In this document: positions 1 to 64,000 of the stretch, piece after piece
Position numbering within the stretch: the first letter of the stretch is position 1
How the letters are laid out: each line of letters starts with the position of its first letter
DNA from: Luteibacter sp. OK325
GTDB taxonomy: Bacteria; Pseudomonadota; Gammaproteobacteria; Xanthomonadales; Rhodanobacteraceae
Length of the DNA: 64,000 nucleotides
NCBI RefSeq assembly: GCF_003050935.1
Contig: NZ_QAOX01000001.1
Span: 62,001-126,000, forward strand
Direction of reading: 5' to 3'
Notes under the pieces: model-generated
The model's input: only the letters and a program-made list of their open reading frames with translations
What the model was told of the DNA's origin: nothing
Databases searched by the model: none
Made by a program: the position numbers and the translations under genes

Positions 1-1282
1 CCGCGGTCCGGGTGTAAACCACCTTGCCGTCTTCGATCACGCCGACGGCGATACCAGGAATGTGGTAGCGCGCAACGGCTTCGTCGACCAGCTTGTCCAG
101 GGAACCGGCCGAGGCCGCTTCGTCGGCGGCCCAGACTCGCAGCAGGTTGCCACTCCACAGCTTCGCGGTGTCTACGTCGGAGAAGCCCCGGCGCTTCAGA
201 CCTGCGGTGACATTGCGCGTCTCCGAGGCATCCATCCACCCCGTCACTTCGCCGCCACCATCGAAATCCGAAGCGATGCCGACATGATCGACGCCTGCCA
301 CCTTCACCATGTGCTGGATATGGTCGAGGAAGTCGTCCAGCGTCGCCAGGGGGTGCTCGCGCTGGATCGCCTTCATGCCTTCGACATAAGCAGGCAGGTA
401 GTCGTGTTTTTCGCTGTCGTAACTCTTGTCGCCGGCCCCATGGGCCACCTTGTCCTGCAGCGTCTTCTCCGCGGCCTCGCGTGCGGGATCTTTCTTCAGG
501 AACTCCTTGTACGCAACAGCCTGGATGACACCGCCCTTCGCCGCGATGGCCACCAGCAAGTCGTCGGGAAGGTTACGCGGGTGGTCCGTAATCGCACGCG
601 CGGACGAATGAGAGGCGATGATGGGCGCCTTTGAAAGCGCGAGCACATCGCGGACGCAGGCGTCGGAGGCATGCGAAACGTCGACCATCATGCCCAGCGC
701 ATTGGCCCGCTGGACGACCTGGCGGCCGAAGTCGGTGAGACCGAGGTTGCTGTCGGGCTTGTCGCCGAGCTCCTCCTTCGGCAACGAGCTACCGCAGAGA
801 TCATTGTTGCCCACATGCGCCAGGCCGACATAACGCGCCCCACGTGCGTAAGCCACATCGAGGCGATGCAGCTCGTGGCCGAGCGAGTAGCTATTCTCGA
901 TGCCGATCATGGCCGAAAGCCGTCCGGCCACCTTGTTCGCACGCACATCGGCCGGCGTGCGCGCCAACCGAATCTGGTCCGGGTAGCGCTTCAGCATGAG
1001 ATCGATGGCGTCGTACTTGCGTGCCGCCTGTGATACAGCTCTGGCGTAGCCCGCTGGCGTCAACGGGCCCTGCTCCACGTAGATCACGAAGAACGCGGCA
1101 TCAAGGCCGCCCCGGCGCATCTTCGGCAGGTCCACTTTCAGCGGCCCGTCCTTCCCGGCATCGAACCTGGGATCGTGCATGTACGACAGAGGAATATCGA
1201 CGTGCGTGTCGAGGGTCAGCGGGTGGTCCTGAGCCTGCGTGGCGGCGCAGAAGCCCAGGCTAAGTAGAACGAGTCGCTTCAT
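1..1282 (-). CDS. Membrane (renal-type) dipeptidase fused to a serine beta-lactamase-type domain; partial at left edge
   Basis: Partial gene read on the minus strand; about 427 codons are visible. It starts at an ATG (1282) behind a strong AAGGGAGG ribosome site. A short signal peptide (residues 1-18) is followed by a metallo-dipeptidase domain (about 20-390). The zinc-ligand motifs of the renal dipeptidase family are all there: H27-x-D29, a Glu in IGIEN, the two His in VSHAS and SHSSAR, and Asp in ASDFDG. From about residue 395 the same frame continues into LDKLVDEAV, IPGIAVGV and DGKVVYTR, the typical start of a class C beta-lactamase/serine hydrolase domain, and then leaves the window. The family cleaves dipeptides, including ones with a C-terminal D-residue. 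The protein is probably periplasmic. It is the last visible gene of a transglutaminase-receptor-dipeptidase operon. The dipeptidase call is firm; the serine hydrolase half rests on about 33 residues. Confidence 0.88.
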   Translation of the reverse strand, partial: MKRLVLLSLGFCAATQAQDHPLTLDTHVDIPLSYMHDPRFDAGKDGPLKVDLPKMRRGGLDAAFFVIYVEQGPLTPAGYARAVSQAARKYDAIDLMLKRYPDQIRLARTPADVRANKVAGRLSAMIGIENSYSLGHELHRLDVAYARGARYVGLAHVGNNDLCGSSLPKEELGDKPDSNLGLTDFGRQVVQRANALGMMVDVSHASDACVRDVLALSKAPIIASHSSARAITDHPRNLPDDLLVAIAAKGGVIQAVAYKEFLKKDPAREAAEKTLQDKVAHGAGDKSYDSEKHDYLPAYVEGMKAIQREHPLATLDDFLDHIQHMVKVAGVDHVGIASDFDGGGEVTGWMDASETRNVTAGLKRRGFSDVDTAKLWSGNLLRVWAADEAASAGSLDKLVDEAVARYHIPGIAVGVIEDGKVVYTRTA

Positions 1283-1294
1283 CGTTGCCTCCCT

Positions 1295-1324
1295 TAAAAA
1301 AAGGCACCCCGGTCCTGGGGTGCC
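1295..1324 (-). terminator. Rho-independent terminator after the first TonB receptor gene
   Basis: An 8-bp perfect stem (GGCACCCC at 1303-1310 pairing with 1317-1324) is followed on the minus strand by seven T (1296-1302). It lies 13 bp past the receptor stop codon. The T-run directly abuts the ribosome site of the dipeptidase gene, so that gene depends on read-through or on a promoter inside the receptor gene. Confidence 0.8.
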
Positions 1325-1336
1325 GGCAAGTGGACC

Positions 1337-4327
1337 TTAGAAGTCCAGGGAGACAGTAAGTTGACCGAAACGCGGGGACTGGAAGCGCTGAGGCTGCAGG
1401 TAGGTCGGGTTGAGCCCGCCGACCGATGTCTGAAGATCCTGGTCGACACCCAGCGTGCGTTGCTGGTTGAGCACGTTGTACACAGCGAGCTTCACGCGCA
1501 GGTTGTTCTTCTCGTCCAACGGCAACAGGTAGGTGATGCTGGCGTTGAGATTGAACGTCCACGGCGTGCGGTCCGCGCCGCGGGGCGAACGCTGGTACAC
1601 GCGATTCTCGGACACGGGATCGGCACAGTTCTCCACGCAGATGAAGTAGCTGTGGTAAACCGTGGCGTCATAGGGATTACCCACGCCATACCCAGTGATC
1701 GGGCTACCGGAAAGCGCCGTCACGTCTGCACCCACCTGCCACTGCCTGGTGATCGCATAGGTGCCGCGGACCTTGAACTGATGGCGATGGTCGTTGGGCA
1801 GGTAGCCCCCGTTGAGGTTCACCCAGGGGTCGTCGAAGTTCTCGGTACGGCCGGTGTCGTCGAAGTTCGTGTCGGAGTTGACCGGTCCTTCCGCGTTGCC
1901 GCGGTTCCAGGACAGCACGTACGAGGCATTCAACATCCACTTCTCGTCCCAGGCGCGATCGATCTGGAACTCCAGCGAGCCGAAGGTGCGCTTAGGCTTC
2001 TTCCAGCCGCGCTGGCCGAGGTAGTTGCCATCGGCGTCGTACATCGCCCAGCCCTGCTTCGAGGTATCGATATTGATGTAGCCGTCGGGCGTGCCGTCAC
2101 AGTTGGTATCCCCATAGACCGTGAGTTTCTTGCCGGGGTTGCCCATGACGTAGCCGATGTAGCCATCACCGCCGCACTGCGGGGTGGCGCTGATCTCCAT
2201 GTCGTCGATGGCATTGTGCAGCTTACGGTAGGTTCCACTCACGCCCCACGACCATTTGTCGTCGAGCGCCTGCTGGAAGCCGAGGATGGCCTCGTCCTGG
2301 TAGACCGAGTTCATCTTCTTGTCGACTTCGGCGCGCAGGTCACCCACGGTGCCATCACCCTGCGAGTCGTCCACCGCCCCGATCTGCGGCCCGAGGATCG
2401 GCATGGCGTAGGGCGAACCGTTGCGATCGAGGATCTGATAACCGTCGAAGGCGTAGTACGTACGCTCGTCAAGCAGGCCGCCGGCCTGCTTGATGTTGAT
2501 GACATTCGCCACGGGCAGGTAGTAACGCCCGAGGTTGCCGAAGATCTTCGTGGTGCCGTCGCTCTTGAGGTCCCAGGAGAAGCCCAGGCGTGGAGCGATC
2601 ATGTTGTCCATCTTGATATAGCTGGCGCCCTCGCCCGTCTTGTTGTCGAAGGCGTCGCGACGCAGGCCTGCGTTGAGCAGGAAGTCCGGCGTGATGTTCC
2701 AGTTGTCCTCGATGTAATAGGCATTGTTCGTGGTTTCGAACGTGCCGTCGATCTCATATCTGCGTGCACGCACGTAGGCGTCATAACCCGGAGGCACGAC
2801 GCCGCCGTTTTCGATGGTCGCGCCGGGCGTGGTCGAGTAAATGTTGTAGTAGTACGAACCCGGTCCCGGATAGCGCCGCGAGTAATCGGAGGTGTCGACT
2901 TCATGGTCGTAACCGAAGCGCAGCACGTGGTCGCCCAGTGTCCACTCGAAGTCGGCACGGCCCTGCTTGCGCGTATCGTTGCGCTTCTCCACCGCCGTGC
3001 TCGTGCTGCAGCCGAGCGGGACGCCCGGACCGGGTACGGCCGAGACCTTCGCGACCGGGTTGCAGTCGATGTCCGACTGCGCACGGGTGAAGTCCTCGCG
3101 TTGATTGCGGCCGTACATCAGCTTCATCGAGAGGTCGTCGACGATGTAGCTGGTAAACGTGCCGTTCCAGTTGAGGCCACCGGTGTTGCTGTAGATCTCG
3201 TCGTTCTTCTTGCTCGTGGTGTCCGTGTCGTAGTCGTAGTTGTAGACCGAGCCGAGGTTCTTGTCCTTGTCCGAGAAGGCCATCAACTCGAGCAGGTTCT
3301 TGTCGTTGATATGCCAGTCGACCTTGGCGCCCCAGAAGCCGGAATCGGTGTCGTTCTGGGTGAGCACGGTCCCGAGGTTGTCGGTGTTCTGCGGGGTGTA
3401 ACCACGCGCCTCGTACATGGCGAAGAAGAACAGCTTGTCCTTCACGATGGGTCCGGACGCGTACACGTTCATCTTGGTACGCGAGTAGTGATCCTCGGAC
3501 GAGGTGATGTAGCGCTCGCCATCCCAGTAGCGGTTCTTCGTGGTGGCTTGCCAGTCGCTGGCTTCGAAGGTCATCTCCGCGCCGGTCTTGAACTCATTGG
3601 TACCCGAACGGGTCACCGCGTTCACCACGCCGCCGGTGGTGCGGCCGAACTCGACGGAGTAGCCACCGGTCTTGACCTGGAATTCCTGGTAGAACGCGAA
3701 CGGCGCTTCGGAGAAGCCGTTGCGGTTGTAGAAGTCGGTGACGTTGAGTCCGTTCACATAAAACGAGTTCTCGGCCACGGACGAACCGCCGAAGGAGATG
3801 CCGCCGAACCCGGCATTGCCCTTATTCACACCCGGCGCCAGCAGCGCCACGGACTGCACGTTCTGATCAACCGGCAGGCGGCGGATTTCCTCGCGGCTTA
3901 CATTGGTCGAGATTTCGGTCGAGCTGACATCGACTGCCGAGACGACCACTGGCGCACTGACCTGCACACCCTCCAGTTCCGTGGTCGCGGCATCCCGATC
4001 GACCAGGTTCACCGTGGTGGAATTACCCAGGCTTACGTCCACCTCGGTCGCGCCCACCGGCTTGCCATCCTTGCTGCTCTCGAGCCGGTAGTGGCCGATC
4101 GGCAGGAACGGAAAGCGGTAATTGCCTGCGTTGTCCGCGGTAACCGTGCGTGTCAGGCCGGTGCCCGGGTCGCGCACGGTGACCGTAGCGCCCGCCTTGG
4201 TACGGCCGACGATCGAGCCGTCGGTGTTCGCGCCGAAGGCACTGCCGGATACGGCAAGGCCCAGGCCAATGGCCATGCACAAAGCGCCGTGACGCAGGAC
4301 GCGCCGGTTCGTCTTGATCTCCCCCAT
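1337..4327 (-). CDS. TonB-dependent receptor, Oar-like, with carboxypeptidase-regulatory-like N-terminus
   Basis: A 996-residue outer-membrane receptor. A signal peptide (about 1-33, ending SGSAFGA) precedes a carboxypeptidase-regulatory-like beta domain (about 38-112, TVTVRDPGTG and DNAGNYRFPFLPIG). A plug with the SVALLAPGV and YVNGLNVTDFYN segments follows (about 120-240), then a large beta-barrel ending in the terminal Phe of LTVSLDF. This is the Oar-type architecture common in Xanthomonadales. Such receptors use TonB energy to import large or scarce ligands. The substrate cannot be read from sequence, but the flanking dipeptidase and the divergent NlpC/P60-epimerase operon point to peptides, possibly muropeptides. 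It lies 48 bp after the transglutaminase-like gene. A second, related receptor lies at the other end of the locus. Confidence 0.9.
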   Translation of the reverse strand: MGEIKTNRRVLRHGALCMAIGLGLAVSGSAFGANTDGSIVGRTKAGATVTVRDPGTGLTRTVTADNAGNYRFPFLPIGHYRLESSKDGKPVGATEVDVSLGNSTTVNLVDRDAATTELEGVQVSAPVVVSAVDVSSTEISTNVSREEIRRLPVDQNVQSVALLAPGVNKGNAGFGGISFGGSSVAENSFYVNGLNVTDFYNRNGFSEAPFAFYQEFQVKTGGYSVEFGRTTGGVVNAVTRSGTNEFKTGAEMTFEASDWQATTKNRYWDGERYITSSEDHYSRTKMNVYASGPIVKDKLFFFAMYEARGYTPQNTDNLGTVLTQNDTDSGFWGAKVDWHINDKNLLELMAFSDKDKNLGSVYNYDYDTDTTSKKNDEIYSNTGGLNWNGTFTSYIVDDLSMKLMYGRNQREDFTRAQSDIDCNPVAKVSAVPGPGVPLGCSTSTAVEKRNDTRKQGRADFEWTLGDHVLRFGYDHEVDTSDYSRRYPGPGSYYYNIYSTTPGATIENGGVVPPGYDAYVRARRYEIDGTFETTNNAYYIEDNWNITPDFLLNAGLRRDAFDNKTGEGASYIKMDNMIAPRLGFSWDLKSDGTTKIFGNLGRYYLPVANVINIKQAGGLLDERTYYAFDGYQILDRNGSPYAMPILGPQIGAVDDSQGDGTVGDLRAEVDKKMNSVYQDEAILGFQQALDDKWSWGVSGTYRKLHNAIDDMEISATPQCGGDGYIGYVMGNPGKKLTVYGDTNCDGTPDGYINIDTSKQGWAMYDADGNYLGQRGWKKPKRTFGSLEFQIDRAWDEKWMLNASYVLSWNRGNAEGPVNSDTNFDDTGRTENFDDPWVNLNGGYLPNDHRHQFKVRGTYAITRQWQVGADVTALSGSPITGYGVGNPYDATVYHSYFICVENCADPVSENRVYQRSPRGADRTPWTFNLNASITYLLPLDEKNNLRVKLAVYNVLNQQRTLGVDQDLQTSVGGLNPTYLQPQRFQSPRFGQLTVSLDF

Positions 4328-4375
4328 CTCCCCACTCCCATAAGATGATGTTTCGGGTTGTCGTGCGTTGTCCGG

Positions 4376-5926
4376 TCAGCGCGCCGTGTCACCGCCCCCT
4401 CGCGGTGTATCGACACGGTGCCACCGGAAGTCGTAATCGAACTGATCGAAGTAAAGGTTGCCGCCCTTCCACTCGACTTCGCCGCGCTGCGAGTCGACCG
4501 TCTCCGAACGGAAGAAGGTCTTCGGCGGCGCGAACGGCTGTGAATAGTCGTCGTTGAAGGCAATGCGGTAGGCATCCAGGCCGCCGAGGTAGAACCACTC
4601 GAGCTTGTCGTCGCCCGGCTTTGCGTTCGCTCCGGCCATCAGGCGGCCGAAGGTCACGTCCATAGGAACCCAGCCATAGGGCGCAACGTAGACCTGGCCC
4701 CAGTCGTGGATGTTGTTGTACTTGCCGTCGGAAAAAATCCAGCCCGACTGCCAACGGGCTGGAATGCCGTTGAGGCGCAACAAGGTCATCAACAGCAAGG
4801 TCTGCTCACCGCAATCGCCGTGCCCGGCATGCAGGGTGTAGTCGCTGATGTTGGAAAGGGTCGAGTATTCGCGTGCGCCCGCCCAGGGGATCGTGTCTAC
4901 CGCGGCGAACAACTTCTGGGCGATGCGGTAGGGATTGGTTTCGTTGCCGACGACTTTCTTCGAGTACGCGCGCATGGCATCGGTAAAGACGATATGCGGT
5001 GCGCGTTCGGCGACGAAGGCTGCCAGCGCCGGTGTGATCGGACTGCGCGTGACCTTGGCCGGATCGATATCCACGTAGCTCGCGTAAAGCGTCAGTTCGT
5101 AGGTGATCGAGAATTCGGTGGGCTTGCCCGCCTCGGCTTTCTTTTCGAGGTAAGCGGTGCGCTGCAGCGTCGATTCGGGCGCGATGTCCACCTTGACCGG
5201 ATCACTGGCCGTCAGGCGGATGTCTTCCTGCTGGCCTGCGATCGCGCGTGGATAAGGAATCCATGCGCGGATCGTCTCGCCCGCGGGCACCGCGTCGGCG
5301 TTCACCGTGAGGATCTGGGTCACGCTCTCGCGACGTGGCAGGACACTGGTCGCGTGGTTAGCGAGTGCAGCGTCGCGCACGGCACGGTGATGGTCGTTGA
5401 GGATTTCGTTGGGGCCGTCATCGAAGGGCACCTGCTCCTTGCGGCGGGCGCACGCCTCGGCACTGATACGGAACAGGTTTCCCGGTGCACGCTTGAAGTA
5501 GAGCGTGCGCCCGTCGATGACTTGCTTCTCGAGCAGGCCGGCCGCGTCCCACTTCGCGAATTCCGCGTCGGTGAGGTCGGGGATCTGCTTGCGCAGACGC
5601 GTCTTTACCGCGTCGGCGTCGAGCGTGAAGTCGATGAGGATGCGGCGCATGCGCTCGCGTTGAAATTCGAGGGTGCTGCGCTGTCCGGTGGTGAGGCCGG
5701 GTTTCGCCAGGGCGGTTGCGATGGAGGCTTCGGCTGCCTTGAAGCGGCCTGCGTCTATCTGCTTCGACGGAGCATCGCCGACGAAGTCGGCTCCTACCGA
5801 GCCTGGTCCGGCAAACGCGCCTGGTTCGGGAATGGGGGCTGGTTCGGGAACGGGGGCTGACGCGGCCAACGGGAAGGCGGCCGCGATGGCAGCGCAAACT
5901 ATTGCGTTTCGTGTGGCCGCTTTCAC
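4376..5926 (-). CDS. Periplasmic transglutaminase-like cysteine protease family protein
   Basis: The open frame extends up to 5992, but a GTG at 5926 behind GGGGAT fits better because a typical signal peptide (AIVCAAIAAAFPLAAS) begins there. That gives 516 residues. A Pro/Glu-rich stretch follows the signal. The C-terminal part is a transglutaminase-like core with a visible Cys-His-Asp triad: C372 in GHGDCGEQ, H407 in NIHDWGQV and D423 in MDVTFG. In bacteria such domains are usually peptidases or amidases rather than cross-linkers. It is first in a leftward operon with a TonB receptor and a dipeptidase, and divergent from the DUF819-NlpC/P60-epimerase operon. A role in trimming imported peptides in the periplasm is inferred; the substrate is unknown. 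Confidence 0.8.
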   Translation of the reverse strand: MKAATRNAIVCAAIAAAFPLAASAPVPEPAPIPEPGAFAGPGSVGADFVGDAPSKQIDAGRFKAAEASIATALAKPGLTTGQRSTLEFQRERMRRILIDFTLDADAVKTRLRKQIPDLTDAEFAKWDAAGLLEKQVIDGRTLYFKRAPGNLFRISAEACARRKEQVPFDDGPNEILNDHHRAVRDAALANHATSVLPRRESVTQILTVNADAVPAGETIRAWIPYPRAIAGQQEDIRLTASDPVKVDIAPESTLQRTAYLEKKAEAGKPTEFSITYELTLYASYVDIDPAKVTRSPITPALAAFVAERAPHIVFTDAMRAYSKKVVGNETNPYRIAQKLFAAVDTIPWAGAREYSTLSNISDYTLHAGHGDCGEQTLLLMTLLRLNGIPARWQSGWIFSDGKYNNIHDWGQVYVAPYGWVPMDVTFGRLMAGANAKPGDDKLEWFYLGGLDAYRIAFNDDYSQPFAPPKTFFRSETVDSQRGEVEWKGGNLYFDQFDYDFRWHRVDTPRGGGDTAR

Positions 5927-6030
5927 CGTTCGGTATCCCCGATGCAACCGTGGTGGGTGGACGTGCGTCAGGGCTGTGTAACATGCTTGCAAAGCGCGGT
6001 CAATAATTTATGCTTCGCCCTACCTCGTTC

Positions 6031-6044
6031 GGAATACATATTCC
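6031..6044. promoter_or_regulatory. Candidate operator, perfect inverted repeat in the divergent promoter region
   Basis: GGAATA-CA-TATTCC is a perfect 6+2+6 palindrome in the 153-bp gap between the two divergent peptidoglycan-locus operons, 36 bp before the DUF819 start. It is AT-rich in a GC-rich setting. RpiR-family regulators bind short palindromes near divergent promoters and one is encoded in the operon, so it is the natural candidate. Binding is inferred. Confidence 0.45.
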
Positions 6045-6079
6045 TGACGACCGTCGTGACACCACCCGGGGAGGGACGC

Positions 6080-7228
6080 GTGATCCAGTCGGTTTGGCTT
6101 TACCTGGCCGTGATGCTGCTTGCCGCCGGCTTCTGGCCCGCGATCGAACGGCGTTTCGGCTGGAAGGTATTCGAGATCCTTCCACCCATCGTCCTCACCT
6201 ACCTCACCGTCACCGCGCTATCGGTCGCCGGCCTCTGGACGGCCTCGGTGGAGATCCACGCGGCGCAGAACATGCTGGTGGCGCGGCTCGTGCCGGCCCT
6301 GCTCTTCCTGTTGATGATCAACTGCGACCTGCGCGCGATCCTTGCCCTGGGCCCACGGGTGCTCGGCGTCTTCGTCTGCACCTCGATCAGCCTGTTCATC
6401 GCCTTCCTGCTCGCCTTCCTGATCTTCCGTCACTGGATGCCGGGCAACGGCTGGATGCCGTTGGCCTCCCTGTCAGGAAGCTGGATGGGCGGCACGGCGA
6501 ACATGATCGCGGTGAAGCAGGCGATCGGGATGTCCGATACGGCATTGGCGACGACCCTGCTTACCGACGCACTTTGCTACTCGATGTGGGTGGTGGTGCT
6601 GTTCGCGGTGGCCCGGCTCGCGCCCGCGTTCAACCGCTGGACGCGTGCGGTATCGAGTGCGGACCTTACCGTCGCCGAGGCCGCGCCGCGCGCTCCCGCC
6701 ACGCCGGACAGCGTGCTGCTCTGGCTCGGCCTCGCCGTGCTGGTGGCCGCACTGTCCAGCGTATTCGGGGCGACACTGCCTGTCGGGAGCATGGTCTCCG
6801 CCACCACCTGGACCATCCTGCTGGCGACCGGCGCCGGCCTGGTCGTGGCGCATACACCGCTGGCACGATTGCCCGGTGCACAGACGGTATCGAGCGCGAT
6901 GTTGATTTTCGTCGTGGCCGTGCTTGCCTCGCAGAGCAGCTTCGCCGGCATCGCCGCGGCACCTGTGTACCTGCTCGCCGGCGTCACCGTGATCACCCTG
7001 CATGCCGTGCTGCTCTGCCTCGCCGCACGCATCTTTCACTTCGACCTGTATCTGTGTGGCATTTGCTCACTCGCCCATATCGGCGGCGTGGCGGCCACGC
7101 CGGTGCTAGCCGCTACGTATTCGCGCTCGCTGGTGCCGGTGGGCATCCTGCTCGCGCTGCTCGGATATATCCTCGGGACTGGTTTCGGTCTCGTGGTCTC
7201 CACGGTGCTTTCGGCGCTGGCTTCCTGA
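6080..7228 (+). CDS. DUF819 family integral membrane protein, candidate dipeptide/muropeptide permease
   Basis: The open frame begins at 5942, but GTG 6080 directly follows GGGGAGGG and starts a hydrophobic segment, giving 382 residues. The protein is almost entirely membrane-embedded, with about ten hydrophobic helices such as WLYLAVMLLAAGFW and VFVCTSISLFIAFLLAFLIF. Gly/Ser-rich loops (LSGSWMGGTANMIAVKQAIG and CSLAHIGGVAATPVLAATY) match the repeated signature of DUF819 proteins. The biochemical function of the family is, to my knowledge, unproven. It is the first gene of an operon with an NlpC/P60 endopeptidase and a dipeptide epimerase, 14 bp upstream of the former. No other inner-membrane peptide importer is seen, so it is the best candidate to bring L-Ala-D-Glu to the cytoplasmic epimerase. 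That role is inferred. Confidence 0.8.
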   Translation: MIQSVWLYLAVMLLAAGFWPAIERRFGWKVFEILPPIVLTYLTVTALSVAGLWTASVEIHAAQNMLVARLVPALLFLLMINCDLRAILALGPRVLGVFVCTSISLFIAFLLAFLIFRHWMPGNGWMPLASLSGSWMGGTANMIAVKQAIGMSDTALATTLLTDALCYSMWVVVLFAVARLAPAFNRWTRAVSSADLTVAEAAPRAPATPDSVLLWLGLAVLVAALSSVFGATLPVGSMVSATTWTILLATGAGLVVAHTPLARLPGAQTVSSAMLIFVVAVLASQSSFAGIAAAPVYLLAGVTVITLHAVLLCLAARIFHFDLYLCGICSLAHIGGVAATPVLAATYSRSLVPVGILLALLGYILGTGFGLVVSTVLSALAS

Positions 7229-7242
7229 CCAAGGATCTCGCT

Positions 7243-8634
7243 ATGACGACGCTTCGCCACACCTTGCTCGCCGCCATGCTCTTGCTGTCCCTGGGTGGGG
7301 CCGTCGCGGCGCGCGACACGCCCGTGCCGCCTTCGGGGATACCGGGTATCTCCGACGCGCAGCTCTCGCCGGAATTCTGGGTCGCGCGCCTGCCGGACGC
7401 CGACAAGGTCGTGCTCGATACGGCGGCCATCGCGGCGATCAACGAGCGCGTCGCCACGCTCGATCCATCGATGCACGACATCCGCCACCTGCCAGCCGCG
7501 TTGCCACGTGAGCAGGTGAAGGGATGGATCGAGAAGCTGACCAGCCGCCCCGGTAAGCCGCTGTTCGACATCGAAGGTAAGCCGGTGACCGCCACGGCCA
7601 TCGACGCGGTGATGACCAACGCCGCCCTCACCGCGATTCCCGCGCAGGTAACCCCGCGCTATGGCATGGCCACCCGTCGTGGCGCACTGCGCGGCTATCC
7701 CACCGACCTTCGTGTGTTCAGCCACGCCGGTGACACCGACATCGATCGCTTCCAGGAAAGCACGCTGTTCCCCGGCGATCCGCTCGTCGTGGTGCATACG
7801 AGCCAGGACGGCAAGTGGGTGTTCGTCGTCAGCCCGCGCTATGCGGCCTGGATGCACGCCGACGAGGTGGCCTATGGTGAGCCCGCCGCGGTGTTCGCGC
7901 ATGCCGATGCCACGCCATATCGCATCGTCACCGGCGCCAGACCGCTGACCGTCTACACGCCCGAGGCACCTGCGGTTTCGGAGCTGCAACTGGACATGGG
8001 TACGCGCGTACCGCTGGATACCTCGTTGCCGCAGGACCAGCCGGTGAACGGCCAGAGCCCGTACACCTCATGGGTGCTGAGCCTGCCCGTGCGCGGTGCG
8101 CAGGGCGCGCTGTCGTTCCATCCCGCCCTGCTCCAGCGGAACCAGGATTCCTCGGCCGACTACCTGCCGCTCACCCGGGCAAACATCGTGCGCCAGGCCT
8201 TCAAGTTCCTCGGCGAACGCTACGGCTGGGGTCATGCCTACAACGGCCGTGACTGCAGCGGCTTCGTTTCCGACGTGTACCGGAGCATGGGCGTGCAGAT
8301 GCCGCGCAACACGCGCGACCAGAGCATCAGCCCCGGCCTCACCCATACCGTCTACACCGACAAGGACAGCCACGATGCGCGCGTGAAGGCAGCGATGGCG
8401 CTGGAGGTCGGCGACCTCGTCTACATCCCTGGCCACGTGATGATGGTAATCGGCAAGATTGACGGCGAGCCTTATGTCATTCACGACGTGGGCGGCATGA
8501 GCTACAGGCAGGCCGACGGCAGCCTGCGTCGCATCAAGCTCAACGAGGTTTCGGTGACACCGCTCCTACCCATGATGTTCAGCGACGACAAGACGTTCGT
8601 CGATCGCATGACCAGCATCGTGCGCATCCGCTAA
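7243..8634 (+). CDS. SH3-domain NlpC/P60 gamma-D-glutamyl endopeptidase (YkfC-like)
   Basis: A 463-residue protein with signal peptide (about 1-23), SH3-like regions in the middle (about 150-300) and a C-terminal NlpC/P60 domain. The catalytic residues are visible: C338 in GRDCSGF, H398 in IPGHVMMV and a third polar residue H414 in VIHDVGG. SH3b domains plus NlpC/P60 is the layout of Bacillus YkfC, which cuts between gamma-D-Glu and the diamino acid of free muropeptides, releasing L-Ala-D-Glu. The next gene, 18 bp on, is the epimerase acting on exactly that dipeptide, as in the ykf operon. Here the signal peptide puts the cut in the periplasm, so the product must then be imported. Confidence 0.88.
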   Translation: MTTLRHTLLAAMLLLSLGGAVAARDTPVPPSGIPGISDAQLSPEFWVARLPDADKVVLDTAAIAAINERVATLDPSMHDIRHLPAALPREQVKGWIEKLTSRPGKPLFDIEGKPVTATAIDAVMTNAALTAIPAQVTPRYGMATRRGALRGYPTDLRVFSHAGDTDIDRFQESTLFPGDPLVVVHTSQDGKWVFVVSPRYAAWMHADEVAYGEPAAVFAHADATPYRIVTGARPLTVYTPEAPAVSELQLDMGTRVPLDTSLPQDQPVNGQSPYTSWVLSLPVRGAQGALSFHPALLQRNQDSSADYLPLTRANIVRQAFKFLGERYGWGHAYNGRDCSGFVSDVYRSMGVQMPRNTRDQSISPGLTHTVYTDKDSHDARVKAAMALEVGDLVYIPGHVMMVIGKIDGEPYVIHDVGGMSYRQADGSLRRIKLNEVSVTPLLPMMFSDDKTFVDRMTSIVRIR

Positions 8635-8652
8635 TCCGCCCAGCGAGACTCC

Positions 8653-9744
8653 ATGAAGATCACCGATATCCGCTTCGGCATGCTGCGCGTGCCATTGAAG
8701 ACTGCCTTCAAGACGGCCTTGCGCACGGTCGACAAGGTCGAAGACATCGTCGTGATGGTGCATACCGACGAGGGCAACGTGGGCTACGGCGAAGCGCCGG
8801 CCACCGCGGTCATCACCGGCGACACCCACGGCTCGATCGTCGACGCCATCCGCCATTACATAGCGCCACGCCTGATCGGCGAAGACATCGCCGATCTCAA
8901 CCGGATCACCAAGCTGATCCAGGGCACCATGGAGAAGAACACCAGCGCCAAGGCGGCGGTGGAGATTGCGGTCTACGACCTCTGGGGCCAGCTCTATGGC
9001 GCGCCGCTGTACAAGCTCCTTGGTGGGGGCGACCCGGTTATCACCACCGACATCACCATCAGCGTCGACTACATCGACAAGATGGTCGCCGACTCCGTCG
9101 CCGCGGTGGAACGCGGCTTCGAGTCGCTGAAGATCAAGGTCGGCAAGGATATCGGCGTGGACATCGAGCGGGTCCGCGCGATCTACGCCGCGGTGGAAGG
9201 CCGTGCCCTGCTCCGCCTCGATGCAAACCAGGGCTGGACGGCAAAGGAAGCCGTCTACGCACTGCATGCGCTGGAAGATGCGGGCGTACGCCTCGAACTG
9301 GTCGAGCAACCGGTGAAGGCACGCGATCTGGAAGGCATGCGCTATGTCACCGAGCGCGTGCACACGCCGATCATGGCCGACGAGAGTGTCTTCGGGCCGG
9401 CGGAAGTCATGGACCTTATCCGCATGCGTGCCGCCGATATCATCAACATCAAGCTGATGAAGACGGGCGGTATCTCCCATGCCATCCGCATCGCGGACAT
9501 CGCCGGCCTCTATGGCATCGAATGCATGATCGGCTGCATGCTGGAGAGCAGCATCAGCGTCGCCGCTGCCGTGCATGTGGCGGTGGCAAAATCCGATGTC
9601 ATCACCAAGGTCGATCTCGATGGGCCTTCCCTGTGTGCGTACAACCCCGTCGATGGCGGCGTGAACTTCAACGAATCGGAGATCTCGGTGAGCGATGCGC
9701 CGGGCCTTGGTATCCGCGAGATCCGCGGCCTCGAGCCGCTCTGA
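8653..9744 (+). CDS. L-Ala-D/L-Glu (dipeptide) epimerase, enolase superfamily
   Basis: A 363-residue cytoplasmic enzyme of the muconate-lactonising subgroup of the enolase superfamily. The catalytic set is complete: K160-I-K162 on the second barrel strand, metal ligands D190 (LLRLD), E218 (LVEQP) and D243 (MADES), and the opposing base K267 (INIKLMK). A D321-L-D323 pair (VDLDGP) sits near the C-terminus; in L-Ala-D/L-Glu epimerases a DxD pair there binds the alpha-ammonium group of the dipeptide, which sets them apart from other superfamily members. The enzyme converts L-Ala-D-Glu from murein into L-Ala-L-Glu, which ordinary peptidases can split. Its place after an NlpC/P60 endopeptidase gene supports this specificity. 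Confidence 0.92.
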   Translation: MKITDIRFGMLRVPLKTAFKTALRTVDKVEDIVVMVHTDEGNVGYGEAPATAVITGDTHGSIVDAIRHYIAPRLIGEDIADLNRITKLIQGTMEKNTSAKAAVEIAVYDLWGQLYGAPLYKLLGGGDPVITTDITISVDYIDKMVADSVAAVERGFESLKIKVGKDIGVDIERVRAIYAAVEGRALLRLDANQGWTAKEAVYALHALEDAGVRLELVEQPVKARDLEGMRYVTERVHTPIMADESVFGPAEVMDLIRMRAADIINIKLMKTGGISHAIRIADIAGLYGIECMIGCMLESSISVAAAVHVAVAKSDVITKVDLDGPSLCAYNPVDGGVNFNESEISVSDAPGLGIREIRGLEPL

Positions 9745-9755
9745 GGGACGCCGCC

Positions 9756-10601
9756 ATGTCGCCACTGGTGAAGATCCGCTCCGAACGCGACCGCATGTCG
9801 GCGGTGGAGCGGCGTATCGCCGACTTCATCCTCGAGAACGCCCAGCTGCTGCGCGACTACTCGTCGCAGCAACTGGCCAATGCACTGGGTATCAGCCAGT
9901 CCAGCGTGGTCAAGTTCACCCAGAAGCTGGGATTCCGCGGCTACCCGGACCTCAAGTACTCCGTGGGTGAAGCGATCGGCCGCACGGAGGAAGGTGGCAG
10001 CGAAGCCATGCCGGTCACCGAACGCCCGGGTGGCGACCCCCTCGGCGCGGCGCTGTGGCAGCGCAAGGCGCGTGCCGAAGAAGCGACTCGCCTCATCAAC
10101 AGCGCCGAAACCTTGCATGGCCTGGTCGATGCCGTCGAGTCGGCGGGGAAGGTCTTCCTCATCGGCCTGGGCGAGGACGACCTGCACGCGCGCGGGTTCG
10201 CCGTGCGCCTGTCGTTGTTGGGCATCGTGGCTATCCGGCACTTCGACGTAAGCCGCATGGCGGCGCAGGTCGCGATGTCCGCGCCGGGTGACCTGCTGAT
10301 CGTGTTCTCCGAGCACGGCAAGCATCCCGCGCTGGTCAAGATCGCCCGTTATTTCCGCGAGCAGCGTGGACGTGTGGTTACCGTGACCCGCCATACCTCC
10401 AATCCGCTGCGCGCGCTGGCCGATATCGCCCTGGCGGTGGCCGCGCACGACGATGCGTCCTACGTCCAGTCGTTGATCTACCAGTCCACCGTGCAGCAGT
10501 TACTCGACACCGTCTTCGTCCACCTGTGCGAGGGCGACGAGGCGCGTCATGCGCGCCTGGTGCAGAACCTCGACCGCATCCAGCAGATGCTCGAACCCTG
10601 A
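9756..10601 (+). CDS. RpiR/MurR-family transcriptional regulator (HTH-SIS) with altered ligand motifs
   Basis: A 281-residue regulator, ATG 11 bp after the epimerase stop. Residues 1-75 form the RpiR helix-turn-helix (SAVERRIADFILEN, SQQLANALGISQSSVVKFTQKLGF). Residues about 110-250 form a SIS domain. In sugar-phosphate-binding SIS domains the loops read roughly GxGxS and SxSGxTxE. Here they read GLGEDD and SEHGKHPA, so the phosphate-binding Ser/Thr residues and the Glu are replaced. The domain fold is clear, but the effector is probably not a sugar phosphate; a muropeptide or dipeptide is a reasonable guess. Its position inside the operon suggests local control, perhaps through the palindrome at 6031-6044. 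Confidence 0.85.
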   Translation: MSPLVKIRSERDRMSAVERRIADFILENAQLLRDYSSQQLANALGISQSSVVKFTQKLGFRGYPDLKYSVGEAIGRTEEGGSEAMPVTERPGGDPLGAALWQRKARAEEATRLINSAETLHGLVDAVESAGKVFLIGLGEDDLHARGFAVRLSLLGIVAIRHFDVSRMAAQVAMSAPGDLLIVFSEHGKHPALVKIARYFREQRGRVVTVTRHTSNPLRALADIALAVAAHDDASYVQSLIYQSTVQQLLDTVFVHLCEGDEARHARLVQNLDRIQQMLEP

Positions 10602-10613
10602 CCGGAACGCCAC

Positions 10614-11375
10614 ATGACGTCACCCCGAACACTCAGTCGGCTTCTCGGCCTGGCCGCCTTCTTTCTCACCGCGTCTACGGGCGCCTTCGAGACGCCGTCC
10701 GCCTGGTCGGTGTCCCGCCAGATGATCGTTGTGACCACCGACGGCTGGGACGTCGATCATGGAAGGCTGCGCGCGTATGTCCGCGAAGGCTCCCAATGGA
10801 AACAGGAAGGTCCCGCCACCGATGTGACCATCGGCAAGCACGGTAGCGCCTGGGGCGTGGGCCTGAATCCACCCGGGCACGATGGCCCGGTGAAGAAAGA
10901 AGGCGACGGCCGCAGTCCGGCGGGCGTGTTCCGTGTCGGCGAGGCGTTCGGCTATGCGGAGAAGAACCCCACCGCACTGCCGTACCGCGGCCTGACTGCG
11001 TCCGACTATTGCGTGGACGTGGACAGCTCGGCTTATTACAACCAGGTCGTCGACGCGAAGAAAGTCGGTGAGAAGGCTGTCGCCGGCGCCACCGAACCAA
11101 TGCGCCGCGACCTGCACTTCGATGGCGACCATGCCTATCGCATTGGCTTTGTCATCGAGCACAATCCCGACGGTCGAAGGGGTGCAGGCAGCTGCATCTT
11201 CGCCCACCTGTGGAAATCACCTACCTCGCCGACCGCCGGCTGCACGGCCATGGCCGACGACGCGATGGAACGGCTGCTTGGCTGGCTCGATCCGAAGAAG
11301 AAGCCGGTCTTCGTGCTGCTGCCGAAGTCCGAATACGCTCGCCTGCGCGAAGCCTGGAACCTGCCAGCCCCATGA
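10614..11375 (+). CDS. L,D-transpeptidase-fold (YkuD, COG3786 type) periplasmic protein
   Basis: A 253-residue protein with an N-terminal signal peptide (about 1-24). The YkuD catalytic region is visible: H198 in CIFAHLW and C210 in PTAGCTAM, with conserved upstream segments (KKEGDGRSPAGVF). The cysteine and histidine of the family are kept. This subtype has a GCxx motif instead of the ShGCxR of the main cell-wall L,D-transpeptidases, and members are usually annotated only as YkuD-domain proteins. Being inside a peptide-scavenging operon, it may act as an L,D-carboxypeptidase or endopeptidase on tetrapeptides rather than as a cross-linker. That is inference. Its stop overlaps the start of the next gene (ATGA). 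Confidence 0.82.
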   Translation: MTSPRTLSRLLGLAAFFLTASTGAFETPSAWSVSRQMIVVTTDGWDVDHGRLRAYVREGSQWKQEGPATDVTIGKHGSAWGVGLNPPGHDGPVKKEGDGRSPAGVFRVGEAFGYAEKNPTALPYRGLTASDYCVDVDSSAYYNQVVDAKKVGEKAVAGATEPMRRDLHFDGDHAYRIGFVIEHNPDGRRGAGSCIFAHLWKSPTSPTAGCTAMADDAMERLLGWLDPKKKPVFVLLPKSEYARLREAWNLPAP

Positions 11376-12607
11376 CTGCCACCCAACGGATCCTCCTTGG
11401 CCTCGCGCTTGGCGCCATGACTGGCATCGCCCTGGCGTCATGGGCACCCGACGTAGCGGAACGCATCGCCGATGCCGTGCAACCGGTGGGCAAGCTATGG
11501 CTGAGCGCGTTGCAGATGACGGTGGTGCCGCTGGTGCTTTCGCTGGTGGTCGTCGGTGCCAACACCGCGACCGACGCCGCCGCGTCGGGCCGCATCGCCC
11601 GTCGTGCCATCGTGGTGTTCCTGCTCCTGCTTGCGTTGGGCGCCGCCGTCGCTGCCTTGACCGCGCCTGCACTGTTCACGCTGTTCCCGCGTAGCGATTC
11701 GCTCACCACAGCGTTGAGCGCCACGGGCAGCCATCTTCCCGCGACCGCGCCAATCGGCTGGTCCGACTGGCTGGCCGGCATCGTTCCCACCAACGTGGTC
11801 ATGGCAGCGGCGCAGAGCGCGATGCTACCGTTGGTGGTGTTCGCCATGTTCCTCGGCTTCGCCCTCACCCGGATCGCCCCTGAGCGCCGCGCGCTGGCGG
11901 TGGAGTTCTTCCGGGCGATTGCCGACGCGATGATCGTCATCGTTCGTTGGGTACTACTGCTCGCGCCCTTGGGCGTGTTCGCACTGATCCTTTCCGTCTG
12001 CGCGCGAGCAGGCCTGCACATGCTGGGTGCGCTGGGCGTCTATGTGCTGGTGGAATGCATGGTGTATCTCATCGTCACCGCGCTGATGCTGGTCGTCGCC
12101 CGCGCCTGGGGTCACGAGCCCTTCGCCCGCTTCGCAGCCGCGATCGCACCGGCACAAGTCGTCGCCGCGAGCACGCAGTCCTCGCTCGCTTCGCTGCCGG
12201 CCATGATCGAAAGCGCGGACCGTCGCCTCGGCTATCCCACCGCCGTGACCTCGCTCGTGTTACCGATGGCGGTGTCACTGTTCCGGCTCACCAGCCCGGT
12301 GCAATACGTCGTCTCAGCGAGTTTTATCGCGTGGGCGCTGGGCATCGAACTGAGCGTGGCACAGTTGGCTGCGGGTGCGGCACTCGCGGTGGTGATAAGC
12401 CTGGGCTCGGTCGGCCTGCCCGGGCAGGTCACGTTCATCGCAACCAACGTCCCTGTCGCGCAGGCCATGGGCCTGCCTATCGGTCCGCTGGGCATCATGC
12501 TCGCGGTGGACACCCTTCCGGACACGCTGGCGACACTCGGAAACGTTACCGCCGATCTCGCGGCGACCAGCATCGTCGCCGCGCAATCCCGTAAGGACGA
12601 GGCATGA
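11372..12607 (+). CDS. Divergent dicarboxylate/amino acid:cation symporter (DAACS family)
   Basis: A 411-residue membrane protein starting in an ATGA overlap with the preceding gene. Family hallmarks include QMTVVPLVLSLVVVGAN in the first half and the hairpin-1 serine stretch (STQSSLASLP). The last core helix, DTLATLGNVTAD, aligns with DMGRTMVNVTGD of GltPh: the equivalents of D394, T398, N401 and D405 are kept but R397, which holds the acidic side chain, is Ala. The NMDGT sodium motif after LPxGA is FRLTS. So this is unlikely to be an ordinary Na-glutamate/aspartate carrier. A neutral amino acid (Ala or D-Ala) or a small peptide is more likely. The family is sure, the substrate unknown. Confidence 0.87.
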   Translation: MTATQRILLGLALGAMTGIALASWAPDVAERIADAVQPVGKLWLSALQMTVVPLVLSLVVVGANTATDAAASGRIARRAIVVFLLLLALGAAVAALTAPALFTLFPRSDSLTTALSATGSHLPATAPIGWSDWLAGIVPTNVVMAAAQSAMLPLVVFAMFLGFALTRIAPERRALAVEFFRAIADAMIVIVRWVLLLAPLGVFALILSVCARAGLHMLGALGVYVLVECMVYLIVTALMLVVARAWGHEPFARFAAAIAPAQVVAASTQSSLASLPAMIESADRRLGYPTAVTSLVLPMAVSLFRLTSPVQYVVSASFIAWALGIELSVAQLAAGAALAVVISLGSVGLPGQVTFIATNVPVAQAMGLPIGPLGIMLAVDTLPDTLATLGNVTADLAATSIVAAQSRKDEA

Positions 12608-13728
12608 ACGAGACACCCGTCGATGTGATCGTGATCGGCGCCGGTATCGCCGGTGCATCGGTCGCCTGGTTCCTTGCGCCGCACGCGCGCGTCGTCGTGC
12701 TCGAGCGCGAATCGTTCGCCAGCTTCCACACCACGGGACGGTCGGCCGCACATTTCAGCGAAAGCTACGGCTCACCGCAGGTACGGGCGTTGAGTCGCGC
12801 CACGCGTCCCTTTCTGGCATGTCCGCCTGGCGGATTCGCCGAGCACCCGATTCTTCAGCGTCGTGGTGCCCTCGTGATCGGCAACGCGGCACAGGCTGAT
12901 CGCGTACGCGAGGCATTTGAAGCCGTACGCCGCTTCACTCCTGCGCTGACCTTGCTCCATAGCGAACAGATCGCGGCACTCGTGCCGGTGCTTCGTTCCG
13001 ACGCCGCGAGCATTGCGTTCTTTGAACCCGATTCGGCCGATATCGACGTCAATGAATTGCACCAGGGCTTCCTGCGCGGCGCGAAAGCGCAAGGGGTCGC
13101 CTTGCATGTCGACACCCGGGTCCACGCTATCCGTCGCGAAGGACGCGAATGGATCGTCAACGAACAATGGCGCGCGCCTGTGGTCGTGAACGCCGCCGGG
13201 GCATGGGCTGACACCGTGGCCGAACTCGCTGGCGTGGATACCATCGGTCTCGAGCCGCGCCGCCGTTCCGCCTTCACCTTCGCCGCTCCCGCTGGTATCG
13301 ATGCAGCCGGATGGCCCTTCGTCGTCGACGTCGATGAAACCTTCTACTTCAAGCCAGACGCAGGCTTGCTTCTCGGCTCGGCCGCAAACGCCGATCCGAC
13401 GCATCCGCATGACGTACAGCCCGAGGAGTACGACATCGCCCTGGGCATCCACCGTATCGAGGAAGCCACGACGATGACGATCCGCCGTCCCGCCCGTACC
13501 TGGGCCGGCCTGCGCAGTTTCGTCGCGGATGGCGATCTCGTCGGTGGCTTTGCGCCGGATGCACCGGGATTCTTCTGGCTCGCCGCACAGGGCGGCTACG
13601 GCATCCAGACCAGCGCAGCCATGGCGGAGGCCTGCGCATCGATGATCCTCGGCAAGCCGATGCCGGAGCACCTTGCGGAAGCCGGCATCACAGCGGCGTT
13701 GCTAAGCCCCGCAAGACTCCGCCGGTAG
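12604..13728 (+). CDS. FAD-dependent D-amino acid dehydrogenase-like oxidoreductase (DAO/DauA type)
   Basis: A 374-residue protein of the DAO superfamily, start in an ATGA overlap with the symporter gene. The FAD-binding GxGxxG is at residues 12-17 (VIGAGIAGAS). HTTGRSAAHFSESYG resembles the flavin-proximal segment of Pseudomonas D-arginine dehydrogenase (DauA). ARTWAGLRSF and the Gly-rich GGYGIQTS close the FAD site as in that group. Such enzymes oxidise D-amino acids to keto acids and pass electrons to the respiratory chain. In this operon it would fit catabolism of D-Ala or D-Glu from murein. No signal peptide is seen, so it is cytoplasmic or peripheral. The D-amino acid specificity is inferred from motif likeness and context. 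Confidence 0.82.
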   Translation: MNETPVDVIVIGAGIAGASVAWFLAPHARVVVLERESFASFHTTGRSAAHFSESYGSPQVRALSRATRPFLACPPGGFAEHPILQRRGALVIGNAAQADRVREAFEAVRRFTPALTLLHSEQIAALVPVLRSDAASIAFFEPDSADIDVNELHQGFLRGAKAQGVALHVDTRVHAIRREGREWIVNEQWRAPVVVNAAGAWADTVAELAGVDTIGLEPRRRSAFTFAAPAGIDAAGWPFVVDVDETFYFKPDAGLLLGSAANADPTHPHDVQPEEYDIALGIHRIEEATTMTIRRPARTWAGLRSFVADGDLVGGFAPDAPGFFWLAAQGGYGIQTSAAMAEACASMILGKPMPEHLAEAGITAALLSPARLRR

Positions 13729-13746
13729 CAGGATCACCCCCGCCCT

Positions 13747-13828
13747 TGTAGGAGCCGATTCATCGGCGATCCCGCGACAGCGGGCCAGGGCACGGCGAGC
13801 ACCTATCGCCGCTGAAGCGGCTCCCACA
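13747..13828. repeat. Pair of inverted REP-like extragenic palindromes
   Basis: TGTAGGAGCCGATTCATCGG begins a unit at 13747-13770; its imperfect reverse complement (ATCGCCGCTGAAGCGGCTCC...) is at 13805-13828. Between them is a small CCCGC-GACA-GCGGG hairpin. Single related units lie at 17792-17829 and 51783-51805. They lie between the convergent oxidase and receptor genes. The paired layout resembles REP doublets mobilised by RAYT transposases in other gammaproteobacteria. Confidence 0.75.
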
Positions 13829-13850
13829 CCGAAGCGGCCCCACACGATGG

Positions 13851-16800
13851 TCAGAAATCGTACGAAACGCTGAGCCGCCCGTACCGCGGCGCCTGCCGCT
13901 GTGTAATCACCCCATACGCCGGCTCCGGCACCCCCGGACCCGCTTCCGAATAGGGATACTTCTGCAGCGCCCGCTGTTCGTTGAGCAGGTTGAACACGTT
14001 CGCACTAAAGGCCAGTTTCCCTTCACTGAAGGAAGGACGCCAGGTCACGCCAAGATCGATCTGGCGGATCCATGGCAGCCGGCCCTGCTCGCCCGGAGGC
14101 GAGGGCAAGCCGTCGCAGAAGTGGTAATCGCCGCCATAGCCGGCGGGATCCGAGTGGTCGGCACCGTAGTAGGCAAGGCAATGCCGTGGCGTGCCGGAAA
14201 CGACGCTTACATTGGCCGAAGCGAGCCACTCCGGTGTGATCTGCCAATAGCCGAACACCTTGAACTGGTGCGTGTGATCGTTGCTCTGCGGCCCGTTGGT
14301 GTGCTCCATGATCGGACCGTTGTCCCAGTCCTCGCTCGTCGACGCCGCGGTCTGGTTGAGGTCCGAGCGAAGCTGCCCTTCCGTATTGCCGTAGCTGCGC
14401 GAGAATACGTAGTTCGCCCGCGCGAACCATGTACCGTCGAAGGGGTGCTCCAGCAGCAACTCCAGGCTGTAGTACTTGCGCTTGAGCCTGTCGAAGCCGA
14501 GCTCCTTGTTGGTCACTGGCACTTCCACATGGTTTCCCGCCGTATCCAGCAGGGTGAACGTGTTGGCCTGTCCGGGATTGAACAGGTAGCAGCTGTTGGT
14601 CTGGTTCGTGTCGATATCCAGGCCGAGCGACTGCCCCTTGGCGACGATGCGGTCGATGTCGCAATAATCGTCGATGGCGTTGCGCAGGTTGCGGTAGGTC
14701 AGTTTGGCGCCGTAGAGCCAGTCAGAACCGAAGGTCTTGGTGAAACCGAGGATGTACTCGTCCTGGTTCTCCGCCTTCATGCCCTTGGCGGCAACCGTTT
14801 TGGGATCCGGCAGTTCGCCGAAGTTGTTGTTCGCCGACACCGGCACGCCCGGCGCGATCGCTGTCAGCCCGCTCGGCTGGCCGTCCGCAGCAATGCCCGT
14901 ATAGGTGAAATACTGCGTAGTGCTCAACGCGCCGCCAGCAGCGTTCAGGGCCGGGTTCAACGGCAAGCCGAGGTAGTAGCGGCCCGCATTGCCGTAGACC
15001 TTGAAGGTCGCGTCGCCGAACACGTCCCAGCTGAAGCCAAGGCGCGGGGCCCACTGCGGCGAGGTCTGCTTGATGTAGATGTCGCTGTCGGCGTTGTAGT
15101 TGGTGAACTGGTCGTTGCGCAGACCCAGTGTGACCAGCCACCGATCCGTGACCTGCCAGGCATCCTCGATGTACTGGGCTCGCTGGCTCGAGCGCACCGT
15201 CGCAAGGCTGGACGACACCCCGCGCGCTACGTAGTAACCCTGTTCGCCACCGGGGTAGTTACCCGGGGCGTCGACACCGAGACCGGTCGAAATCGGAAGC
15301 GTCGGGTCACCCTGGTTATAGGTCCAGGTGTAGCCCGGCCCCGAGCTCTCCGAACCCTGGTCACGCGCCCTCGCCTGCTGGTTGTCGATGCCGGCCGTGA
15401 TCGTGTGATCGCCGATCACGTAATGAAGGTCGAAGCGCGTGTTCGTGGTCTCGTTGCCACGGTTCGGATCGGTAAGCGAGGCGATGGTCTGCCCGTTCTG
15501 CCGGGCGGTGCCACCCGTATACGCGGGATTCTGAAAGTCGAGGCCGGCGATGTACACGGCGTCCGGGTTGTAACCGGAAGGCGAGACGTAGCTCACCGTG
15601 CGCATCTTGCCGTACTGGGCACTGATGGTCAGGCTGTCGGTGATATAGCCGGTGTACTTCGCGGTATAGACGTCGCCGCCGTACTTTTCGTCGTTCGCGC
15701 CGGTGATACGCTCGCCGCGCGCCTGGTTCGCGTAGTCGTAATCGTAAACTGTGCCCGAGCGATGCGTCTTGTCCGAAGCGCCGGTCACCTCGACGATATT
15801 GCTCTCGTCGATATTCCAGTCCAGCTTGGCGTACCAGCGAGGCAACTGGTAGCGATAGGCGCGGTCCGGCGACTGCGGCAGCGTCACGTTGCTCACCGCG
15901 TCACCTGTCTGTCGCTCCACTTCGGCGGCCGCGAAGATGAAAAGCTTGTCCTTGATGAGCGGACCGCCGGCATAGATGCTCGCCGTCGTGGAGGTCTCGG
16001 TGTTTGCACGATTTGGCTGGTAGAGCGAGCCTGCCTTCGGCTGCGGCGGAAGTCCATTCGTGTAGTAGCTATTCTGGCCGTCCGCACGGAGCCCGTTCGG
16101 CTCCCAGATGAGCTGCGCACCCGCGTGCCACTCATTGGTACCGCGCTTGCCCACGACGTTGATCACACCACCGTCGGAGCGCCCGTACTGGGCGCTGTAG
16201 CCGCCGGTATAGACCTCCTGCTGGTCGATCGCGCCATAGGGCAGCGAGATGCCGCCGAAGCCACGGAGTGGGTCAGTCGTATTGAACCCGTTGACGTAGT
16301 ACGCGTTCTCGCTGGCAGCGGATCCACCGAAGGTAACGAGCGAGTTTCCGGTCGCACTCAGGTAGCTGCCACTGTTGTTGACGGCACCCGGCGCCAGCAA
16401 GGCGATCGCCTCGGAGCTGCGTCCCAATGGCAACTTCGCCAGCTGATCGGAGGTGACGACCGTACGCGAGTCAACCGTGGAGACATCGATCTTCGCCAGC
16501 GCGTTCGCCGAGACCGTCACACCGCCAAGGTCCTGTGCGGAGGGCGATGCAAACGACACCTCGACCCCGGAGCCGACGCGCAAGGCGACGTTTTCCCGAC
16601 TCAGTACCGCGGCGCCCGCATGAATGACCGACACCGTGTACGTGCCCAGAGGAAGCTGCGCTGCGGAGTAGCGGCCCCTGGCATCGACAGGCACATCACG
16701 GGAAAGCCCCGTATCGCCGACGACCCGTACCACATCCCCCTCAGACGCCTGAACCTGACCGTAGATCGAACCGGTAGTGGACTGCGCCAACGCGCCCCCT

Positions 16801-16859
16801 GAAAGTGCAGCGAACAAAGCGGTAGCCAACAGCGACCGCTGCAACGACGAGTTACGCAT
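13851..16859 (-). CDS. TonB-dependent receptor, Oar-like, second copy
   Basis: The frame is open to 16889, but the ATG at 16859 follows AAGGG at good spacing and starts a clean signal peptide (SLLATALFAALSGGALAQ), giving 1002 residues. A short carboxypeptidase-regulatory-like domain (about 25-95) precedes the plug (AIALLAPGAV, YYVNGFNTTDPLRGFGG, GGVINVVGKRGTNEW) and a barrel ending in LSVSYDF. It shares this architecture and several plug motifs with the receptor at 1337-4327 but has a different N-terminal domain and barrel. It converges on the end of the muropeptide-type operon. A related ligand is plausible but not shown by sequence. Confidence 0.9.
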   Translation of the reverse strand: MRNSSLQRSLLATALFAALSGGALAQSTTGSIYGQVQASEGDVVRVVGDTGLSRDVPVDARGRYSAAQLPLGTYTVSVIHAGAAVLSRENVALRVGSGVEVSFASPSAQDLGGVTVSANALAKIDVSTVDSRTVVTSDQLAKLPLGRSSEAIALLAPGAVNNSGSYLSATGNSLVTFGGSAASENAYYVNGFNTTDPLRGFGGISLPYGAIDQQEVYTGGYSAQYGRSDGGVINVVGKRGTNEWHAGAQLIWEPNGLRADGQNSYYTNGLPPQPKAGSLYQPNRANTETSTTASIYAGGPLIKDKLFIFAAAEVERQTGDAVSNVTLPQSPDRAYRYQLPRWYAKLDWNIDESNIVEVTGASDKTHRSGTVYDYDYANQARGERITGANDEKYGGDVYTAKYTGYITDSLTISAQYGKMRTVSYVSPSGYNPDAVYIAGLDFQNPAYTGGTARQNGQTIASLTDPNRGNETTNTRFDLHYVIGDHTITAGIDNQQARARDQGSESSGPGYTWTYNQGDPTLPISTGLGVDAPGNYPGGEQGYYVARGVSSSLATVRSSQRAQYIEDAWQVTDRWLVTLGLRNDQFTNYNADSDIYIKQTSPQWAPRLGFSWDVFGDATFKVYGNAGRYYLGLPLNPALNAAGGALSTTQYFTYTGIAADGQPSGLTAIAPGVPVSANNNFGELPDPKTVAAKGMKAENQDEYILGFTKTFGSDWLYGAKLTYRNLRNAIDDYCDIDRIVAKGQSLGLDIDTNQTNSCYLFNPGQANTFTLLDTAGNHVEVPVTNKELGFDRLKRKYYSLELLLEHPFDGTWFARANYVFSRSYGNTEGQLRSDLNQTAASTSEDWDNGPIMEHTNGPQSNDHTHQFKVFGYWQITPEWLASANVSVVSGTPRHCLAYYGADHSDPAGYGGDYHFCDGLPSPPGEQGRLPWIRQIDLGVTWRPSFSEGKLAFSANVFNLLNEQRALQKYPYSEAGPGVPEPAYGVITQRQAPRYGRLSVSYDF

Positions 16860-17240
16860 GAAAACCCTTGATCGACAGAATGAAGGCAAGCCCCGACCAC
16901 ATCGCCTTCCCCTTGCGAGGGCGATGGATCGACTGCAGCGGCCGGCCGGAAGAGGGGCTCAAGCGCCCGTCACGCCTGCAAGGCGTTGGAAATCGGAACC
17001 GGAGTTAGTCGAAGACGCTCAGAACGGTGTGATAACCGTGGGCGCTGGCCGCTGGATCAGCGGCAACAACAACATCGCGCGGCAGCGAGGCAGGCGCATG
17101 CGGAGGATGAAGTAACGATGTCAGGGTGGCGCATAACAACCCCTTCGTTTCTTGTTGCGATGCGCCACCGTAACACGAGCCAATATGGCCATGTCAAGCA
17201 TTTGGCCGTCTAGATGTCCGTTGCACATGAAACCGTGGGT
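16860..17240. other. Gene-free region upstream of the second receptor
   Basis: 381 bp between the SRPBCC stop and the receptor start. Short open frames here lack ribosome sites and protein-like composition. The only clear structure is the inverted repeat at 17125-17169, listed separately. The receptor promoter must lie here; I see no convincing -35/-10 pair. Confidence 0.6.
17125..17169. promoter_or_regulatory. Long inverted repeat upstream of the second TonB receptor
   Basis: GGTGGCGCATAACAAC (17125-17140) faces GTTGCGATGCGCCACC (17154-17169): 14 of 16 positions pair across a 13-bp spacer. There is no T-run on either side, so it is not a standard terminator for the SRPBCC gene. It may be an operator or a leader RNA hairpin for the receptor gene. 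Confidence 0.5.
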
Positions 17241-17684
17241 CTATTCGGGAATCGCCACCTCGACCAGCCGTTCCAGCAGGGTCAGCGACTCCTGCCAGCC
17301 GAGGTAGCACTGCTCGACGGGAATCACATCGGGGATGCCTTCCTGGACGACCTGCAATTCTGTACCGCAGGAGACCGCCCGCAGGTTGATCGTAGTGACC
17401 ATGCTGCCCGGCAGGTTGGGATCGTCGAAGCGATCGTCATGGACGATGCGTTCATTGGGAACCAGTTCCAGGTAGGTGCCGCCGAAGCTGTGTCCATTGC
17501 CGGTGGAGAAGTTGGTAAAGGTCATCCGGTACCGTCCGCCGACCCGTGCGTCCAGTTCGTGCACGGTGCAGGTGAAGCCATCCGGCGGCAGCCATTTGGC
17601 GTTGGCGGCGGCGTCGAGGAAGGCGCGGTACACGCGCTCCGGGGGTGAAGCGAATACGCGAAGCAGGCGGACAGTGCCGGTCAT
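17241..17684 (-). CDS. SRPBCC (AHSA1/START-like) domain protein
   Basis: A 147-residue single-domain protein. The ATG at 17684 follows AGGAAA; the open frame runs further upstream but without a better start. Hallmarks of the AHSA1-like SRPBCC family are visible: RVFASPPERVYRAFLDA at the N-terminus, WLPPDGFTC, GGRYRMTFTNF in the central sheet, GTYLELVPNERIVHDDRF, and a long C-terminal helix (GWQESLTLLERLVE). These proteins bind hydrophobic ligands or act in detoxification and stress, but the function of this one is not known. It has no operon partner; the sucD terminator lies upstream. Confidence 0.85.
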   Translation of the reverse strand: MTGTVRLLRVFASPPERVYRAFLDAAANAKWLPPDGFTCTVHELDARVGGRYRMTFTNFSTGNGHSFGGTYLELVPNERIVHDDRFDDPNLPGSMVTTINLRAVSCGTELQVVQEGIPDVIPVEQCYLGWQESLTLLERLVEVAIPE

Positions 17685-17791
17685 GGAAGTTTCCTGTTGC
17701 GAGGTGGAGTCCTCATTCTGTACGACGAATGGCATGGCGGTGAATCGACATCTCGGGGATGCGGCGGATCCTGGGCGGATCGGTTGGCCGG

Positions 17792-17829
17792 CCCGCTGCC
17801 GCGGGATCGCCGATGAATCGGCTCCCACA
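17792..17829. repeat. REP-like extragenic palindrome, single unit
   Basis: CCCGCTGCCGCGGG is followed by ATCGCCGATGAATCGGCTCC and CACA, matching the reverse complement of the left unit at 13747, including its small CCCGC/GCGGG hairpin. It sits between the SRPBCC gene and the sucD terminator. Confidence 0.7.
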
Positions 17830-17841
17830 AGGTACCGGCAT

Positions 17842-17873
17842 AAAAAAACCGCGGCCCGGGGGCCGCGGTTTCT
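17842..17873 (-). terminator. Rho-independent terminator of sucCD
   Basis: A GC-rich stem (AACCGCGGCC / GGCCGCGGTT, 17848-17871) is followed on the minus strand by a run of seven T (17842-17848). It lies about 28 bp beyond the sucD stop. Confidence 0.85.
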
Positions 17874-17899
17874 TCAACACACGCCGAAGCGGGTGAGGT

Positions 17900-18772
17900 T
17901 TACTTCATCAGACCGGCGAGGGTCTTGCCGAGGTCGGCGGGCGACTTGACCGTGGTCACGCCTGCCTTCTCGAGCGCGGCGAACTTGGCTTCCGCCGTGC
18001 CCTTGCCGCCGGAGATGATCGCACCGGCGTGGCCCATGCGCTTGCCCGGAGGAGCCGAGGCGCCAGCGATGAACGAGACGACCGGCTTCTTGACGTACTG
18101 GCTGATGAACTCAGCCGCGTCTTCTTCCGCGCTGCCGCCGATTTCGCCGACCATGATGATGCCTTCGGTCTGCGGATCGTCCTGGAACAGCTTCAGGCAG
18201 TCGATGAAGTTCAGGCCGTTGATCGGGTCGCCACCGATGCCGATGCAGGTGGACTGGCCGAGGCCTTCGTTCGTGGTCTGGAACACTGCCTCATAGGTGA
18301 GGGTGCCCGAACGCGAGACGATACCGACCTTGCCCGGCTTGTGGATGTGGCCCGGCATGATGCCGATCTTGCACTCACCCGGGGTGATGACGCCCGGGCA
18401 GTTCGGACCGACGAGGACGACGTCCGGGTGCGACTTGAGCACGTTCTTCACGCGCATCATGTCGAGCACCGGAATGCCCTCGGTAATCGTGACGATGATC
18501 TTGATGCCACCAGCGATGGCTTCGAGGATCGAGTCGGCAGCGAACGGCGGCGGCACGAAGATCACCGACGCGTCGGCGCCGGTCTGGTCGACCGCGTCAC
18601 GCACCGTGTTGAAGACCGGTAGGTTGATGTGCTCGGAACCACCCTTGCCCGGCGTGACACCGCCGACGACCTTGGTTCCGTAGGCGATCGCCTGTTCGGC
18701 GTGGAAGGTACCCTGCTGCCCGGTGAAACCCTGGACGAGGACCTTGGTGTTCTTGTTGATCAGGACGCTCAT
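17900..18772 (-). CDS. sucD: Succinyl-CoA ligase (ADP-forming), alpha subunit
   Basis: A 290-residue TCA-cycle enzyme subunit, the normal length. The N-terminal CoA-binding fold begins [14 protein letters not shown]. The central VGPNCPGVI and the phosphohistidine H248 in [15 protein letters not shown] are all present. With SucC it interconverts succinyl-CoA and succinate, making ATP or GTP. The start has a GAGGAG ribosome site, and the gene lies 13 bp after sucC, so the two are cotranscribed. A strong terminator follows. Confidence 0.98.
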
Positions 18773-18785
18773 TTAAATATGCTCC

Positions 18786-19946
18786 TCAGGCCGCTGCGGC
18801 CACGGCCTTCTGGGCCGCATCGTTAAGATCGTCAGCCGGCGTGATCGCCAGGCCCGAGTTGGCCAGGAGCTTGCGACCTTCGTCGACGTTCGTGCCCTGC
18901 AGGCGCACGATCACCGGGATCTGCAGACCCACTTCCTTCACCGCGGCGATGATGCCCTCGGCGATCAGGTCGCAGCGCACGATACCGCCGAAGATGTTGA
19001 CCAGGATGGCCTTCACCTTGTCCGACGAGAGGATCAGCTTGAACGCCTCGGAGACGCGCTCCTTGGTGGCACCACCGCCGACGTCGAGGAAGTTGGCCGG
19101 CTCACCGCCTGCCAGCTTGATCACGTCCATCGTGGCCATCGCCAGACCGGCGCCGTTGACCATGCAGCCGATCGTGCCGTCCATCGTGACGTAGTTGAGG
19201 TTGTGCTGGACGGCGGCCGCTTCGGCGGCGTCTTCCTGCGTGAGGTCGCGCATCGCCGCGAGGTCGGCGTGGCGGAACTCTGCGTTGTCGTCGGAGTTGA
19301 CCTTGCCATCGAGGGCGGCGAGGTTGCCGTCTTCGAGAACGGCGAGCGGGTTCAGCTCGACCAGGGCGAGGTCCTTCTCGTTGAACAGCTTGTACAAGCC
19401 AAGCATGATCTTGACGAGCTGGCCGACCTGCTTCGGATTCAGGTCCATCTTGAACCCGAGTTCGCGGCACTGGTACGGCTGCAGGCCTTCGACGAAGTCC
19501 ACCTGGAAGGTGTGGATGTCTTCGGGCGTTTCAGCGGCGACCTGCTCGATGTCGACGCCGCCGTGCTTGGAGGCGATGAACGAGATCGACTTGGTGTCAC
19601 GATCGGTGAGGATCGAGAGGTACAGTTCCTTCGCGATATCGGTCGCGTCGGTGACCAGGACCAGGTTCACCGGCAGCGCGCGGCCGGCCGACTGGTAGGT
19701 TTCCATGTTCGTGCCGAGCATGCCCTTGGCGGCATCGCGGACGGCATCGAGGCTGCGGCAGAACTTGACGCCACCGGCCTTGCCGCGACCGCCGGCATGG
19801 ATCTGGGCCTTGACCATCCACTGCGAACCACCAAGGTGCTTGGCGGCGTCGACAGCGGCATCGGGAGAGTTGGCAACCTTGCCCGGCGGTACGGCGATGC
19901 CGTACTTGGCGAACAGTTCTTTAGCCTGGTACTCGTGGAAATTCAT
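18786..19946 (-). CDS. sucC: Succinyl-CoA ligase (ADP-forming), beta subunit
   Basis: A 386-residue subunit with the ATP-grasp fold: [17 protein letters not shown] at the N-terminus, [14 protein letters not shown] in the nucleotide-binding region, [10 protein letters not shown] and [11 protein letters not shown] in the metal site, and [14 protein letters not shown] in the C-terminal CoA-ligase part. The ATG at 19946 follows GAGG; the open frame upstream of it has no protein-like content. It is transcribed leftward with sucD and is divergent from pilSR, an arrangement familiar from Xanthomonadales. Confidence 0.98.
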
Positions 19947-20151
19947 TCGATACCTCGAGCGAACGGGAGAAACATGTGGACGCGTGCAGGCCGTGAACGG
20001 CTCGCACGGGGAGGGGGGATGGATCGATTGCGCGAGTTTCACGCAATACGGCCGCGTATTTTCCCGGAAGGCGCCCCGGATGGAAAGGGGCGCCGCCGCA
20101 TTGGCGGTACGACGCGCCCCGCCGACCGCTTTTCCCTGCCGCCGACGCGTG

Positions 20152-20179
20152 TTGCCGCGGCGCCGCCGCCACCTATACT
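20152..20179 (+). promoter_or_regulatory. Sigma-70-type promoter for pilSR
   Basis: TTGCCG (20152-20157) and TATACT (20174-20179) are separated by 16 bp. The expected start of transcription is about 38 bp before the GTG of pilS. Both hexamers are near consensus. Confidence 0.55.
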
Positions 20180-20223
20180 GAGCGTCATCCAGGCCCTGGG
20201 GGCCCCGTCGGAGAAGTACCCAC

Positions 20224-21867
20224 GTGTCCACTCCCGCGTCGACGCTAGCCGCCAGACCCCCGGCGAGTCAGGCCACCGCCCGCCACGAACTGTTCTTTTT
20301 CAACTACTTCCGTCTAGGGCAGGCGGCGGTTTACACGGCGCTGGCGTTCCATCCCGAGCACCTGAACTGGCCAAACCTGCCTGAACCCCTGTTCGCCCGC
20401 CTTTTCGCCCTGGGCTATCTGCTGGCCGCGCTGGTCATGGTGGCGCGGACCCGGCAGTCGCTGAACCGTCCGGTCCTGATCGTCTCGATCGGCCTGTCGC
20501 TGGACATCGCCGCGGCCCTGCTCGCCCTGGTGCTCATGCACGACGTGCGCATGGGCGTGGCCATGATGCTGGCGGTGAACCTGGCCACGGGTGCCCTGCT
20601 GCTGCCGTTTCGGCTATCGATGTTCTTCGCCGCCGTGGCCACCCTGGGCATGCTCGGCCATTCGTTCTTCGGCCTGGTCGACGCCGCTTCGCCGGATCGC
20701 GAGCTGGCCGAGTACGGCCTGTTCGGCGCCGCCTACTTCGCCTGTACCTCGCTCTGTTACGTGCTCGGCCGCAATATCCGTGCATCCGAGGCGCTGGCCG
20801 AGCAACGCGGTATCGACCTGGCCAACCTGTCCCAGGTCAACGAACTGATCATCCGCCGCATGAAGACCGGCGTGCTGCTCGTGGACGAAGGCAACCGCAT
20901 CCACCAGCTCAACGAGTCGGCCTGGATGCTGATGGGCAACCCCTCGGCGGACCAGCGCGACCTCGGCACCCTGGCTCCCGAGCTTTCGCGACGGCTTTAC
21001 CACTGGCGCACCTCGGGCAAGCTGGACGAGAGCGCCACGATGCTGGCCGACGGCACCCCGGAGGTGATCCCGCGCTTCTCCCGCCTGGCACCGAACGACG
21101 ACTCGCACGTGCTGATCTTTCTGGACGACACCTCGCTGGTCTCCCGGCGTGCCGAAGAGCTCACGCTCAGCTCGCTGGGCCGCCTGTCGGCATCGATTGC
21201 CCACGAAATCCGCAACCCGCTGGCGGCGATTCATTATTCGGCGCAGCTGCTGGCCGAGTCCACCGATATGAACGATACCGACCTGCGCATGGTCGAGATC
21301 ATCAACAACCACTGCTCGCGCCTCAACGAGATCATCGAGAACATCCTGCAGTTGTCGCGCCGCGAGCGCTCGCGGCCGGAGACCCTCGACCTGAGCCAGT
21401 GGGTGCACCACTTCGTCACCGAGTACCGCCAGGGCAACGACCTGGGCTCGGACATCCTGCGTGCCGTGTCCGGCGGCGAGCCGGTGGCCGCCGTGGCCGA
21501 TCCCCAGCACCTCCAGCAGGTCATCTGGAACCTCGTGCAGAACGCCCTTCGCTACGGCCGCCTACCCGGCGAGCCGGCCCGCGTGATGCTGGTGGCACGC
21601 CATTCCGAGGTAGGCATTCCCATCCTGGAAGTGATCGATCGCGGGCCAGGGATCCCTCCCAAAGTGGCCGCGCAGATCTTCGAACCCTTCTTCACTACGC
21701 ACGAATACGGCACGGGACTGGGTCTCTACCTGGCCCGCCAGATGACCGAGGCCAACCAGGCAGCGCTCGAATACGTGCGCGTGGCGGGTGGCGGCAGCTG
21801 CTTCCGGATCAGCCTCACACCGCCGGCCCGCAGTACTTCAGCAGCGCCCGTGGCCGCACGGGCGTGA
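20224..21867 (+). CDS. pilS: Sensor histidine kinase of the type IV pilus two-component system
   Basis: A 547-residue protein starting at GTG 20224 behind GGAG. Six hydrophobic helices fill residues 25-190, a PAS-like region follows (about 205-310), then the dimerisation/phosphoacceptor domain with H327 in [12 protein letters not shown] and the ATPase domain with N box ([11 protein letters not shown]), GPGIP and the G2 box [12 protein letters not shown]. The six-helix membrane sensor with PAS is the PilS layout; in Pseudomonas PilS senses pilin levels in the membrane and controls PilR. The PilR gene follows 67 bp downstream. Confidence 0.93.
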
Positions 21868-21934
21868 ACAGCGCGCTTTGCTCCTGCGTCCCGGGCGGTT
21901 ACATTGGGAACATTCACCGAAGCCTTCGGACCCA

Positions 21935-23341
21935 ATGAGCAAGCAGACCGTTCTGGTCATCGACGACGAGCGGGATATCCGTGAGTTGCTGACCATCACC
22001 CTCGGTCGAATGGAACTCGACGTCGACGCCGTGGGGAGCGTCAACGAAGCGCGGAGCGCACTCGCCAATCGCCGTTACGACCTGTGTTTCACCGACATGC
22101 GGCTGCCCGACGGCAGCGGCCAGGAAATCATCGAGCTGATCGCGGCCAACCACCCCGACATGCCGGTGGCGATGATCACTGCCTACGGCAACGTGGACGC
22201 GGCCGTGAATGCGCTCAAGGCGGGCGCCTTCGACTTCGTTTCCAAGCCGGTGGACATCCACCTGCTGCGCCGGCTGGTGCGTACCGCGCTGAAGCTCTCC
22301 GAGGAGCGCAAGGCCGAAGCGGGCAGCAAGGGCGCTCCGGGGGCCGACCGCCTGATCGGCGATTCACCGGCCATGGCTGAAGTGCGCTCGAAGATCGCCA
22401 AGCTCGCCCGCAATCAGGCGCCGGTCTATATCGGTGGCGAATCGGGCGTGGGCAAGGAACTGGTCGCCCGTCTCATCCACGAGCTGGGACCGCGTGCACC
22501 GGGTGCTTTCGTGCCGGTGAACTGCGGCGCGATTCCGTCCGAACTGATGGAGAGCGAGTTCTTCGGCCACCGCAAGGGCAGCTTCACCGGCGCCCACGTC
22601 GACAAGGAAGGCCTCTTCCAGGCGGCCCAGGGCGGCACGCTGTTCCTCGACGAAGTGGCCGAACTCCCGCTGCACATGCAGGTGAAACTGCTGCGCGCGA
22701 TCCAGGAGAAGGCTGTACGTCCGATCGGCGGACGCGACGAGATCCCCGTCGACGTGCGCATTCTCTCGGCCACACACAAGAATCTTGCCGCACTGGTCGA
22801 GGAAGGCCTGTTCCGACAGGATCTGTTCTACCGCATCAACGTGATCGAGCTGCGCGTGCCGCCACTGCGCGAACGCCGCGGTGATGTGCCTGCCCTTGCC
22901 GAGTTCATCCTGCGCCAGTTGGCCACGGAATCCGGCGGAGCGCCCGGCCGCTTGCGGGCCGACGCACTCGCCGCGCTGGAGGCCTACCAGTTCCCCGGCA
23001 ACGTGCGGGAGCTGGAGAATATCCTCGAACGCGCGATGGCCATGTGCGAAGGCGACACTATCGAGGCCGACGACCTGATGTTGCCGCAGCGCAATGCATC
23101 GGCGGCTTCGGTGCCGGCAGCGCCAGGTATGCCGGATGCGGTCGCCGCAAGCGCGGGCGCACCTGCACCTCGTGTCGCCGCCACGGACGGCTCGCTGGAG
23201 GATTACATTTCCAACATCGAGCGCGACACGATCATCAAGGCGCTCGAAGAGTCGCGCTACAACAAGACGGCGACGGCGAAAAAGCTTGGCATTACGTTCC
23301 GCGCACTGCGCTATAAACTGAAGAAGCTCGGCATCGATTGA
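21935..23341 (+). CDS. pilR: Sigma-54-dependent response regulator of type IV pilus genes
   Basis: A 468-residue NtrC-type activator. The receiver domain (1-120) has D54 in FTDMRLPDG. The AAA+ domain has Walker A GESGVGKE, the sigma-54 contact loop in the variant GSFTGA, Walker B GGTLFLDEVAELP and the R-finger region RQDLFYRINVIELRVPPLRER. A linker rich in Ala/Pro leads to a Fis-type helix-turn-helix at the end (YNKTATAKKLGITFRALRYK). It activates pilA-type promoters with RpoN. The call is supported by the adjacent pilS. Confidence 0.94.
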   Translation: MSKQTVLVIDDERDIRELLTITLGRMELDVDAVGSVNEARSALANRRYDLCFTDMRLPDGSGQEIIELIAANHPDMPVAMITAYGNVDAAVNALKAGAFDFVSKPVDIHLLRRLVRTALKLSEERKAEAGSKGAPGADRLIGDSPAMAEVRSKIAKLARNQAPVYIGGESGVGKELVARLIHELGPRAPGAFVPVNCGAIPSELMESEFFGHRKGSFTGAHVDKEGLFQAAQGGTLFLDEVAELPLHMQVKLLRAIQEKAVRPIGGRDEIPVDVRILSATHKNLAALVEEGLFRQDLFYRINVIELRVPPLRERRGDVPALAEFILRQLATESGGAPGRLRADALAALEAYQFPGNVRELENILERAMAMCEGDTIEADDLMLPQRNASAASVPAAPGMPDAVAASAGAPAPRVAATDGSLEDYISNIERDTIIKALEESRYNKTATAKKLGITFRALRYKLKKLGID

Positions 23342-23415
23342 TGTGGAGCTCGCAAGTGAACTGACGCCTCCACCCACCCTGTCGGTGCGCAGCGAGGCGT
23401 CAGCCACCTACCCGA

Positions 23416-23703
23416 TCATTTTGCCGGCTTGGCCGCCTGATCCGTCACTGCTTTGCACGAAGCGTATTCGTCACGCGTGAGCCTGGAATCGTGGTCTGCG
23501 TCGCACGACTTGAGGATCTTCGCGACGTTGTCTGGGTAGACCATGATCTCAGGCAAGGTCACGATGCCGTCCTTGTCCTTGTCGATCTCGTCGAAACTGG
23601 GCAAGGTGGGTTTGCTCTGCGGTGGCGAGGCAAACGCCATACCGGCAAAAACCAGGGAAAGAATCAAGGAAGTGAGGGCAAGACGGGCGCTAACAGCGTT
23701 CAT
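23416..23703 (-). CDS. Secreted EF-hand calcium-binding protein
   Basis: A 95-residue protein with a signal peptide (residues 1-25, ending GMAFA). Two EF-hand loops are visible: DKDKDGIVTLPE is canonical, and DADHDSRLTRDE is also near canonical. The spacing is that of a paired EF-hand domain. Similar small periplasmic proteins occur in Xanthomonas and Pseudomonas, where some act in calcium signalling. It stands alone, convergent with pilR. Calcium binding is well supported, cellular role unknown. Confidence 0.82.
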   Translation of the reverse strand: MNAVSARLALTSLILSLVFAGMAFASPPQSKPTLPSFDEIDKDKDGIVTLPEIMVYPDNVAKILKSCDADHDSRLTRDEYASCKAVTDQAAKPAK

Positions 23704-23841
23704 GACAAGGCTCCTGTCAAACGAATGTCTAAGGCCGATGCGTCGGTCGACGCCGCGCCACCCTGCGGCGCGACGGTACTATGCGCCGCTTCCCACCTTG
23801 CTTCAACGGAAACGGCGGCCGGGCCGCCTGCCATCATCGTC

Positions 23842-24243
23842 CTAACGCGCGCGCTGGGCTGCTCGAAGCTTTTCCCACTGACGAGCCCTCCGGTAGCGAT
23901 AAACGCGATACCCGGCGATCGCGAGAGTCCAGTAAAGCGCCACGGCCATGACCGCGTTGAGGGCCAACCAAACAATCAGCATCGGGTCCCGCACGTAGTC
24001 GAGATCGGGTGATGGAAGCCCGAGCCACGGGGTGATGAACAGCGGGACGTGCATGACCGCACGGAAGATCTCGAACGCGATGCCGTCGACGCACCTTGGA
24101 TACGCGCACGAGGTCTGTAACGCCAGCAGCATTGCCGATGCCACAAAGTGCAGTAACGAAGCGCCGACAAGACCGGCGATGCACGTATTGCGCCGCATGC
24201 TGCGCTGCATGTGGTCGACTTTCTTTTCGTAATCCGGGTACAT
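23842..24243 (-). CDS. Small membrane protein, unrecognised
   Basis: A 133-residue protein from ATG 24243 (preceded by GGGGAATG; the open frame upstream is not protein-like). Three to four hydrophobic stretches are seen: CIAGLVGASLLHFVASAMLL, IFRAVMHVPLFITPWLGL and MLIVWLALNAVMAVALYWTL. The C-terminus is basic (RVYRYRRARQWEKLRAAQRAR). I do not recognise a family. It lies alone between the EF-hand gene and the M23 peptidase gene, all on the minus strand but with gaps over 130 bp. Confidence 0.6.
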   Translation of the reverse strand: MYPDYEKKVDHMQRSMRRNTCIAGLVGASLLHFVASAMLLALQTSCAYPRCVDGIAFEIFRAVMHVPLFITPWLGLPSPDLDYVRDPMLIVWLALNAVMAVALYWTLAIAGYRVYRYRRARQWEKLRAAQRAR

Positions 24244-24382
24244 CGCATTCCCCACGTCTCGATGGATGTTTCGCGGCGGCGCCGGAAACACGTCTCGGTT
24301 GACGTTACGAGGGAAAGAGACGCATCGAAATGGAAGGAATCTGAAAAATCGGACCGATTGCGCGAGGCACAACCCGCGAAAT

Positions 24383-25579
24383 TCACCTTTGCGGGGGAAA
24401 GGCAACCACGGTGTCGCTCAAGGGTAATTGGCCAGAACCTTGCCGCGGCGTCGCCGGCTTCCACCGCTCGCCCATGCCGAACAGCTGACCTTCGGTTTCC
24501 GGGCCGAAGCTGTCCACCTTGTCGAAGACATAGGGCACGCCCTCTGAGCCTTCGAAGGTAGCGGCGTTGGCCACCTGAAAATGCAGATGCGGAGCGGCGG
24601 AATTCCCCGACTGCCCCAGCGCTCCGATCAGCTGGCCGCGCGCAACAACCTCACCGACCTTCACCGCAACGCTTCCACGCTTCAGGTGCGCATAGCCGGC
24701 GAAATTGCCGCCGCCCAGGTCAATGACCACGTAATTGCCGAATAAACCATCCAGCGTAAGCGAGGCCGGTTCCGGCTGGCCTTCCAATGGCTTGTTCTCG
24801 CCCTGCCCGTCGCGCATGGCGACCACCGTGCCGTTGCCGACCGCTAGCACCCCGGCCCCGTAGCCGAACCAGTCGGCGTACGTGGTGGCGTGGATATCCT
24901 TGACCGATTTAAAGGCGAGACCGTGTTTGTCGATGCCGACGAAGTCGATCGCGAAGCGTTGCGGAATCGTCAGCGTGCCGTTCACCGCGACCAGGCTGCC
25001 CCAATGATGGGAATGCGCATTGCCCGGCCCCTCGTGCGCCAGCCAGCGACCACCCTTCAACGGGGCGCCAAGGTGCAGCGCCGTGCGCTCGGAAACGGTA
25101 ACCGGCACACCATCGACGCGACTGACCCTGTCCTTTTCATCGGTGAAAGCGATGCGGTGACGCAATGTACGCGGTGCCACGCCCGTGGGCAGGGTGATCC
25201 AGACGAACAGCGTGCCGCGCTTACCCGCGGCGATGCCGGCGGGTTTGCCTTCGTCGGGAACGGGTCGGATCGCCGCGTCCACTCCGGCCTCGTCCAGATG
25301 CAGGAGTACACGGTCCTGCTCGTCGATAACCTCGAGCGACCGCGGCCGCAACGTGCCGGTATCGCCATAGACGTTGGTCACCTGAACCTCGTAGGCGAGA
25401 TGCACCGCACCGTCGCTTCCGGCGAAAGGTGACGGAGCGAATGGGATTCGTGCTTCGACGGGGGCGGGCATGTCTTCCGCGAGCACGGCTCCGGCGAACC
25501 ACGGAAAACAGGCCAGGCACATCAGGCTGGCAAGGACCGACTTCCTCCGCGACTTCGTGCGGCAGCGCCTATGCATCAT
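24383..25579 (-). CDS. M23 (LytM-type) metallopeptidase, secreted
   Basis: A 398-residue protein. ATG 25579 follows GAGGGGGGCGG; the frame upstream is spurious. A basic signal peptide (to about residue 33) precedes a beta-sandwich region and a C-terminal M23 domain. Visible parts are RFAIDFVGID, the core NYVVIDLGGGNFAGYAHLK, VVARGQLIGALGQSGNS and the catalytic HLHFQV. M23 enzymes cut peptide cross-bridges in murein or host proteins such as elastin. The first zinc ligand is less clear than usual because the HxxxD motif is not canonical, so catalysis is likely but not certain. Confidence 0.78.
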   Translation of the reverse strand: MMHRRCRTKSRRKSVLASLMCLACFPWFAGAVLAEDMPAPVEARIPFAPSPFAGSDGAVHLAYEVQVTNVYGDTGTLRPRSLEVIDEQDRVLLHLDEAGVDAAIRPVPDEGKPAGIAAGKRGTLFVWITLPTGVAPRTLRHRIAFTDEKDRVSRVDGVPVTVSERTALHLGAPLKGGRWLAHEGPGNAHSHHWGSLVAVNGTLTIPQRFAIDFVGIDKHGLAFKSVKDIHATTYADWFGYGAGVLAVGNGTVVAMRDGQGENKPLEGQPEPASLTLDGLFGNYVVIDLGGGNFAGYAHLKRGSVAVKVGEVVARGQLIGALGQSGNSAAPHLHFQVANAATFEGSEGVPYVFDKVDSFGPETEGQLFGMGERWKPATPRQGSGQLPLSDTVVAFPPQR

Positions 25580-25875
25580 GTTCCGCCCCCCCTCATCGTG
25601 AATGCTATGTAGCACGACGAGGGGGTTATCCGCTAAGGCTCCACGCGAAGCTGAGCTCAGGGAATCACGTTCTCCGCCATGCTCCACGCCGAGCAGCCGA
25701 CGGCATCAGCTCCCGCGTCTACGGAGAAGGGGTATCCAAGCGGAACAATGGTAGGCGAGAATGGTATTTCACATAGGCCCGCAACTGACACTAGTGGCCC
25801 TCGCATCGACATTCCGGCGAGTGGCGATAGGCCTCCGGAAACGCTTCACTATCCTCTTCCGGGCGCCTCACCCCC

Positions 25876-26220
25876 ATGACCCATCCCTTCTTCGACACCC
25901 TTGAGAAACGAATGTCCGAAACATCGGACGTCTACATCCCTCGCGGGACGGATGCAGAAAGCTATTGCAAGGGATTGGCCGACGCCATTCGAGCGCATCG
26001 CTGTGAACCGTTCGTCGCCACCGCTCGGGTAACACCGCCTGGCTTCCCGGATGCTGAAGTTGGGACCAGTATGACTGGCTGGTGCCTAGCGAGAAACGCC
26101 GGCTATTGGCTGGTATACCAACCTGACATGGATCGCTTCTGCTGTTTCTGGGGTGAGGATGCGGCGCACCTCGGGGCGCCCGGAATTTTTGGAAGCCCGC
26201 TTTATTGTTGGTCGGCGTGA
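25876..26220 (+). CDS. Unrecognised small soluble protein
   Basis: A 114-residue frame; an internal ATG at 25912 (residue 13) is an equally good start. It has regular amino-acid content with several Trp and Cys (GTSMTGWCLARN, MDRFCCFWGED, GSPLYCWSA). No signal peptide or membrane segment is seen. It sits in a 900-bp stretch of lower GC content than its neighbours, suggesting accessory DNA. I cannot assign a function. Confidence 0.5.
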   Translation: MTHPFFDTLEKRMSETSDVYIPRGTDAESYCKGLADAIRAHRCEPFVATARVTPPGFPDAEVGTSMTGWCLARNAGYWLVYQPDMDRFCCFWGEDAAHLGAPGIFGSPLYCWSA

Positions 26221-26233
26221 GTGCTGACCTGGC

Positions 26234-26449
26234 ATGAAGATCCTGAAAACGATCTTGTTCCACGAAATTATGGCGGCGCTCATGGCTGCCGGACTGACCG
26301 GGATCATCGTGCTGATCTACGCCCCACCCGGCCGAACGCTCAGCTTCTATTTTTCTGGCTTGTCGCGCTACAAATTGTCGCTGTGCCTCAGATCGTACGC
26401 GCCGCCAGACGTTGAATGCACCCGGCAGGCAACTTATGTCACCCCGTAA
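26234..26449 (+). CDS. Possible short membrane peptide, doubtful
   Basis: A 71-residue frame 13 bp after the preceding ORF. It contains one strongly hydrophobic stretch (IMAALMAAGLTGIIVLIYA), but the C-terminal half looks random and the ribosome site is weak. It may be a real partner of the gene before it, or a remnant with a frameshift. Confidence 0.25.
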   Translation: MKILKTILFHEIMAALMAAGLTGIIVLIYAPPGRTLSFYFSGLSRYKLSLCLRSYAPPDVECTRQATYVTP

Positions 26450-26478
26450 GGCCGCCTGCCAGCGGAGGCGAGATTCTC

Positions 26479-28029
26479 TCAGGCGCTCCCGCTGGTCTCG
26501 AGAGCCTCACGCACCTTCCGCAACAAGGCCTTGGACTGGATCGGCTTCTCCAGGACGTAGAGGTGATCCAGCTGCGGCAGTTCATCGAGGTTCAATGGCT
26601 TGTCCGGACGGGCCAGGAGCAACACCGCACCGGTATAGCCGTGGTCGAGCAACGCCGCGAGCGTGCGCACGCCGGTGAACAGATTCATGTCGGCATCCAT
26701 CACGACGAGGTCGGGAACGCCGTGCGCCTCGATCCATTGCAACGCGGCCGTACCGCTCTGGCTCGCGCCAGCCTGATAGCCGTAGGCATCGAGCGTATCG
26801 GCCAGCAACGAAAGCTGCACCGCTTCCTCGACGACGACCAGCACGCGCTCGGCCTCGCCCTGCAGGCTCGACTCCATCACCAGCGGCTCGGCGTCGACAC
26901 CCTCTTCGGGATTGAGCGGCAGGTAGAGGTGGAACTGCGTGCCTTCGCCGGGCTTGCTACGCACACGCATCAAGCCGCCGTGGCTGGCGACGATGCGCTT
27001 GCACGAGAGCAGCCCGAGGCCCGTGCCCAGTTCCTTCGTCGTGAAGAACGGTTCGAACAGGCGTTGCAGGACTTCGGGCGTCATACCCGCACCGGTATCG
27101 ACCACTGAAAGTCGCAGATAGCGTCCCGGCGCGGGCTGCTCGCCTTCGACGAAGAAATCCTCGGGCAGGTTCGCCTGCGCCGTCTCCACTTTCAGGTGGC
27201 CGCCGTCGGGCATGGCCTGGATGGCGTTGAGACAAAGATTGAGCAGGCACTGCTGCAACTCGGTGTGATTGCCCTCGAAGGAAACGTCGGCATCGAAGAT
27301 ATCCACGTTCATCTCGATCGAACGCGGCACGCTTCCCTGCATCAGCAGCTTGAGGGCTTCGAGCAACGCACCCAGTCGTACCTGCTCGGCACGCCGTGCG
27401 CCGCGTGCGAACGAGAGCATCGAGGAGACCATCTCCAGGCCGCGACGGCCGCAGTCGCGCACCAGCGCGCCAAGGCGCGCCAGCCGCGGATCGTCGGCAT
27501 AGTCTTCGAGCGTATCCCCCGCCAGAAGCAACGGCTGCAGCAGGTTGCGAAGATCGTGGCTGAGTCCGCCGGCCAGCAAGGCCAGGCTCTCGAAACGCTG
27601 CGCGCGGATCAGCTCGAGTTCCGCCCGGGCACGAGCGCGCTGCTCTTCGGCTTCACGCAGTGCGCGGCGCACGGCGGACGCCAGGCGTGCCGTGTTCTGC
27701 TTGAGGATGTAATCCGTGGCGCCGTTGCGCAGCGCGACGATGGCCGCTTCTTCGCCCAGCGTCGCCGAAATGAAAATGAAGGGTATCTCGGCGCTACGCT
27801 CGCGAAGGATCTGCAGTGCGCGCTCGCCACTGAAGGACGGCATGCTCAGGTCGGACAGCACGATGTTCGGCTCGAAGCTGTCGAGTGCCGCGGTGAACGC
27901 AGGCTCGTCGTCGACCAGCATCACCTCGTATTCGAGTCCGTCGTCGTCGAGCTCGGTCAATACGAGCTCGGCGTCGAGGGGATTGTCCTCAACCTGAAGG
28001 ATTCTGACTTTGCTGTCGTGCCCGCCCAT
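26479..28029 (-). CDS. Hybrid REC-histidine kinase-REC protein
   Basis: A 516-residue soluble protein. Residues 1-125 are a receiver with acceptor D60 (IVLSDLSMP). A helical linker leads to a dimerisation/phosphoacceptor domain with His in GLSHDLRNLLQP, then an ATPase domain (NLCLNAIQAM, DTGAGM, TKELGTGLGLLSCKRI). The C-terminal 120 residues are a second receiver (DLVVMDADMN). With no membrane segment, it probably takes phosphate or input from the two genes upstream, from which it is separated by only 30 bp. The output is not visible. Confidence 0.88.
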   Translation of the reverse strand: MGGHDSKVRILQVEDNPLDAELVLTELDDDGLEYEVMLVDDEPAFTAALDSFEPNIVLSDLSMPSFSGERALQILRERSAEIPFIFISATLGEEAAIVALRNGATDYILKQNTARLASAVRRALREAEEQRARARAELELIRAQRFESLALLAGGLSHDLRNLLQPLLLAGDTLEDYADDPRLARLGALVRDCGRRGLEMVSSMLSFARGARRAEQVRLGALLEALKLLMQGSVPRSIEMNVDIFDADVSFEGNHTELQQCLLNLCLNAIQAMPDGGHLKVETAQANLPEDFFVEGEQPAPGRYLRLSVVDTGAGMTPEVLQRLFEPFFTTKELGTGLGLLSCKRIVASHGGLMRVRSKPGEGTQFHLYLPLNPEEGVDAEPLVMESSLQGEAERVLVVVEEAVQLSLLADTLDAYGYQAGASQSGTAALQWIEAHGVPDLVVMDADMNLFTGVRTLAALLDHGYTGAVLLLARPDKPLNLDELPQLDHLYVLEKPIQSKALLRKVREALETSGSA

Positions 28030-28059
28030 GCTTATGCCCGTACGCTCCGAAGTGACCGT

Positions 28060-28506
28060 TTACTCGCCGTCCGGGCGCTGGTTGAGCACGGCCCAGAAAT
28101 GGCCGAGTGTCTGTACCGCCGTGAAGAACTGTTGCACGTCCACCGGCTTTAGCACATAGGCATTCACACCGAGGTCCCAACTGCGTGCCAGATCGCTCTC
28201 TTCCCGCGACGACGAAAGGATAACCACGGGGAGGCGCTTCCATTTTTCTTCCGTGCGCAGCTGCTTGAGCACCTCCAGGCCATCCATGCGCGGCATCTTG
28301 ATGTCGAGCAGGATCACCGAAGGATCACCTTCGGGGCGATTGGCGTACTGGCCGCGACGATGAAGCCAGTCGAGGCAGTCCACGCCGTCCTCGACATGGA
28401 CCACGGGATTGGCCAGCTTGGCTTCGCGAAGCGCGTCGATGGCCATTTCGGCGTCGGCCATGGAGTCTTCGACGAGGAGGATGGTGCGCAGGTCGCGCTG
28501 GTTCAT
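28060..28506 (-). CDS. Single-domain response regulator, Rcp1-like
   Basis: A 148-residue stand-alone receiver. Acidic pocket VEDS, phosphoacceptor D68 in ILLDIKMPRMDG, and the conserved Lys in VLKPVD are present. The WKRLPVVILSSSREESD stretch is typical of the Rcp1/phytochrome-linked group of receivers. It overlaps the kinase gene upstream by 4 bp and is followed by the hybrid kinase, so it most likely relays phosphate between the two. Confidence 0.9.
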   Translation of the reverse strand: MNQRDLRTILLVEDSMADAEMAIDALREAKLANPVVHVEDGVDCLDWLHRRGQYANRPEGDPSVILLDIKMPRMDGLEVLKQLRTEEKWKRLPVVILSSSREESDLARSWDLGVNAYVLKPVDVQQFFTAVQTLGHFWAVLNQRPDGE

Positions 28507-30299
28507 GTGTCACCCATTCTGGAGCCCGGGACATCCGAGGCCGGCAAGGAAAAATGAAAGGTGGCGCCGTTATCGGGCTCGCCTCTGGCCCAGGTGCGGC
28601 CGCCGTGGCGCGCGACGATGCGCCGTACGTTGGCAAGGCCGATGCCGTTGCCGGGAAATTCGGACGCGCGGTGCAGACGCTGGAACACGCCGAACAGCTT
28701 GCCCGCATACTGCATGTCGAAACCGGCGCCGTTGTCGCGCACTGCGAATTCGTAGTCGCCGGCTGGCGTGCGGTCGAGGGTCACCTCGATCTGCGCACGC
28801 TCGCGGTTGCCTGTGTACTTCACCGCATTGCCCAGCAGGTTCTGCCACACGGTACGCAGCATGTTCTCGTCGCCGATTACGATCGGCAAGGGTGCGACCT
28901 TCCAGTCGATGTGGCGGTCGCGTGCGTCGGTCTCGACCAGCGCGCGCGCCTCCTCGACCAGCGACTGCATGTCCACCGTCTGCAGGCGCAAGGCACCACG
29001 GCCCAGGCGCGAGAACACGAGGAGGTCATCGATAAGCTGGGCCATACGCCGCGAGGAGCTGCTGATCACGTCGATATAATGCCGCGAGCGCTCGTCGGCC
29101 TTGTCGCCGAGCTGGGTCTCCAGCTTGCCGGCGAAGCCGGAGATATGACGAAGCGGTGCACGTAGGTCGTGCGACACCGAGTAGCTGAAGGCCTCGAGCT
29201 CGCGATTGACGTCGGAGATCTGCTCCACCTTGCCCTCGAGCTGGCGGTTCAGCTCGCTGACCTTCTGCTCGACCAGCGCACGCGCGGTGATGTCGCTGAC
29301 CGTGAGCAGCAAGGCCGGTGCGGTGCTCTCGGGTTGTTCGATGCGGCGGGCGTTGATCACCACGAAGCGATCGATGCCATCGACAGTGCGCTGCGTGAGC
29401 TCGTAATCCCACAGCTCGCGGTCGCGCGCGAGCACGTCCGAGAGGCGCTGCAACAGCGCGGTGTCCTTCCAGGCCCCATCGCCGATATCTTCCAGGGGCG
29501 AGTTGTGATCCTTCTCGGCGTCGTAGCCGTATAGCTCGGCGAAGGCGGCATTGACCAGCAGGGTCCGCAGGTGGCCGTCGAGCATGGCGATGGGCTCGCG
29601 CACGGCCTGCAGGATCAGCTGCGAACGCTGCACAGCCTGGGCCACCCGCGATTCCGCGGCAAGGCGGATGGCTATCTGCCGTTCGGACACGAATACCACG
29701 ATGCCAAGCAGGACGATCTGCGCCAGGGCGGCCACCAGGAGCACGATGCGATTGTTTGACGCGAGGTCGTGGGCTGTCTGGCGGCGCGCATCCAGCAGCT
29801 TCGACTCGTCGTCCAGTATTTCCCTGACCTGGTCACGGAACGGGAAGAGCCGACGCGAGTCTTCCATGGTGGCGAATGCGCCGGCCCGGTCACCGGCCTG
29901 AAGCTGCTGCATGGCCTTTTCGAACATGCCCGCGCGCCCGTTGGCGATCGACTCCAGGCCGCCAAGGCGCGTTAGCTGCTGCGGGTTGTCGCGCATCAGC
30001 TCGCGCAGGTTGGCAACCAGAGCGGGAAGCAGCTTGCGCGGGGCCTCGATGCGTTCAGTGAGATCGGGCGCGTCGGGCCCACCTGCCACACGCGTGTATA
30101 CCGCCGCCTCACTGCTGCGCAGGAGGGCATCGACCCGGTAGACGGCGGCCTTGATGTCCGCCGTGTGGGTGACCCAGTCGCGCGAGTCGAGGGCGTCCTC
30201 GGAACTCGAGCGAGTGACCACATAAGGCAGGGCGACGATGACGAGCACAGCTGCGAGCAGGCCTGCGAGGCGCCAACGCCATCCGGTACGGAACATCAT
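28503..30299 (-). CDS. Membrane sensor histidine kinase with CHASE3-like and PAS domains
   Basis: A 598-residue kinase. Two membrane helices (about 8-30 and 183-205) enclose a mainly helical periplasmic domain of CHASE3 type (VYRVDALLRSSEAAVYT). A PAS domain follows (about 225-340), then a coiled coil (LNRQLEGKVEQISDVNRELEA, split here by domain boundary) and a phytochrome-like kinase core with H377 in YSVSHDLRAPLRH. ATPase motifs are NLLGNAVKYT, DNGAGFDM and GNGIGLANVRRI. First gene of a three-gene signalling operon; the signal is not known. Confidence 0.88.
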   Translation of the reverse strand: MMFRTGWRWRLAGLLAAVLVIVALPYVVTRSSSEDALDSRDWVTHTADIKAAVYRVDALLRSSEAAVYTRVAGGPDAPDLTERIEAPRKLLPALVANLRELMRDNPQQLTRLGGLESIANGRAGMFEKAMQQLQAGDRAGAFATMEDSRRLFPFRDQVREILDDESKLLDARRQTAHDLASNNRIVLLVAALAQIVLLGIVVFVSERQIAIRLAAESRVAQAVQRSQLILQAVREPIAMLDGHLRTLLVNAAFAELYGYDAEKDHNSPLEDIGDGAWKDTALLQRLSDVLARDRELWDYELTQRTVDGIDRFVVINARRIEQPESTAPALLLTVSDITARALVEQKVSELNRQLEGKVEQISDVNRELEAFSYSVSHDLRAPLRHISGFAGKLETQLGDKADERSRHYIDVISSSSRRMAQLIDDLLVFSRLGRGALRLQTVDMQSLVEEARALVETDARDRHIDWKVAPLPIVIGDENMLRTVWQNLLGNAVKYTGNRERAQIEVTLDRTPAGDYEFAVRDNGAGFDMQYAGKLFGVFQRLHRASEFPGNGIGLANVRRIVARHGGRTWARGEPDNGATFHFSLPASDVPGSRMGDT

Positions 30300-30402
30300 G
30301 CTCTCGTCATCCCCGCAACGAATCCTGCCCTTGAAGGACCCTCATTGTAGACGCCGCGCGCATCGCTTCGGTGATTGGGCATGACAGGACCTCAGACACG
30401 GT

Positions 30403-30477
30403 GACGGGTGCGCCGTCCTGCCCCGTATCTGCCGCCCCATGGGGCGGCAGATACGGATAGGGAAAGGCGCACCCGTC
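30403..30477. repeat. Nested perfect palindromes downstream of the GH92 gene
   Basis: A 34-bp perfect palindrome (30423-30456, halves meeting at GCCCC|ATGGGGC) lies inside a second, 12-bp perfect inverted repeat (GACGGGTGCGCC at 30403-30414 and its complement at 30466-30477). No T-run follows. It sits in the 232-bp gap between the mannosidase 3' end and the kinase start, so it is probably a transcript-end or RNA-stabilising hairpin. Confidence 0.7.
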
Positions 30478-30501
30478 CAGATGGAGTCGTGCTTAATGCC
30501 G

Positions 30502-30533
30502 AAGGACCCGTGAAGGCCCTGTGACGGGTCCTT
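30502..30533 (-). terminator. Hairpin at the 3' end of the GH92 gene
   Basis: AAGGACCCG (30502-30510) pairs perfectly with CGGGTCCTT (30525-30533), overlapping the stop codon. There is no T-run, so it is a weak terminator candidate that may act together with the nested palindromes just beyond it. Confidence 0.4.
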
Positions 30534-32880
30534 ACGGTGCGGACGGCGTCATCGAGTACGGCAGCGACGCCGGTGTCTGGCCCCAGTCCTTCGCCGGCTC
30601 GGCCTGCATGGTGAAGTGCAGTTCGCCGCCGGCGACGATTTCCTCGTGACGGACGAAAGTGCGGTCCAGGGCTTGTCCGTTGAGGGTCACCTTGCCGACG
30701 TACGGATGCTTCGCGTCGAGGTGATCGGCGGAAACGACGAAGTGCTTGCCGCCCGGCAGGTTGAGCGTGGCCTTCTCGATGAAGGGGCGTCCGATCACGT
30801 ACTGGTTGCTGCCGGGTGCCACGGGATAGAAGCCCAGCGCGGTGAAGATGTACCAGGCCGACATCTGGCCCAGGTCGTCGTTGCCCACCAAACCCGTCGG
30901 CGTCGGCGTGTACTGCGTCTGCATGATCTGCGCCAGGCGTTCCTGGGTCTTCCAGGGCTGGCCGGCGTAGTCGTACAGGTAGGCCACCTGATGGCTCGGC
31001 TCGTTGCCATGCGCGTACCAGCCGATCAGGCCGGTGATGTCCTCGACATGGGCGAAGGACTTCGGATCGACCTTGGCATCGAACACCGAATCCAGCTTTT
31101 TGACGAAGGCTTCCTTGCCGCCCAGTGCGTCGATCAGGCCGGCCACGTCCTGCGGCACGTACCAGGAATACTGCCAGGCGTTGCCTTCGGTGTAGTCGCT
31201 GCCGTAGCCGGCCGACGAGGGATCGAACGGCTCGCGATAGTTGCCGTCGCTCTTGCGTGCGCGCAGGAAGCCGGTCTTCGTATCGAAGCTGTTCTTCCAG
31301 TTGCCCGCGCGTTTGGTGAACGTCGCAGCGATATCGTCCTTGCCCATGGCCTTGGCCATCTGCGCCAGCGACCAGTCGTCGAAGGCGTATTCGACCGTCT
31401 TCGAGGCCGCTTCGGGCTGGCGATCGATCGGCACGTAGCCGAGCTTCATGTAGTCATCGAGACCGCCGTACGGACCGTAGGTGGCACTGGCCACCATGGC
31501 CTCCAGTGCGGCATTGGCGTCGTAGCCGCGAATGCCCTTCATATAGGCATCGGCGATGACCGGCACGGCGTGGTAACCGATCATGCACCAGGTTTCCATG
31601 CCCTGGTACGCCCAGACCGGCAGGATGCCGAAGGGACTGGACTGGCGCGCGGCAATCAGCGAGCTGACGAAGTCGTTGCTCTTGGCCGGCTGCAGCAGGG
31701 TTATCAGCGGCTGCTGCGCGCGATAGACATCCCACAACGACCAGGTCGAATAGAAATCAAAGCCCTTGGCCGTGTGCACCTGGTTGTCCGGGCCGCGGTA
31801 CTCGCCATTGACGTCCATCGAGAGGCTGGGCGAGATCATCGAGTGATAGAGCGCGGTGTAGAACGTTTTGCGGGTTTCCGCGGGTGCCTTGAGCTCGACC
31901 GTGGACAATGCCTTCTCCCAGCTCTGCCGCGCTTCGGCACGGCGGGCATCGAAGTCGAAGCCTTCACCGTCCTTGTCGAGGTTGGCCATGGCGTTGTCCT
32001 CACTCACCGAGGAGACCGCCACCTTGACGATGAGCGGCTTGGACAGGTCGCCGAAGTCGAACACGCCCTCGAGCGCACGGCCGCTCATCGCGTCGACGTC
32101 CTCCGCACGGTTGCCCGGGCCGCTGAAGCCCTTGTACGGCACGCCGGTCTCGCGATTCTTCAGGCTGCGCGAGGTCATCGGCTGGTTGAAGCGCATAGCG
32201 AAATACAGCTGGCGACCCGGCGCCCAGCCGCGCGTGGCACGGCCACCGGTGATGGTGCCGTCGGCACGTACGCGCAGGCTCGACCAGAGCACCTTGCCCT
32301 CGTAGTCGTAGATGCTCGGACGCAGGTCGAGCAGCAGGTGGGCCGGCTTGCCCTTGGGGAAGGTGTAGCGGTGCCAGCCCACGCGGGCGCCGGCGGTCAG
32401 CTCGGCGCGGACGTCGTAGTCGGCCAGCGTAACGGCGTAGTACCCTGCTTCCGCTTTCTCGCTCTTGTGGTCGAACCGCGAGCGATAGCCGCTACCAGGC
32501 TGGTCGGGGGAGCCGGGGTCCAGCTTCACGTCACCGGCGATGGGCATGACGAGTACGTCGCCCAGGTCGGAATGGCCGCTGCCGGAGAAGTGCGTATGGG
32601 AGAAGCCAAGAATGCTCGAGTCGCCGTACTGATACCCGGCGGCCCACTTGTACGCGTGCTTGACGTCCGGCATCGCGGTATCCGGCGAGAGCTGGATCAT
32701 GCCGAACGGCACGGTGGCGCCCGGGAAGGTGTGGCCATCCCCACCGGTGCCGATCATCGGATCGACGGCAGCGTAGGCGGCCGAGCCGCCCTTGTCGGAA
32801 GCCGCCGCGGCGAGCGCCGGCAGGGCAAGGCACAGGGCGGTGGCCAGCAGGCCACGGCGCAAACGGATGGTGCTCGACAT
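30532..32880 (-). CDS. GH92 family alpha-mannosidase, secreted
   Basis: The open frame extends to 33171, but ATG 32880 follows GAGGGG and begins a typical signal peptide (RGLLATALCLALPALAAAA), giving 782 residues. GH92 signatures are clear: VDPMIGTGGDGHTFPGA near the N-terminus, ILGFSHTHFSGSGHSDLGD, YHSMISPSLSMDVNGEY, HGNEPSHQVAYLYDYAG and GNDDLGQMSAWYIFTALGFY. GH92 enzymes are calcium-dependent exo-alpha-mannosidases, mostly active on N-glycans or mannans. No lipobox is seen, so it is probably periplasmic. It is divergent from a LacI regulator and a mannose uptake and conversion operon, which supports mannose release as its role. Confidence 0.93.
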   Translation of the reverse strand: MSSTIRLRRGLLATALCLALPALAAAASDKGGSAAYAAVDPMIGTGGDGHTFPGATVPFGMIQLSPDTAMPDVKHAYKWAAGYQYGDSSILGFSHTHFSGSGHSDLGDVLVMPIAGDVKLDPGSPDQPGSGYRSRFDHKSEKAEAGYYAVTLADYDVRAELTAGARVGWHRYTFPKGKPAHLLLDLRPSIYDYEGKVLWSSLRVRADGTITGGRATRGWAPGRQLYFAMRFNQPMTSRSLKNRETGVPYKGFSGPGNRAEDVDAMSGRALEGVFDFGDLSKPLIVKVAVSSVSEDNAMANLDKDGEGFDFDARRAEARQSWEKALSTVELKAPAETRKTFYTALYHSMISPSLSMDVNGEYRGPDNQVHTAKGFDFYSTWSLWDVYRAQQPLITLLQPAKSNDFVSSLIAARQSSPFGILPVWAYQGMETWCMIGYHAVPVIADAYMKGIRGYDANAALEAMVASATYGPYGGLDDYMKLGYVPIDRQPEAASKTVEYAFDDWSLAQMAKAMGKDDIAATFTKRAGNWKNSFDTKTGFLRARKSDGNYREPFDPSSAGYGSDYTEGNAWQYSWYVPQDVAGLIDALGGKEAFVKKLDSVFDAKVDPKSFAHVEDITGLIGWYAHGNEPSHQVAYLYDYAGQPWKTQERLAQIMQTQYTPTPTGLVGNDDLGQMSAWYIFTALGFYPVAPGSNQYVIGRPFIEKATLNLPGGKHFVVSADHLDAKHPYVGKVTLNGQALDRTFVRHEEIVAGGELHFTMQAEPAKDWGQTPASLPYSMTPSAP

Positions 32881-32914
32881 CGGTGGTTCCCCTCGGGTGG
32901 ACGCGTTTCGAGTG

Positions 32915-32937
32915 GTCACGAACATTTGGATCGTGAC
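32915..32937. promoter_or_regulatory. Candidate LacI-family operator
   Basis: GTCACGA (32915-32921) and TCGTGAC (32931-32937) form a perfect 7-bp inverted repeat with a 9-bp spacer. It lies in the 169-bp gap between the mannosidase gene and the LacI regulator gene, 35 bp upstream of the mannosidase start, the right place for the adjacent regulator to act. Confidence 0.5.
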
Positions 32938-33049
32938 AAACAGACCGAAAGTAGCAAAGATGCCGCAGACTCGCATGTTGCAGTGCGTGATGCATCCCTT
33001 TCGCCGGCGAGCGATGATCGCCCGGTTTAGATCGTTTGAAGGAGCCAAG

Positions 33050-34099
33050 ATGCCGAGGATCACCCCGCAACGCCGCAAGGTCACGCTCGCCGATATCGCC
33101 CTGGGTTGCGATGTGTCGCGGGCCACCGTGTCCCTCGTGTTGCGTGGCAGCCCCCTGGTCAATTCGGCCACCCGCGCGCGGGTCGAGGCCGAACTGAAGC
33201 GCCAGGGCTATGTCTATAACCGTGCCGCAGCCAACCTGCGCCGGCGCACCTCCTCGAGCATCGGCCTGGTCGTGAACGACCTGGGCAACCCCTTCTTCGC
33301 CGAATTCGCCGCCGGAGCGGACGAAGCCCTGGCCAGCGCCGGGTACGTCACCCTGCTCGGCAACACCGGCGAATCGCCGGAGCGGCAGCAGGCCGTCCTC
33401 AACTCCCTGGTCGAGCACGGGCCGGCCGGCATCATTCTTTCGCCTGCCGAAGGCAGCGAGGGCGAGCGCGTGCTGGCCGCCGTCGGCATGCACACGCCGC
33501 TGCTGGTGTTCAACCGCGAACTGCCCGACGACGAAGGCACCCATCGCTGGGACACCCTGGAGATGGACAACGAGCACGGCGCCCGCCTGGCCACGGAACA
33601 CCTTATCGGCCTCGGGCACCAGCGCATCGCCTTCTTTGGCGGCCATCGCGAATCGAGCTCGGTGGAACAGCGCCGCCGAGGCTACGCCAGCGCCATGAGC
33701 GCCGCCGGCCTGAAGGTGGATCCGGCATGGATGATCGAAAGCACACCCACTCGCCTGGAGGCCGCACGCCAGACCGGTGCCTTGTTCGCCCGCGATCCCG
33801 CGCCCACGGCGGCGGTTTGCTACAACGACGCCGTCGCACTGGGCCTTATGCTTGGCCTGACCAAGCGAGGCCGTCGCCCGGGCGAGGATTTCGCCCTGAC
33901 CGGCTTCGATGATGTCGCCGAGGCCTCGGTATGCGTGCCGCCCCTGACCACCATTGCGGTCGATCCGCGCGGCCTGGGACGGCGCAGTGCCGAACTCATT
34001 CTGGAAAGACTTCGCAATCCCGAGACGGACACGGCTTCTACAATCGCGCCCGTCCGGCTGGTCGTTCGCGAAAGCAGCTGCCCGCCGTCCTCCCCCTGA
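33050..34099 (+). CDS. LacI-family transcriptional regulator of the mannose locus
   Basis: A 349-residue regulator. The long upstream frame is spurious; ATG 33050 follows GGAG. The N-terminal DNA-binding domain has VTLADIALGCDVSRATVSLVLRG, including the usual hinge-helix lead (VYNRAAANLRR). The rest is a periplasmic-binding-protein fold (SIGLVVNDLGNPFFAEF, GHQRIAFFGG, AAVCYNDAVALGLM, FDDVAEAS). It is followed 20 bp later by the transporter gene and is divergent from the GH92 gene, so it most likely represses both until mannose or a derivative is present. Confidence 0.92.
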   Translation: MPRITPQRRKVTLADIALGCDVSRATVSLVLRGSPLVNSATRARVEAELKRQGYVYNRAAANLRRRTSSSIGLVVNDLGNPFFAEFAAGADEALASAGYVTLLGNTGESPERQQAVLNSLVEHGPAGIILSPAEGSEGERVLAAVGMHTPLLVFNRELPDDEGTHRWDTLEMDNEHGARLATEHLIGLGHQRIAFFGGHRESSSVEQRRRGYASAMSAAGLKVDPAWMIESTPTRLEAARQTGALFARDPAPTAAVCYNDAVALGLMLGLTKRGRRPGEDFALTGFDDVAEASVCVPPLTTIAVDPRGLGRRSAELILERLRNPETDTASTIAPVRLVVRESSCPPSSP

Positions 34100-34119
34100 A
34101 ACCACCACTGGAGCGCCCC

Positions 34120-35439
34120 ATGGCTACCGCTTCCACGCCATTGCCCAACTCGTCGAACTCGACGGGCGCCGGCGACACCCGTTACACCTATTTCCCGCTC
34201 GCGCTTGGCGTGATGTCGACGATCTTCTTCATGTGGGGGTTTCTGACCTGCCTGAATGACATCCTCATTCCGCACCTGAAGGCCGTGTTCGAGCTGAACT
34301 ACTTCCAGGCGCTGCTGATCCAGTTCACCTTCTTCGGTGCCTACTTCATCATGGGCCTGCCGGCCGGCAAGCTGGTCGCCGCCCTCGGTTACAAGAAGGG
34401 TATCGTCGCCGGCCTGATCATCGCCGGCATTGGCGCGGCGCTGTTCTGGCCCGCTGCCGGCATGCGCGTTTATCCGCTCTTCCTCGGCGCGCTGTTCATC
34501 CTGGCCACCGGCATCACGGTGCTGCAGGTCGCGGCGAACCCGTATGTCGCCCTGCTCGGTCCCGAGAAAACCAGCTCCAGCCGCCTCACCCTGGCCCAGG
34601 CGCTGAACTCGTTCGGCACCTTCCTCGCCCCGTTCTTCGGCGGCGTGCTGATCCTGTCCAACCAGGTCAAGAGCAGTGACGATATCGGCAAGCTCAGCGC
34701 CGCCGAGCAGCTGAGCTATCGCGCGACGGAAGCCAGCGCCGTGCAGGTGCCCTACATCGGCCTGGCCGTGGTGCTGGTCGCCATTGCTATCGGCGTGTAT
34801 CTGTTCAACCTGCCGAAGCTCGAGGAAACCACCGAGAAGGCCGACGAAGGCCACCACTCGCTGATGGATGCCTTCAAGACGCCTCACGTGTTCTTCGGCG
34901 TGCTCGGCATCTTCTTCTATGTCGGCGGCGAAGTGTCGATCGGCAGCTTCATGATCAACTACCTGCAGCTGCCGGAAATCGGCAACATGACGGGTGAAGT
35001 CGCCGCCTCCCACGTGGCTTTCTACTGGGGTGGCGCCATGGTCGGCCGCTTCATCGGTTCGGCGCTGCTCGCCAAGTTCTCGCCGCGCAAGCTTCTGGCT
35101 GCCTTCGCGGTGATCAACGCCCTGCTCGTCATCACCACGATGATGACCACCGGCAACGTGGCCGTGTACAGCATTGTCGTCATCGGCCTGTTCAACTCGA
35201 TCATGTTCCCGACGATCTTCTCGCTCGGTATCGAGGGCATGGGTCCGCTGACCGGCAAGGCCTCGAGCCTGCTGATCATGGCCATCGTCGGTGGTGCCCT
35301 GATCCCGCTGATCCAGGGTGCGATTGCCGACAAGATCGGCCTGCAGCACGCCTTCTTCATCCCGCTCATCTGCTACGCCTACATCGTGTTCTACGGCCTC
35401 AGTGGTTCCAAGGTCCGTTCGGTGCCTGTCGCGCGTTAA
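34120..35439 (+). CDS. FucP/GluP-type MFS sugar:proton symporter
   Basis: A 439-residue transporter with twelve predicted hydrophobic helices. ATG 34120 follows GGAG. Family marks are FFMWGFLTCLNDILIPHLK in helix 1, LNYFQALLIQFTFFGAYF in helix 2, LQVAANPYVALLGP in helix 4 and FPTIFSLGIEGMGPLTGKAS in the C-terminal half. Relatives import L-fucose, glucose, galactose or mannose with protons. Position between a LacI regulator and genes for fructokinase and a sugar isomerase suggests mannose as substrate here; the sequence alone does not settle it. Confidence 0.9.
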   Translation: MATASTPLPNSSNSTGAGDTRYTYFPLALGVMSTIFFMWGFLTCLNDILIPHLKAVFELNYFQALLIQFTFFGAYFIMGLPAGKLVAALGYKKGIVAGLIIAGIGAALFWPAAGMRVYPLFLGALFILATGITVLQVAANPYVALLGPEKTSSSRLTLAQALNSFGTFLAPFFGGVLILSNQVKSSDDIGKLSAAEQLSYRATEASAVQVPYIGLAVVLVAIAIGVYLFNLPKLEETTEKADEGHHSLMDAFKTPHVFFGVLGIFFYVGGEVSIGSFMINYLQLPEIGNMTGEVAASHVAFYWGGAMVGRFIGSALLAKFSPRKLLAAFAVINALLVITTMMTTGNVAVYSIVVIGLFNSIMFPTIFSLGIEGMGPLTGKASSLLIMAIVGGALIPLIQGAIADKIGLQHAFFIPLICYAYIVFYGLSGSKVRSVPVAR

Positions 35440-35449
35440 GCCCCATGGC

Positions 35450-35474
35450 GACGGCCGGCCTCGCGCCGGCCGTC
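35450..35474 (+). terminator. Hairpin between the symporter and fructokinase genes
   Basis: A perfect 10-bp stem (GACGGCCGGC / GCCGGCCGTC) with a 5-bp loop lies 11 bp after the symporter stop. No T-run follows, so read-through into the kinase gene is expected. It may tune downstream expression or protect the 3' end. Confidence 0.35.
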
Positions 35475-35510
35475 GTGTAGTACTTTCTTGCCCCAAGGAC
35501 AGGCCGCAGC

Positions 35511-36491
35511 ATGTCTTCCATCCTCTGCTTCGGCGAGGCGCTGATCGATTTCCACGCACAGCCCCAGGGCGGCGCCGGTCAGCCTCCCGCTTTCGTTCCC
35601 TTTGCCGGCGGCGCGCCGGCCAATGTCGCGGTCGCCGCGGCACGCCTCGGCGCCCACGCCCGCTTTGCCGGCATGCTCGCACGCGACATGTTCGGTGATT
35701 TCCTGCTGAAGAGCCTTACCGACCTTGGCGTCGGTACGGACGACATCGCGCGTACCGATGAGGCGCGTACCGCCCTGGCTTTCGTCGCACATGACGAAAA
35801 GGGCGATCGCAGCTTCAGTTTCTATCGTCCACCCGCGGCGGATCTGCTGTTCCGCCCGGAGCACTTCCGCAAGGAAGCGTTCGACGACCTTTCGATTTTC
35901 CACGTCTGCTCCAATTCGCTCACCGAAGCGGCGATCGCCGCGACGACTGTCGAAGGTATGCGGCGTGCACGTGCCGCCGGTGCATTGGTCAGTTTCGACA
36001 TGAACCTGCGCCCGGCCTTGTGGCCGGCCAGCGAAGCACCGCTGCCACGCCTGTGGGAAGCGCTGTCCGAAGCCGACGTGATCAAGCTCAGTGCGGAAGA
36101 GTTCGCCTTCATCCATGCGGGTGCGGGTTCCGACGACGCCGTGCTCGAGCGTCTCTGGCGCGGCAAGGCCGGCCTGTTGCTAGTGACCGACGGTGCCGAA
36201 CCGATGCGCTGGTTCTCCCGTTCGGCACGTGGCACGGTGCAGGGCTACGCCGTCGAAGCGGTGGACACCACCGCCGCCGGTGACGCTTTCGTGGGTGGCC
36301 TGCTCGCCCGACTGGCCGCGGAAAACGTTACGCCCGCGACCTTCGACGCGCTGGTCGCCGACACGGCCCGCCTCGACGACCTGATTCGATTCGCCGCAGC
36401 CTGTGGTGCGATCACCGCCACCCGCAAGGGATCGTTTACTGCCATTCCCGACCAGGCCGAAGTCAGGGCCTTCATGGAGAAGCACGCATGA
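35511..36491 (+). CDS. PfkB-family fructokinase
   Basis: A 326-residue ribokinase-fold enzyme. ATG 35511 follows AAGGACAGG. Marks are the N-terminal FGEALIDF, the substrate-binding FAGGAPANVAVAAARLG, SFDMNLRPALW and the anion-hole/catalytic base motif DTTAAGDAFVGG. The GGAPANVA type fits fructokinases. It would phosphorylate fructose made by the next gene product to fructose-6-phosphate. Its stop overlaps the start of that gene (ATGA). Mannose as direct substrate cannot be excluded. Confidence 0.9.
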   Translation: MSSILCFGEALIDFHAQPQGGAGQPPAFVPFAGGAPANVAVAAARLGAHARFAGMLARDMFGDFLLKSLTDLGVGTDDIARTDEARTALAFVAHDEKGDRSFSFYRPPAADLLFRPEHFRKEAFDDLSIFHVCSNSLTEAAIAATTVEGMRRARAAGALVSFDMNLRPALWPASEAPLPRLWEALSEADVIKLSAEEFAFIHAGAGSDDAVLERLWRGKAGLLLVTDGAEPMRWFSRSARGTVQGYAVEAVDTTAAGDAFVGGLLARLAAENVTPATFDALVADTARLDDLIRFAAACGAITATRKGSFTAIPDQAEVRAFMEKHA

Positions 36492-37708
36492 CGAACTACC
36501 CCCTCCCCGATTTCCACAACGTGGATGTACTGCGCGACCACGTCGCCAAGACCATGGGTTTCTACAAGCCGAACGAGGTCGACGCCGCCGGTGGCTTCTT
36601 CCAGTACTTCAAGGATGACGGTACGGTTTACGACCGCAGCCACCGCCACCTGGTATCGAGCACGCGCTTCGTGTTCAACCACGCCATGGCTTACCTGGAA
36701 TTCAACAAGCCCGAAGACAAGGACCTCGCGCTGCATGGTCTGAAGTACCTGCGCGACGTGCATCTGAATCCCGAGACCGGCGGCTACGCCTGGACCATCG
36801 CCGACGGTAAGCGCGACGACCAGATGAACCACTGTTACGGCCTGGCCTTCATGTTGCTGGCCTATTCCTGTGGCGTGAAGGTCGGCATGGCCGACGCACG
36901 CGGCTGGATGGAAGAGATCTGGAACCTGCTCGAGAAGCGCTACTGGGAGCCGGGTCCGGGCCTGTACCGCGACGAAGCCGACAAGGACTGGAACTTCACC
37001 GGTTACCGCGGCCAGAACGCCAACATGCACATGACCGAGGCGATGATCGCCGCGTGGGAAGCGACCAAGGAAGACCGCTTCCTCGATCGCGCCCTGCTGC
37101 TCGCCGAACACATGACCCAGCGCCAGGCTGGCCTGACGCCGCAGAAGCTGGTGTGGGAGCACTACCACAGCGACTGGACGATCGACTGGGAATACAACCT
37201 AGACAATCCCAAGCATCTGTTCCGCCCCTGGGGCTTCCAGCCGGGACACCAGACTGAGTGGGCCAAGCTGCTGACCATGCTCGAGCGTTATACCAAGGGC
37301 ACGGCGAAGCATAAGGACTGGCTGGTGCCGACGGCGAAGCACCTGTTCGACGAGGCGCTCGACAAGGCCTGGGACAAGGAATACGGCGGCATCGCCTATG
37401 GCTTCTCGCCGGAAGGCGACGTCTGCGACGACGACAAGTATTTCTGGGTGCAGGCCGAATCGCTGGCTGCCGCGCAACTGCTGTTCGAGACCACCGGCGA
37501 AAAGAAGTACGACCAGGCGTACGAGAAAATCTGGGCGTACAGCTGGGAGCACTTCGTCGACCACAAGTACGGGGCGTGGTACCGCATTCTCAAGCGCACC
37601 AACGAAAAGTACGACGACGAGAAGAGCCCCGCCGGCAAGACCGACTATCACACGATGGGCGCTTGCTACGAGGTGATGGCTTCGCTGCGCCGGATGCAGT
37701 CGAAGTAA
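36488..37708 (+). CDS. AGE-superfamily sugar isomerase, probable mannose isomerase
   Basis: A 406-residue cytoplasmic enzyme of the N-acylglucosamine 2-epimerase (alpha/alpha-barrel) superfamily, translationally coupled to the fructokinase. Typical blocks are GGFFQYFKDDG, STRFVFNHAMAY, YAWTIADG, NANMHMTEAMIAAW, RPWGFQPGHQTEWAKLL and WVQAESLAAAQLL, with the several His expected in the active site. Members turn mannose into fructose or act on N-acylglucosamine or cellobiose. With a GH92 mannosidase, sugar symporter and fructokinase around it, mannose-to-fructose isomerisation is the likely role. Confidence 0.88.
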   Translation: MTNYPLPDFHNVDVLRDHVAKTMGFYKPNEVDAAGGFFQYFKDDGTVYDRSHRHLVSSTRFVFNHAMAYLEFNKPEDKDLALHGLKYLRDVHLNPETGGYAWTIADGKRDDQMNHCYGLAFMLLAYSCGVKVGMADARGWMEEIWNLLEKRYWEPGPGLYRDEADKDWNFTGYRGQNANMHMTEAMIAAWEATKEDRFLDRALLLAEHMTQRQAGLTPQKLVWEHYHSDWTIDWEYNLDNPKHLFRPWGFQPGHQTEWAKLLTMLERYTKGTAKHKDWLVPTAKHLFDEALDKAWDKEYGGIAYGFSPEGDVCDDDKYFWVQAESLAAAQLLFETTGEKKYDQAYEKIWAYSWEHFVDHKYGAWYRILKRTNEKYDDEKSPAGKTDYHTMGACYEVMASLRRMQSK

Positions 37709-37712
37709 ACGC

Positions 37713-37759
37713 ATCTGCCTCGCACATCTCGACGGAGTGTCGCGATGTGCGAGGCAGAT
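37713..37759 (+). terminator. 16-bp perfect hairpin after the mannose operon
   Basis: ATCTGCCTCGCACATC (37713-37728) pairs perfectly with GATGTGCGAGGCAGAT (37744-37759) across a 15-bp loop, four bases after the isomerase stop. There is no T-run on the plus strand. Position between convergent genes suggests a terminator or 3'-protecting structure. Confidence 0.55.
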
Positions 37760-37790
37760 ACCTCACAATTCGCCGATTGGCACTCTCGCA

Positions 37791-38114
37791 TCACTCGTAC
37801 ACTTCGCTCATGAATCGCAGGTAGTCGTCCAGGGAGACGAGTTCGCGGTCCACCGGTCGGCCCTTTCGTTTCGCGAAACGCTGCATGTCGAGCACCAGTA
37901 TCCCTATACCCGAATCCCACTCATTGCCAATCCCGGGAGCCAGTTCGACATCGAACCTGTCGGTGGGCCTGAGGAGACCTCGGGGGATGCCAAGTTCCTG
38001 AGAGACGTGCGTAAGAAGCTCGGAGAAAACCTCAAAATCGATCTCATCCGGTCGATAACTCGCGTCGAAAATCTGACCTAACGAAAGGATTTGTCTATCT
38101 TTCGGAATGGGCAT
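37791..38114 (-). CDS. Unrecognised small acidic protein, possibly ACP-like/DUF1493-like
   Basis: A 107-residue acidic protein from ATG 38114, preceded by GAGGTTCC. The segment LLRPTDRFDVELAPG followed by ELVSLDDYLRFM recalls acyl-carrier-like small proteins of the DUF1493 kind, but this is a weak likeness. It follows by 22 bp a short frame that looks like the tail of a secreted toxin, so an immunity role is possible. Local GC content is lower than in the flanking genes. Function not established. Confidence 0.5.
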   Translation of the reverse strand: MPIPKDRQILSLGQIFDASYRPDEIDFEVFSELLTHVSQELGIPRGLLRPTDRFDVELAPGIGNEWDSGIGILVLDMQRFAKRKGRPVDRELVSLDDYLRFMSEVYE

Positions 38115-38135
38115 GGCGGGAACCTCACTTCATAA

Positions 38136-38450
38136 TTAGCGGATGCGCGGCGCATTGCACTCGCCAATGGCGCCGAGATCGTAAAAACCTTCCCATACCG
38201 TGGTTACAACGGCGAAGCGGCCAACAGCCCTGCCCGCGGCGCTGACTCGCGCTTGTAACGGTCCGAAGGATCGGCCGCTCGCAGCCCGCTGCATTGCCTG
38301 TCCCGCCGCCGAGGCGGCACGGTGCTGCCACGACGTGGCATGGGACGCTCTGCTGATACCCGACCCCGTCGGCCCGGACATCGCGTTACCGATCGAATTG
38401 GCCAGATTTGCCGCGCTCCCACAAACTTGGAGCCAGAGCCCAGCTTGAGC
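38136..38450 (-). pseudogene. C-terminal remnant of a larger protein, possibly a polymorphic toxin tail
   Basis: An open frame of 105 codons from the stop at 38451-38453, containing an ATG at 38381 that would give 81 residues. The whole stretch reads as the end of a longer Ala/Gly/Ser-rich protein (AANLANSIGNAMSGPTGSG, AASAAGQAMQRAASG) closing with a hydrophobic segment FAVVTTVWEGFYDLG and IGECNAP. No ribosome site precedes the ATG, and the upstream sequence is blocked by the end of the LigD-like gene. It is best seen as a leftover of a gene whose 5' part is lost. Confidence 0.35.
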
Positions 38451-38505
38451 CTAGCGCTGCGTCAGCTGCCTTTGCAACGGCGTCCGAAACCGTCGGGTAC
38501 AGCCA

Positions 38506-39384
38506 TCACCTTGTAGGCAACGCCTGCTTCAGCGATTCGATCCCCTCCCAGGGATCTGCTTTCGGCCCTTCGGTTCGCTTCAGCGCCTTCTTCAGGTCGA
38601 ACGCCCCGCCCGTCTTCAGCCGGGCAATCTCTTCCCAGCCCAACGGCATCGCCACCGGCGCACCGGCCCGCGCACGTAACGACCAACCCGTCACGCTCGT
38701 CGCGCCCCGTGTGTTGCGCAGCCAGTCGATGAAGATGAGGCCCTCGCGTTTGGCTTTGCTCGCCTCGGCGATGTAGCGCTTTGGCGCATCCGCGACCATG
38801 GCATCGGCGATGCCTTTGCAGAAGGCCTTCACCACGTCCCAGGACGGGCCGCGCCGGAAGGGCGCGACGACATGCAGGCCCTTGCCACCGGACGTGCGAA
38901 CGAAGCTTTCGAGGCCTTCGCCCTGGAGTCGCTCGCGGATCGCGCGCGCGCACGCCACGACGGTCTTCCAGTCGACATCCTGCGAGGGGTCGATGTCGAA
39001 GATGAGCCGGTCGGGCTGGTCGGGGTTGTCGACACGCGCGCCCCAGGGATGGAACTCCAGCGTATTCATCTGGACGAGTTCGAGGATGCCTTTGGCATCG
39101 TCGACATACAGGTACTCCGCTTTGCCGCCATCCTTCTCTTTCAGCGTTACGGCCTTCACGTGCTTGCCCAGCGTGTCAGCGTGGTGCTTCTGGAAAAAGC
39201 ACGCTCCCTTGGTGCCTTGCGGGCAACGCACCACCGACAAGGGCCGCCCTCGAAGTTCCGGCAGCATGAGTGGAATCACCGCGTCGTAATACGTAGCAAC
39301 GTCGCCCTTGGTCGGGCCACCCTCGCCGAAAACCTCGCGCTCCGGATGGGTGACGGCTACACCATCGACAATCAGCGGCCCCAT
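38506..39384 (-). CDS. Stand-alone LigD-type polymerase/primase domain
   Basis: A 292-residue protein matching only the archaeo-eukaryotic primase-like polymerase domain of LigD: GDVATYYDAVIPLMLPEL, RCPQGTKGACFFQKH, the metal-binding DIDPSQ, RTSGGKGLHVVAP and IFIDWLRNTRGAT. In bacterial non-homologous end joining this domain fills gaps, adding ribonucleotides, at Ku-bound ends. The nuclease and ligase domains of full LigD (over 800 residues) are missing here and nothing nearby supplies them. It lies four bases after ku and is surely cotranscribed with it. Confidence 0.93.
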   Translation of the reverse strand: MGPLIVDGVAVTHPEREVFGEGGPTKGDVATYYDAVIPLMLPELRGRPLSVVRCPQGTKGACFFQKHHADTLGKHVKAVTLKEKDGGKAEYLYVDDAKGILELVQMNTLEFHPWGARVDNPDQPDRLIFDIDPSQDVDWKTVVACARAIRERLQGEGLESFVRTSGGKGLHVVAPFRRGPSWDVVKAFCKGIADAMVADAPKRYIAEASKAKREGLIFIDWLRNTRGATSVTGWSLRARAGAPVAMPLGWEEIARLKTGGAFDLKKALKRTEGPKADPWEGIESLKQALPTR

Positions 39385-39388
39385 GGCG

Positions 39389-40312
39389 TCAACCCGCCTT
39401 GCGACGGGTGGCCGGTGACTTGCGCGAGGCGCCAGCCTTAGCGGGCGACTTCTTGGCAGCGACTTTCTTCGTCGCGGCTTTCTTCGTTATCGTCTTCTTC
39501 GCCGGTGTGCGGGTCTTCGCGCCGAGACTCTTCTTCAGCAGTGCCATGAAGTCGACGACGTTGGTCGTCGCATTTTCCGGCGCGTGATCGTCCTCGTCAT
39601 CGATTGTGGTCGTGACGCCCTTGCTCTTGAGGCGCTTCTCGATAGCCTTGCGCAGCTTGTCGCGGAAGTCGTCGCGGTAATCCCCGGGCTTCCACTTGCT
39701 CGACATGGACGCAATGAGGTCCTTCGCCATGTCCATCTCGCGTGGCGATATCCGGTACTCGGAGGTCGACTTGCCGGGGAGGTCGAAGTCCTCCGCATGG
39801 ACGATCTCGGACTGGTAGCGAAGGAGGTTCAAGACGAGCGCGTCGCCCTGCGGCATGACGGCCGCGAGGTACTCCCTGGTGCGGATCACGACGCGGGCGA
39901 TGCCGACCTTGCCGGTCTTCTTCAGTGTCTCGCGCAGCAGTACGTAGCCTTTCTCGGCCTTCTTTGCGGGCAGGAGCACATAAGGCTTCTCGAAGTACGC
40001 GGGGGCGATTTCACCAGCATCGACAAAGGTGTCGATTTCCACCGTCTCGTGCGCGTCGCTGGCGGCATTCTTGATGTCCTCTTCCTCGAGGACCACATAG
40101 CTACCCTTCTGGTATTCGAAGGCCTTGACGATGTCCTTCCAGGGCACTTCTTCGCCGGTGTCGGCGTTGACACGCTCGTAGCGCACGGGCGTGTTGCTGC
40201 GCTGGTCGAGCATGCGGAAATGCAGGTCGTTGCGCCGCTCGCCCGACATCAGCCGGATCGGCACGTTGAGCAGGCCGAACGATAGGGTACCGGTCCAGAT
40301 GGGACGGGCCAT
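39389..40312 (-). CDS. ku: Bacterial Ku protein (non-homologous end joining)
   Basis: A 307-residue DNA end-binding protein starting with MARPIWTGTLSFGLLNVPI, the standard Ku N-terminus. The ring-forming core (PVRYERVNADTGEEVPW, YVLLPAKKAEKGYVLLRETL, ALVLNLLRYQSEIV) runs to about residue 250. The C-terminus is a Lys/Ala-rich tail (KKTITKKAATKKVAAKKSP) that in other species aids DNA binding. It forms a homodimer, threads onto broken ends and recruits LigD. The ribosome site GAGG lies inside a strong hairpin (40314-40351), so translation may be controlled. Confidence 0.97.
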   Translation of the reverse strand: MARPIWTGTLSFGLLNVPIRLMSGERRNDLHFRMLDQRSNTPVRYERVNADTGEEVPWKDIVKAFEYQKGSYVVLEEEDIKNAASDAHETVEIDTFVDAGEIAPAYFEKPYVLLPAKKAEKGYVLLRETLKKTGKVGIARVVIRTREYLAAVMPQGDALVLNLLRYQSEIVHAEDFDLPGKSTSEYRISPREMDMAKDLIASMSSKWKPGDYRDDFRDKLRKAIEKRLKSKGVTTTIDDEDDHAPENATTNVVDFMALLKKSLGAKTRTPAKKTITKKAATKKVAAKKSPAKAGASRKSPATRRKAG

Positions 40313-40313
40313 G

Positions 40314-40351
40314 GGGCGATCCTCGAACCTCGGGGAGGTCGAGGATCGCCC
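40314..40351 (-). promoter_or_regulatory. Hairpin covering the ribosome site of ku
   Basis: On the minus-strand RNA, GGGCGAUCCUCGACCUC pairs with GAGGUUCGAGGAUCGCCC: 17 base pairs with one bulged U and a 3-nt loop. The stem ends one base before the ku start codon, and the only Shine-Dalgarno sequence (GAGG, 8 nt from AUG) is inside it. No U-run follows, so a plain terminator for the upstream gene is less likely. Confidence 0.6.
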
Positions 40352-40379
40352 TACGGGCGTGCACGGAACGCCAAAGGGG

Positions 40380-42290
40380 TCAGTGCTTCGGCTCGTCCAG
40401 TACCGGCAGTTCGATGGCACTGGCCGTCCCCGGCGCGTGCCAGACCTGCTGCGTGGCCTTCTGGTAGTCCGAAGGCTTCGCGAAGAAGATGTTCGGCACG
40501 TAGGTCTGCGGGTTACGGTCGTAGAGCGGGAACCACGAGGACTGCACCTGCACCATGGCGCGGTGACCCGGCAGGAAGGTGTGGTCCACGGTGGGCAGGC
40601 CGAACTTGTACTCCAGCGGGGTATTCGGCGTGATCGCCTTCGGATCCGAAAAACTCTCGCGATAACGGCCGCGGAAGATATCCATCGAGATGGCGAGTTC
40701 GTAGCCACCCATGGCCGGCGACGAGGCATTCGTCTCCGGAGCCACATCGATCAGCTTGACCACCCAATCGCTGTCCGTGCCGCTGGTGGAGGCGTAGAGG
40801 TTCACCTGCGGGGCGCCAGCCACGCGCAGCGGCGCGGTAAGCGGCTCGGTGACATAGGTGAGGACATCCGGGCGTCCGTCCACGAAACGCTGGTCCTGCA
40901 CCAGCCAGGTGGTCCAGGAGGTGCGATCGGTGAAGCGAACGGGGCGCGGCACATAGGACACCGGCTTGGCCGGGTCGGAGACATACTCGTCGTACTTCGC
41001 CGCCGAAGCGTCGGGGGCAGTGAACGACAGGCCGCCGTTGGCAACGAGGTAGAGCGGCTTCGTGCCTTTGGCCTGGGGCCAGGACTTGAAGCGGTCCCAG
41101 TGGTTCTCGCCGGTGTTGTAGATGAGCACGGGCGGGGTGTTCGCCTTCGGCGCGCCGTCCATCAGGTACTGGTTGAAGAACGGCAGGAGCACGTCGCGGC
41201 GGAACTGCAGGGCGGTGTCGCCATCCCAGTTCAGCGCGCCGAGCGAGGACGCGCTGTAGTTGACCTGGCTGTGCCGCCACGGGCCCATCACCAGGTAGTT
41301 CTTGTCGTTGCCCTTGTCCTTCGGCTCCACAGCCTCGTAGCTGTGGATCGCGCCCCACATGTCTTCCTGATCCCACAGGCCCTGCAGCCACATGGTGGGC
41401 ACCTTCAGCGGCTGCTTCGCCATTTCCTTGTCGAGCGCCTGCCCCTGCCAGTAGGCGTCGTACGAGGGATGCTCACTGAGCTTGCGCCAGTAGGGCAGCT
41501 GGTCGAGGCCGGCGGCCTTCGCATAATCGCCGGCCGAACCGGCCTTCAGGAAATTCGTGTAGTCGTCGAAACCGGCGCGCGTGATCTCCGCGCCCTTGCC
41601 ACGTTTGGCGTTCTGGCCGGTGATGTAATCGAAATTGGTCTGGCGAAAAGCGCCGTAATGGAACCAGTCGTCGCCCATCCAGCCATCCACCATCGGGCTT
41701 TCCGGCGCAGCTACCTTGAGCGCGGGATGCGGGTTGACCAGGGCCATCACCACGGTGAAGCCCTCATACGACGAGCCGATCATGCCGACCTTGCCGTTGG
41801 ACTCGGGCAGGTTTTTGGTCAGCCAGTCGATCGTGTCGTAGGCGTCGGTGGAATGATCCACCTCGGACGAATTGAGTGGACCACGCAGCGGGCGGGTCAT
41901 CACGTAGTCGCCCTCCGAGCCGTACTTCCCGCGGATGTCCTGGAAGACGCGGATGTACCCGGCGTCGACGAACACCTCGTCGCCCTGGGGCAACAGGTCG
42001 CGCATGGTCGTGGCCCCGGCGCGCTCGGCGCGTCCGTCGGCGTTGTACGGTGTGCGGGTCAACAGGATCGGCGCGTGTCTGGCGTTCTTCGGAATCACGA
42101 TGACCGTGTGCAGCTTCACCCCGTCGCGCATCGGGATCTCGACCTCCCGCTTGATGTAATCGTTGGCGGTGGTGGGCGAATCGAATTTTGCCGGGATGTC
42201 CGGCGTCATCGGCGCGGTCTGCGCCACCGCCAGGCTGGAGGCGACGGCCAGTGACAGGGCGAGCATGGGAAGCAACGAGCGATGCGACAT
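40380..42290 (-). CDS. CocE/NonD-family (X-Pro dipeptidyl-peptidase-type) serine hydrolase, secreted
   Basis: A 636-residue protein. ATG 42290 is six bases after AGGA, and a signal peptide follows (LLPMLALSLAVASSLAVAQ). The alpha/beta-hydrolase domain has the nucleophile S174 in GSSYEGF; REVEIPMRDGVKL, FVDAGYIRVFQDIRGKYGS and the C-terminal jelly-roll (WVVKLIDVAPE, YRESFSDPKAI) match CocE/glutaryl-7-ACA acylase-type enzymes. These cleave esters or amides, including N-acyl and Pro-peptide bonds. Natural substrate unknown. It lies 67 bp upstream of ku on the same strand, so read-through into the end-joining genes is possible. Confidence 0.9.
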   Translation of the reverse strand: MSHRSLLPMLALSLAVASSLAVAQTAPMTPDIPAKFDSPTTANDYIKREVEIPMRDGVKLHTVIVIPKNARHAPILLTRTPYNADGRAERAGATTMRDLLPQGDEVFVDAGYIRVFQDIRGKYGSEGDYVMTRPLRGPLNSSEVDHSTDAYDTIDWLTKNLPESNGKVGMIGSSYEGFTVVMALVNPHPALKVAAPESPMVDGWMGDDWFHYGAFRQTNFDYITGQNAKRGKGAEITRAGFDDYTNFLKAGSAGDYAKAAGLDQLPYWRKLSEHPSYDAYWQGQALDKEMAKQPLKVPTMWLQGLWDQEDMWGAIHSYEAVEPKDKGNDKNYLVMGPWRHSQVNYSASSLGALNWDGDTALQFRRDVLLPFFNQYLMDGAPKANTPPVLIYNTGENHWDRFKSWPQAKGTKPLYLVANGGLSFTAPDASAAKYDEYVSDPAKPVSYVPRPVRFTDRTSWTTWLVQDQRFVDGRPDVLTYVTEPLTAPLRVAGAPQVNLYASTSGTDSDWVVKLIDVAPETNASSPAMGGYELAISMDIFRGRYRESFSDPKAITPNTPLEYKFGLPTVDHTFLPGHRAMVQVQSSWFPLYDRNPQTYVPNIFFAKPSDYQKATQQVWHAPGTASAIELPVLDEPKH

Positions 42291-42490
42291 GGGCATTCCT
42301 GTGGCGTTGGGACGAAACCCGCCTAGCCTGCCGTATCGCGGGCGCTGAAGCCATGGCAAAAAAAGGTTCTTCGCGGATTACCGGGGCCGGGCGCTCAGCT
42401 TTCAGGCCGTGCATTCTTTCGCACCTCGCACCTCGCACCTCGCGCATGGCTCGGCTTCGCCATCGCTCTCTACACTTGGGCGTCTCGCGG

Positions 42491-42972
42491 GGGAGACCTT
42501 GGTGTCCACCCTCGCTGCTCAGACAGTCCTCCGCGTTCGGATCGGAAGGCCGCTTCGCGGCCCATGTATCTATCTGGCCTACGGCCGCTCACTTGTGCGG
42601 AACTCGCCTCGAGGGTGGACACCAAGGTCTCTCACGACGATACGGTTGGGTGGAAGGAGAGCCGTTGCGTGGTGCCGTCGTCGGCCCCGGTCGCTTCCGG
42701 AACACCGGGGCGATGCGGACGCGGTTGCTAGCACCCGGTTGCCCAACACCTTCCTCGCGCCCGTGCTGGCATGCCGGCCGACGATGCTGCCGCGCGCTTT
42801 GGCTCGACCCACACGAACCTCAGGGCTCGGGAGAGCCTTCGGTGTCCACCCTCGAGGCGAGTTCCGCACAAGTGAGCGGCCGTAGGCCAGATAGATACAT
42901 GGGCCGCGAAGCGGCCTTCCGCACCGAACGCGGAGGACTGTCTGAGCAGCGAGGGTGGGCACCGAATGCTCT
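42491..42972. repeat. Two inverted copies of a ~123-bp element with terminal inverted repeats
   Basis: The segment 42501-42623 reappears as its reverse complement at 42841-42963 with only about three differences. Each copy is itself bounded by inverted ends (GGTGTCCACCCTCG and its complement), and in the left copy the match extends to 24 bp (42491-42514 against 42610-42633, 23 matching). About 217 bp of unrelated sequence lies between the copies. Inner hairpins such as GGCCGCTTCGCGGCC add structure. It resembles a non-autonomous, MITE-like element present twice, but no target-site duplication is obvious. Confidence 0.8.
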
Positions 42973-43044
42973 GCGCCGCGACGTCACGCTCTGCGCCGCT
43001 ACGTCCACGCCCGCAGCGACGTCCCCGGAATTCCGCGATGAACC

Positions 43045-43084
43045 AAAAAAAAACCCGCCACTCCCTGGGGAGCGGCGGGTTTGG
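43045..43084 (-). terminator. Rho-independent terminator of the small lipoprotein gene
   Basis: AAACCCGCC-ACTCC and GGAGC-GGCGGGTTT (43051-43082) form a long GC-rich stem with one mismatch. It is followed on the minus strand by about nine T (43045-43053). It lies some 15 bp past the stop of the lipoprotein gene. Confidence 0.85.
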
Positions 43085-43097
43085 TCGTACTTACTGC

Positions 43098-43325
43098 TTA
43101 CTGAGCCGGAGCGGTCGAAGCCGGAGCCGGAGCAGCCGTGCCGGCAGCAGCCGGAGCGGTCGTGGCAGCAGCCGGAGCGGCGTCAGCCGGGGCAGCAGCC
43201 GGAGCGGCCGGAGCCGTGGCAGCAGCAGCCGGGGCAGCGGCCGGGGTAGCGTCTTCGCTCTTGTTGCAAGCGGAGAGCATGGCGGCAGCGACGAAGGCGA
43301 GTGCAGTGATCGAAGCAATCTTCAT
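43098..43325 (-). CDS. Small Ala/Pro-rich lipoprotein
   Basis: A 75-residue product. The signal peptide ends in a clear lipobox, AAMLSAC, with Cys20 as the lipidated residue, followed by NKSED. The remaining 50 residues are almost only Ala, Pro and Thr in repeats of the AAPAAA/TAPA type, an extended, flexible chain. AGGAGCC upstream is a good ribosome site and a strong terminator follows, so it is a real, single-gene transcript. Function unknown; similar short lipoproteins may act as periplasmic spacers or surface tethers. Confidence 0.78.
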   Translation of the reverse strand: MKIASITALAFVAAAMLSACNKSEDATPAAAPAAAATAPAAPAAAPADAAPAAATTAPAAAGTAAPAPASTAPAQ

Positions 43326-43639
43326 AGGTTTGGCTCCTCAGTTGTTATGTATAGGCGCAAGCGCGACGGCGGATACCCACTGGTTGGTGGGTCCTCCACG
43401 GCTTTCGCCGCGCGTGCAGATGATAAATGGTTTCATCCCTGGCGTGCCCGTGCGAAGACAGACACGACAAGATTGCAACGATCATGATGAAGCGTAGATG
43501 TCTGGTGACGCAAGCGTGACGCAATCGCACGCTTTTTTCAGAATAATCGCCTTACGCCTCCGGAAGCCAGCCCCTAGCCTTGTCAGTCATAAATTGCGAT
43601 TTGGACAACCTGTCCCGTCGCCTGACAAGGAGAGAATGG
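43326..43639. other. Divergent promoter region of lipoprotein and autotransporter genes
   Basis: 314 bp with no gene. A short ACCCAC/GTGGGT hairpin lies near 43376. Local AT-rich patches around 43480-43600 probably hold the autotransporter promoter, but I see no hexamer pair good enough to list. Confidence 0.5.
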
Positions 43640-46558
43640 ATGCGCACGCAAAAACTCATTAAAACCCGGTACATGGCTGCGATGATAGCCACTTTTGTGC
43701 AGCCCGCCGTGGGCGCGGAAAGCCCACCCTGGGTTGCCGATGGGACTGAACTGGACCTTTCCGCAGGATCCTGGGAAACGACATCCCCCGGGGTTTCCGG
43801 CCTGCGGATCAAGAATGGAGGCAGGGTAACCGGCCTGGACGTCGAGCTCAAAACCCTCGGTAACGCCGCGCATGCCGTCTGGACCGACGGTGCCGACAGT
43901 GAACTCAGCCTGCGTGGCGGGGTACTGCAGACGACCGGCGACAGTGCGCATGGCCTGTTGATCGCCGGGTCGGGCCCCACCACGCTGACCGACGTCGCTA
44001 TCGTCACCGAAGGAGGTAGCGCCCATGGCGCTCGGTTCGAAGGAGCCGATGTGGAAGGCCAGTTCGTTGGCGGCAGCATCACCACCACGGGCCACGCCGC
44101 CCTTGGCATCCTCGCGGTCGCCGGCGCCCATGTCACCATCGAGTCCACAAGGATTTCCACGAGCAACACCGCGGCGCACGGACTTGCGGCAGAGGGTTCC
44201 GCTGCGAGCATCAGGGCGGAGAAGTCCACCATCGAGACCCACGGCACGGAGGCGCACGGCGTACGCGTCTCCGCGACGGTCAGCGCCGCCCTTGCCGATA
44301 CGTCGATAACGACCACCGGTGACGCTGCCAGCGCCCTGCACGCCGACCACGACAGCGGCCTCGTCACGGTGACCGGCGGCAAGTGGCAGACCACGGGAAA
44401 GCAGGCGGCAGGTTTCGACGGCGGAACGCTGCCACTGGCACGAATCAGCGGCACCCGGATCGAGACCTCGGGCGTGAATTCGGCGGGTATCGACAACCGC
44501 ACAGGCTCGCTCAACATGACCGATGTAAATATCGCGACCCGGGGATACGAGTCCTTCGGCATCATCGCATTCGGTGACGGCCTTGTCGGACGTCCGCCCT
44601 ACGTCACCGCCACGCGCACGACTATCGTCACTGAGGGCCGACTTGCCTATGGCGCCAACGCGCGGGACGGCGGCCGGATTACGCTCAACGACAGCAACAT
44701 CCTTACGTCCGGCGAAGGAGCCTTTGGCCTGCGTGCGTGGAACGGCTCGATCACGGCCAACCATACCAACGTCCAGGCCATCGGCAGCGCCGCCTACGGT
44801 GCTGAAGTTCGCGAAGGCGGCTCGCTCACGCTGACGGGCGGCTCGATCGATAGCCCGCAAGCTGCCGCTCTTGTCCTCTACGACCCGGTGAAGGTCCGGA
44901 TCAGCGGCGGAGCGGTTCTCAGTGGCGTCGCTTTCGCGGAGGTATATCCCAATTCCACCGCTCCTTTCACCATCGTGCTCGACGGCAAAAGCCAGGCGAT
45001 CGGTGACATCCGACTCGCGCAGGAGAGCGGGACGCCCACACCAGATGCCACGAAGGCATCCGTGACACTCCGCAGCGGGGCCATGTGGCTCGGCGGCACC
45101 GACATCGTTCGCGACCTGACGCTGGAAGACGACGGCCACTGGATGGTCGGGCGCGACAGCCGCATCGGCAGCCTCACCAGCGACCATGGTGTCGTGACGT
45201 TCGCCTCTGCGCCCGGCAGCTTCGCGACGTTGACCATCGCCGGCGACTACGACGGCAACAACGGGCTGTTCCGCATGCGTAGCCGCCTCGGCGACGACAC
45301 CTCGGCGTCCGACCTGCTGCACATCATGGGCAATACGTCCGGCAACAGCCTCATTGCCGTGGATGCCCTCGACGGCGCAGGCGACTACACCGTGGACGGC
45401 ATCCGGCTGGTGCAGGTCGACGGTATGTCGAATGGTCAGTTCGAACTTGCCGGTCGCGTCGTTGCCGGTGCGCACGAGTACTTCCTGCATCAGGGCGCCC
45501 TCAGCGCAGCGAACGACGGCCACTGGTATCTCCGCTCGTCGCTGGAGCCCGAGACGGTCGACCCGACCATCATCGAACCGCCTGTTACACCGGAAACGCC
45601 CGATCCCGAGCTCGACCCCGACCCCGTCGTGGTACTCCCGCGCGTACTTCGCCCGGAAGTCGGCGCCTATCGAGCCAACCAGACCGCTGCCCTCGAGATG
45701 TTCCAGGGCGGCCCCGGCGCAGGCGAAGACGATGAACGCGATGGTGCTCGCCAGACGGTCTGGGCGCGTTTCGACCGCCGCCACACCAGCTTCGATATCG
45801 GCAGGCAGCTGACCACCACATCCTCCTCCAGCGAGCTCACGCTGGGTGCCGACCTGTTCCGCGATCCGGACAACGAGGCTCACCTGGGCGTCATGGCAGC
45901 CGCCGGCCGTGCCGACACACGCGGCACTTCGCTGCTGACACACTACGCCGCCAGGGGGCGAGTGCGTGGCGCGGCCGCGGGCGTGTACGGCGGCGTTCGC
46001 AGTGGTGACGGAACCTATGTGCGCGGCTGGACGCAGTACGCTCACGTCAACCAGCGCGTGGAAGGCGATGCCCTCGCGGCCGAGCGGTACGGCTCTGGCA
46101 TGCTTACGGCAAGCCTGGAGGCAGGCCACCGCTGGCGGCACGCGCTCAGCCGTGAAACGGATACATACATCGAACCGCAGGCGCAGATACTCACCACCCG
46201 GCTACGGGGCGGCACCCATCGCGAGGCCAACGGCACCCGCATCTCGCCCCTCCATGGAAGTGGCACCACGGCGCGGCTCGGTGTGCGTGCTGCCGCGCGC
46301 TGGAACACGCCGAACGGCCACATTGCGTCGCCCTACTTCGCGGCAAACTGGATCCGTCGTCTCGGACGTCTCGATGCCACGCAGTTCAACGCCGAGTCGT
46401 TCGATGCCGGCGTCCCGCGCAACAGCTACGGGCTGAAACTTGGCGTCGCACTCATGCGCAGCAGCGGCTGGCGCCTGTGGACGGATGTGGAAACCCGCTT
46501 CGGTGCCCATCGCTACCGCCGGGTGACCGGTTCGATCGGCATTCGCAAGGCCTGGTGA
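43640..46558 (+). CDS. Type V autotransporter with repetitive beta-helix passenger
   Basis: A 972-residue protein. ATG 43640 follows AAGGAGAG; the open frame starts slightly earlier without a ribosome site. A signal peptide (1-30) leads to a passenger (about 30-640) made of some thirteen repeats of 25-26 residues with a TxGxxAxG core (QTTGDSAHG, TTTGHAALG, STSNTAAHG, ETHGTEAHG, LTSGEGAFG). A Pro/Asp-rich linker (EPPVTPETPDPELDPDP) connects to a pertactin/AIDA-type beta-barrel (about 690-972) ending in aromatic Trp. It is expected on the cell surface, as an adhesin or aggregation factor. No protease triad is seen in the passenger. Confidence 0.9.
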   Translation: MRTQKLIKTRYMAAMIATFVQPAVGAESPPWVADGTELDLSAGSWETTSPGVSGLRIKNGGRVTGLDVELKTLGNAAHAVWTDGADSELSLRGGVLQTTGDSAHGLLIAGSGPTTLTDVAIVTEGGSAHGARFEGADVEGQFVGGSITTTGHAALGILAVAGAHVTIESTRISTSNTAAHGLAAEGSAASIRAEKSTIETHGTEAHGVRVSATVSAALADTSITTTGDAASALHADHDSGLVTVTGGKWQTTGKQAAGFDGGTLPLARISGTRIETSGVNSAGIDNRTGSLNMTDVNIATRGYESFGIIAFGDGLVGRPPYVTATRTTIVTEGRLAYGANARDGGRITLNDSNILTSGEGAFGLRAWNGSITANHTNVQAIGSAAYGAEVREGGSLTLTGGSIDSPQAAALVLYDPVKVRISGGAVLSGVAFAEVYPNSTAPFTIVLDGKSQAIGDIRLAQESGTPTPDATKASVTLRSGAMWLGGTDIVRDLTLEDDGHWMVGRDSRIGSLTSDHGVVTFASAPGSFATLTIAGDYDGNNGLFRMRSRLGDDTSASDLLHIMGNTSGNSLIAVDALDGAGDYTVDGIRLVQVDGMSNGQFELAGRVVAGAHEYFLHQGALSAANDGHWYLRSSLEPETVDPTIIEPPVTPETPDPELDPDPVVVLPRVLRPEVGAYRANQTAALEMFQGGPGAGEDDERDGARQTVWARFDRRHTSFDIGRQLTTTSSSSELTLGADLFRDPDNEAHLGVMAAAGRADTRGTSLLTHYAARGRVRGAAAGVYGGVRSGDGTYVRGWTQYAHVNQRVEGDALAAERYGSGMLTASLEAGHRWRHALSRETDTYIEPQAQILTTRLRGGTHREANGTRISPLHGSGTTARLGVRAAARWNTPNGHIASPYFAANWIRRLGRLDATQFNAESFDAGVPRNSYGLKLGVALMRSSGWRLWTDVETRFGAHRYRRVTGSIGIRKAW

Positions 46559-46605
46559 GGCTCAACTGCGTTCGGGGCGTCGCATTACTGGGCGCCCCGA
46601 CTCGA

Positions 46606-47484
46606 TCAACTCACAAGTTCCGCCACTTCGGGACGCGCCCTGCGCGCCGTCACCGTACTGCCGATCGAAGCCATCACGATGAATCCGATAGCCAGCCACT
46701 GGCCACCCACGAGATGCTCGCCGAGCAGCACCATCGCCAGCAACGACGCCACGGCCGGCTCCAGGCTCACCATGATGCCGAAAGTTTCACTGGGCAGTCG
46801 CTTGAGCGCCATCATCTCCAGCGACATGGGTATAGCGCTCGACACGATGGCTACGCCGAGGCCGGCCAGCAGGATCATTGGATCAAGCAGGCTGGCACCC
46901 GCATGCGCGACCCCGTAGGGCACGACCACCAGGCTCGCCGCCACGAGGCCAAGAGACACCGATTGCCCGGCATGCAGGTGACCGGCCTGTTTGCCGAAGA
47001 GGATATACAGGGCCCAGCAGATGGCCGCGCCGAGAGCGAGCATCACGCCCGTCGGATCGAGTGTGCTGTCGTGACCGAGCGGTAGCAGCATCACCAGGCC
47101 GGTGATCGCACTGGCCAGCCAGACAAAATCGATCGCGCGACGCGACGCGATCATCGCCACGGCGAGCGGACCACTGAATTCGATGGCCACGGCGATCCCG
47201 AACGGAATGGTCCTCAGCGCCAGGTAGAACAACAGGTTCATGACGCCGAGCGTCAGTCCATAACGAATCACAAAACCCGCATCCCGCCGGCTCAGCGGCC
47301 AGCGCCACGGCCGCCAGAACAGAAGCAGCACCAGAGCCGAGAATCCGACGCGCAGCGCGGAGGTGCCTTCCGCGCCGATGAGCGGAAAGAGCTTCTTCGC
47401 GAACGACGTGCCGATGCACAGCGATGTGATCGAGCCGAGCACGGCGAGTGCCGGTAGCACGAGAGAGGGGCGCGGGGAGGTCAT
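46606..47484 (-). CDS. EamA/DMT-family transporter, RhtA-like exporter
   Basis: A 292-residue membrane protein with ten hydrophobic helices in two EamA repeats. AEGTSALRVGFSALVLLLFWRPWR, PFGIAVAIEFSGPLAVA and the C-terminal LEPAVASLLAMVLLGEHL match the RhtA group that exports threonine, homoserine and other amino acids. It is divergent from an aminotransferase gene with an operator-like palindrome between them, so the two may share a regulator and a substrate. The substrate is not determined. Confidence 0.87.
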   Translation of the reverse strand: MTSPRPSLVLPALAVLGSITSLCIGTSFAKKLFPLIGAEGTSALRVGFSALVLLLFWRPWRWPLSRRDAGFVIRYGLTLGVMNLLFYLALRTIPFGIAVAIEFSGPLAVAMIASRRAIDFVWLASAITGLVMLLPLGHDSTLDPTGVMLALGAAICWALYILFGKQAGHLHAGQSVSLGLVAASLVVVPYGVAHAGASLLDPMILLAGLGVAIVSSAIPMSLEMMALKRLPSETFGIMVSLEPAVASLLAMVLLGEHLVGGQWLAIGFIVMASIGSTVTARRARPEVAELVS

Positions 47485-47550
47485 AGATGCACTTTAGCGG
47501 TTGCCGGGGATGCCGCCCATGGGAGTGCGCGCATCTGCTGACACGAACGA

Positions 47551-47580
47551 TAGACAAATTGTTCATGATGGACATATAGT
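47551..47580 (+). promoter_or_regulatory. Promoter of the aminotransferase gene, likely leaderless
   Basis: TAGACA (47551-47556) and TATAGT (47575-47580) are 18 bp apart. The ATG at 47589 begins only 8 bp after the -10 box, and no ribosome site precedes it, so the transcript would start at or within two bases of the start codon. Confidence 0.5.
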
Positions 47581-47584
47581 CCAT
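47568..47584. promoter_or_regulatory. Palindrome overlapping the -10 box, candidate operator
   Basis: ATGGAC-ATATA-GTCCAT is a perfect 6+5+6 inverted repeat covering the -10 region of the aminotransferase promoter. A second partial palindrome (GACAAATTGTTC) lies just upstream, in the shared region with the exporter gene. No regulator gene is adjacent. Confidence 0.45.
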
Positions 47585-47588
47585 ACCC

Positions 47589-48716
47589 ATGACTACCCTG
47601 CCCGATTTCCGCCTCGAAACCTACTTCTCGCGCTGGGAATTCGCCGCGCGCTATCACCTGACGGCGTCGGACGCCCAGAGCATGCGGGTGGACGAACTCC
47701 TCGCGCTGGCCGAGCCAGCGGATCGTGAAGCCTTCCAGTCCCTGCATCTGGGCTACACGCAAACCTACGGCGCGCCAGCACTGCGCGAAGCCATCGCCGG
47801 CACGTACGACACGCGCGGAGCCGACGACGTCCTCTGCTTCGCCGGTGCCGAGGAAGGCATCTACATCGCCATGCGCGTCCTGCTGGGTGCGGACGACCAC
47901 GCCATCGTGGTGACGCCGAACTATCAGTCGGCGGAAACCGTGCCCCTGTCGATCTGCGAGGTCACCGGCGTCCCCCTCGATCCCGACGATCGATGGTCCC
48001 TGGATATCGAACGCGTCGCTGCGGCCATCAGGCCGAAAACACGGGTGATCTCGATCAACTTCCCGCACAACCCGACAGGCAAGATGCTGGAGCGCGACCG
48101 CTACGACGCGCTGGTGGCGCTGTGCCGCCGGCACGGCATCTGGCTCTTCAGTGACGAGGTTTACCGTCCACTCGGACCGCCAGGCACCGAACATCTGCCG
48201 CAAGCGGCCGACGTGTATGAGCGTGGTATTTCTTTGGGCGTGATGTCGAAGGCCTACGGCCTGCCCGGCCTTCGTATCGGGTGGATCGCCTGTGCTGATC
48301 GCGCGCTGCTGCAGAAGATGGAGCGCTACAAGCATTACCTCTCCATCTGTAACTCGGGTCCTTCGGAGCAGCTGGCACTGATTGCCCTCAAGGCGCGGGA
48401 CACGATCCTCGAAAAGAATCGCCGGATCGTCGGCGATAACCTTACGCTACTCGACGCATTCTTTGCCGAATGGCCGGAGCACTTCGACTGGTACCGGCCT
48501 GACGGCGGCTGTGTCGCTTTCCCGCGCTATCTCGGTGCGGGCACGGTCGAGGCCTTCGCGGCAGACCTGGTCGAGCAGGCCGGCGTGCTCTTGCTACCCG
48601 CCGAGCACTACCGGTCCGAGCTGGCTCCTACGCCAATCGACCGTTTCCGCATCGGCTTCGGTCGGGCCGATTGCGCCGTAGCCGTGGCGGCCCTCGGCGA
48701 CTATCTGCGGCGCTGA
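47589..48716 (+). CDS. Class I/II PLP-dependent aminotransferase
   Basis: A 375-residue fold-type I enzyme. PLP-binding Lys is K221 in VMSKAYGLPGLRIGW. ISINFPHNPTGKML and LFSDEVYRPL hold the conserved Asn and Asp/Tyr contacts, and the C-terminal RFRIGFGR supplies the carboxylate-binding Arg. The short N-terminal segment (RLETYFSRWEFAARYHL) recalls capreomycidine-synthase-like aminotransferases, but substrate cannot be assigned. It is divergent from an RhtA-like exporter. Confidence 0.9.
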   Translation: MTTLPDFRLETYFSRWEFAARYHLTASDAQSMRVDELLALAEPADREAFQSLHLGYTQTYGAPALREAIAGTYDTRGADDVLCFAGAEEGIYIAMRVLLGADDHAIVVTPNYQSAETVPLSICEVTGVPLDPDDRWSLDIERVAAAIRPKTRVISINFPHNPTGKMLERDRYDALVALCRRHGIWLFSDEVYRPLGPPGTEHLPQAADVYERGISLGVMSKAYGLPGLRIGWIACADRALLQKMERYKHYLSICNSGPSEQLALIALKARDTILEKNRRIVGDNLTLLDAFFAEWPEHFDWYRPDGGCVAFPRYLGAGTVEAFAADLVEQAGVLLLPAEHYRSELAPTPIDRFRIGFGRADCAVAVAALGDYLRR

Positions 48717-48719
48717 CGC

Positions 48720-50435
48720 TCAGCGATCCTTTGCCTTGCGCTTCTCGACGTATTCCCTGAAGGCCTCGATGCCGACGTCACGCCGAAGCAGCTTCGAGTC
48801 CGGGTCGAGCGTGTAAGTGGCGCGCTCGGGTAGCGTGACGTCACCTTGGCCATCGGCCATGGGCAAAGTCACCACGTGGTCGCCTATGCGTACGTCTACC
48901 GGCATGGGGAAGGGCCCCTTGCCGGGCACCGACCATGCGAGGTGTAACTGCTGTCCGCTACGGGTTACCTGCAGGTCAGGCAGCGCCGCCTGGAAGAGGT
49001 ATACGTTGAAGAACCAGTGCAGGTCCTTGCCCGTGACCTTGTCGACGTTGTAGATGAACTCGTTCGTGGTGCCGTATCGCGGCGAGAAATTGCCCGGCAC
49101 GGGGTGCTCGGTGCCGTAAACCAGTAGGCGCGTCGAACGGTAGAAGGCTTCGTCACCAATGAGATTCCTCAGGGCGTGCAACATCATTGCACCCTTCCCG
49201 TAGATGTCCTGGCCCGGACCACCGCGCGAGTCCTCATACACGTCTTCTTCCCGTCGCGGCTTTCCCGAGACGATCGGATGGCGATTGGTGAGCCCGCTGC
49301 GGATACGCATGAGGCTGGCGAAATAGGCCTGCTTGCCGCCGATCGACTCGGCATAGAGCGGCTGCATGTAAGTGGCGAATGCCTCGTGCAACCACATGTC
49401 GTCCCAGTTGGCGTTGGTCATCTGGTTGCCGAACCACTCGTGCGAGAGCTCGTGCTGCAACAGGTCGTCATAACCGTAGGGCGTCTTGGCGTAGCCATTG
49501 CCGTAGGCGTTGATCGTCTGGTGTTCCATGCCCTTGAACGGCGTCTCCGCCACGCCCATTTTCTCGGCGCCGAACGGATACGGGCCGATCGTGCTTTCGA
49601 GGAAGTCGAGCATGGGCGGGAACTCGGCGAAGAGCGCCTTTGCCTGCTTCTCGTCATCCACATACCAGTAGTGCAGCGGAATGATGTTGCCGAAACGACT
49701 GGCGTAGGAGCTGGAAAGTTCGTGATAGGGCGCGATGTTCAGCGCGACGCCGTAGGTGCTCACGTCGTGGCTGCGCCAGTGATACGTGCGCATGCCATTG
49801 GCCTCGTCCACGCCCGCGGCAACACCGTTGCCGACAGCTACCAGCGGCGCCGGCACAGTCACATGCTCGTCGACCAGTTTCGGTCGCCCCATCGGATGGT
49901 CGATGCAGGGCCAGAACACGTCGCAGCCCTCCCCCTCCACGGCAGTAGCGACCCAGGGCTTCCCATCGGGCGTCTTCGCCCAGACGAAGCCGCCGTCCCA
50001 CGGCGCGCGCACGGCGACATGGGGACTGCCGTGATAGGTCACGCGCACCGTCGTGCGCGCGCCCGCATCGAGGGGATGCGGAAGGTCGATCTCCAGGCGT
50101 CCCTGCGGATTGCGAAAGGCGCTGCGCGGCAACGGCTCACCGTCGACTTCGACCGTATCGATGGGCAGATTGCGGTCCAGATCGAGCACCACGCGACGCA
50201 GCGGCGCGGTCAGGCCAAAGGTCAGCTTCGCGTCGCCCTCGATCCAATGCCGTACCGGATCGACGCGAAAACTGAGATCGGCATGCTCGAACGTCACGGC
50301 GAGCTGTTCCGGCGCGCGCGGTGCACCAGAGTTAACCGTGTAATCGGTCAGCGGTGGGGGCCCCGGGGGAGCCGAAGGCGTGCAGGCAACCGAGCTCAGC
50401 GCAAGGCTTACGCCTAGCAGGAACGTGTTTCGCAT
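48720..50435 (-). CDS. M1-family aminopeptidase, putative lipoprotein
   Basis: The frame opens at 50450; ATG 50435 is preferred because it gives a compact lipoprotein signal (LLGVSLALSSVAC) with Cys18, for a 571-residue protein. The zinc site is complete: H328-E-x-x-H332 in HELSHEWFGN and E351 in MWLHEAFA. The substrate-binding GxMEN motif is the variant GMEHQT, found in part of the family. An N-terminal saddle-shaped domain precedes it. M1 enzymes remove N-terminal residues from peptides. The ribosome site is weak for both starts. It is convergent with the aminotransferase gene. Confidence 0.9.
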   Translation of the reverse strand: MRNTFLLGVSLALSSVACTPSAPPGPPPLTDYTVNSGAPRAPEQLAVTFEHADLSFRVDPVRHWIEGDAKLTFGLTAPLRRVVLDLDRNLPIDTVEVDGEPLPRSAFRNPQGRLEIDLPHPLDAGARTTVRVTYHGSPHVAVRAPWDGGFVWAKTPDGKPWVATAVEGEGCDVFWPCIDHPMGRPKLVDEHVTVPAPLVAVGNGVAAGVDEANGMRTYHWRSHDVSTYGVALNIAPYHELSSSYASRFGNIIPLHYWYVDDEKQAKALFAEFPPMLDFLESTIGPYPFGAEKMGVAETPFKGMEHQTINAYGNGYAKTPYGYDDLLQHELSHEWFGNQMTNANWDDMWLHEAFATYMQPLYAESIGGKQAYFASLMRIRSGLTNRHPIVSGKPRREEDVYEDSRGGPGQDIYGKGAMMLHALRNLIGDEAFYRSTRLLVYGTEHPVPGNFSPRYGTTNEFIYNVDKVTGKDLHWFFNVYLFQAALPDLQVTRSGQQLHLAWSVPGKGPFPMPVDVRIGDHVVTLPMADGQGDVTLPERATYTLDPDSKLLRRDVGIEAFREYVEKRKAKDR

Positions 50436-50640
50436 AATCGCAACGGCCATCAGGGGAAAAGGGGGCGCGGGGCCACCATACGCACCCTCGTGCTCGTCGT
50501 CATCGGTCTTTAGATGGGTATGCAGCGGATATCCGCGGCATGTAAAACCTGATACCCGGGCCTATCGACACTTCGTGCAAGCCATCCGGCCCCGGGTGGC
50601 GCATCTTGGGAATGGCATAAGGCCAGGGGTCAATACCACC

Positions 50641-51702
50641 GTGCGACTACTCAAGCTGCTCCTTCTCACGATGACAGGCGCCCTCGCCTTCGCCGACGCA
50701 CCTTCCGCGGCCGGATCTTCTCCCGCGCAGGCATTGCCCGTGGAAGGCCAGTTTCCTGCATTGGGCGGGGCGACATCGTGGCTCAACGGTCCGGCCCTGA
50801 CGCCTGCCGGTCTGCACGGCAAGGTGGTCCTCGTCGATTTCTGGACGTTCTCGTGTATCAACTCACTCCGACCGCTGCCGTATCTGCGCGCCTGGACGAC
50901 GAAGTACCAGGCGCAGGGACTCGTGGTGATCGGAGTGCAGTCACCTGAGTTCGCTTTCGAGCAGCGGCTCGACAGCATTCGTGACGCCGTGACCCGTCAG
51001 GCGATCCGCTTCCCCGTGGCCATCGACAACGGACACCGGGTATGGAACGCGTTTCATAACGAGTACTGGCCAGCGATCTACCTGATCGACGCCGAGGGAC
51101 GCATTCGATACCACCGCTTCGGTGAGGGCGACTACGACCAGACCGAGCGAGCGATACAACAGCTCCTGGCCGAAGCAGGTGCGTCGGGTGTCGACCGAAA
51201 CCTGGTCGGCGTGCAGGGAACAGGCGTCGAAGCGGCCCCCGACTGGGATCATGTGAAATCGCCCGAAACGTACGTGGGTTATGCGCGCTCGGAACGCTTC
51301 GCATCGCCTGGCGGTCCCGTGCAGGACACCCGCCATGCCTATACGGCACCGACGCCGCTCGATCTCAACGACTGGGCACTCTCCGGCGAATGGTCCATGG
51401 GCGCCGAGGCCACCACGGTACGCAAAGCCAACGGGAGACTGCTGTTTCGGTTCCATGCCCGCGACCTGCACCTGGTGGCGGGCCCTGCCACACGCGGCAC
51501 CCCTGTGCGATTCCGGGTACGGATCGATGGGAAGCCGCCGGGCAGCAGTCACGGTGCGGATACCGATGAACAGGGCAACGGGACCATCGACGGCCAACGC
51601 CTGTATCAACTGATCCGACAGAAGGCACCGATCGAAGACCGGACCTTCGAAATCGAGTTCCTTGAACCCGGGGCGGACGTGTTCGCTTTTACGTTCGGCT
51701 GA
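50641..51702 (+). CDS. DipZ-like thioredoxin-fold protein with CxxS active site
   Basis: A 353-residue periplasmic protein from GTG 50641 (signal LLKLLLLTMTGALAFADA). Residues about 40-190 are a TlpA/DipZ-type thioredoxin domain (KVVLVDFWTFSCINSLRPLPYLRAW). The last 130 residues are the DipZ C-terminal beta domain (WALSGEWSMG, YQLIRQ, DRTFEIEFLEPGADVFAFTFG). The redox motif, normally CxxC in this family, is C72-I-N-S75, so the resolving Cys is missing. The membrane CcdA-like half of full DipZ is also absent. It could act as a monothiol isomerase or reductase, or simply bind a ligand. A bidirectional terminator follows. Confidence 0.85.
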   Translation: MRLLKLLLLTMTGALAFADAPSAAGSSPAQALPVEGQFPALGGATSWLNGPALTPAGLHGKVVLVDFWTFSCINSLRPLPYLRAWTTKYQAQGLVVIGVQSPEFAFEQRLDSIRDAVTRQAIRFPVAIDNGHRVWNAFHNEYWPAIYLIDAEGRIRYHRFGEGDYDQTERAIQQLLAEAGASGVDRNLVGVQGTGVEAAPDWDHVKSPETYVGYARSERFASPGGPVQDTRHAYTAPTPLDLNDWALSGEWSMGAEATTVRKANGRLLFRFHARDLHLVAGPATRGTPVRFRVRIDGKPPGSSHGADTDEQGNGTIDGQRLYQLIRQKAPIEDRTFEIEFLEPGADVFAFTFG

Positions 51703-51724
51703 CCGACGTCGGTCGACCGACACA

Positions 51725-51759
51725 GAAAAAAAGGCAGAGCGTTTGCTCTGCCTTTTTTT
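51725..51759. terminator. Bidirectional rho-independent terminator
   Basis: GGCAGAGC-GTTT-GCTCTGCC is a perfect 8-bp stem with seven A before and seven T after it. It can stop both the DipZ-like gene (plus) and ssb (minus), which converge here. Confidence 0.92.
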
Positions 51760-51782
51760 CTGAACTGGCGCGATACATCATT

Positions 51783-51805
51783 TCGCCGCTGAAGCGGCTC
51801 CCACA
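51783..51805. repeat. REP-like extragenic palindrome, single unit
   Basis: TCGCCGCTGAAGCGGCTCCC plus ACA is identical to the core of the unit at 13805-13828. It lies between the shared terminator and the end of ssb. Confidence 0.7.
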
Positions 51806-51827
51806 CCTGCGTGACACTGATCGACGA

Positions 51828-52439
51828 TCAGAACGGAATATCGTCGTCGTCGAAGCCTTCGTTTGCGGGCGGGGCAGAGCGCTGCGGCGGCGCATTACCA
51901 CCGCGAGGCTGACCGTAGTCGTCGCCACCGCGCTGCTGGCCACCGCCGTAGTTACCGCCACCACGCTGCTGGCCACCGCCACCGCCGCCGGCACCGCCGC
52001 CGTAGTTGCCACCGCCACCACCGCCACCACCGGCAGCGCGTGCCTGCTGCGGACGAGCGCCACCACCCTGACCACCAGCAAACCCGCCGCCTTCGCCGCC
52101 GGCGTTGCCACCTAGCATCTGCATCTCGTTGCCGATGATGTCGGTCGAGTAACGCTCGACGCCATCTTTATCAGTGTACTTGTCGGTGCGCAGGGAGCCT
52201 TCGATGTAAACCTGACGGCCCTTCTTCAGGTATTCGCCAGCAATCTCGGCAAGCTTGCCGAACAGCTTCACACGGTGCCACTCGGTGCGCTCCTGCTTCT
52301 CGCCGGAGGCCTTGTCGGTCCAGGCTTCCGACGTGGCAATGCGCAGGCTGGTGATGGCCGTGCCGCTGCCGGTGTACCGGGTCTCGGGATCCGCGCCGAG
52401 GTTGCCGACAATGATGACCTTGTTGATACCGCGTGCCAT
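51828..52439 (-). CDS. ssb: Single-stranded DNA-binding protein
   Basis: A 203-residue protein; ATG 52439 follows AGAGGG. The OB-fold (1-110) is canonical: [39 protein letters not shown] and [18 protein letters not shown] Gly/Gln-rich flexible linker ([15 protein letters not shown]) leads to the acidic tip FDDDDIPF, which recruits partner proteins. The linker is longer than in Escherichia coli. Essential for replication, repair and recombination. Confidence 0.98.
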
Positions 52440-52592
52440 GGATTTCCCTCTTATATGTGTCTTCCCGCCCATCATAGCCAGCCTGCGCGATGTGCGGGCC
52501 GACGGGGTCGGACCGGGTAGTTTGGGCGATGGCCGCCCTCACCGCAAACCTTTCGATGTGGGCAGGATCCGTCACGAGCCCGGGCGCCAGTC

Positions 52593-53144
52593 TCATTCCC
52601 ATGTGATCTGCACGAGGGCCGTCGCCGGGGCGTTCCCTGGCCCCAGTGGGCCGACCCGGACATACCTGGCCTCAAAGCGAAGCTCGGGTGACGCGCCCGC
52701 AAGATCGAAGCGTACCGGCGTCGTCCCGTCGGGCAGGACCGGCTGGCCGGACCCCGTACGCAACTCGACGGCGACACCGCGAGCATCCCCCGTGGTGGCG
52801 ATGTAACGGGAGTCTTCCGCGGCAGAATCCGCACGCATAACCACCGAAGCATGCGTGGCACCGACGCAGTCCGCGCCAATGAACGCCGCCGCTCGCCAGC
52901 GGCTTCCCTCGCCCACCAAGGCAAGTTCGGACACGGGGACATTGCCCAGATCGATACGGATCCGGTTCGCGACCAGCGCACAGGACGGCGTAATCGCACC
53001 GGTGACGTCGAACTGGAGCGTGTCGGCCGACCCACCCGACGGTACGCGGAGGGATTCAGCGGCGACTTTGCAGGGAAGCGGGCCAAGAAAAAAGCCAAAC
53101 AAGGCTACGGCAACGAGTCCGAGGGGCCGCCCGTTCATTCGCAC
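52593..53144 (-). CDS. Fimbrial subunit, probable tip adhesin
   Basis: A 183-residue secreted protein with signal peptide (to about residue 29). It has an immunoglobulin-like pilin fold: DVTGAITPSCALVAN with the first conserved Cys, the paired Cys in GADCVGATHAS, and the C-terminal strand VQITWE. Last gene of a four-gene chaperone-usher operon; its start overlaps the usher gene by 10 bp. Last position and a divergent sequence suggest a minor or tip subunit. Confidence 0.8.
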   Translation of the reverse strand: MRMNGRPLGLVAVALFGFFLGPLPCKVAAESLRVPSGGSADTLQFDVTGAITPSCALVANRIRIDLGNVPVSELALVGEGSRWRAAAFIGADCVGATHASVVMRADSAAEDSRYIATTGDARGVAVELRTGSGQPVLPDGTTPVRFDLAGASPELRFEARYVRVGPLGPGNAPATALVQITWE

Positions 53145-55612
53145 ACTCCCGTCAGACGCGCCAGGCCTTGCGCGGCCTCGCCGCCCCTCACCGCCCGAAC
53201 GACGCAGCGGTCCGTCGACCGATCGCCCCAGCGGACCGTCAGGGGCGCACCCGGCTCCACGTCGCGGACAAAAATGTTACCCGCCTGACCGACGACCCCG
53301 ACCGAACGGCCCTGTCCGTCCAGCACGTCCGCACCGAAGGCTGGTGGAGAACCGTCGGCCAGACGCGCCACAAGCAGCGACGTACGACCGACGTCTGTTT
53401 CGAACGGCACCAGAACCAGCGCGCCTGCCGTAGGCGCGACTCGCCTGCGCGTCGATGACAGGCTGACATCCAGCGACATTCCGGTCGGGTCGATCTCCAC
53501 CGCATTCCATCGGAAGGCTGCAAGGTACGGCACCACGCCATAGCCACGCCGATCGAGCCGCACGCCCGTCGCGGATGGCAGTCTTGCGCCTGCCGCTCCC
53601 GGCGCATGCACGAGGGCCATCGCCTCCCCAAGCCTTTGCGCACGCGTGATGCCATGGCGGTGAAACACCAGGGCGCCAGCCGTCGAGAACGACTCTCCGT
53701 GCGCGGCACCGGCGCGATCGATGGCGAGGCTCGACTCACCCGCGCCGGACAGGTGGGAGGCGGACAGGCCCAGTCGACGAGCACGATCGGCGCCGTTCTC
53801 CACGAATGCCCCGTAGCCAAGTTCGCGTTCGGAACCGATGGCGCCACCCACTCCGACCTGCAAACGGCCGCCGTTGGTGCGACTTTCATGACCGGTCACC
53901 GTCAGCAACGTCGGCGATGACGGCGACCCCAGCGGCATCGAGATACCGACCCGCGCGCTCGTGTCGTCAGTGTCATGGCGCATGGACACGTCGAGCGTGG
54001 CCCTTTGCCATCCGCGCGTCCATGCGAGCGCATACGACCTCTCCGATCCGGAATGACGGGAAGGAACAGGACGCAGGCTGCGACGTTGACTGGCACTCGC
54101 CGTCAGGATGCCGTTGTCAGCGGGTAGTTCGCGATGGAACACGACGTCCAGGCGCTCGTGACCCGCGTTGCGGCCCTCGCTTGAGTGCCGGCGCCCGCCG
54201 ACGGCCTGCGCTACGCTTCCGCGCTCTCGTACCAGGTTTAGCCACATGCTGGTTCCGTCGTGCCAACGCCGGCCATGACGCACGCGCCAGGTCCTGCCCC
54301 GACCCGACGAGCCGAAGTGGGAGCGTGTCGCCATGCGGGCACCGGTGAAGTCCACGGCGAAGGCACCCGCCAGGGTGTCGATCGCTGCTCCGATAAGTGC
54401 CGAGTTTCCGCTTCCCTGGCGGCGCAGACCCGTGTAAATCGTGGTGTCCCGCGCGAAACCTCGCCGCCAGGTCGCCTGCATCAAGTCACTCCCCTGACCC
54501 CGCGTCGCCACCGTATGGCCTGCACTCATCGCTACCGTGCTTTGACCTTCGCCGAGCAACTCGGGCATCGCGAAGAACGGTACGCGAAATGATGTGCGGC
54601 CACCGTCTTCCTCGTCGATCGTGACATACAGGTCACCGCCTCGCCCGAGGCCCTGAAGGTCATCAATCACAAAGAGTCCGGGTGGGACCGCAAGTTCCCG
54701 CAGCAGCACGGCGGCCTGGCTCACACGCACCCGTGCATGCGTTCGGGCGACGCCACGCACCGTCGGCTTGTAGCCTAGGTTCGCGTCATCCTCCATGCGC
54801 GCATCGCTCGCGATAGTCATGCCACGCAGGCGGACGGGGGCGAACGTGCCGTCAGCTACCATGACCTCACCGAGACGCCATTGTGCCCGCCAGGCGTCGA
54901 CCTGTCGCTCGACATAGAGATGATGGCGCGCGTAGCGCGACGCGCTCCACGAACCCGCACCACGTACGCGCCAGTGTCCGGCATTGATGCCTGCCTCATG
55001 GGCAAGAAGTCGCACCGTCCGCGAGCGCCTTCCCGACGTGCTTCGATGGAGATTGAGGCGCCAGGCCAGCTGCCCTGACGGGATGCCATCGTCGCTCTTC
55101 CCTGGTGGAACCATGCCGAATCTGTGACGGATCAGTGCAGCCTGCGGCACCTCGATATCCAGCCTTTGTTCACTCACGTCGAAACGCGCGGTAGCACCCG
55201 GCGCGTGATCGGAAACCGGAAGGCATAGGTCATCAGCCGCCGCTCCCGCCGCCAGCGCGACCCCGAGTGACGTCAATGTCACGCCCGACAGGCAGGGCAC
55301 GGCGTCGGATTGCGTGTCGTCGGCGGCAAAATGAACGCTGCGACGCACCTGCCATTCGCCATTCAACCAGACATCGGCTTCATAGGTACCGGGCATGACC
55401 GGGTTACGTCGGGCATAGCGAGAAAGATCGATCTTCATGGCGGAGCCACCTGGAAGAAATGCGGAATTGAACTGGACGGGTTTGCCGTCCTTCGGAGGAA
55501 GGTCCTCCGCCTGCACGAGCACCGCGCATAGCATCAGCGTGATCCCGATGCCTAGCACGCAGGCACGCGGCCCATGCAAAGCGACGCAACGGGACGCTCT
55601 TGCCTTAGTCAT
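53135..55612 (-). CDS. Fimbrial outer-membrane usher (FimD/PapC family)
   Basis: An 825-residue usher. After a signal peptide, an N-terminal domain (FNSAFLPGG, DLSRYARRNPVMPGTYEADVWLNG) binds chaperone-subunit complexes. The barrel with plug region follows (RLRGMTIASDARM, GYKPTVRGVARTHARVRV, PPGLFVIDDLQGLGRGGDLYVTI). Two C-terminal plug-like domains close it (VPYLAAFRWNAVEIDP, ADVLDGQGRSVGVVGQAGNIFV). It is close to the usual 800-850 residues. It overlaps both neighbours: 8 bp with the chaperone, 10 bp with the tip gene. Confidence 0.93.
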   Translation of the reverse strand: MTKARASRCVALHGPRACVLGIGITLMLCAVLVQAEDLPPKDGKPVQFNSAFLPGGSAMKIDLSRYARRNPVMPGTYEADVWLNGEWQVRRSVHFAADDTQSDAVPCLSGVTLTSLGVALAAGAAADDLCLPVSDHAPGATARFDVSEQRLDIEVPQAALIRHRFGMVPPGKSDDGIPSGQLAWRLNLHRSTSGRRSRTVRLLAHEAGINAGHWRVRGAGSWSASRYARHHLYVERQVDAWRAQWRLGEVMVADGTFAPVRLRGMTIASDARMEDDANLGYKPTVRGVARTHARVRVSQAAVLLRELAVPPGLFVIDDLQGLGRGGDLYVTIDEEDGGRTSFRVPFFAMPELLGEGQSTVAMSAGHTVATRGQGSDLMQATWRRGFARDTTIYTGLRRQGSGNSALIGAAIDTLAGAFAVDFTGARMATRSHFGSSGRGRTWRVRHGRRWHDGTSMWLNLVRERGSVAQAVGGRRHSSEGRNAGHERLDVVFHRELPADNGILTASASQRRSLRPVPSRHSGSERSYALAWTRGWQRATLDVSMRHDTDDTSARVGISMPLGSPSSPTLLTVTGHESRTNGGRLQVGVGGAIGSERELGYGAFVENGADRARRLGLSASHLSGAGESSLAIDRAGAAHGESFSTAGALVFHRHGITRAQRLGEAMALVHAPGAAGARLPSATGVRLDRRGYGVVPYLAAFRWNAVEIDPTGMSLDVSLSSTRRRVAPTAGALVLVPFETDVGRTSLLVARLADGSPPAFGADVLDGQGRSVGVVGQAGNIFVRDVEPGAPLTVRWGDRSTDRCVVRAVRGGEAAQGLARLTGVCE

Positions 55613-56363
55613 TGGCCCCGGGAACAGCGACCACCTTTGCCGTTCCGGGAACGACCGCGCCGTAATCGTTGATCGTCGCGAACATCACCACGGCACCGGT
55701 CGGCAACGATGCGCCCTCCGGCAATGACCACGTCGTCTTCCCCTCCGCAGCGACCATTCCACCGCCGAGGGGAAACTTCTTGCCTGGTGACCCCGCACCC
55801 ATGATCGCCACCTCGTTGAAGGACAGCACATAGGGCGAAGGATTGCTGACATGCAACCGGGGCAGCGCACCGTCGGTTTCGATCGACCAGACCAGCAGTG
55901 AGGGCGCAGCAGACGGTTCGACGCTCAGGCCAGATGGCCGGTGCAGCAGCTTGAGCCTGTGCCGGAACGCGAACTGCAATGTGTTCATGGACTTTCCGGC
56001 GTCCGGGCTCGGTGGAATCTCCAGGACATTCAGCCAGTACAACACCTCATGCTTCGCAGGCGGAACGTCGCCGATATGGACGATACGTAGCGCATGCCCC
56101 CGACCGGCATCGATGCGAAATACCGGCGGTGTTATAGCGAACGGCACGTGCGCACTCTCCGGCGTGGATCGATCATCGCCATCGTCGATCCACGCCTGAA
56201 CCAGACCCGGCTCCTGCCCCTTGTTCTCGATCCGCACGGCGACATCGCGACTTGCTCCCGGGAACACGATGCGCGTGGCGCCGATGACGATGCCGGCGTG
56301 GGCATCACCGGTCGCGCAGGCAGCACTTACGGCAAGCCAGATGATCGCTCGCGCGCGAACCAT
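55605..56363 (-). CDS. Periplasmic fimbrial chaperone (PapD/FimC family)
   Basis: A 252-residue protein from ATG 56363, overlapping the pilin stop. The signal peptide ends near AHA. The first Ig-like domain has the typical TRIVFPGASRDVAVRIENKG, PGLVQAWID and PFAITPPVFRIDAGRGHALRI with the conserved Arg; EVLYWLNVLEIPP is the G1 strand that completes subunits. RHRLKLLHRP links to the second domain. It folds pilins by donor-strand complementation and delivers them to the usher encoded next. Confidence 0.94.
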   Translation of the reverse strand: MVRARAIIWLAVSAACATGDAHAGIVIGATRIVFPGASRDVAVRIENKGQEPGLVQAWIDDGDDRSTPESAHVPFAITPPVFRIDAGRGHALRIVHIGDVPPAKHEVLYWLNVLEIPPSPDAGKSMNTLQFAFRHRLKLLHRPSGLSVEPSAAPSLLVWSIETDGALPRLHVSNPSPYVLSFNEVAIMGAGSPGKKFPLGGGMVAAEGKTTWSLPEGASLPTGAVVMFATINDYGAVVPGTAKVVAVPGAND

Positions 56364-56914
56364 CACTGGTAGACGACCTGGAATCCCACCCGGGAGTTCG
56401 CGGCACCCTTCTCCGCCTTGCCCGTGCTGTAGTACCGGGCGATAAGCGGAATGATCGCGCTGGTGCCGACGATCGTCGTTCCTTGCGAGTCTTCCGTGTA
56501 CATGTTGATCGGCGTGCCATCCTGATTGGCGATCTGGATCTGGACGTTCTTCGCTGCGTCGGCTACCGCGTCGATGTTGAGGCGGCCGGTCGTGCGGTCC
56601 AGTGAGGGACTGGCCGGATCGAAGCGAATCTTCGCCAGACCGCCATCGATGCACTCCGCATTGCCGCCGATATGGATCTGGAACCCGCGGTCTCCCGATG
56701 TCTGGCCCTCGGTCGCGAGATTTCCCGCACTGATGTCACCAAAGTCGACCGTCTTCGTGACGGCTCCCGAACCGGGAGGCTTGCCTTCTACCTCGCAGGT
56801 GGTCGCGGTGATCCGGCCGCTGATTTCGATCGTGCCATCGTTGGCGGCGATGACCGGCGAAAGAGGCATGGCGACGAGCACGGTAATGAGGGATGACGCG
56901 GTGATGATGTTCAC
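56363..56914 (-). CDS. Major fimbrial subunit (type 1 pilin family)
   Basis: A 183-residue secreted pilin, first gene of the chaperone-usher operon. After the signal peptide (to about residue 23), GTIEISGRITATTCEVEG carries the N-terminal extension and first Cys; FQIHIGGNAECIDGG holds the second. The C-terminus IARYYSTGKAEKGAANSRVGFQVVYQ is the usual pilin ending. It should build the fimbrial shaft. The promoter must lie in the 385-bp gap upstream. Confidence 0.9.
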   Translation of the reverse strand: MNIITASSLITVLVAMPLSPVIAANDGTIEISGRITATTCEVEGKPPGSGAVTKTVDFGDISAGNLATEGQTSGDRGFQIHIGGNAECIDGGLAKIRFDPASPSLDRTTGRLNIDAVADAAKNVQIQIANQDGTPINMYTEDSQGTTIVGTSAIIPLIARYYSTGKAEKGAANSRVGFQVVYQ

Positions 56915-57299
56915 GGTGGTGACCTTCTCGGTGGAGGAAGGTCAGTGTCTGCGCACGACGTGCATCTATCGATACGCGCTGGCTGAAACCTGCGGCGTCG
57001 CACGGCTCGTTTGCACGCGAGGATTCGGTGCGCCGCCGGGCAGGAGCATCCGGCACGGGTTGGGGGGAATGCCTAGGGGAACGCTGGGGGCGGGTCAGGT
57101 CAGGGACGGGGGCCAGCACCGAGGTCGTTCCGAACAGGCGACCCCCACCGGCCAGCGCGGTACCGGCCCCGGCAGCCCCCTTTGACCCGCGGTGCGTGCC
57201 CCGCCGGACGCCGATTATTCGGATCGCGCGGACGCGGACGGCGGAACGCCATGGCAGACCCTATACTGTGGACCGATTTGTCGCACACGAACCTGGTCC
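56915..57299. other. Divergent promoter region of the fimbrial operon and ispB
   Basis: 385 bp without a gene. A TATACT (57262-57267) lies 33 bp before the ispB start and is a good -10 box, but no matching -35 is seen. I found no invertible repeat of the fim-switch kind and no homopolymer tract that would suggest phase variation. Confidence 0.5.
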
Positions 57300-58298
57300 A
57301 TGGACTCCATCGCCGATCGCACCACCTCCCTCGACTTTGCTGGCGTCCGCGCCCTGGCAGCCGACGACATGAAGGAGGTCGACGCGCTGATCCGGCACCG
57401 ACTGTCTTCCGACGTCGTACTGATCAATGCCATCGCGGACCACATCATCGCCGGTGGCGGCAAGCGCCTGCGTCCGATGCTGCACGTATTGGCGGCCCGC
57501 GCCGCGGGCTACGGTGGCCAGGAGCATGCAAAGCTGGCAGCGATCATCGAGTTCATCCACACGTCCACCCTGCTCCATGACGACGTGGTCGACGAGTCCG
57601 ACATGCGCCGGGGCCGCAAGACCGCGAATGCGCTCTGGGGCAATGCAGCCAGCGTGCTGGTAGGCGACTTCCTCTACTCGCGTTCGTTTCAGCTGATGGT
57701 GGAACTGGACGACATGCGCATCATGCGCATCCTCGCCGACACCACGAACACGATCGCCGAGGGCGAGGTGTTGCAGCTGCTCAACATCGGTAATGCCGAC
57801 GTCGACGAAGCGTCCTACCTGGCGGTGATCGAACGGAAGACCGCCGTGCTGTTTGCCGCCGCCACCGAGCTCGGTGGCGTACTGGGCGGGCTGCCGGAGA
57901 ACCAGGTGGCGGCCCTGCGCCGCTATGGCATGGAGCTCGGCTATGCCTTCCAGATCGCGGACGACCTGCTCGACTACGTGTCCGATGCGGAGACTCTGGG
58001 CAAGAACATCGGCGACGACCTGGCCGAGGGCAAACCGACCCTTCCGCTCATCTATGCGATGCAGTCGGCGGATGCGGAGCAGCTGAAGTCCCTGCGCCAC
58101 GCCATCGAGCATGGCGGGCTCGACTCGCTTGACCGCATCGTGGCCGCGATTCGCGATTCGGGTGCGCTCGAGCGCACCCACGATCGCGCGGTGTCCCACG
58201 CCAACGCCGCGCGAACGGCGTTGGGGGAAATCGCCGCATCGCCCTTCCGCGACGCGTTGGCCGCCCTGGCCGACTACTCGGTCGAGCGGCGCTTCTGA
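57300..58298 (+). CDS. ispB: Octaprenyl diphosphate synthase (ubiquinone side chain)
   Basis: A 332-residue trans-prenyl transferase. The first Asp-rich motif is HDDVVDESDMRRG and the second is FQIADDLLDY; GGGKRLRPML and LVGDFLYSRSF are further family marks. It lengthens farnesyl diphosphate to the C40 chain used for ubiquinone-8. ATG 57300 is about 25 bases downstream of the transcription start predicted by the TATACT box. Two ubiquinone hydroxylase genes lie close by, but in the opposite orientation. Confidence 0.95.
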   Translation: MDSIADRTTSLDFAGVRALAADDMKEVDALIRHRLSSDVVLINAIADHIIAGGGKRLRPMLHVLAARAAGYGGQEHAKLAAIIEFIHTSTLLHDDVVDESDMRRGRKTANALWGNAASVLVGDFLYSRSFQLMVELDDMRIMRILADTTNTIAEGEVLQLLNIGNADVDEASYLAVIERKTAVLFAAATELGGVLGGLPENQVAALRRYGMELGYAFQIADDLLDYVSDAETLGKNIGDDLAEGKPTLPLIYAMQSADAEQLKSLRHAIEHGGLDSLDRIVAAIRDSGALERTHDRAVSHANAARTALGEIAASPFRDALAALADYSVERRF

Positions 58299-58311
58299 TC
58301 GACTGCGTCGA

Positions 58312-59106
58312 TCACTTCTTCGCGAATGCTTCCGTCAGCCATGCGCGCATGGCGGCGTAGGCCCGGTTCGCCACTTTGGCGTCGTAACGGCAGTTGCCCG
58401 TCGGTGTAGTGGCTTCCTTTTCAGTGAAGCAATGCACCGCGCCGCCGAAGTCGGTGGAGACCCAATCCACCTTCGCATCGCGCATTTCCGACTCAAAGGC
58501 GGCCCGCTGCTCGGGCGGCACGTTGGTGTCGTCGGCACCGTTCAGGGCCAGCACCCTGGCATGGATGTTCGAGGCGAGTTTCGGATCGTCCGTGGCCAAC
58601 AAGCCGTGGAAGCTGACCACAGCGGCGATATCGGCGCCGGTGCGCGCGAGGTCGAGCACGGCGGATCCGCCGAAGCAGAATCCGATAGCGGCCAGCCGCG
58701 CCGGGTCGATCGGTGCGTTCTTTTCCTGTGCCTTCAGTTCGGCGAATGCGCGCGACACACGCGAGCGCATGATCTTGCGATCCGCATACAGGGGCTTGAC
58801 CGCCGCACCGGCCTCGGCTTCCGACTTCGGCCGCGTGTCGCCGCCGTACATATCGGTAAGCAGGATGACGTAATCCTTGCCGGCGATGTCCTTGGCTTTT
58901 GCCAGCGCCATGTCGTTGATGCCATACCAGTTAGGCACCATTACCAGGCCCGGGCGCTTCGTGGCGACGGCATCGTCATAGACCAGGAAGCTCTTGTAGG
59001 TCACGCCAGCATCGGTCCACTGGACCGGTTTGGCGACCATCGCGGCCGCCGCCGCTCCGACATGACCGAGGACGAGCAAGGACAGGACAAGCAACGAACG
59101 GCGCAT
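58312..59106 (-). CDS. Dienelactone hydrolase family protein, secreted
   Basis: A 264-residue alpha/beta-hydrolase with a signal peptide (LLVLSLLVLGHVGAAAA). The nucleophile Cys is in GFCFGG, with Asp in LNGADDTNVP and His in GGAVHCF, the Cys-Asp-His triad of dienelactone hydrolases. The signal peptide and conserved VPNWYGIND place it with the widespread secreted group of unknown substrate rather than with aromatic degradation. It is convergent with ispB, 13 bp apart. Confidence 0.88.
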   Translation of the reverse strand: MRRSLLVLSLLVLGHVGAAAAAMVAKPVQWTDAGVTYKSFLVYDDAVATKRPGLVMVPNWYGINDMALAKAKDIAGKDYVILLTDMYGGDTRPKSEAEAGAAVKPLYADRKIMRSRVSRAFAELKAQEKNAPIDPARLAAIGFCFGGSAVLDLARTGADIAAVVSFHGLLATDDPKLASNIHARVLALNGADDTNVPPEQRAAFESEMRDAKVDWVSTDFGGAVHCFTEKEATTPTGNCRYDAKVANRAYAAMRAWLTEAFAKK

Positions 59107-59165
59107 CGGCGTGATTCCCTGGTTGAGTGCGGCAAGCATAGGACCGGCCGCACGACCTTGGGTAG

Positions 59166-60377
59166 CTACAGCCCCGCGGCGTGGCGTGCCAGCCGGCTCT
59201 TCAGCGGGCCGATGCGGCCGAGCAGGCGTACGCCAAGGCCACGCGCCGTAACCAGCGGTGGCGCTTGCCACGCATAGATCCGGGCCAGCGCATCGAACGA
59301 CCACGCATCCAGGCCGTCGGCGCTGCGGCGACGCCTCGCATAGCGCCGGAGCACGTGCGTTGCGGCGAAATCCCTTCCGGCCTCGCGCGCCTCCACCAGC
59401 GTGTCGCGCAGTTCGGCGACATCACGTAGTCCGAGGTTCACGCCCTGCCCCGCGAGGGGGTGAACGGCATGAGCGGCGTCGCCGAGCAGCACCACTCGCC
59501 CAACTTCATATCTGCCGGCCAGCTTCAGTCGAAGAGGAAAGGCGGCGCGCCGGGTGACCGCGCGGATCGGACCGAGGCGGAAGTCGCTGGCAACCCCGAG
59601 CGCCTGCCGAAACGCCTCGTCATCCAAGGCCAATACACGCTTTGCCTCGGCATCGGGCAGGGACCAGACGATCGAGCTGCGGCCGTCGGCCAGCGGCAGG
59701 AAAGCCAATGGACCGGAAGGCAGGAATCGCTGCCAGGCCGTGCGCTGGTGCGCCTCGGTGGTTTCGACGTGGGCAACGACAGCACGCTGCGCATAGTCCC
59801 GGCCATGCGTACCGATGCCAACCATGGTTCTCAACGGGGATTCGGCGCCGTCGGCAGCGACGACGAGGCGCGAGGTAACGACCTGACCGTCGGCCAGGTC
59901 CAGTTGGGCCCGGTCGTCGCGCATGGTGTAGGCGATCACTTCGGCCGGTACGATACGGCGCACCCCAGCGGCGTCCAGCGCCTGCCAGAGTGTCGCCTGG
60001 ACGAGGCTGTTCTCGACGATGTAGCCGAGCACGTCGCGCCCCTGGTCTGCCGCGTCGAAATGGATGGCCGCACCGTTTTCCGCGTCCCATACGTGCATGC
60101 GCTCGTAAGCGGACGCGCGCGCCTCGCGAATCTGCGGCCACACCCCGAGCTGATCCAGCAGCGCGACTGACGAGGGCGCCAGCCCGACCACGCGAAGGTC
60201 TACCTCGTCGACCGCGGCCCAGGCCGCGGGCTCGCGGGCATCGATCAGGGCGACCGAGAAACCGGACCGTGCCAAGGCCAGCGCGGTGGCGGCACCGACC
60301 ATGCCGCCACCCACCACGGCCACATCGAGGAGGCTACCGCGGCGGCGCGCGGGCTCGTTCTGCCAGGCCTCGCTCAT
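59166..60377 (-). CDS. UbiH/UbiF/COQ6-family FAD-dependent hydroxylase, second copy
   Basis: A 403-residue flavoprotein monooxygenase. The N-terminal FAD motif is VVGGGMVGAATALALA. The NAD(P)H/FAD motif DG is in VAADGAESPLR, and the second FAD motif is LLGDAAHAVHPLAGQGVNLGLRD. It hydroxylates the ubiquinone ring at one position. It overlaps the ubiH gene upstream by 4 bp, so the two are coupled and likely do different ring steps. Which position it modifies cannot be told from sequence. Confidence 0.92.
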   Translation of the reverse strand: MSEAWQNEPARRRGSLLDVAVVGGGMVGAATALALARSGFSVALIDAREPAAWAAVDEVDLRVVGLAPSSVALLDQLGVWPQIREARASAYERMHVWDAENGAAIHFDAADQGRDVLGYIVENSLVQATLWQALDAAGVRRIVPAEVIAYTMRDDRAQLDLADGQVVTSRLVVAADGAESPLRTMVGIGTHGRDYAQRAVVAHVETTEAHQRTAWQRFLPSGPLAFLPLADGRSSIVWSLPDAEAKRVLALDDEAFRQALGVASDFRLGPIRAVTRRAAFPLRLKLAGRYEVGRVVLLGDAAHAVHPLAGQGVNLGLRDVAELRDTLVEAREAGRDFAATHVLRRYARRRRSADGLDAWSFDALARIYAWQAPPLVTARGLGVRLLGRIGPLKSRLARHAAGL

Positions 60378-61582
60378 GGCGTTTTCTCCCGTACCGCGAG
60401 TGGCGCATGGGGCTTGAAGCCCATGCCGCGGCGGCTCAGCGCATGCCGCAAGGTCGGCACGCGATCGAAGGCGAGCATCGCCAGCGATCGCAGCGGGCCC
60501 AGCAGCGGCTGGTTCAGGCAGGCGAGACGGACCAGGCCGTGGCTCATGGCCATGGTCCCTTCGCGGTCCGCCGCACGTCGCGCGGTGTATTCAACCAATA
60601 AAGCCGGGGCACCCGGATCGTTCGCCCCGGCCACGAGTTCGGCCAGGGTCAGTGCATCACGCAGGCCCAGGTTGAAGCCTTGTGCGCCGATGGGATGGAC
60701 GGTCTGCGCCGCGTTGCCGACCAGAACGGCACGCGGCGCGACAAGGCTGTCGGCGGCCACACGCCGGATACGATAGGGCGAACGCTTGCCAGGACGCGAC
60801 AAGCGGCCGAGCCGCCAGCCGAAACGCTCCTGAGCGAGAGCAACGAAGGTCGCGTCGTCCATGGCGGCCACCGTGTCGGCCTCCCCAGCGGCGACGGTCA
60901 GTACGACGCCGACACGGCGATCAGCCAACGGCAGCACGGCCACCGGGCCTGAGTCCGTGAAACGCTCGAAGGCGCGGCCGCGCGGGTCACGCTGCGGCGT
61001 CATCGTGCTGACGAAGAGGGCCTGTTCGTAGTCGTATTCGGCCGTGCCGATGCCGAGCTGGGCGCGAATACCCGACAGTGTCCCGTCGGCACCGATGAGG
61101 AGCGGGGTAACGATGTGCCGGACTTCCCCATGGGCCGGGACGGTCACCGACCAGCCGCCATCCACGGCTTCGATACCCTCGACCCGCGCCGGGGCGAGGC
61201 GCGTCAGCAGGCGGCAGCGGTCGAGGCGGCGCAGTAGCGCGGCGCCGAGCTCCCGCGCCGGGAGAGTCCAGCCCAGGGCGTCCACGCCTTCCGCCGCGGC
61301 ATCCATGCGCACGCTGCCGAAGTCGCCGGCGCGGCTTGTACGAATGTGTGTGATCGGGGTAGCCCTGTCCTGCGCGAACTCCCACACGCCGATGGCCGCC
61401 AGGCCGTTCACGGTCGCACGGGCCAGGGCCAGGTTGCGCTCGTCGTAGCTGGGCTGGTCGTCCACACGTGGTGCGGCGGCCTCGACGAGGATGGCCGGCA
61501 AGCCCGCGTTATCCAGGGCGATGGCGAGGCTGGCGCCGACCAGGCCGCCGCCGACGATAAGAATGGGTTCGGAAGAAGTCAT
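60374..61582 (-). CDS. ubiH: Ubiquinone biosynthesis hydroxylase UbiH-like
   Basis: A 402-residue flavoprotein; ATG 61582 is chosen because EPILIVGGGLVGASLAIALD follows at once. Second FAD motif VLVGNAAQTVHPIGAQGFNLGLRD has the NAAQ form of Escherichia coli UbiH, supporting this name over UbiF or UbiI. It is cotranscribed with a paralogue downstream. The ribosome site is weak. Confidence 0.88.
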   Translation of the reverse strand: MTSSEPILIVGGGLVGASLAIALDNAGLPAILVEAAAPRVDDQPSYDERNLALARATVNGLAAIGVWEFAQDRATPITHIRTSRAGDFGSVRMDAAAEGVDALGWTLPARELGAALLRRLDRCRLLTRLAPARVEGIEAVDGGWSVTVPAHGEVRHIVTPLLIGADGTLSGIRAQLGIGTAEYDYEQALFVSTMTPQRDPRGRAFERFTDSGPVAVLPLADRRVGVVLTVAAGEADTVAAMDDATFVALAQERFGWRLGRLSRPGKRSPYRIRRVAADSLVAPRAVLVGNAAQTVHPIGAQGFNLGLRDALTLAELVAGANDPGAPALLVEYTARRAADREGTMAMSHGLVRLACLNQPLLGPLRSLAMLAFDRVPTLRHALSRRGMGFKPHAPLAVREKTP

Positions 61583-61637
61583 GGCCGGATGATAACCCCG
61601 CCACGTGAAGGAGCCCGCGCAACGATAGAATGTCCCG

Positions 61638-62198
61638 ATGGGCAATCGACTTTCCAAGATCTACACACGCACCGGCGACGACGGCACGACCGGCCTGGGC
61701 GATGGCAGCCGTACCGGCAAGGACTCCTTGCGCGTCACCGCCTACGGCACCGTGGACGAACTCAACAGCGCCATTGGCATGACCATGGCTGCCGAAGGGG
61801 TGGACGACGATATCCGCGAGGCACTCGTGCAGATCCAGCACGAGCTGTTCGACCTCGGCGGTGAGTTATGCATCCCCGGCATGGCCATGGTCGAAGCCCG
61901 GGACATCGACCGCCTTGAGGCGGTGCTCGACGCCCTCAACGCGGATCTTCCCGCCCTGAAGGATTTCATCCTGCCCGGCGGCGGGATGGCGGCGGCGTCC
62001 TGCCACCTCGCCCGGACGATATGCCGGCGTGCCGAACGCGATGTCGTCGCCCTCGGCCGGGTCGAAGACGTGAGGCCCGAGGCGCAGCGGTACCTGAATC
62101 GATTGTCCGACCTGCTCTTCGTCATCGCACGCGTTCTCGCTCGCCGTAGCGGGCACGGCGAGGTGCTCTGGCAGCATGAACGCCGCCCGCGCGGCTAA
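61638..62198 (+). CDS. Cob(I)alamin adenosyltransferase, PduO type
   Basis: A 186-residue enzyme. Marks of the PduO group are KIYTRTGDDGTTGLGDGSR (ATP binding), VDELNSAIG, FILPGGG and the active-site segment RTICRRAERDVVAL, ending with YLNRLSDLLFVIAR. It adenosylates cobalamin using ATP. It stands alone, divergent from ubiH with a 55-bp gap. No cobalamin-dependent enzyme is encoded in the window. Confidence 0.94.
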   Translation: MGNRLSKIYTRTGDDGTTGLGDGSRTGKDSLRVTAYGTVDELNSAIGMTMAAEGVDDDIREALVQIQHELFDLGGELCIPGMAMVEARDIDRLEAVLDALNADLPALKDFILPGGGMAAASCHLARTICRRAERDVVALGRVEDVRPEAQRYLNRLSDLLFVIARVLARRSGHGEVLWQHERRPRG

Positions 62199-62342
62199 GC
62201 CGGCGGTGTAAGCTCAATTGCCAGGCGCGGCGATCGACGACGCGCTCTCCAGGGGTCCAGAGCTATGGGTGACTTGCCATCGTGCGGTGTTGCTGACGAT
62301 TCTGCTAAGTTGGCCGCCTTTCGAACGAATAAGACCGAGCCT

Positions 62343-64000
62343 GTGACGTCACGCAACAGCATCCTGCCTAAACGCCGCCTGCTGGCGACAGCCGTCGCCT
62401 TCATCGTGTCCAGTGCCGCCCAGGCCGCCCAGGCGCCTGCCACGGTCGCTCCATCGGGCACGACTACCCAGACTGCGCCGGTGGCCACCTGTGCGCTGGG
62501 CTCGTTCTTGTGCCCACCGCGGCCGATCAACTACAACCTGTGCCGTCCGAACGCCATGCTCGCCTTCTACGAGCCGGCGATCACCAAGGACACGACGCTG
62601 CGCGAGACTGCCGTCACCGACGTACATTCAGGTATCGACGACGGCAATGCCAGCGGCGTCAAAGTCGAGAGTCCGGAGCCCGACGTCTACCACCTGACCG
62701 GTGGTGTACGTCTGGAGCGCGCCGACCAGGTCATGCGCGCCGACGACGTGACCTACAACTCCGCCTCCACCGCTTACGATGCGAAGGGGAATGTGCGGTA
62801 CCAGGAGGCGGGCATGCTCGTTTCCGCCGACCGCATGACAGGCACTACTACGCCCAACCAGGCCGACGCCGACCATGTCACCTACCAGCTGCTGCAGTCG
62901 CGCGGCAATGGCGTGGCCGACCACGCCAAGGTGATGGACCCGCAGCATGGCCGCTTCAACATGGCCACGTATTCCACCTGCGATGTCGGTAGCCACGTGT
63001 GGGAGTTCCGCGCGAAGACGATGAACCTGAACAAGGACACCGGTGTCGGCGAAGCTCGCAGCGCGACCATGCGGTACAAGAACGTGCCGTTCATGTACCT
63101 GCCCTACTTCAGTTTTCCGCTTGACGACCGCCGCAAGAGTGGCTTCCTTTACCCGACGTTCGGCTCGAACACCTATTCGGGCGTGTACCTGACTCTGCCG
63201 TATTACTTCAACCTCGCGCCGAACTACGACGCCACGGTGGAGCCGGGTTTCTACAGCGATCGCGGCCTGATGCTCGGAGGCGAGTTCCGTTACCTGCTGC
63301 CGCAGTCGAACGGCAGCTTCGACCTGCACTACATGGCGCACGACAAGGGCGAGGACCAGGACGTCAGTCACACGAGCGACCGCGACGGCTCCAAGCAACG
63401 GTGGCTGCTGCAGATTGCCAACTCCACCAACCTGGGCGACGGCTTCCACTTCGGCGCGAACATCAACCGGGCTTCGGACAACCAGTATTTCCGTGACTTC
63501 GGTAACGATATCTACACCACGGGCGTCACCTTGCTTTCGTCCAGCGCGTACGTGAGCAAGGGTGGCAAATACTGGTCCGCCTCCCTCGGCGCGGACGATT
63601 ACCAGAACGTCGACGCGGGCCTGCCGAATTACGTGGCACCGTACCGTCGCTGGCCGCGCGGCACCTTCAACTTCAACGCACCCGTGCTCAGCTGGCTCGA
63701 CGGCGGCATCGACACCGAAATCGTGAACTTCCGCAAGGAAGATCCCGCACCGGTCTCCCCTGGCTTTCCCGGTCAGGTGGATGGCACCCGACTGGATCTC
63801 GCCCCGTTTCTCGCTGCCGACTTCCAGGGTGCCTCCTGGTTCGTCCGTCCGCGTATCGAGTACCGCTACACCGATTATCGCCTCGACACCGATTACCAGC
63901 ACTACAACTACACGCAACGCGACCCATCCCGCTCCCTGCCGATCGCCAACGTGGATGCCGGCCTGATCTTCGACAAGCAGACCAGCCTGTTCGGCACCGA
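62343..64000 (+). CDS. lptD: LPS-assembly outer-membrane protein, partial at right edge
   Basis: The gene starts at GTG 62343 and runs off the window; about 552 codons are visible. After a signal peptide (LLATAVAFIVSSAAQA) and a Thr/Ala-rich stretch, residues about 55-230 form the LptA-like periplasmic domain (YHLTGGVRLERADQVMRADDVTYN, GNVRYQEAGMLVSADRM). The barrel begins with NVPFMYLPYFSFPLDDRRKSGFL, the conserved LptD signature. Two Cys (CALGSFLC) may be the N-terminal disulfide pair. With LptE it inserts lipopolysaccharide into the outer leaflet. No clear promoter or strong ribosome site is seen in the 144-bp gap upstream. Confidence 0.95.
   Translation, partial: MTSRNSILPKRRLLATAVAFIVSSAAQAAQAPATVAPSGTTTQTAPVATCALGSFLCPPRPINYNLCRPNAMLAFYEPAITKDTTLRETAVTDVHSGIDDGNASGVKVESPEPDVYHLTGGVRLERADQVMRADDVTYNSASTAYDAKGNVRYQEAGMLVSADRMTGTTTPNQADADHVTYQLLQSRGNGVADHAKVMDPQHGRFNMATYSTCDVGSHVWEFRAKTMNLNKDTGVGEARSATMRYKNVPFMYLPYFSFPLDDRRKSGFLYPTFGSNTYSGVYLTLPYYFNLAPNYDATVEPGFYSDRGLMLGGEFRYLLPQSNGSFDLHYMAHDKGEDQDVSHTSDRDGSKQRWLLQIANSTNLGDGFHFGANINRASDNQYFRDFGNDIYTTGVTLLSSSAYVSKGGKYWSASLGADDYQNVDAGLPNYVAPYRRWPRGTFNFNAPVLSWLDGGIDTEIVNFRKEDPAPVSPGFPGQVDGTRLDLAPFLAADFQGASWFVRPRIEYRYTDYRLDTDYQHYNYTQRDPSRSLPIANVDAGLIFDKQTSLFGT

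Follow-up and report, generated by a model that had tools for sequence, protein, structure and literature searches.

What do the genes around a dipeptide epimerase in the soil bacterium Luteibacter sp. OK325 do together, and do they belong together at all? They lie in a stretch of 64,000 nucleotides (hereafter the window; positions 62001-126000 of its contig, in a genome of 4.94 Mb). We propose, with a probability of roughly 0.7, that they form an RpiR-controlled locus that breaks down the stem peptides of peptidoglycan for use. Both gene context and residues give good support to the peptidoglycan reading.

Gene content, conservation and control of the locus

The earlier note on this DNA listed eleven genes, and domain searches found all of them with the expected domains and at the expected places (the start codons used here are our choice). 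Leftmost on the minus strand is an M19 dipeptidase (1..1282; PF01244, E 3e-98; closest solved structures 3B40, 2RAG and 3ID7), the rest of which lies left of the window (contig 60640-63282). The gene is a single 880-aa ORF that includes a PF00144 domain (serine beta-lactamase fold, E 4.5e-64); the left operon thus extends past the window edge, where a second PF00144 gene and then NAD synthase follow. Among the 24 loci showing both domains, 10 have them fused in a single ORF and 14 have them in separate ORFs; one of the former (L038) has a frame of only 433 codons. On the same strand are TonB-dependent receptor 1 (1337..4327; PF25183, PF13620, PF07715), composed of a carboxypeptidase-regulatory-like domain, plug and barrel, and a putative transglutaminase-like cysteine hydrolase (Transglut_core, 4376..5926), probably exported. 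A terminator-like hairpin (1303..1324, minus strand, 8-pair stem followed by a T-run) is located between receptor 1 and the M19 gene and may split the left "operon" into two transcripts; the hairpin scan overall returned 7 terminator-like sites versus 9.1 in shuffles.

The plus-strand genes are separated by 11-18 nt or overlap by 4 nt. They code for a DUF819 membrane transporter of the CPA/AT superfamily (6080..7228; PF05684, E 3.4e-71), which is a candidate dipeptide importer, an SH3b (SH3_6) + NlpC/P60 endopeptidase with a signal-like N-terminus (7243..8634; PF12913, PF00877), a predicted L-Ala-D/L-Glu epimerase of the YkfB/YcjG type (8653..9744), a MurR/RpiR-type regulator (9756..10601; PF01418, PF01380; top NCBIfam model NF008590, 154.1 bits, under the cut-off of 355), a probably exported YkuD-fold enzyme (10614..11375), an SDF-family (GltP-like) symporter (11372..12607; PF00375, E 5.6e-74) and a D-amino acid dehydrogenase (DAO oxidase, 12604..13728). 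The last had been called DadA/DauA-like, and its top PDB match (3NYC, E 2.6e-130) upholds DauA-like. The convergent, peripheral TonB-dependent receptor 2 (13851..16859, minus strand; PF25183, PF07715) closes the region.

Loci of named relatives were fetched with the epimerase as query, so its presence in 80/80 is by construction; the best 80 of the 432 with a relative were compared. An ordered core recurs in them: TonB receptor and transglutaminase-like gene on one side, and NlpC/P60, epimerase, RpiR and YkuD genes on the other. The RpiR gene was found in all of these best 80 of 432, NlpC/P60 in 79, the transglutaminase-like gene in 78, YkuD in 76, SDF in 73, TonB receptor 1 in 71, DUF819 in 63 and DauA in 40. 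The counts for M19 (50), PF00144 (36) and the second PF00144 gene (10) in the same 80 are lower bounds, because the 10-kb flank drops the left side in many loci. Two TonB receptors had been included in the set. Receptor 1 belongs there, while receptor 2 falls outside the conserved set, being a best hit in 6/80 of the best 80 of 432 and in the same orientation in 4 of those.

The gene sucD, a neighbour of the cluster in the window, turned up in 0/80 of the best named loci, 73 of which have at least 4 kb right of the cluster, and NAD synthase in 2/80, the left flank seldom being long enough to reach it; therefore the set holds its order in changing surroundings. Genera with the locus include Luteibacter, to which the nearest named relatives belong, Dyella, Rhodanobacter, Frateuria, Fulvimonas, Lysobacter, Luteimonas, Pseudoxanthomonas, Dokdonella, Tahibacter and Steroidobacter. 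The conserved-neighbourhood check that had been suggested thus came out positive for Lysobacterales, in the named loci and in further genomes of the order, where the epimerase is present in 46/150 genomes (E 1e-40 or better). At the class level it is present in 5/274 genomes at E 1e-60, its own included, and two of these are only 35% identical.

DUF819, SDF, M19 and DauA are dispensable members across the named loci. In 15 loci without DUF819 the gap at its place measures 128-356 nt instead of about 1.3 kb, and both DUF819 and SDF matches are absent in 15/98 loci, some of which end at contig ends. Reduced loci also exist: one (L159) has only the NlpC/P60, epimerase and YkuD genes and another (L150) the epimerase alone, the other query genes being absent. 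Row counts out of 24, 88, 97, 98 and 99 in this work include some genomes twice, as GTDB regions overlap named loci (L037/L064, L039/L062, L156/L137 and L157/L101 are examples); L037-L056 were excluded from the family alignments. The locus is a genuine conserved unit.

The divergent intergenic region contains two conserved elements, a palindromic element A, TCAATAATTTATGCTTCG (6000..6017), and an inverted repeat B, GGAATACATATTCC (6031..6044), a putative RpiR operator. The top element A site beats every shuffle in 88/88 regions, about half of which served to train the motif; in one locus (L138) the best site is at a different position. Both elements were called in 80/88 regions, their starts 31-32 nt apart in 77. 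RpiR may bind at A and B. Element A has one match in the 4.94 Mb genome at up to 3 mismatches and element B has three, the same as its reversed control (3). With A single and B no commoner than the control, a genome-wide regulon was dropped from consideration. No excess of sigma-70 promoters was seen in the scan (1 site versus 3.0 in shuffles).

Predicted substrate specificity of the epimerase and the NlpC/P60 enzyme

The epimerase carries the enolase-superfamily domains PF13378 (E 1.4e-54) and PF02746 (E 4.7e-18), and its closest structure is BsAEE (1JPM, E 4.6e-99). R24, K160, K162, the metal ligands, K267, D321 and D323 are invariant in 99/99 rows. Alignment to 1JPM found the residues expected of an L-Ala-D/L-Glu epimerase, which we take to be the catalytic Lys pair, the metal ligands, K268, the D321/D323 pair and the Glu-binding R24; the diagnostic D321/D323 pair had been pointed out correctly. 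The protein scores under the NCBIfam equivalog cut-offs (NF041118, 251.6/500 bits; NF011708, 108.8/343 bits), both probably being narrow models.

The strongest evidence, in our analysis, that the epimerase clade would serve peptidoglycan catabolism is the context of its relatives in a sister family (f8) of the same order, where a 72% identical epimerase is located in a different, fuller cluster. One such locus (L148) codes for RpiR, PF00144+DUF3471, MpaA (250.9 bits, curated cut-off 157), an amino-acid permease, alanine racemase, two Gate proteins, an S66 LD-carboxypeptidase, the epimerase, SH3_6-NlpC/P60, a TonB receptor, an SSF symporter, NamZ, an Amidase_2 protein with a lipoprotein-like start and a glutamate-racemase-like protein below the cut-off. 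In the seven f8 loci examined, some of which end at contig ends, the epimerase, NlpC/P60 and Amidase_2 are present in 7/7, the TonB receptor, alanine racemase and S66 in six each, NamZ in five and MpaA in two. RpiR, PF00144, a TonB receptor, NlpC/P60 and the epimerase are the kinds of parts common to both types of loci, and S66 is present in f8 where no YkuD match was found.

The NlpC/P60 enzyme keeps its catalytic C338 and H398 in 97/97 rows. Its PDB matches are 3M1U (DvLysin, E 1.3e-24), 6SQX (E 4e-11) and 3H41 (E 4.2e-5). 6SQX is taken here as PnpA, the code being named once in the available text of PMC7860986 and both being 499 aa long. In YkfC, Asp256 binds the free L-Ala amine and is essential for recognising free L-Ala stems, according to section 3.10 of PMC2954226. 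The corresponding position, N356, is Asn in 92/97 rows, the window enzyme included, and Asp in 5; the structure alignments show 3M1U with Asn there, 6SQX with Ser and 3H41 with Asp. Y200, in turn, corresponds to the SH3b Tyr118 of YkfC (an equivalence read off the 3H41 alignment, with numbering deduced from the construct) and is kept in 97/97 rows, with Ala at this place in 3M1U and Thr in 6SQX. The YkfC-like label given earlier to this enzyme is therefore not supported: although the SH3b Tyr is kept, Asn replaces Asp256 in 92/97 rows and the top structures are 3M1U and 6SQX. Lacking the Asp for free L-Ala stems, the enzyme need not itself make L-Ala-D-Glu.

The enzyme shares SH3b1 and NlpC/P60 domains with the four-domain DvLysin/PnpA lysins, and 3M1U and then 6SQX are its closest sequences; their N-terminal c-clip domain PF12912 was not reported by the Pfam scan, and the 3M1U and 6SQX alignments begin at residues 117 and 111. 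DvLysin, PnpA and EcgA, which combine SH3b with NlpC/P60, cut the gamma-D-Glu-mDAP bond in muropeptides, as far as the available part of PMC7860986 goes. We presume from sequence that the window enzyme has gamma-D-Glu-diamino acid specificity, with DvLysin nearest.

This allows a version of the main reading which we regard as possible and hold tentatively: the Asn-type enzyme would cut MurNAc-linked stems down to muramyl-dipeptide, and L-Ala-D-Glu would appear only later, either by AmpG import together with AmpD-type amidases or by action of the transglutaminase-like enzyme. It is consistent with N356 in 92/97 rows and Asn in 3M1U, with the muropeptides reported as substrates of DvLysin, PnpA and EcgA (PMC7860986, same available part), with AmpG and two Amidase_2 proteins encoded in the genome, and with the f8 loci, which combine an Asn-type enzyme with the Amidase_2 lipoprotein and MpaA (the L148 enzyme has Asn too, and no signal-like start). 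The YkfC-associated SH3b Tyr in 97/97 rows, unlike Ala in 3M1U and Thr in 6SQX, argues against it, as does Asp in 5/97 rows.

Proposed pathway and alternative explanations

In the proposed pathway, peptidoglycan fragments would pass the outer membrane via TonB receptor 1. Three enzymes would then act on them in the periplasm: the beta-lactamase-fold peptidase would open D-Ala bonds, the YkuD enzyme would take off the fourth-position D-Ala, and NlpC/P60 would cut gamma-D-Glu-DAP, possibly on MurNAc-attached stems. L-Ala-D-Glu would then be released by the transglutaminase-like enzyme and/or by amidases encoded elsewhere (no muramoyl-alanine amidase was found in the window locus, and one is nearby in only 4/80 of the best named loci), imported by the DUF819 protein or the SDF symporter and converted by the epimerase to L-Ala-L-Glu, accessible to ordinary peptidases. 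DauA would oxidise other D-amino acids, e.g., D-Ala. Substrates, direction of transport, TonB cargo and compartments are those we infer, and coupling of the locus to TonB-dependent uptake is plausible by association.

The YkuD protein shows the YkuD fold, catalytic His and Cys included. Its model ranks highest with the structures of Csd6 and Pgp2, with Bd1075 also among the best matches, and it may perhaps be an LD-carboxypeptidase; plain YkuD and LD-transpeptidases trail by no more than roughly 1 to 3 Z units. Foldseek with this model gave no match at E 0.001, and PDB sequence searches gave no YkuD-fold match for the YkuD protein and 0 matches for the transglutaminase-like protein. An LD1,3-transpeptidase of the LdtGo type (8QZG) was also considered for YkuD and provisionally set aside; 8QZG is outside the 50 structure matches listed, and such enzymes are reported in Alpha-/Betaproteobacteria and Desulfovibrionaceae in the parts of PMC10727944 and PMC10864386 available. 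Export-like N-termini were found in 81/96 NlpC/P60 and 84/90 YkuD rows by a crude hydrophobicity rule that also accepts 45/87 transglutaminase-like and 11/41 DauA rows. DUF819 found no support as a general peptidoglycan marker: the 10 genes next to six distant DUF819 relatives (L051-L056) include no clear peptidoglycan family. They code for ion channels, binding proteins, HerA and others, including a TPR protein with weak Transglut_core; a 35% M19 homologue is also present in L054.

D-glutamate gives this pathway a setting. Both AmpG and Mpl score above cut-off in the genome (446 and 636 bits), so the locus would be additional to classical recycling. No match to glutamate racemase was found in the genome at E 0.001; its single MurD over cut-off adjoins MurL (774.8 bits, cut-off 700), with which, judging by these genes, D-Glu is made. 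Since MurL runs only from L to D (PMC8788868, in the part available), wall-derived D-Glu would lack a recognised racemase for its return to L-Glu, a role for which the dipeptide epimerase may be a candidate. Correlation across the order does not discriminate: MurL matches in 145/150 genomes (61 over cut-off), MurI is over cut-off in 3/150 (any match at E 0.001 in 47) and the epimerase is present in 46/150. None of the three MurI genomes (G019, G119 and G126) is among the epimerase genomes. Racemase matches below the cut-off occur in seven f8 epimerase genomes (G007, G018, G035, G049, G092, G122 and G132; E 2.6e-12 to 4e-20), and weaker ones in three same-genus genomes (G074, G095 and G120). 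With MurL near-universal, the epimerase in 46/150 genomes and these sub-cut-off racemases, the link between epimerase and MurL is one of setting, not of correlation. Dipeptide epimerase and MurL are handled as separate topics in the available text of PMC5808125, and that of PMC8788868 has no mention of recycling ("recycl"), AmpG or dipeptide. The locus would tie dipeptide epimerases to D-Glu synthesis by way of MurL, a link we have not seen drawn in the literature as far as it was accessible.

Two other explanations have to be weighed against peptidoglycan catabolism. The genes could serve turnover or remodelling of the own wall in shape and growth, the exported enzymes trimming the bacterium's own peptidoglycan, the cytoplasmic genes recovering the products and TonB receptor 1 carrying a different cargo. 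Csd6, Pgp2 and Bd1075, all among the best structural matches of YkuD, are cell-shape LD-carboxypeptidases (Pgp2 is named a cell-shape protein in PDB titles), the PF00144 domain resembles AmpH, though below the cut-off (84.8 versus 266 bits), and the genome carries AmpG and Mpl. We nevertheless consider this explanation unlikely, as an operon that unites a regulator and the epimerase with DauA and symporters suggests catabolism and the f8 locus with NamZ also has a TonB receptor. Far less probable still is catabolism of other D-residue dipeptides or peptides instead of peptidoglycan. Substrates of the M19 and DauA families are broad among D-residue compounds, and the epimerase is under its equivalog cut-offs, but its R24 and DxD motif are as in BsAEE, and the SH3b-NlpC/P60 and YkuD partners, as well as the f8 context, speak for the wall.

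Comparison with known systems

The ykfABCD-dpp genes of Bacillus subtilis are alike in combining an LD-carboxypeptidase, an epimerase and an NlpC/P60 endopeptidase with peptide uptake. The putative LD-carboxypeptidase of the window is YkuD-fold, whereas YkfA presumably belongs to the S66 family. In the available part of PMC2954226, B. subtilis YkfC is without a signal peptide and the genes adjoin an ABC dipeptide transporter; in the window, by contrast, NlpC/P60 and YkuD have export-like N-termini, the transporters are DUF819 and SDF, and no ABC gene is present in the locus, which sets it apart from the ykfABCD type with its all-cytoplasmic enzymes and ABC uptake.

In the earlier note, endopeptidase cleavage seemed to have moved to the periplasm. 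Cleavage outside the cytoplasm is not a new idea: it was already proposed in 2010 for Bacillus cereus, where ykfBC code for an NlpC/P60 enzyme with a signal peptide and an epimerase without one, and extracytoplasmic cleavage by YkfC is followed by dipeptide import (PMC2954226, same part). The B. cereus genes adjoin divIC and oppA, Asp256 is kept, unlike in the window enzyme, and there is no TonB receptor because the organism is Gram-positive. In the mpaA-ycjG system of Escherichia coli, the epimerase turns L-Ala-D-Glu back into L-Ala-L-Glu (PMC2954226, likewise) and MpaA is the endopeptidase step; the window locus has no M14-type gene, while the sister-family locus has MpaA.

A literature search found no published account of this locus among the matches listed, judged by title and start of abstract. 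The parts are of known kinds, and their combination appears to be undescribed. If our reading is true, it adds a dedicated wall-scavenging pathway for Lysobacterales (Lysobacter, Rhodanobacter, Dyella, Luteibacter) and suggests a function for a group of DUF819 transporters and for a transglutaminase-like hydrolase. The NlpC/P60 enzyme shares with DvLysin Asn at the Asp256 place, and it has the Tyr of YkfC at a position that is Ala in 3M1U and Thr in 6SQX (the latter with Ser at the Asp256 place). A natural homologue with Asp is that of Rhodanobacter panaciterrae (L104). The Asn and Asp forms would offer a natural contrast, possibly between lysin-type and recycling-type NlpC/P60 enzymes.

Organisation of the left operon

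A terminator-like hairpin (1303-1324, minus strand) lies between the gene for TonB-dependent receptor 1 (1337-4327, minus strand) and the M19 dipeptidase gene, and the left operon may be split at this point. At the window's left edge, the M19 dipeptidase and a serine beta-lactamase-fold domain are encoded by one fused gene (L005:10640-13282). Further Luteibacter loci share this fusion, as does the Pinirhizobacter locus L086. Of the 24 loci in which both domains were seen, 14 encode them as two genes, some genomes being counted twice.

Natural variants of the NlpC/P60 enzyme

At the position defining YkfC (Asp256 there, N356 in the window enzyme), Asp replaces Asn in 5 of 97 NlpC/P60 rows, with some genomes counted twice. 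These natural Asp variants (L095, L104, L113, L152 and L158) constitute existing material for comparing specificity with the Asn type.

D-glutamate supply

The MurD2-MurL pair is located at G000:C8:205465-208075 (L182), where MurL adjoins the only MurD of the Luteibacter sp. OK325 genome scoring over the cut-off. A search of this genome at E 0.001 gave no match to glutamate racemase.

Related clusters

In three Rhodanobacter loci (L076, L085, L101), neither TonB-dependent receptor 1 nor the DUF819 transporter found a match; an Amidase_2 homologue is located left of the cluster. A cell-wall scavenging cluster with more parts than the window locus occurs in a genome of sister family f8 (G018, L148:23-19601), comprising MpaA, NamZ, Amidase_2, S66, NlpC/P60, epimerase, alanine racemase, a racemase-like protein, a TonB receptor and an SSF symporter.
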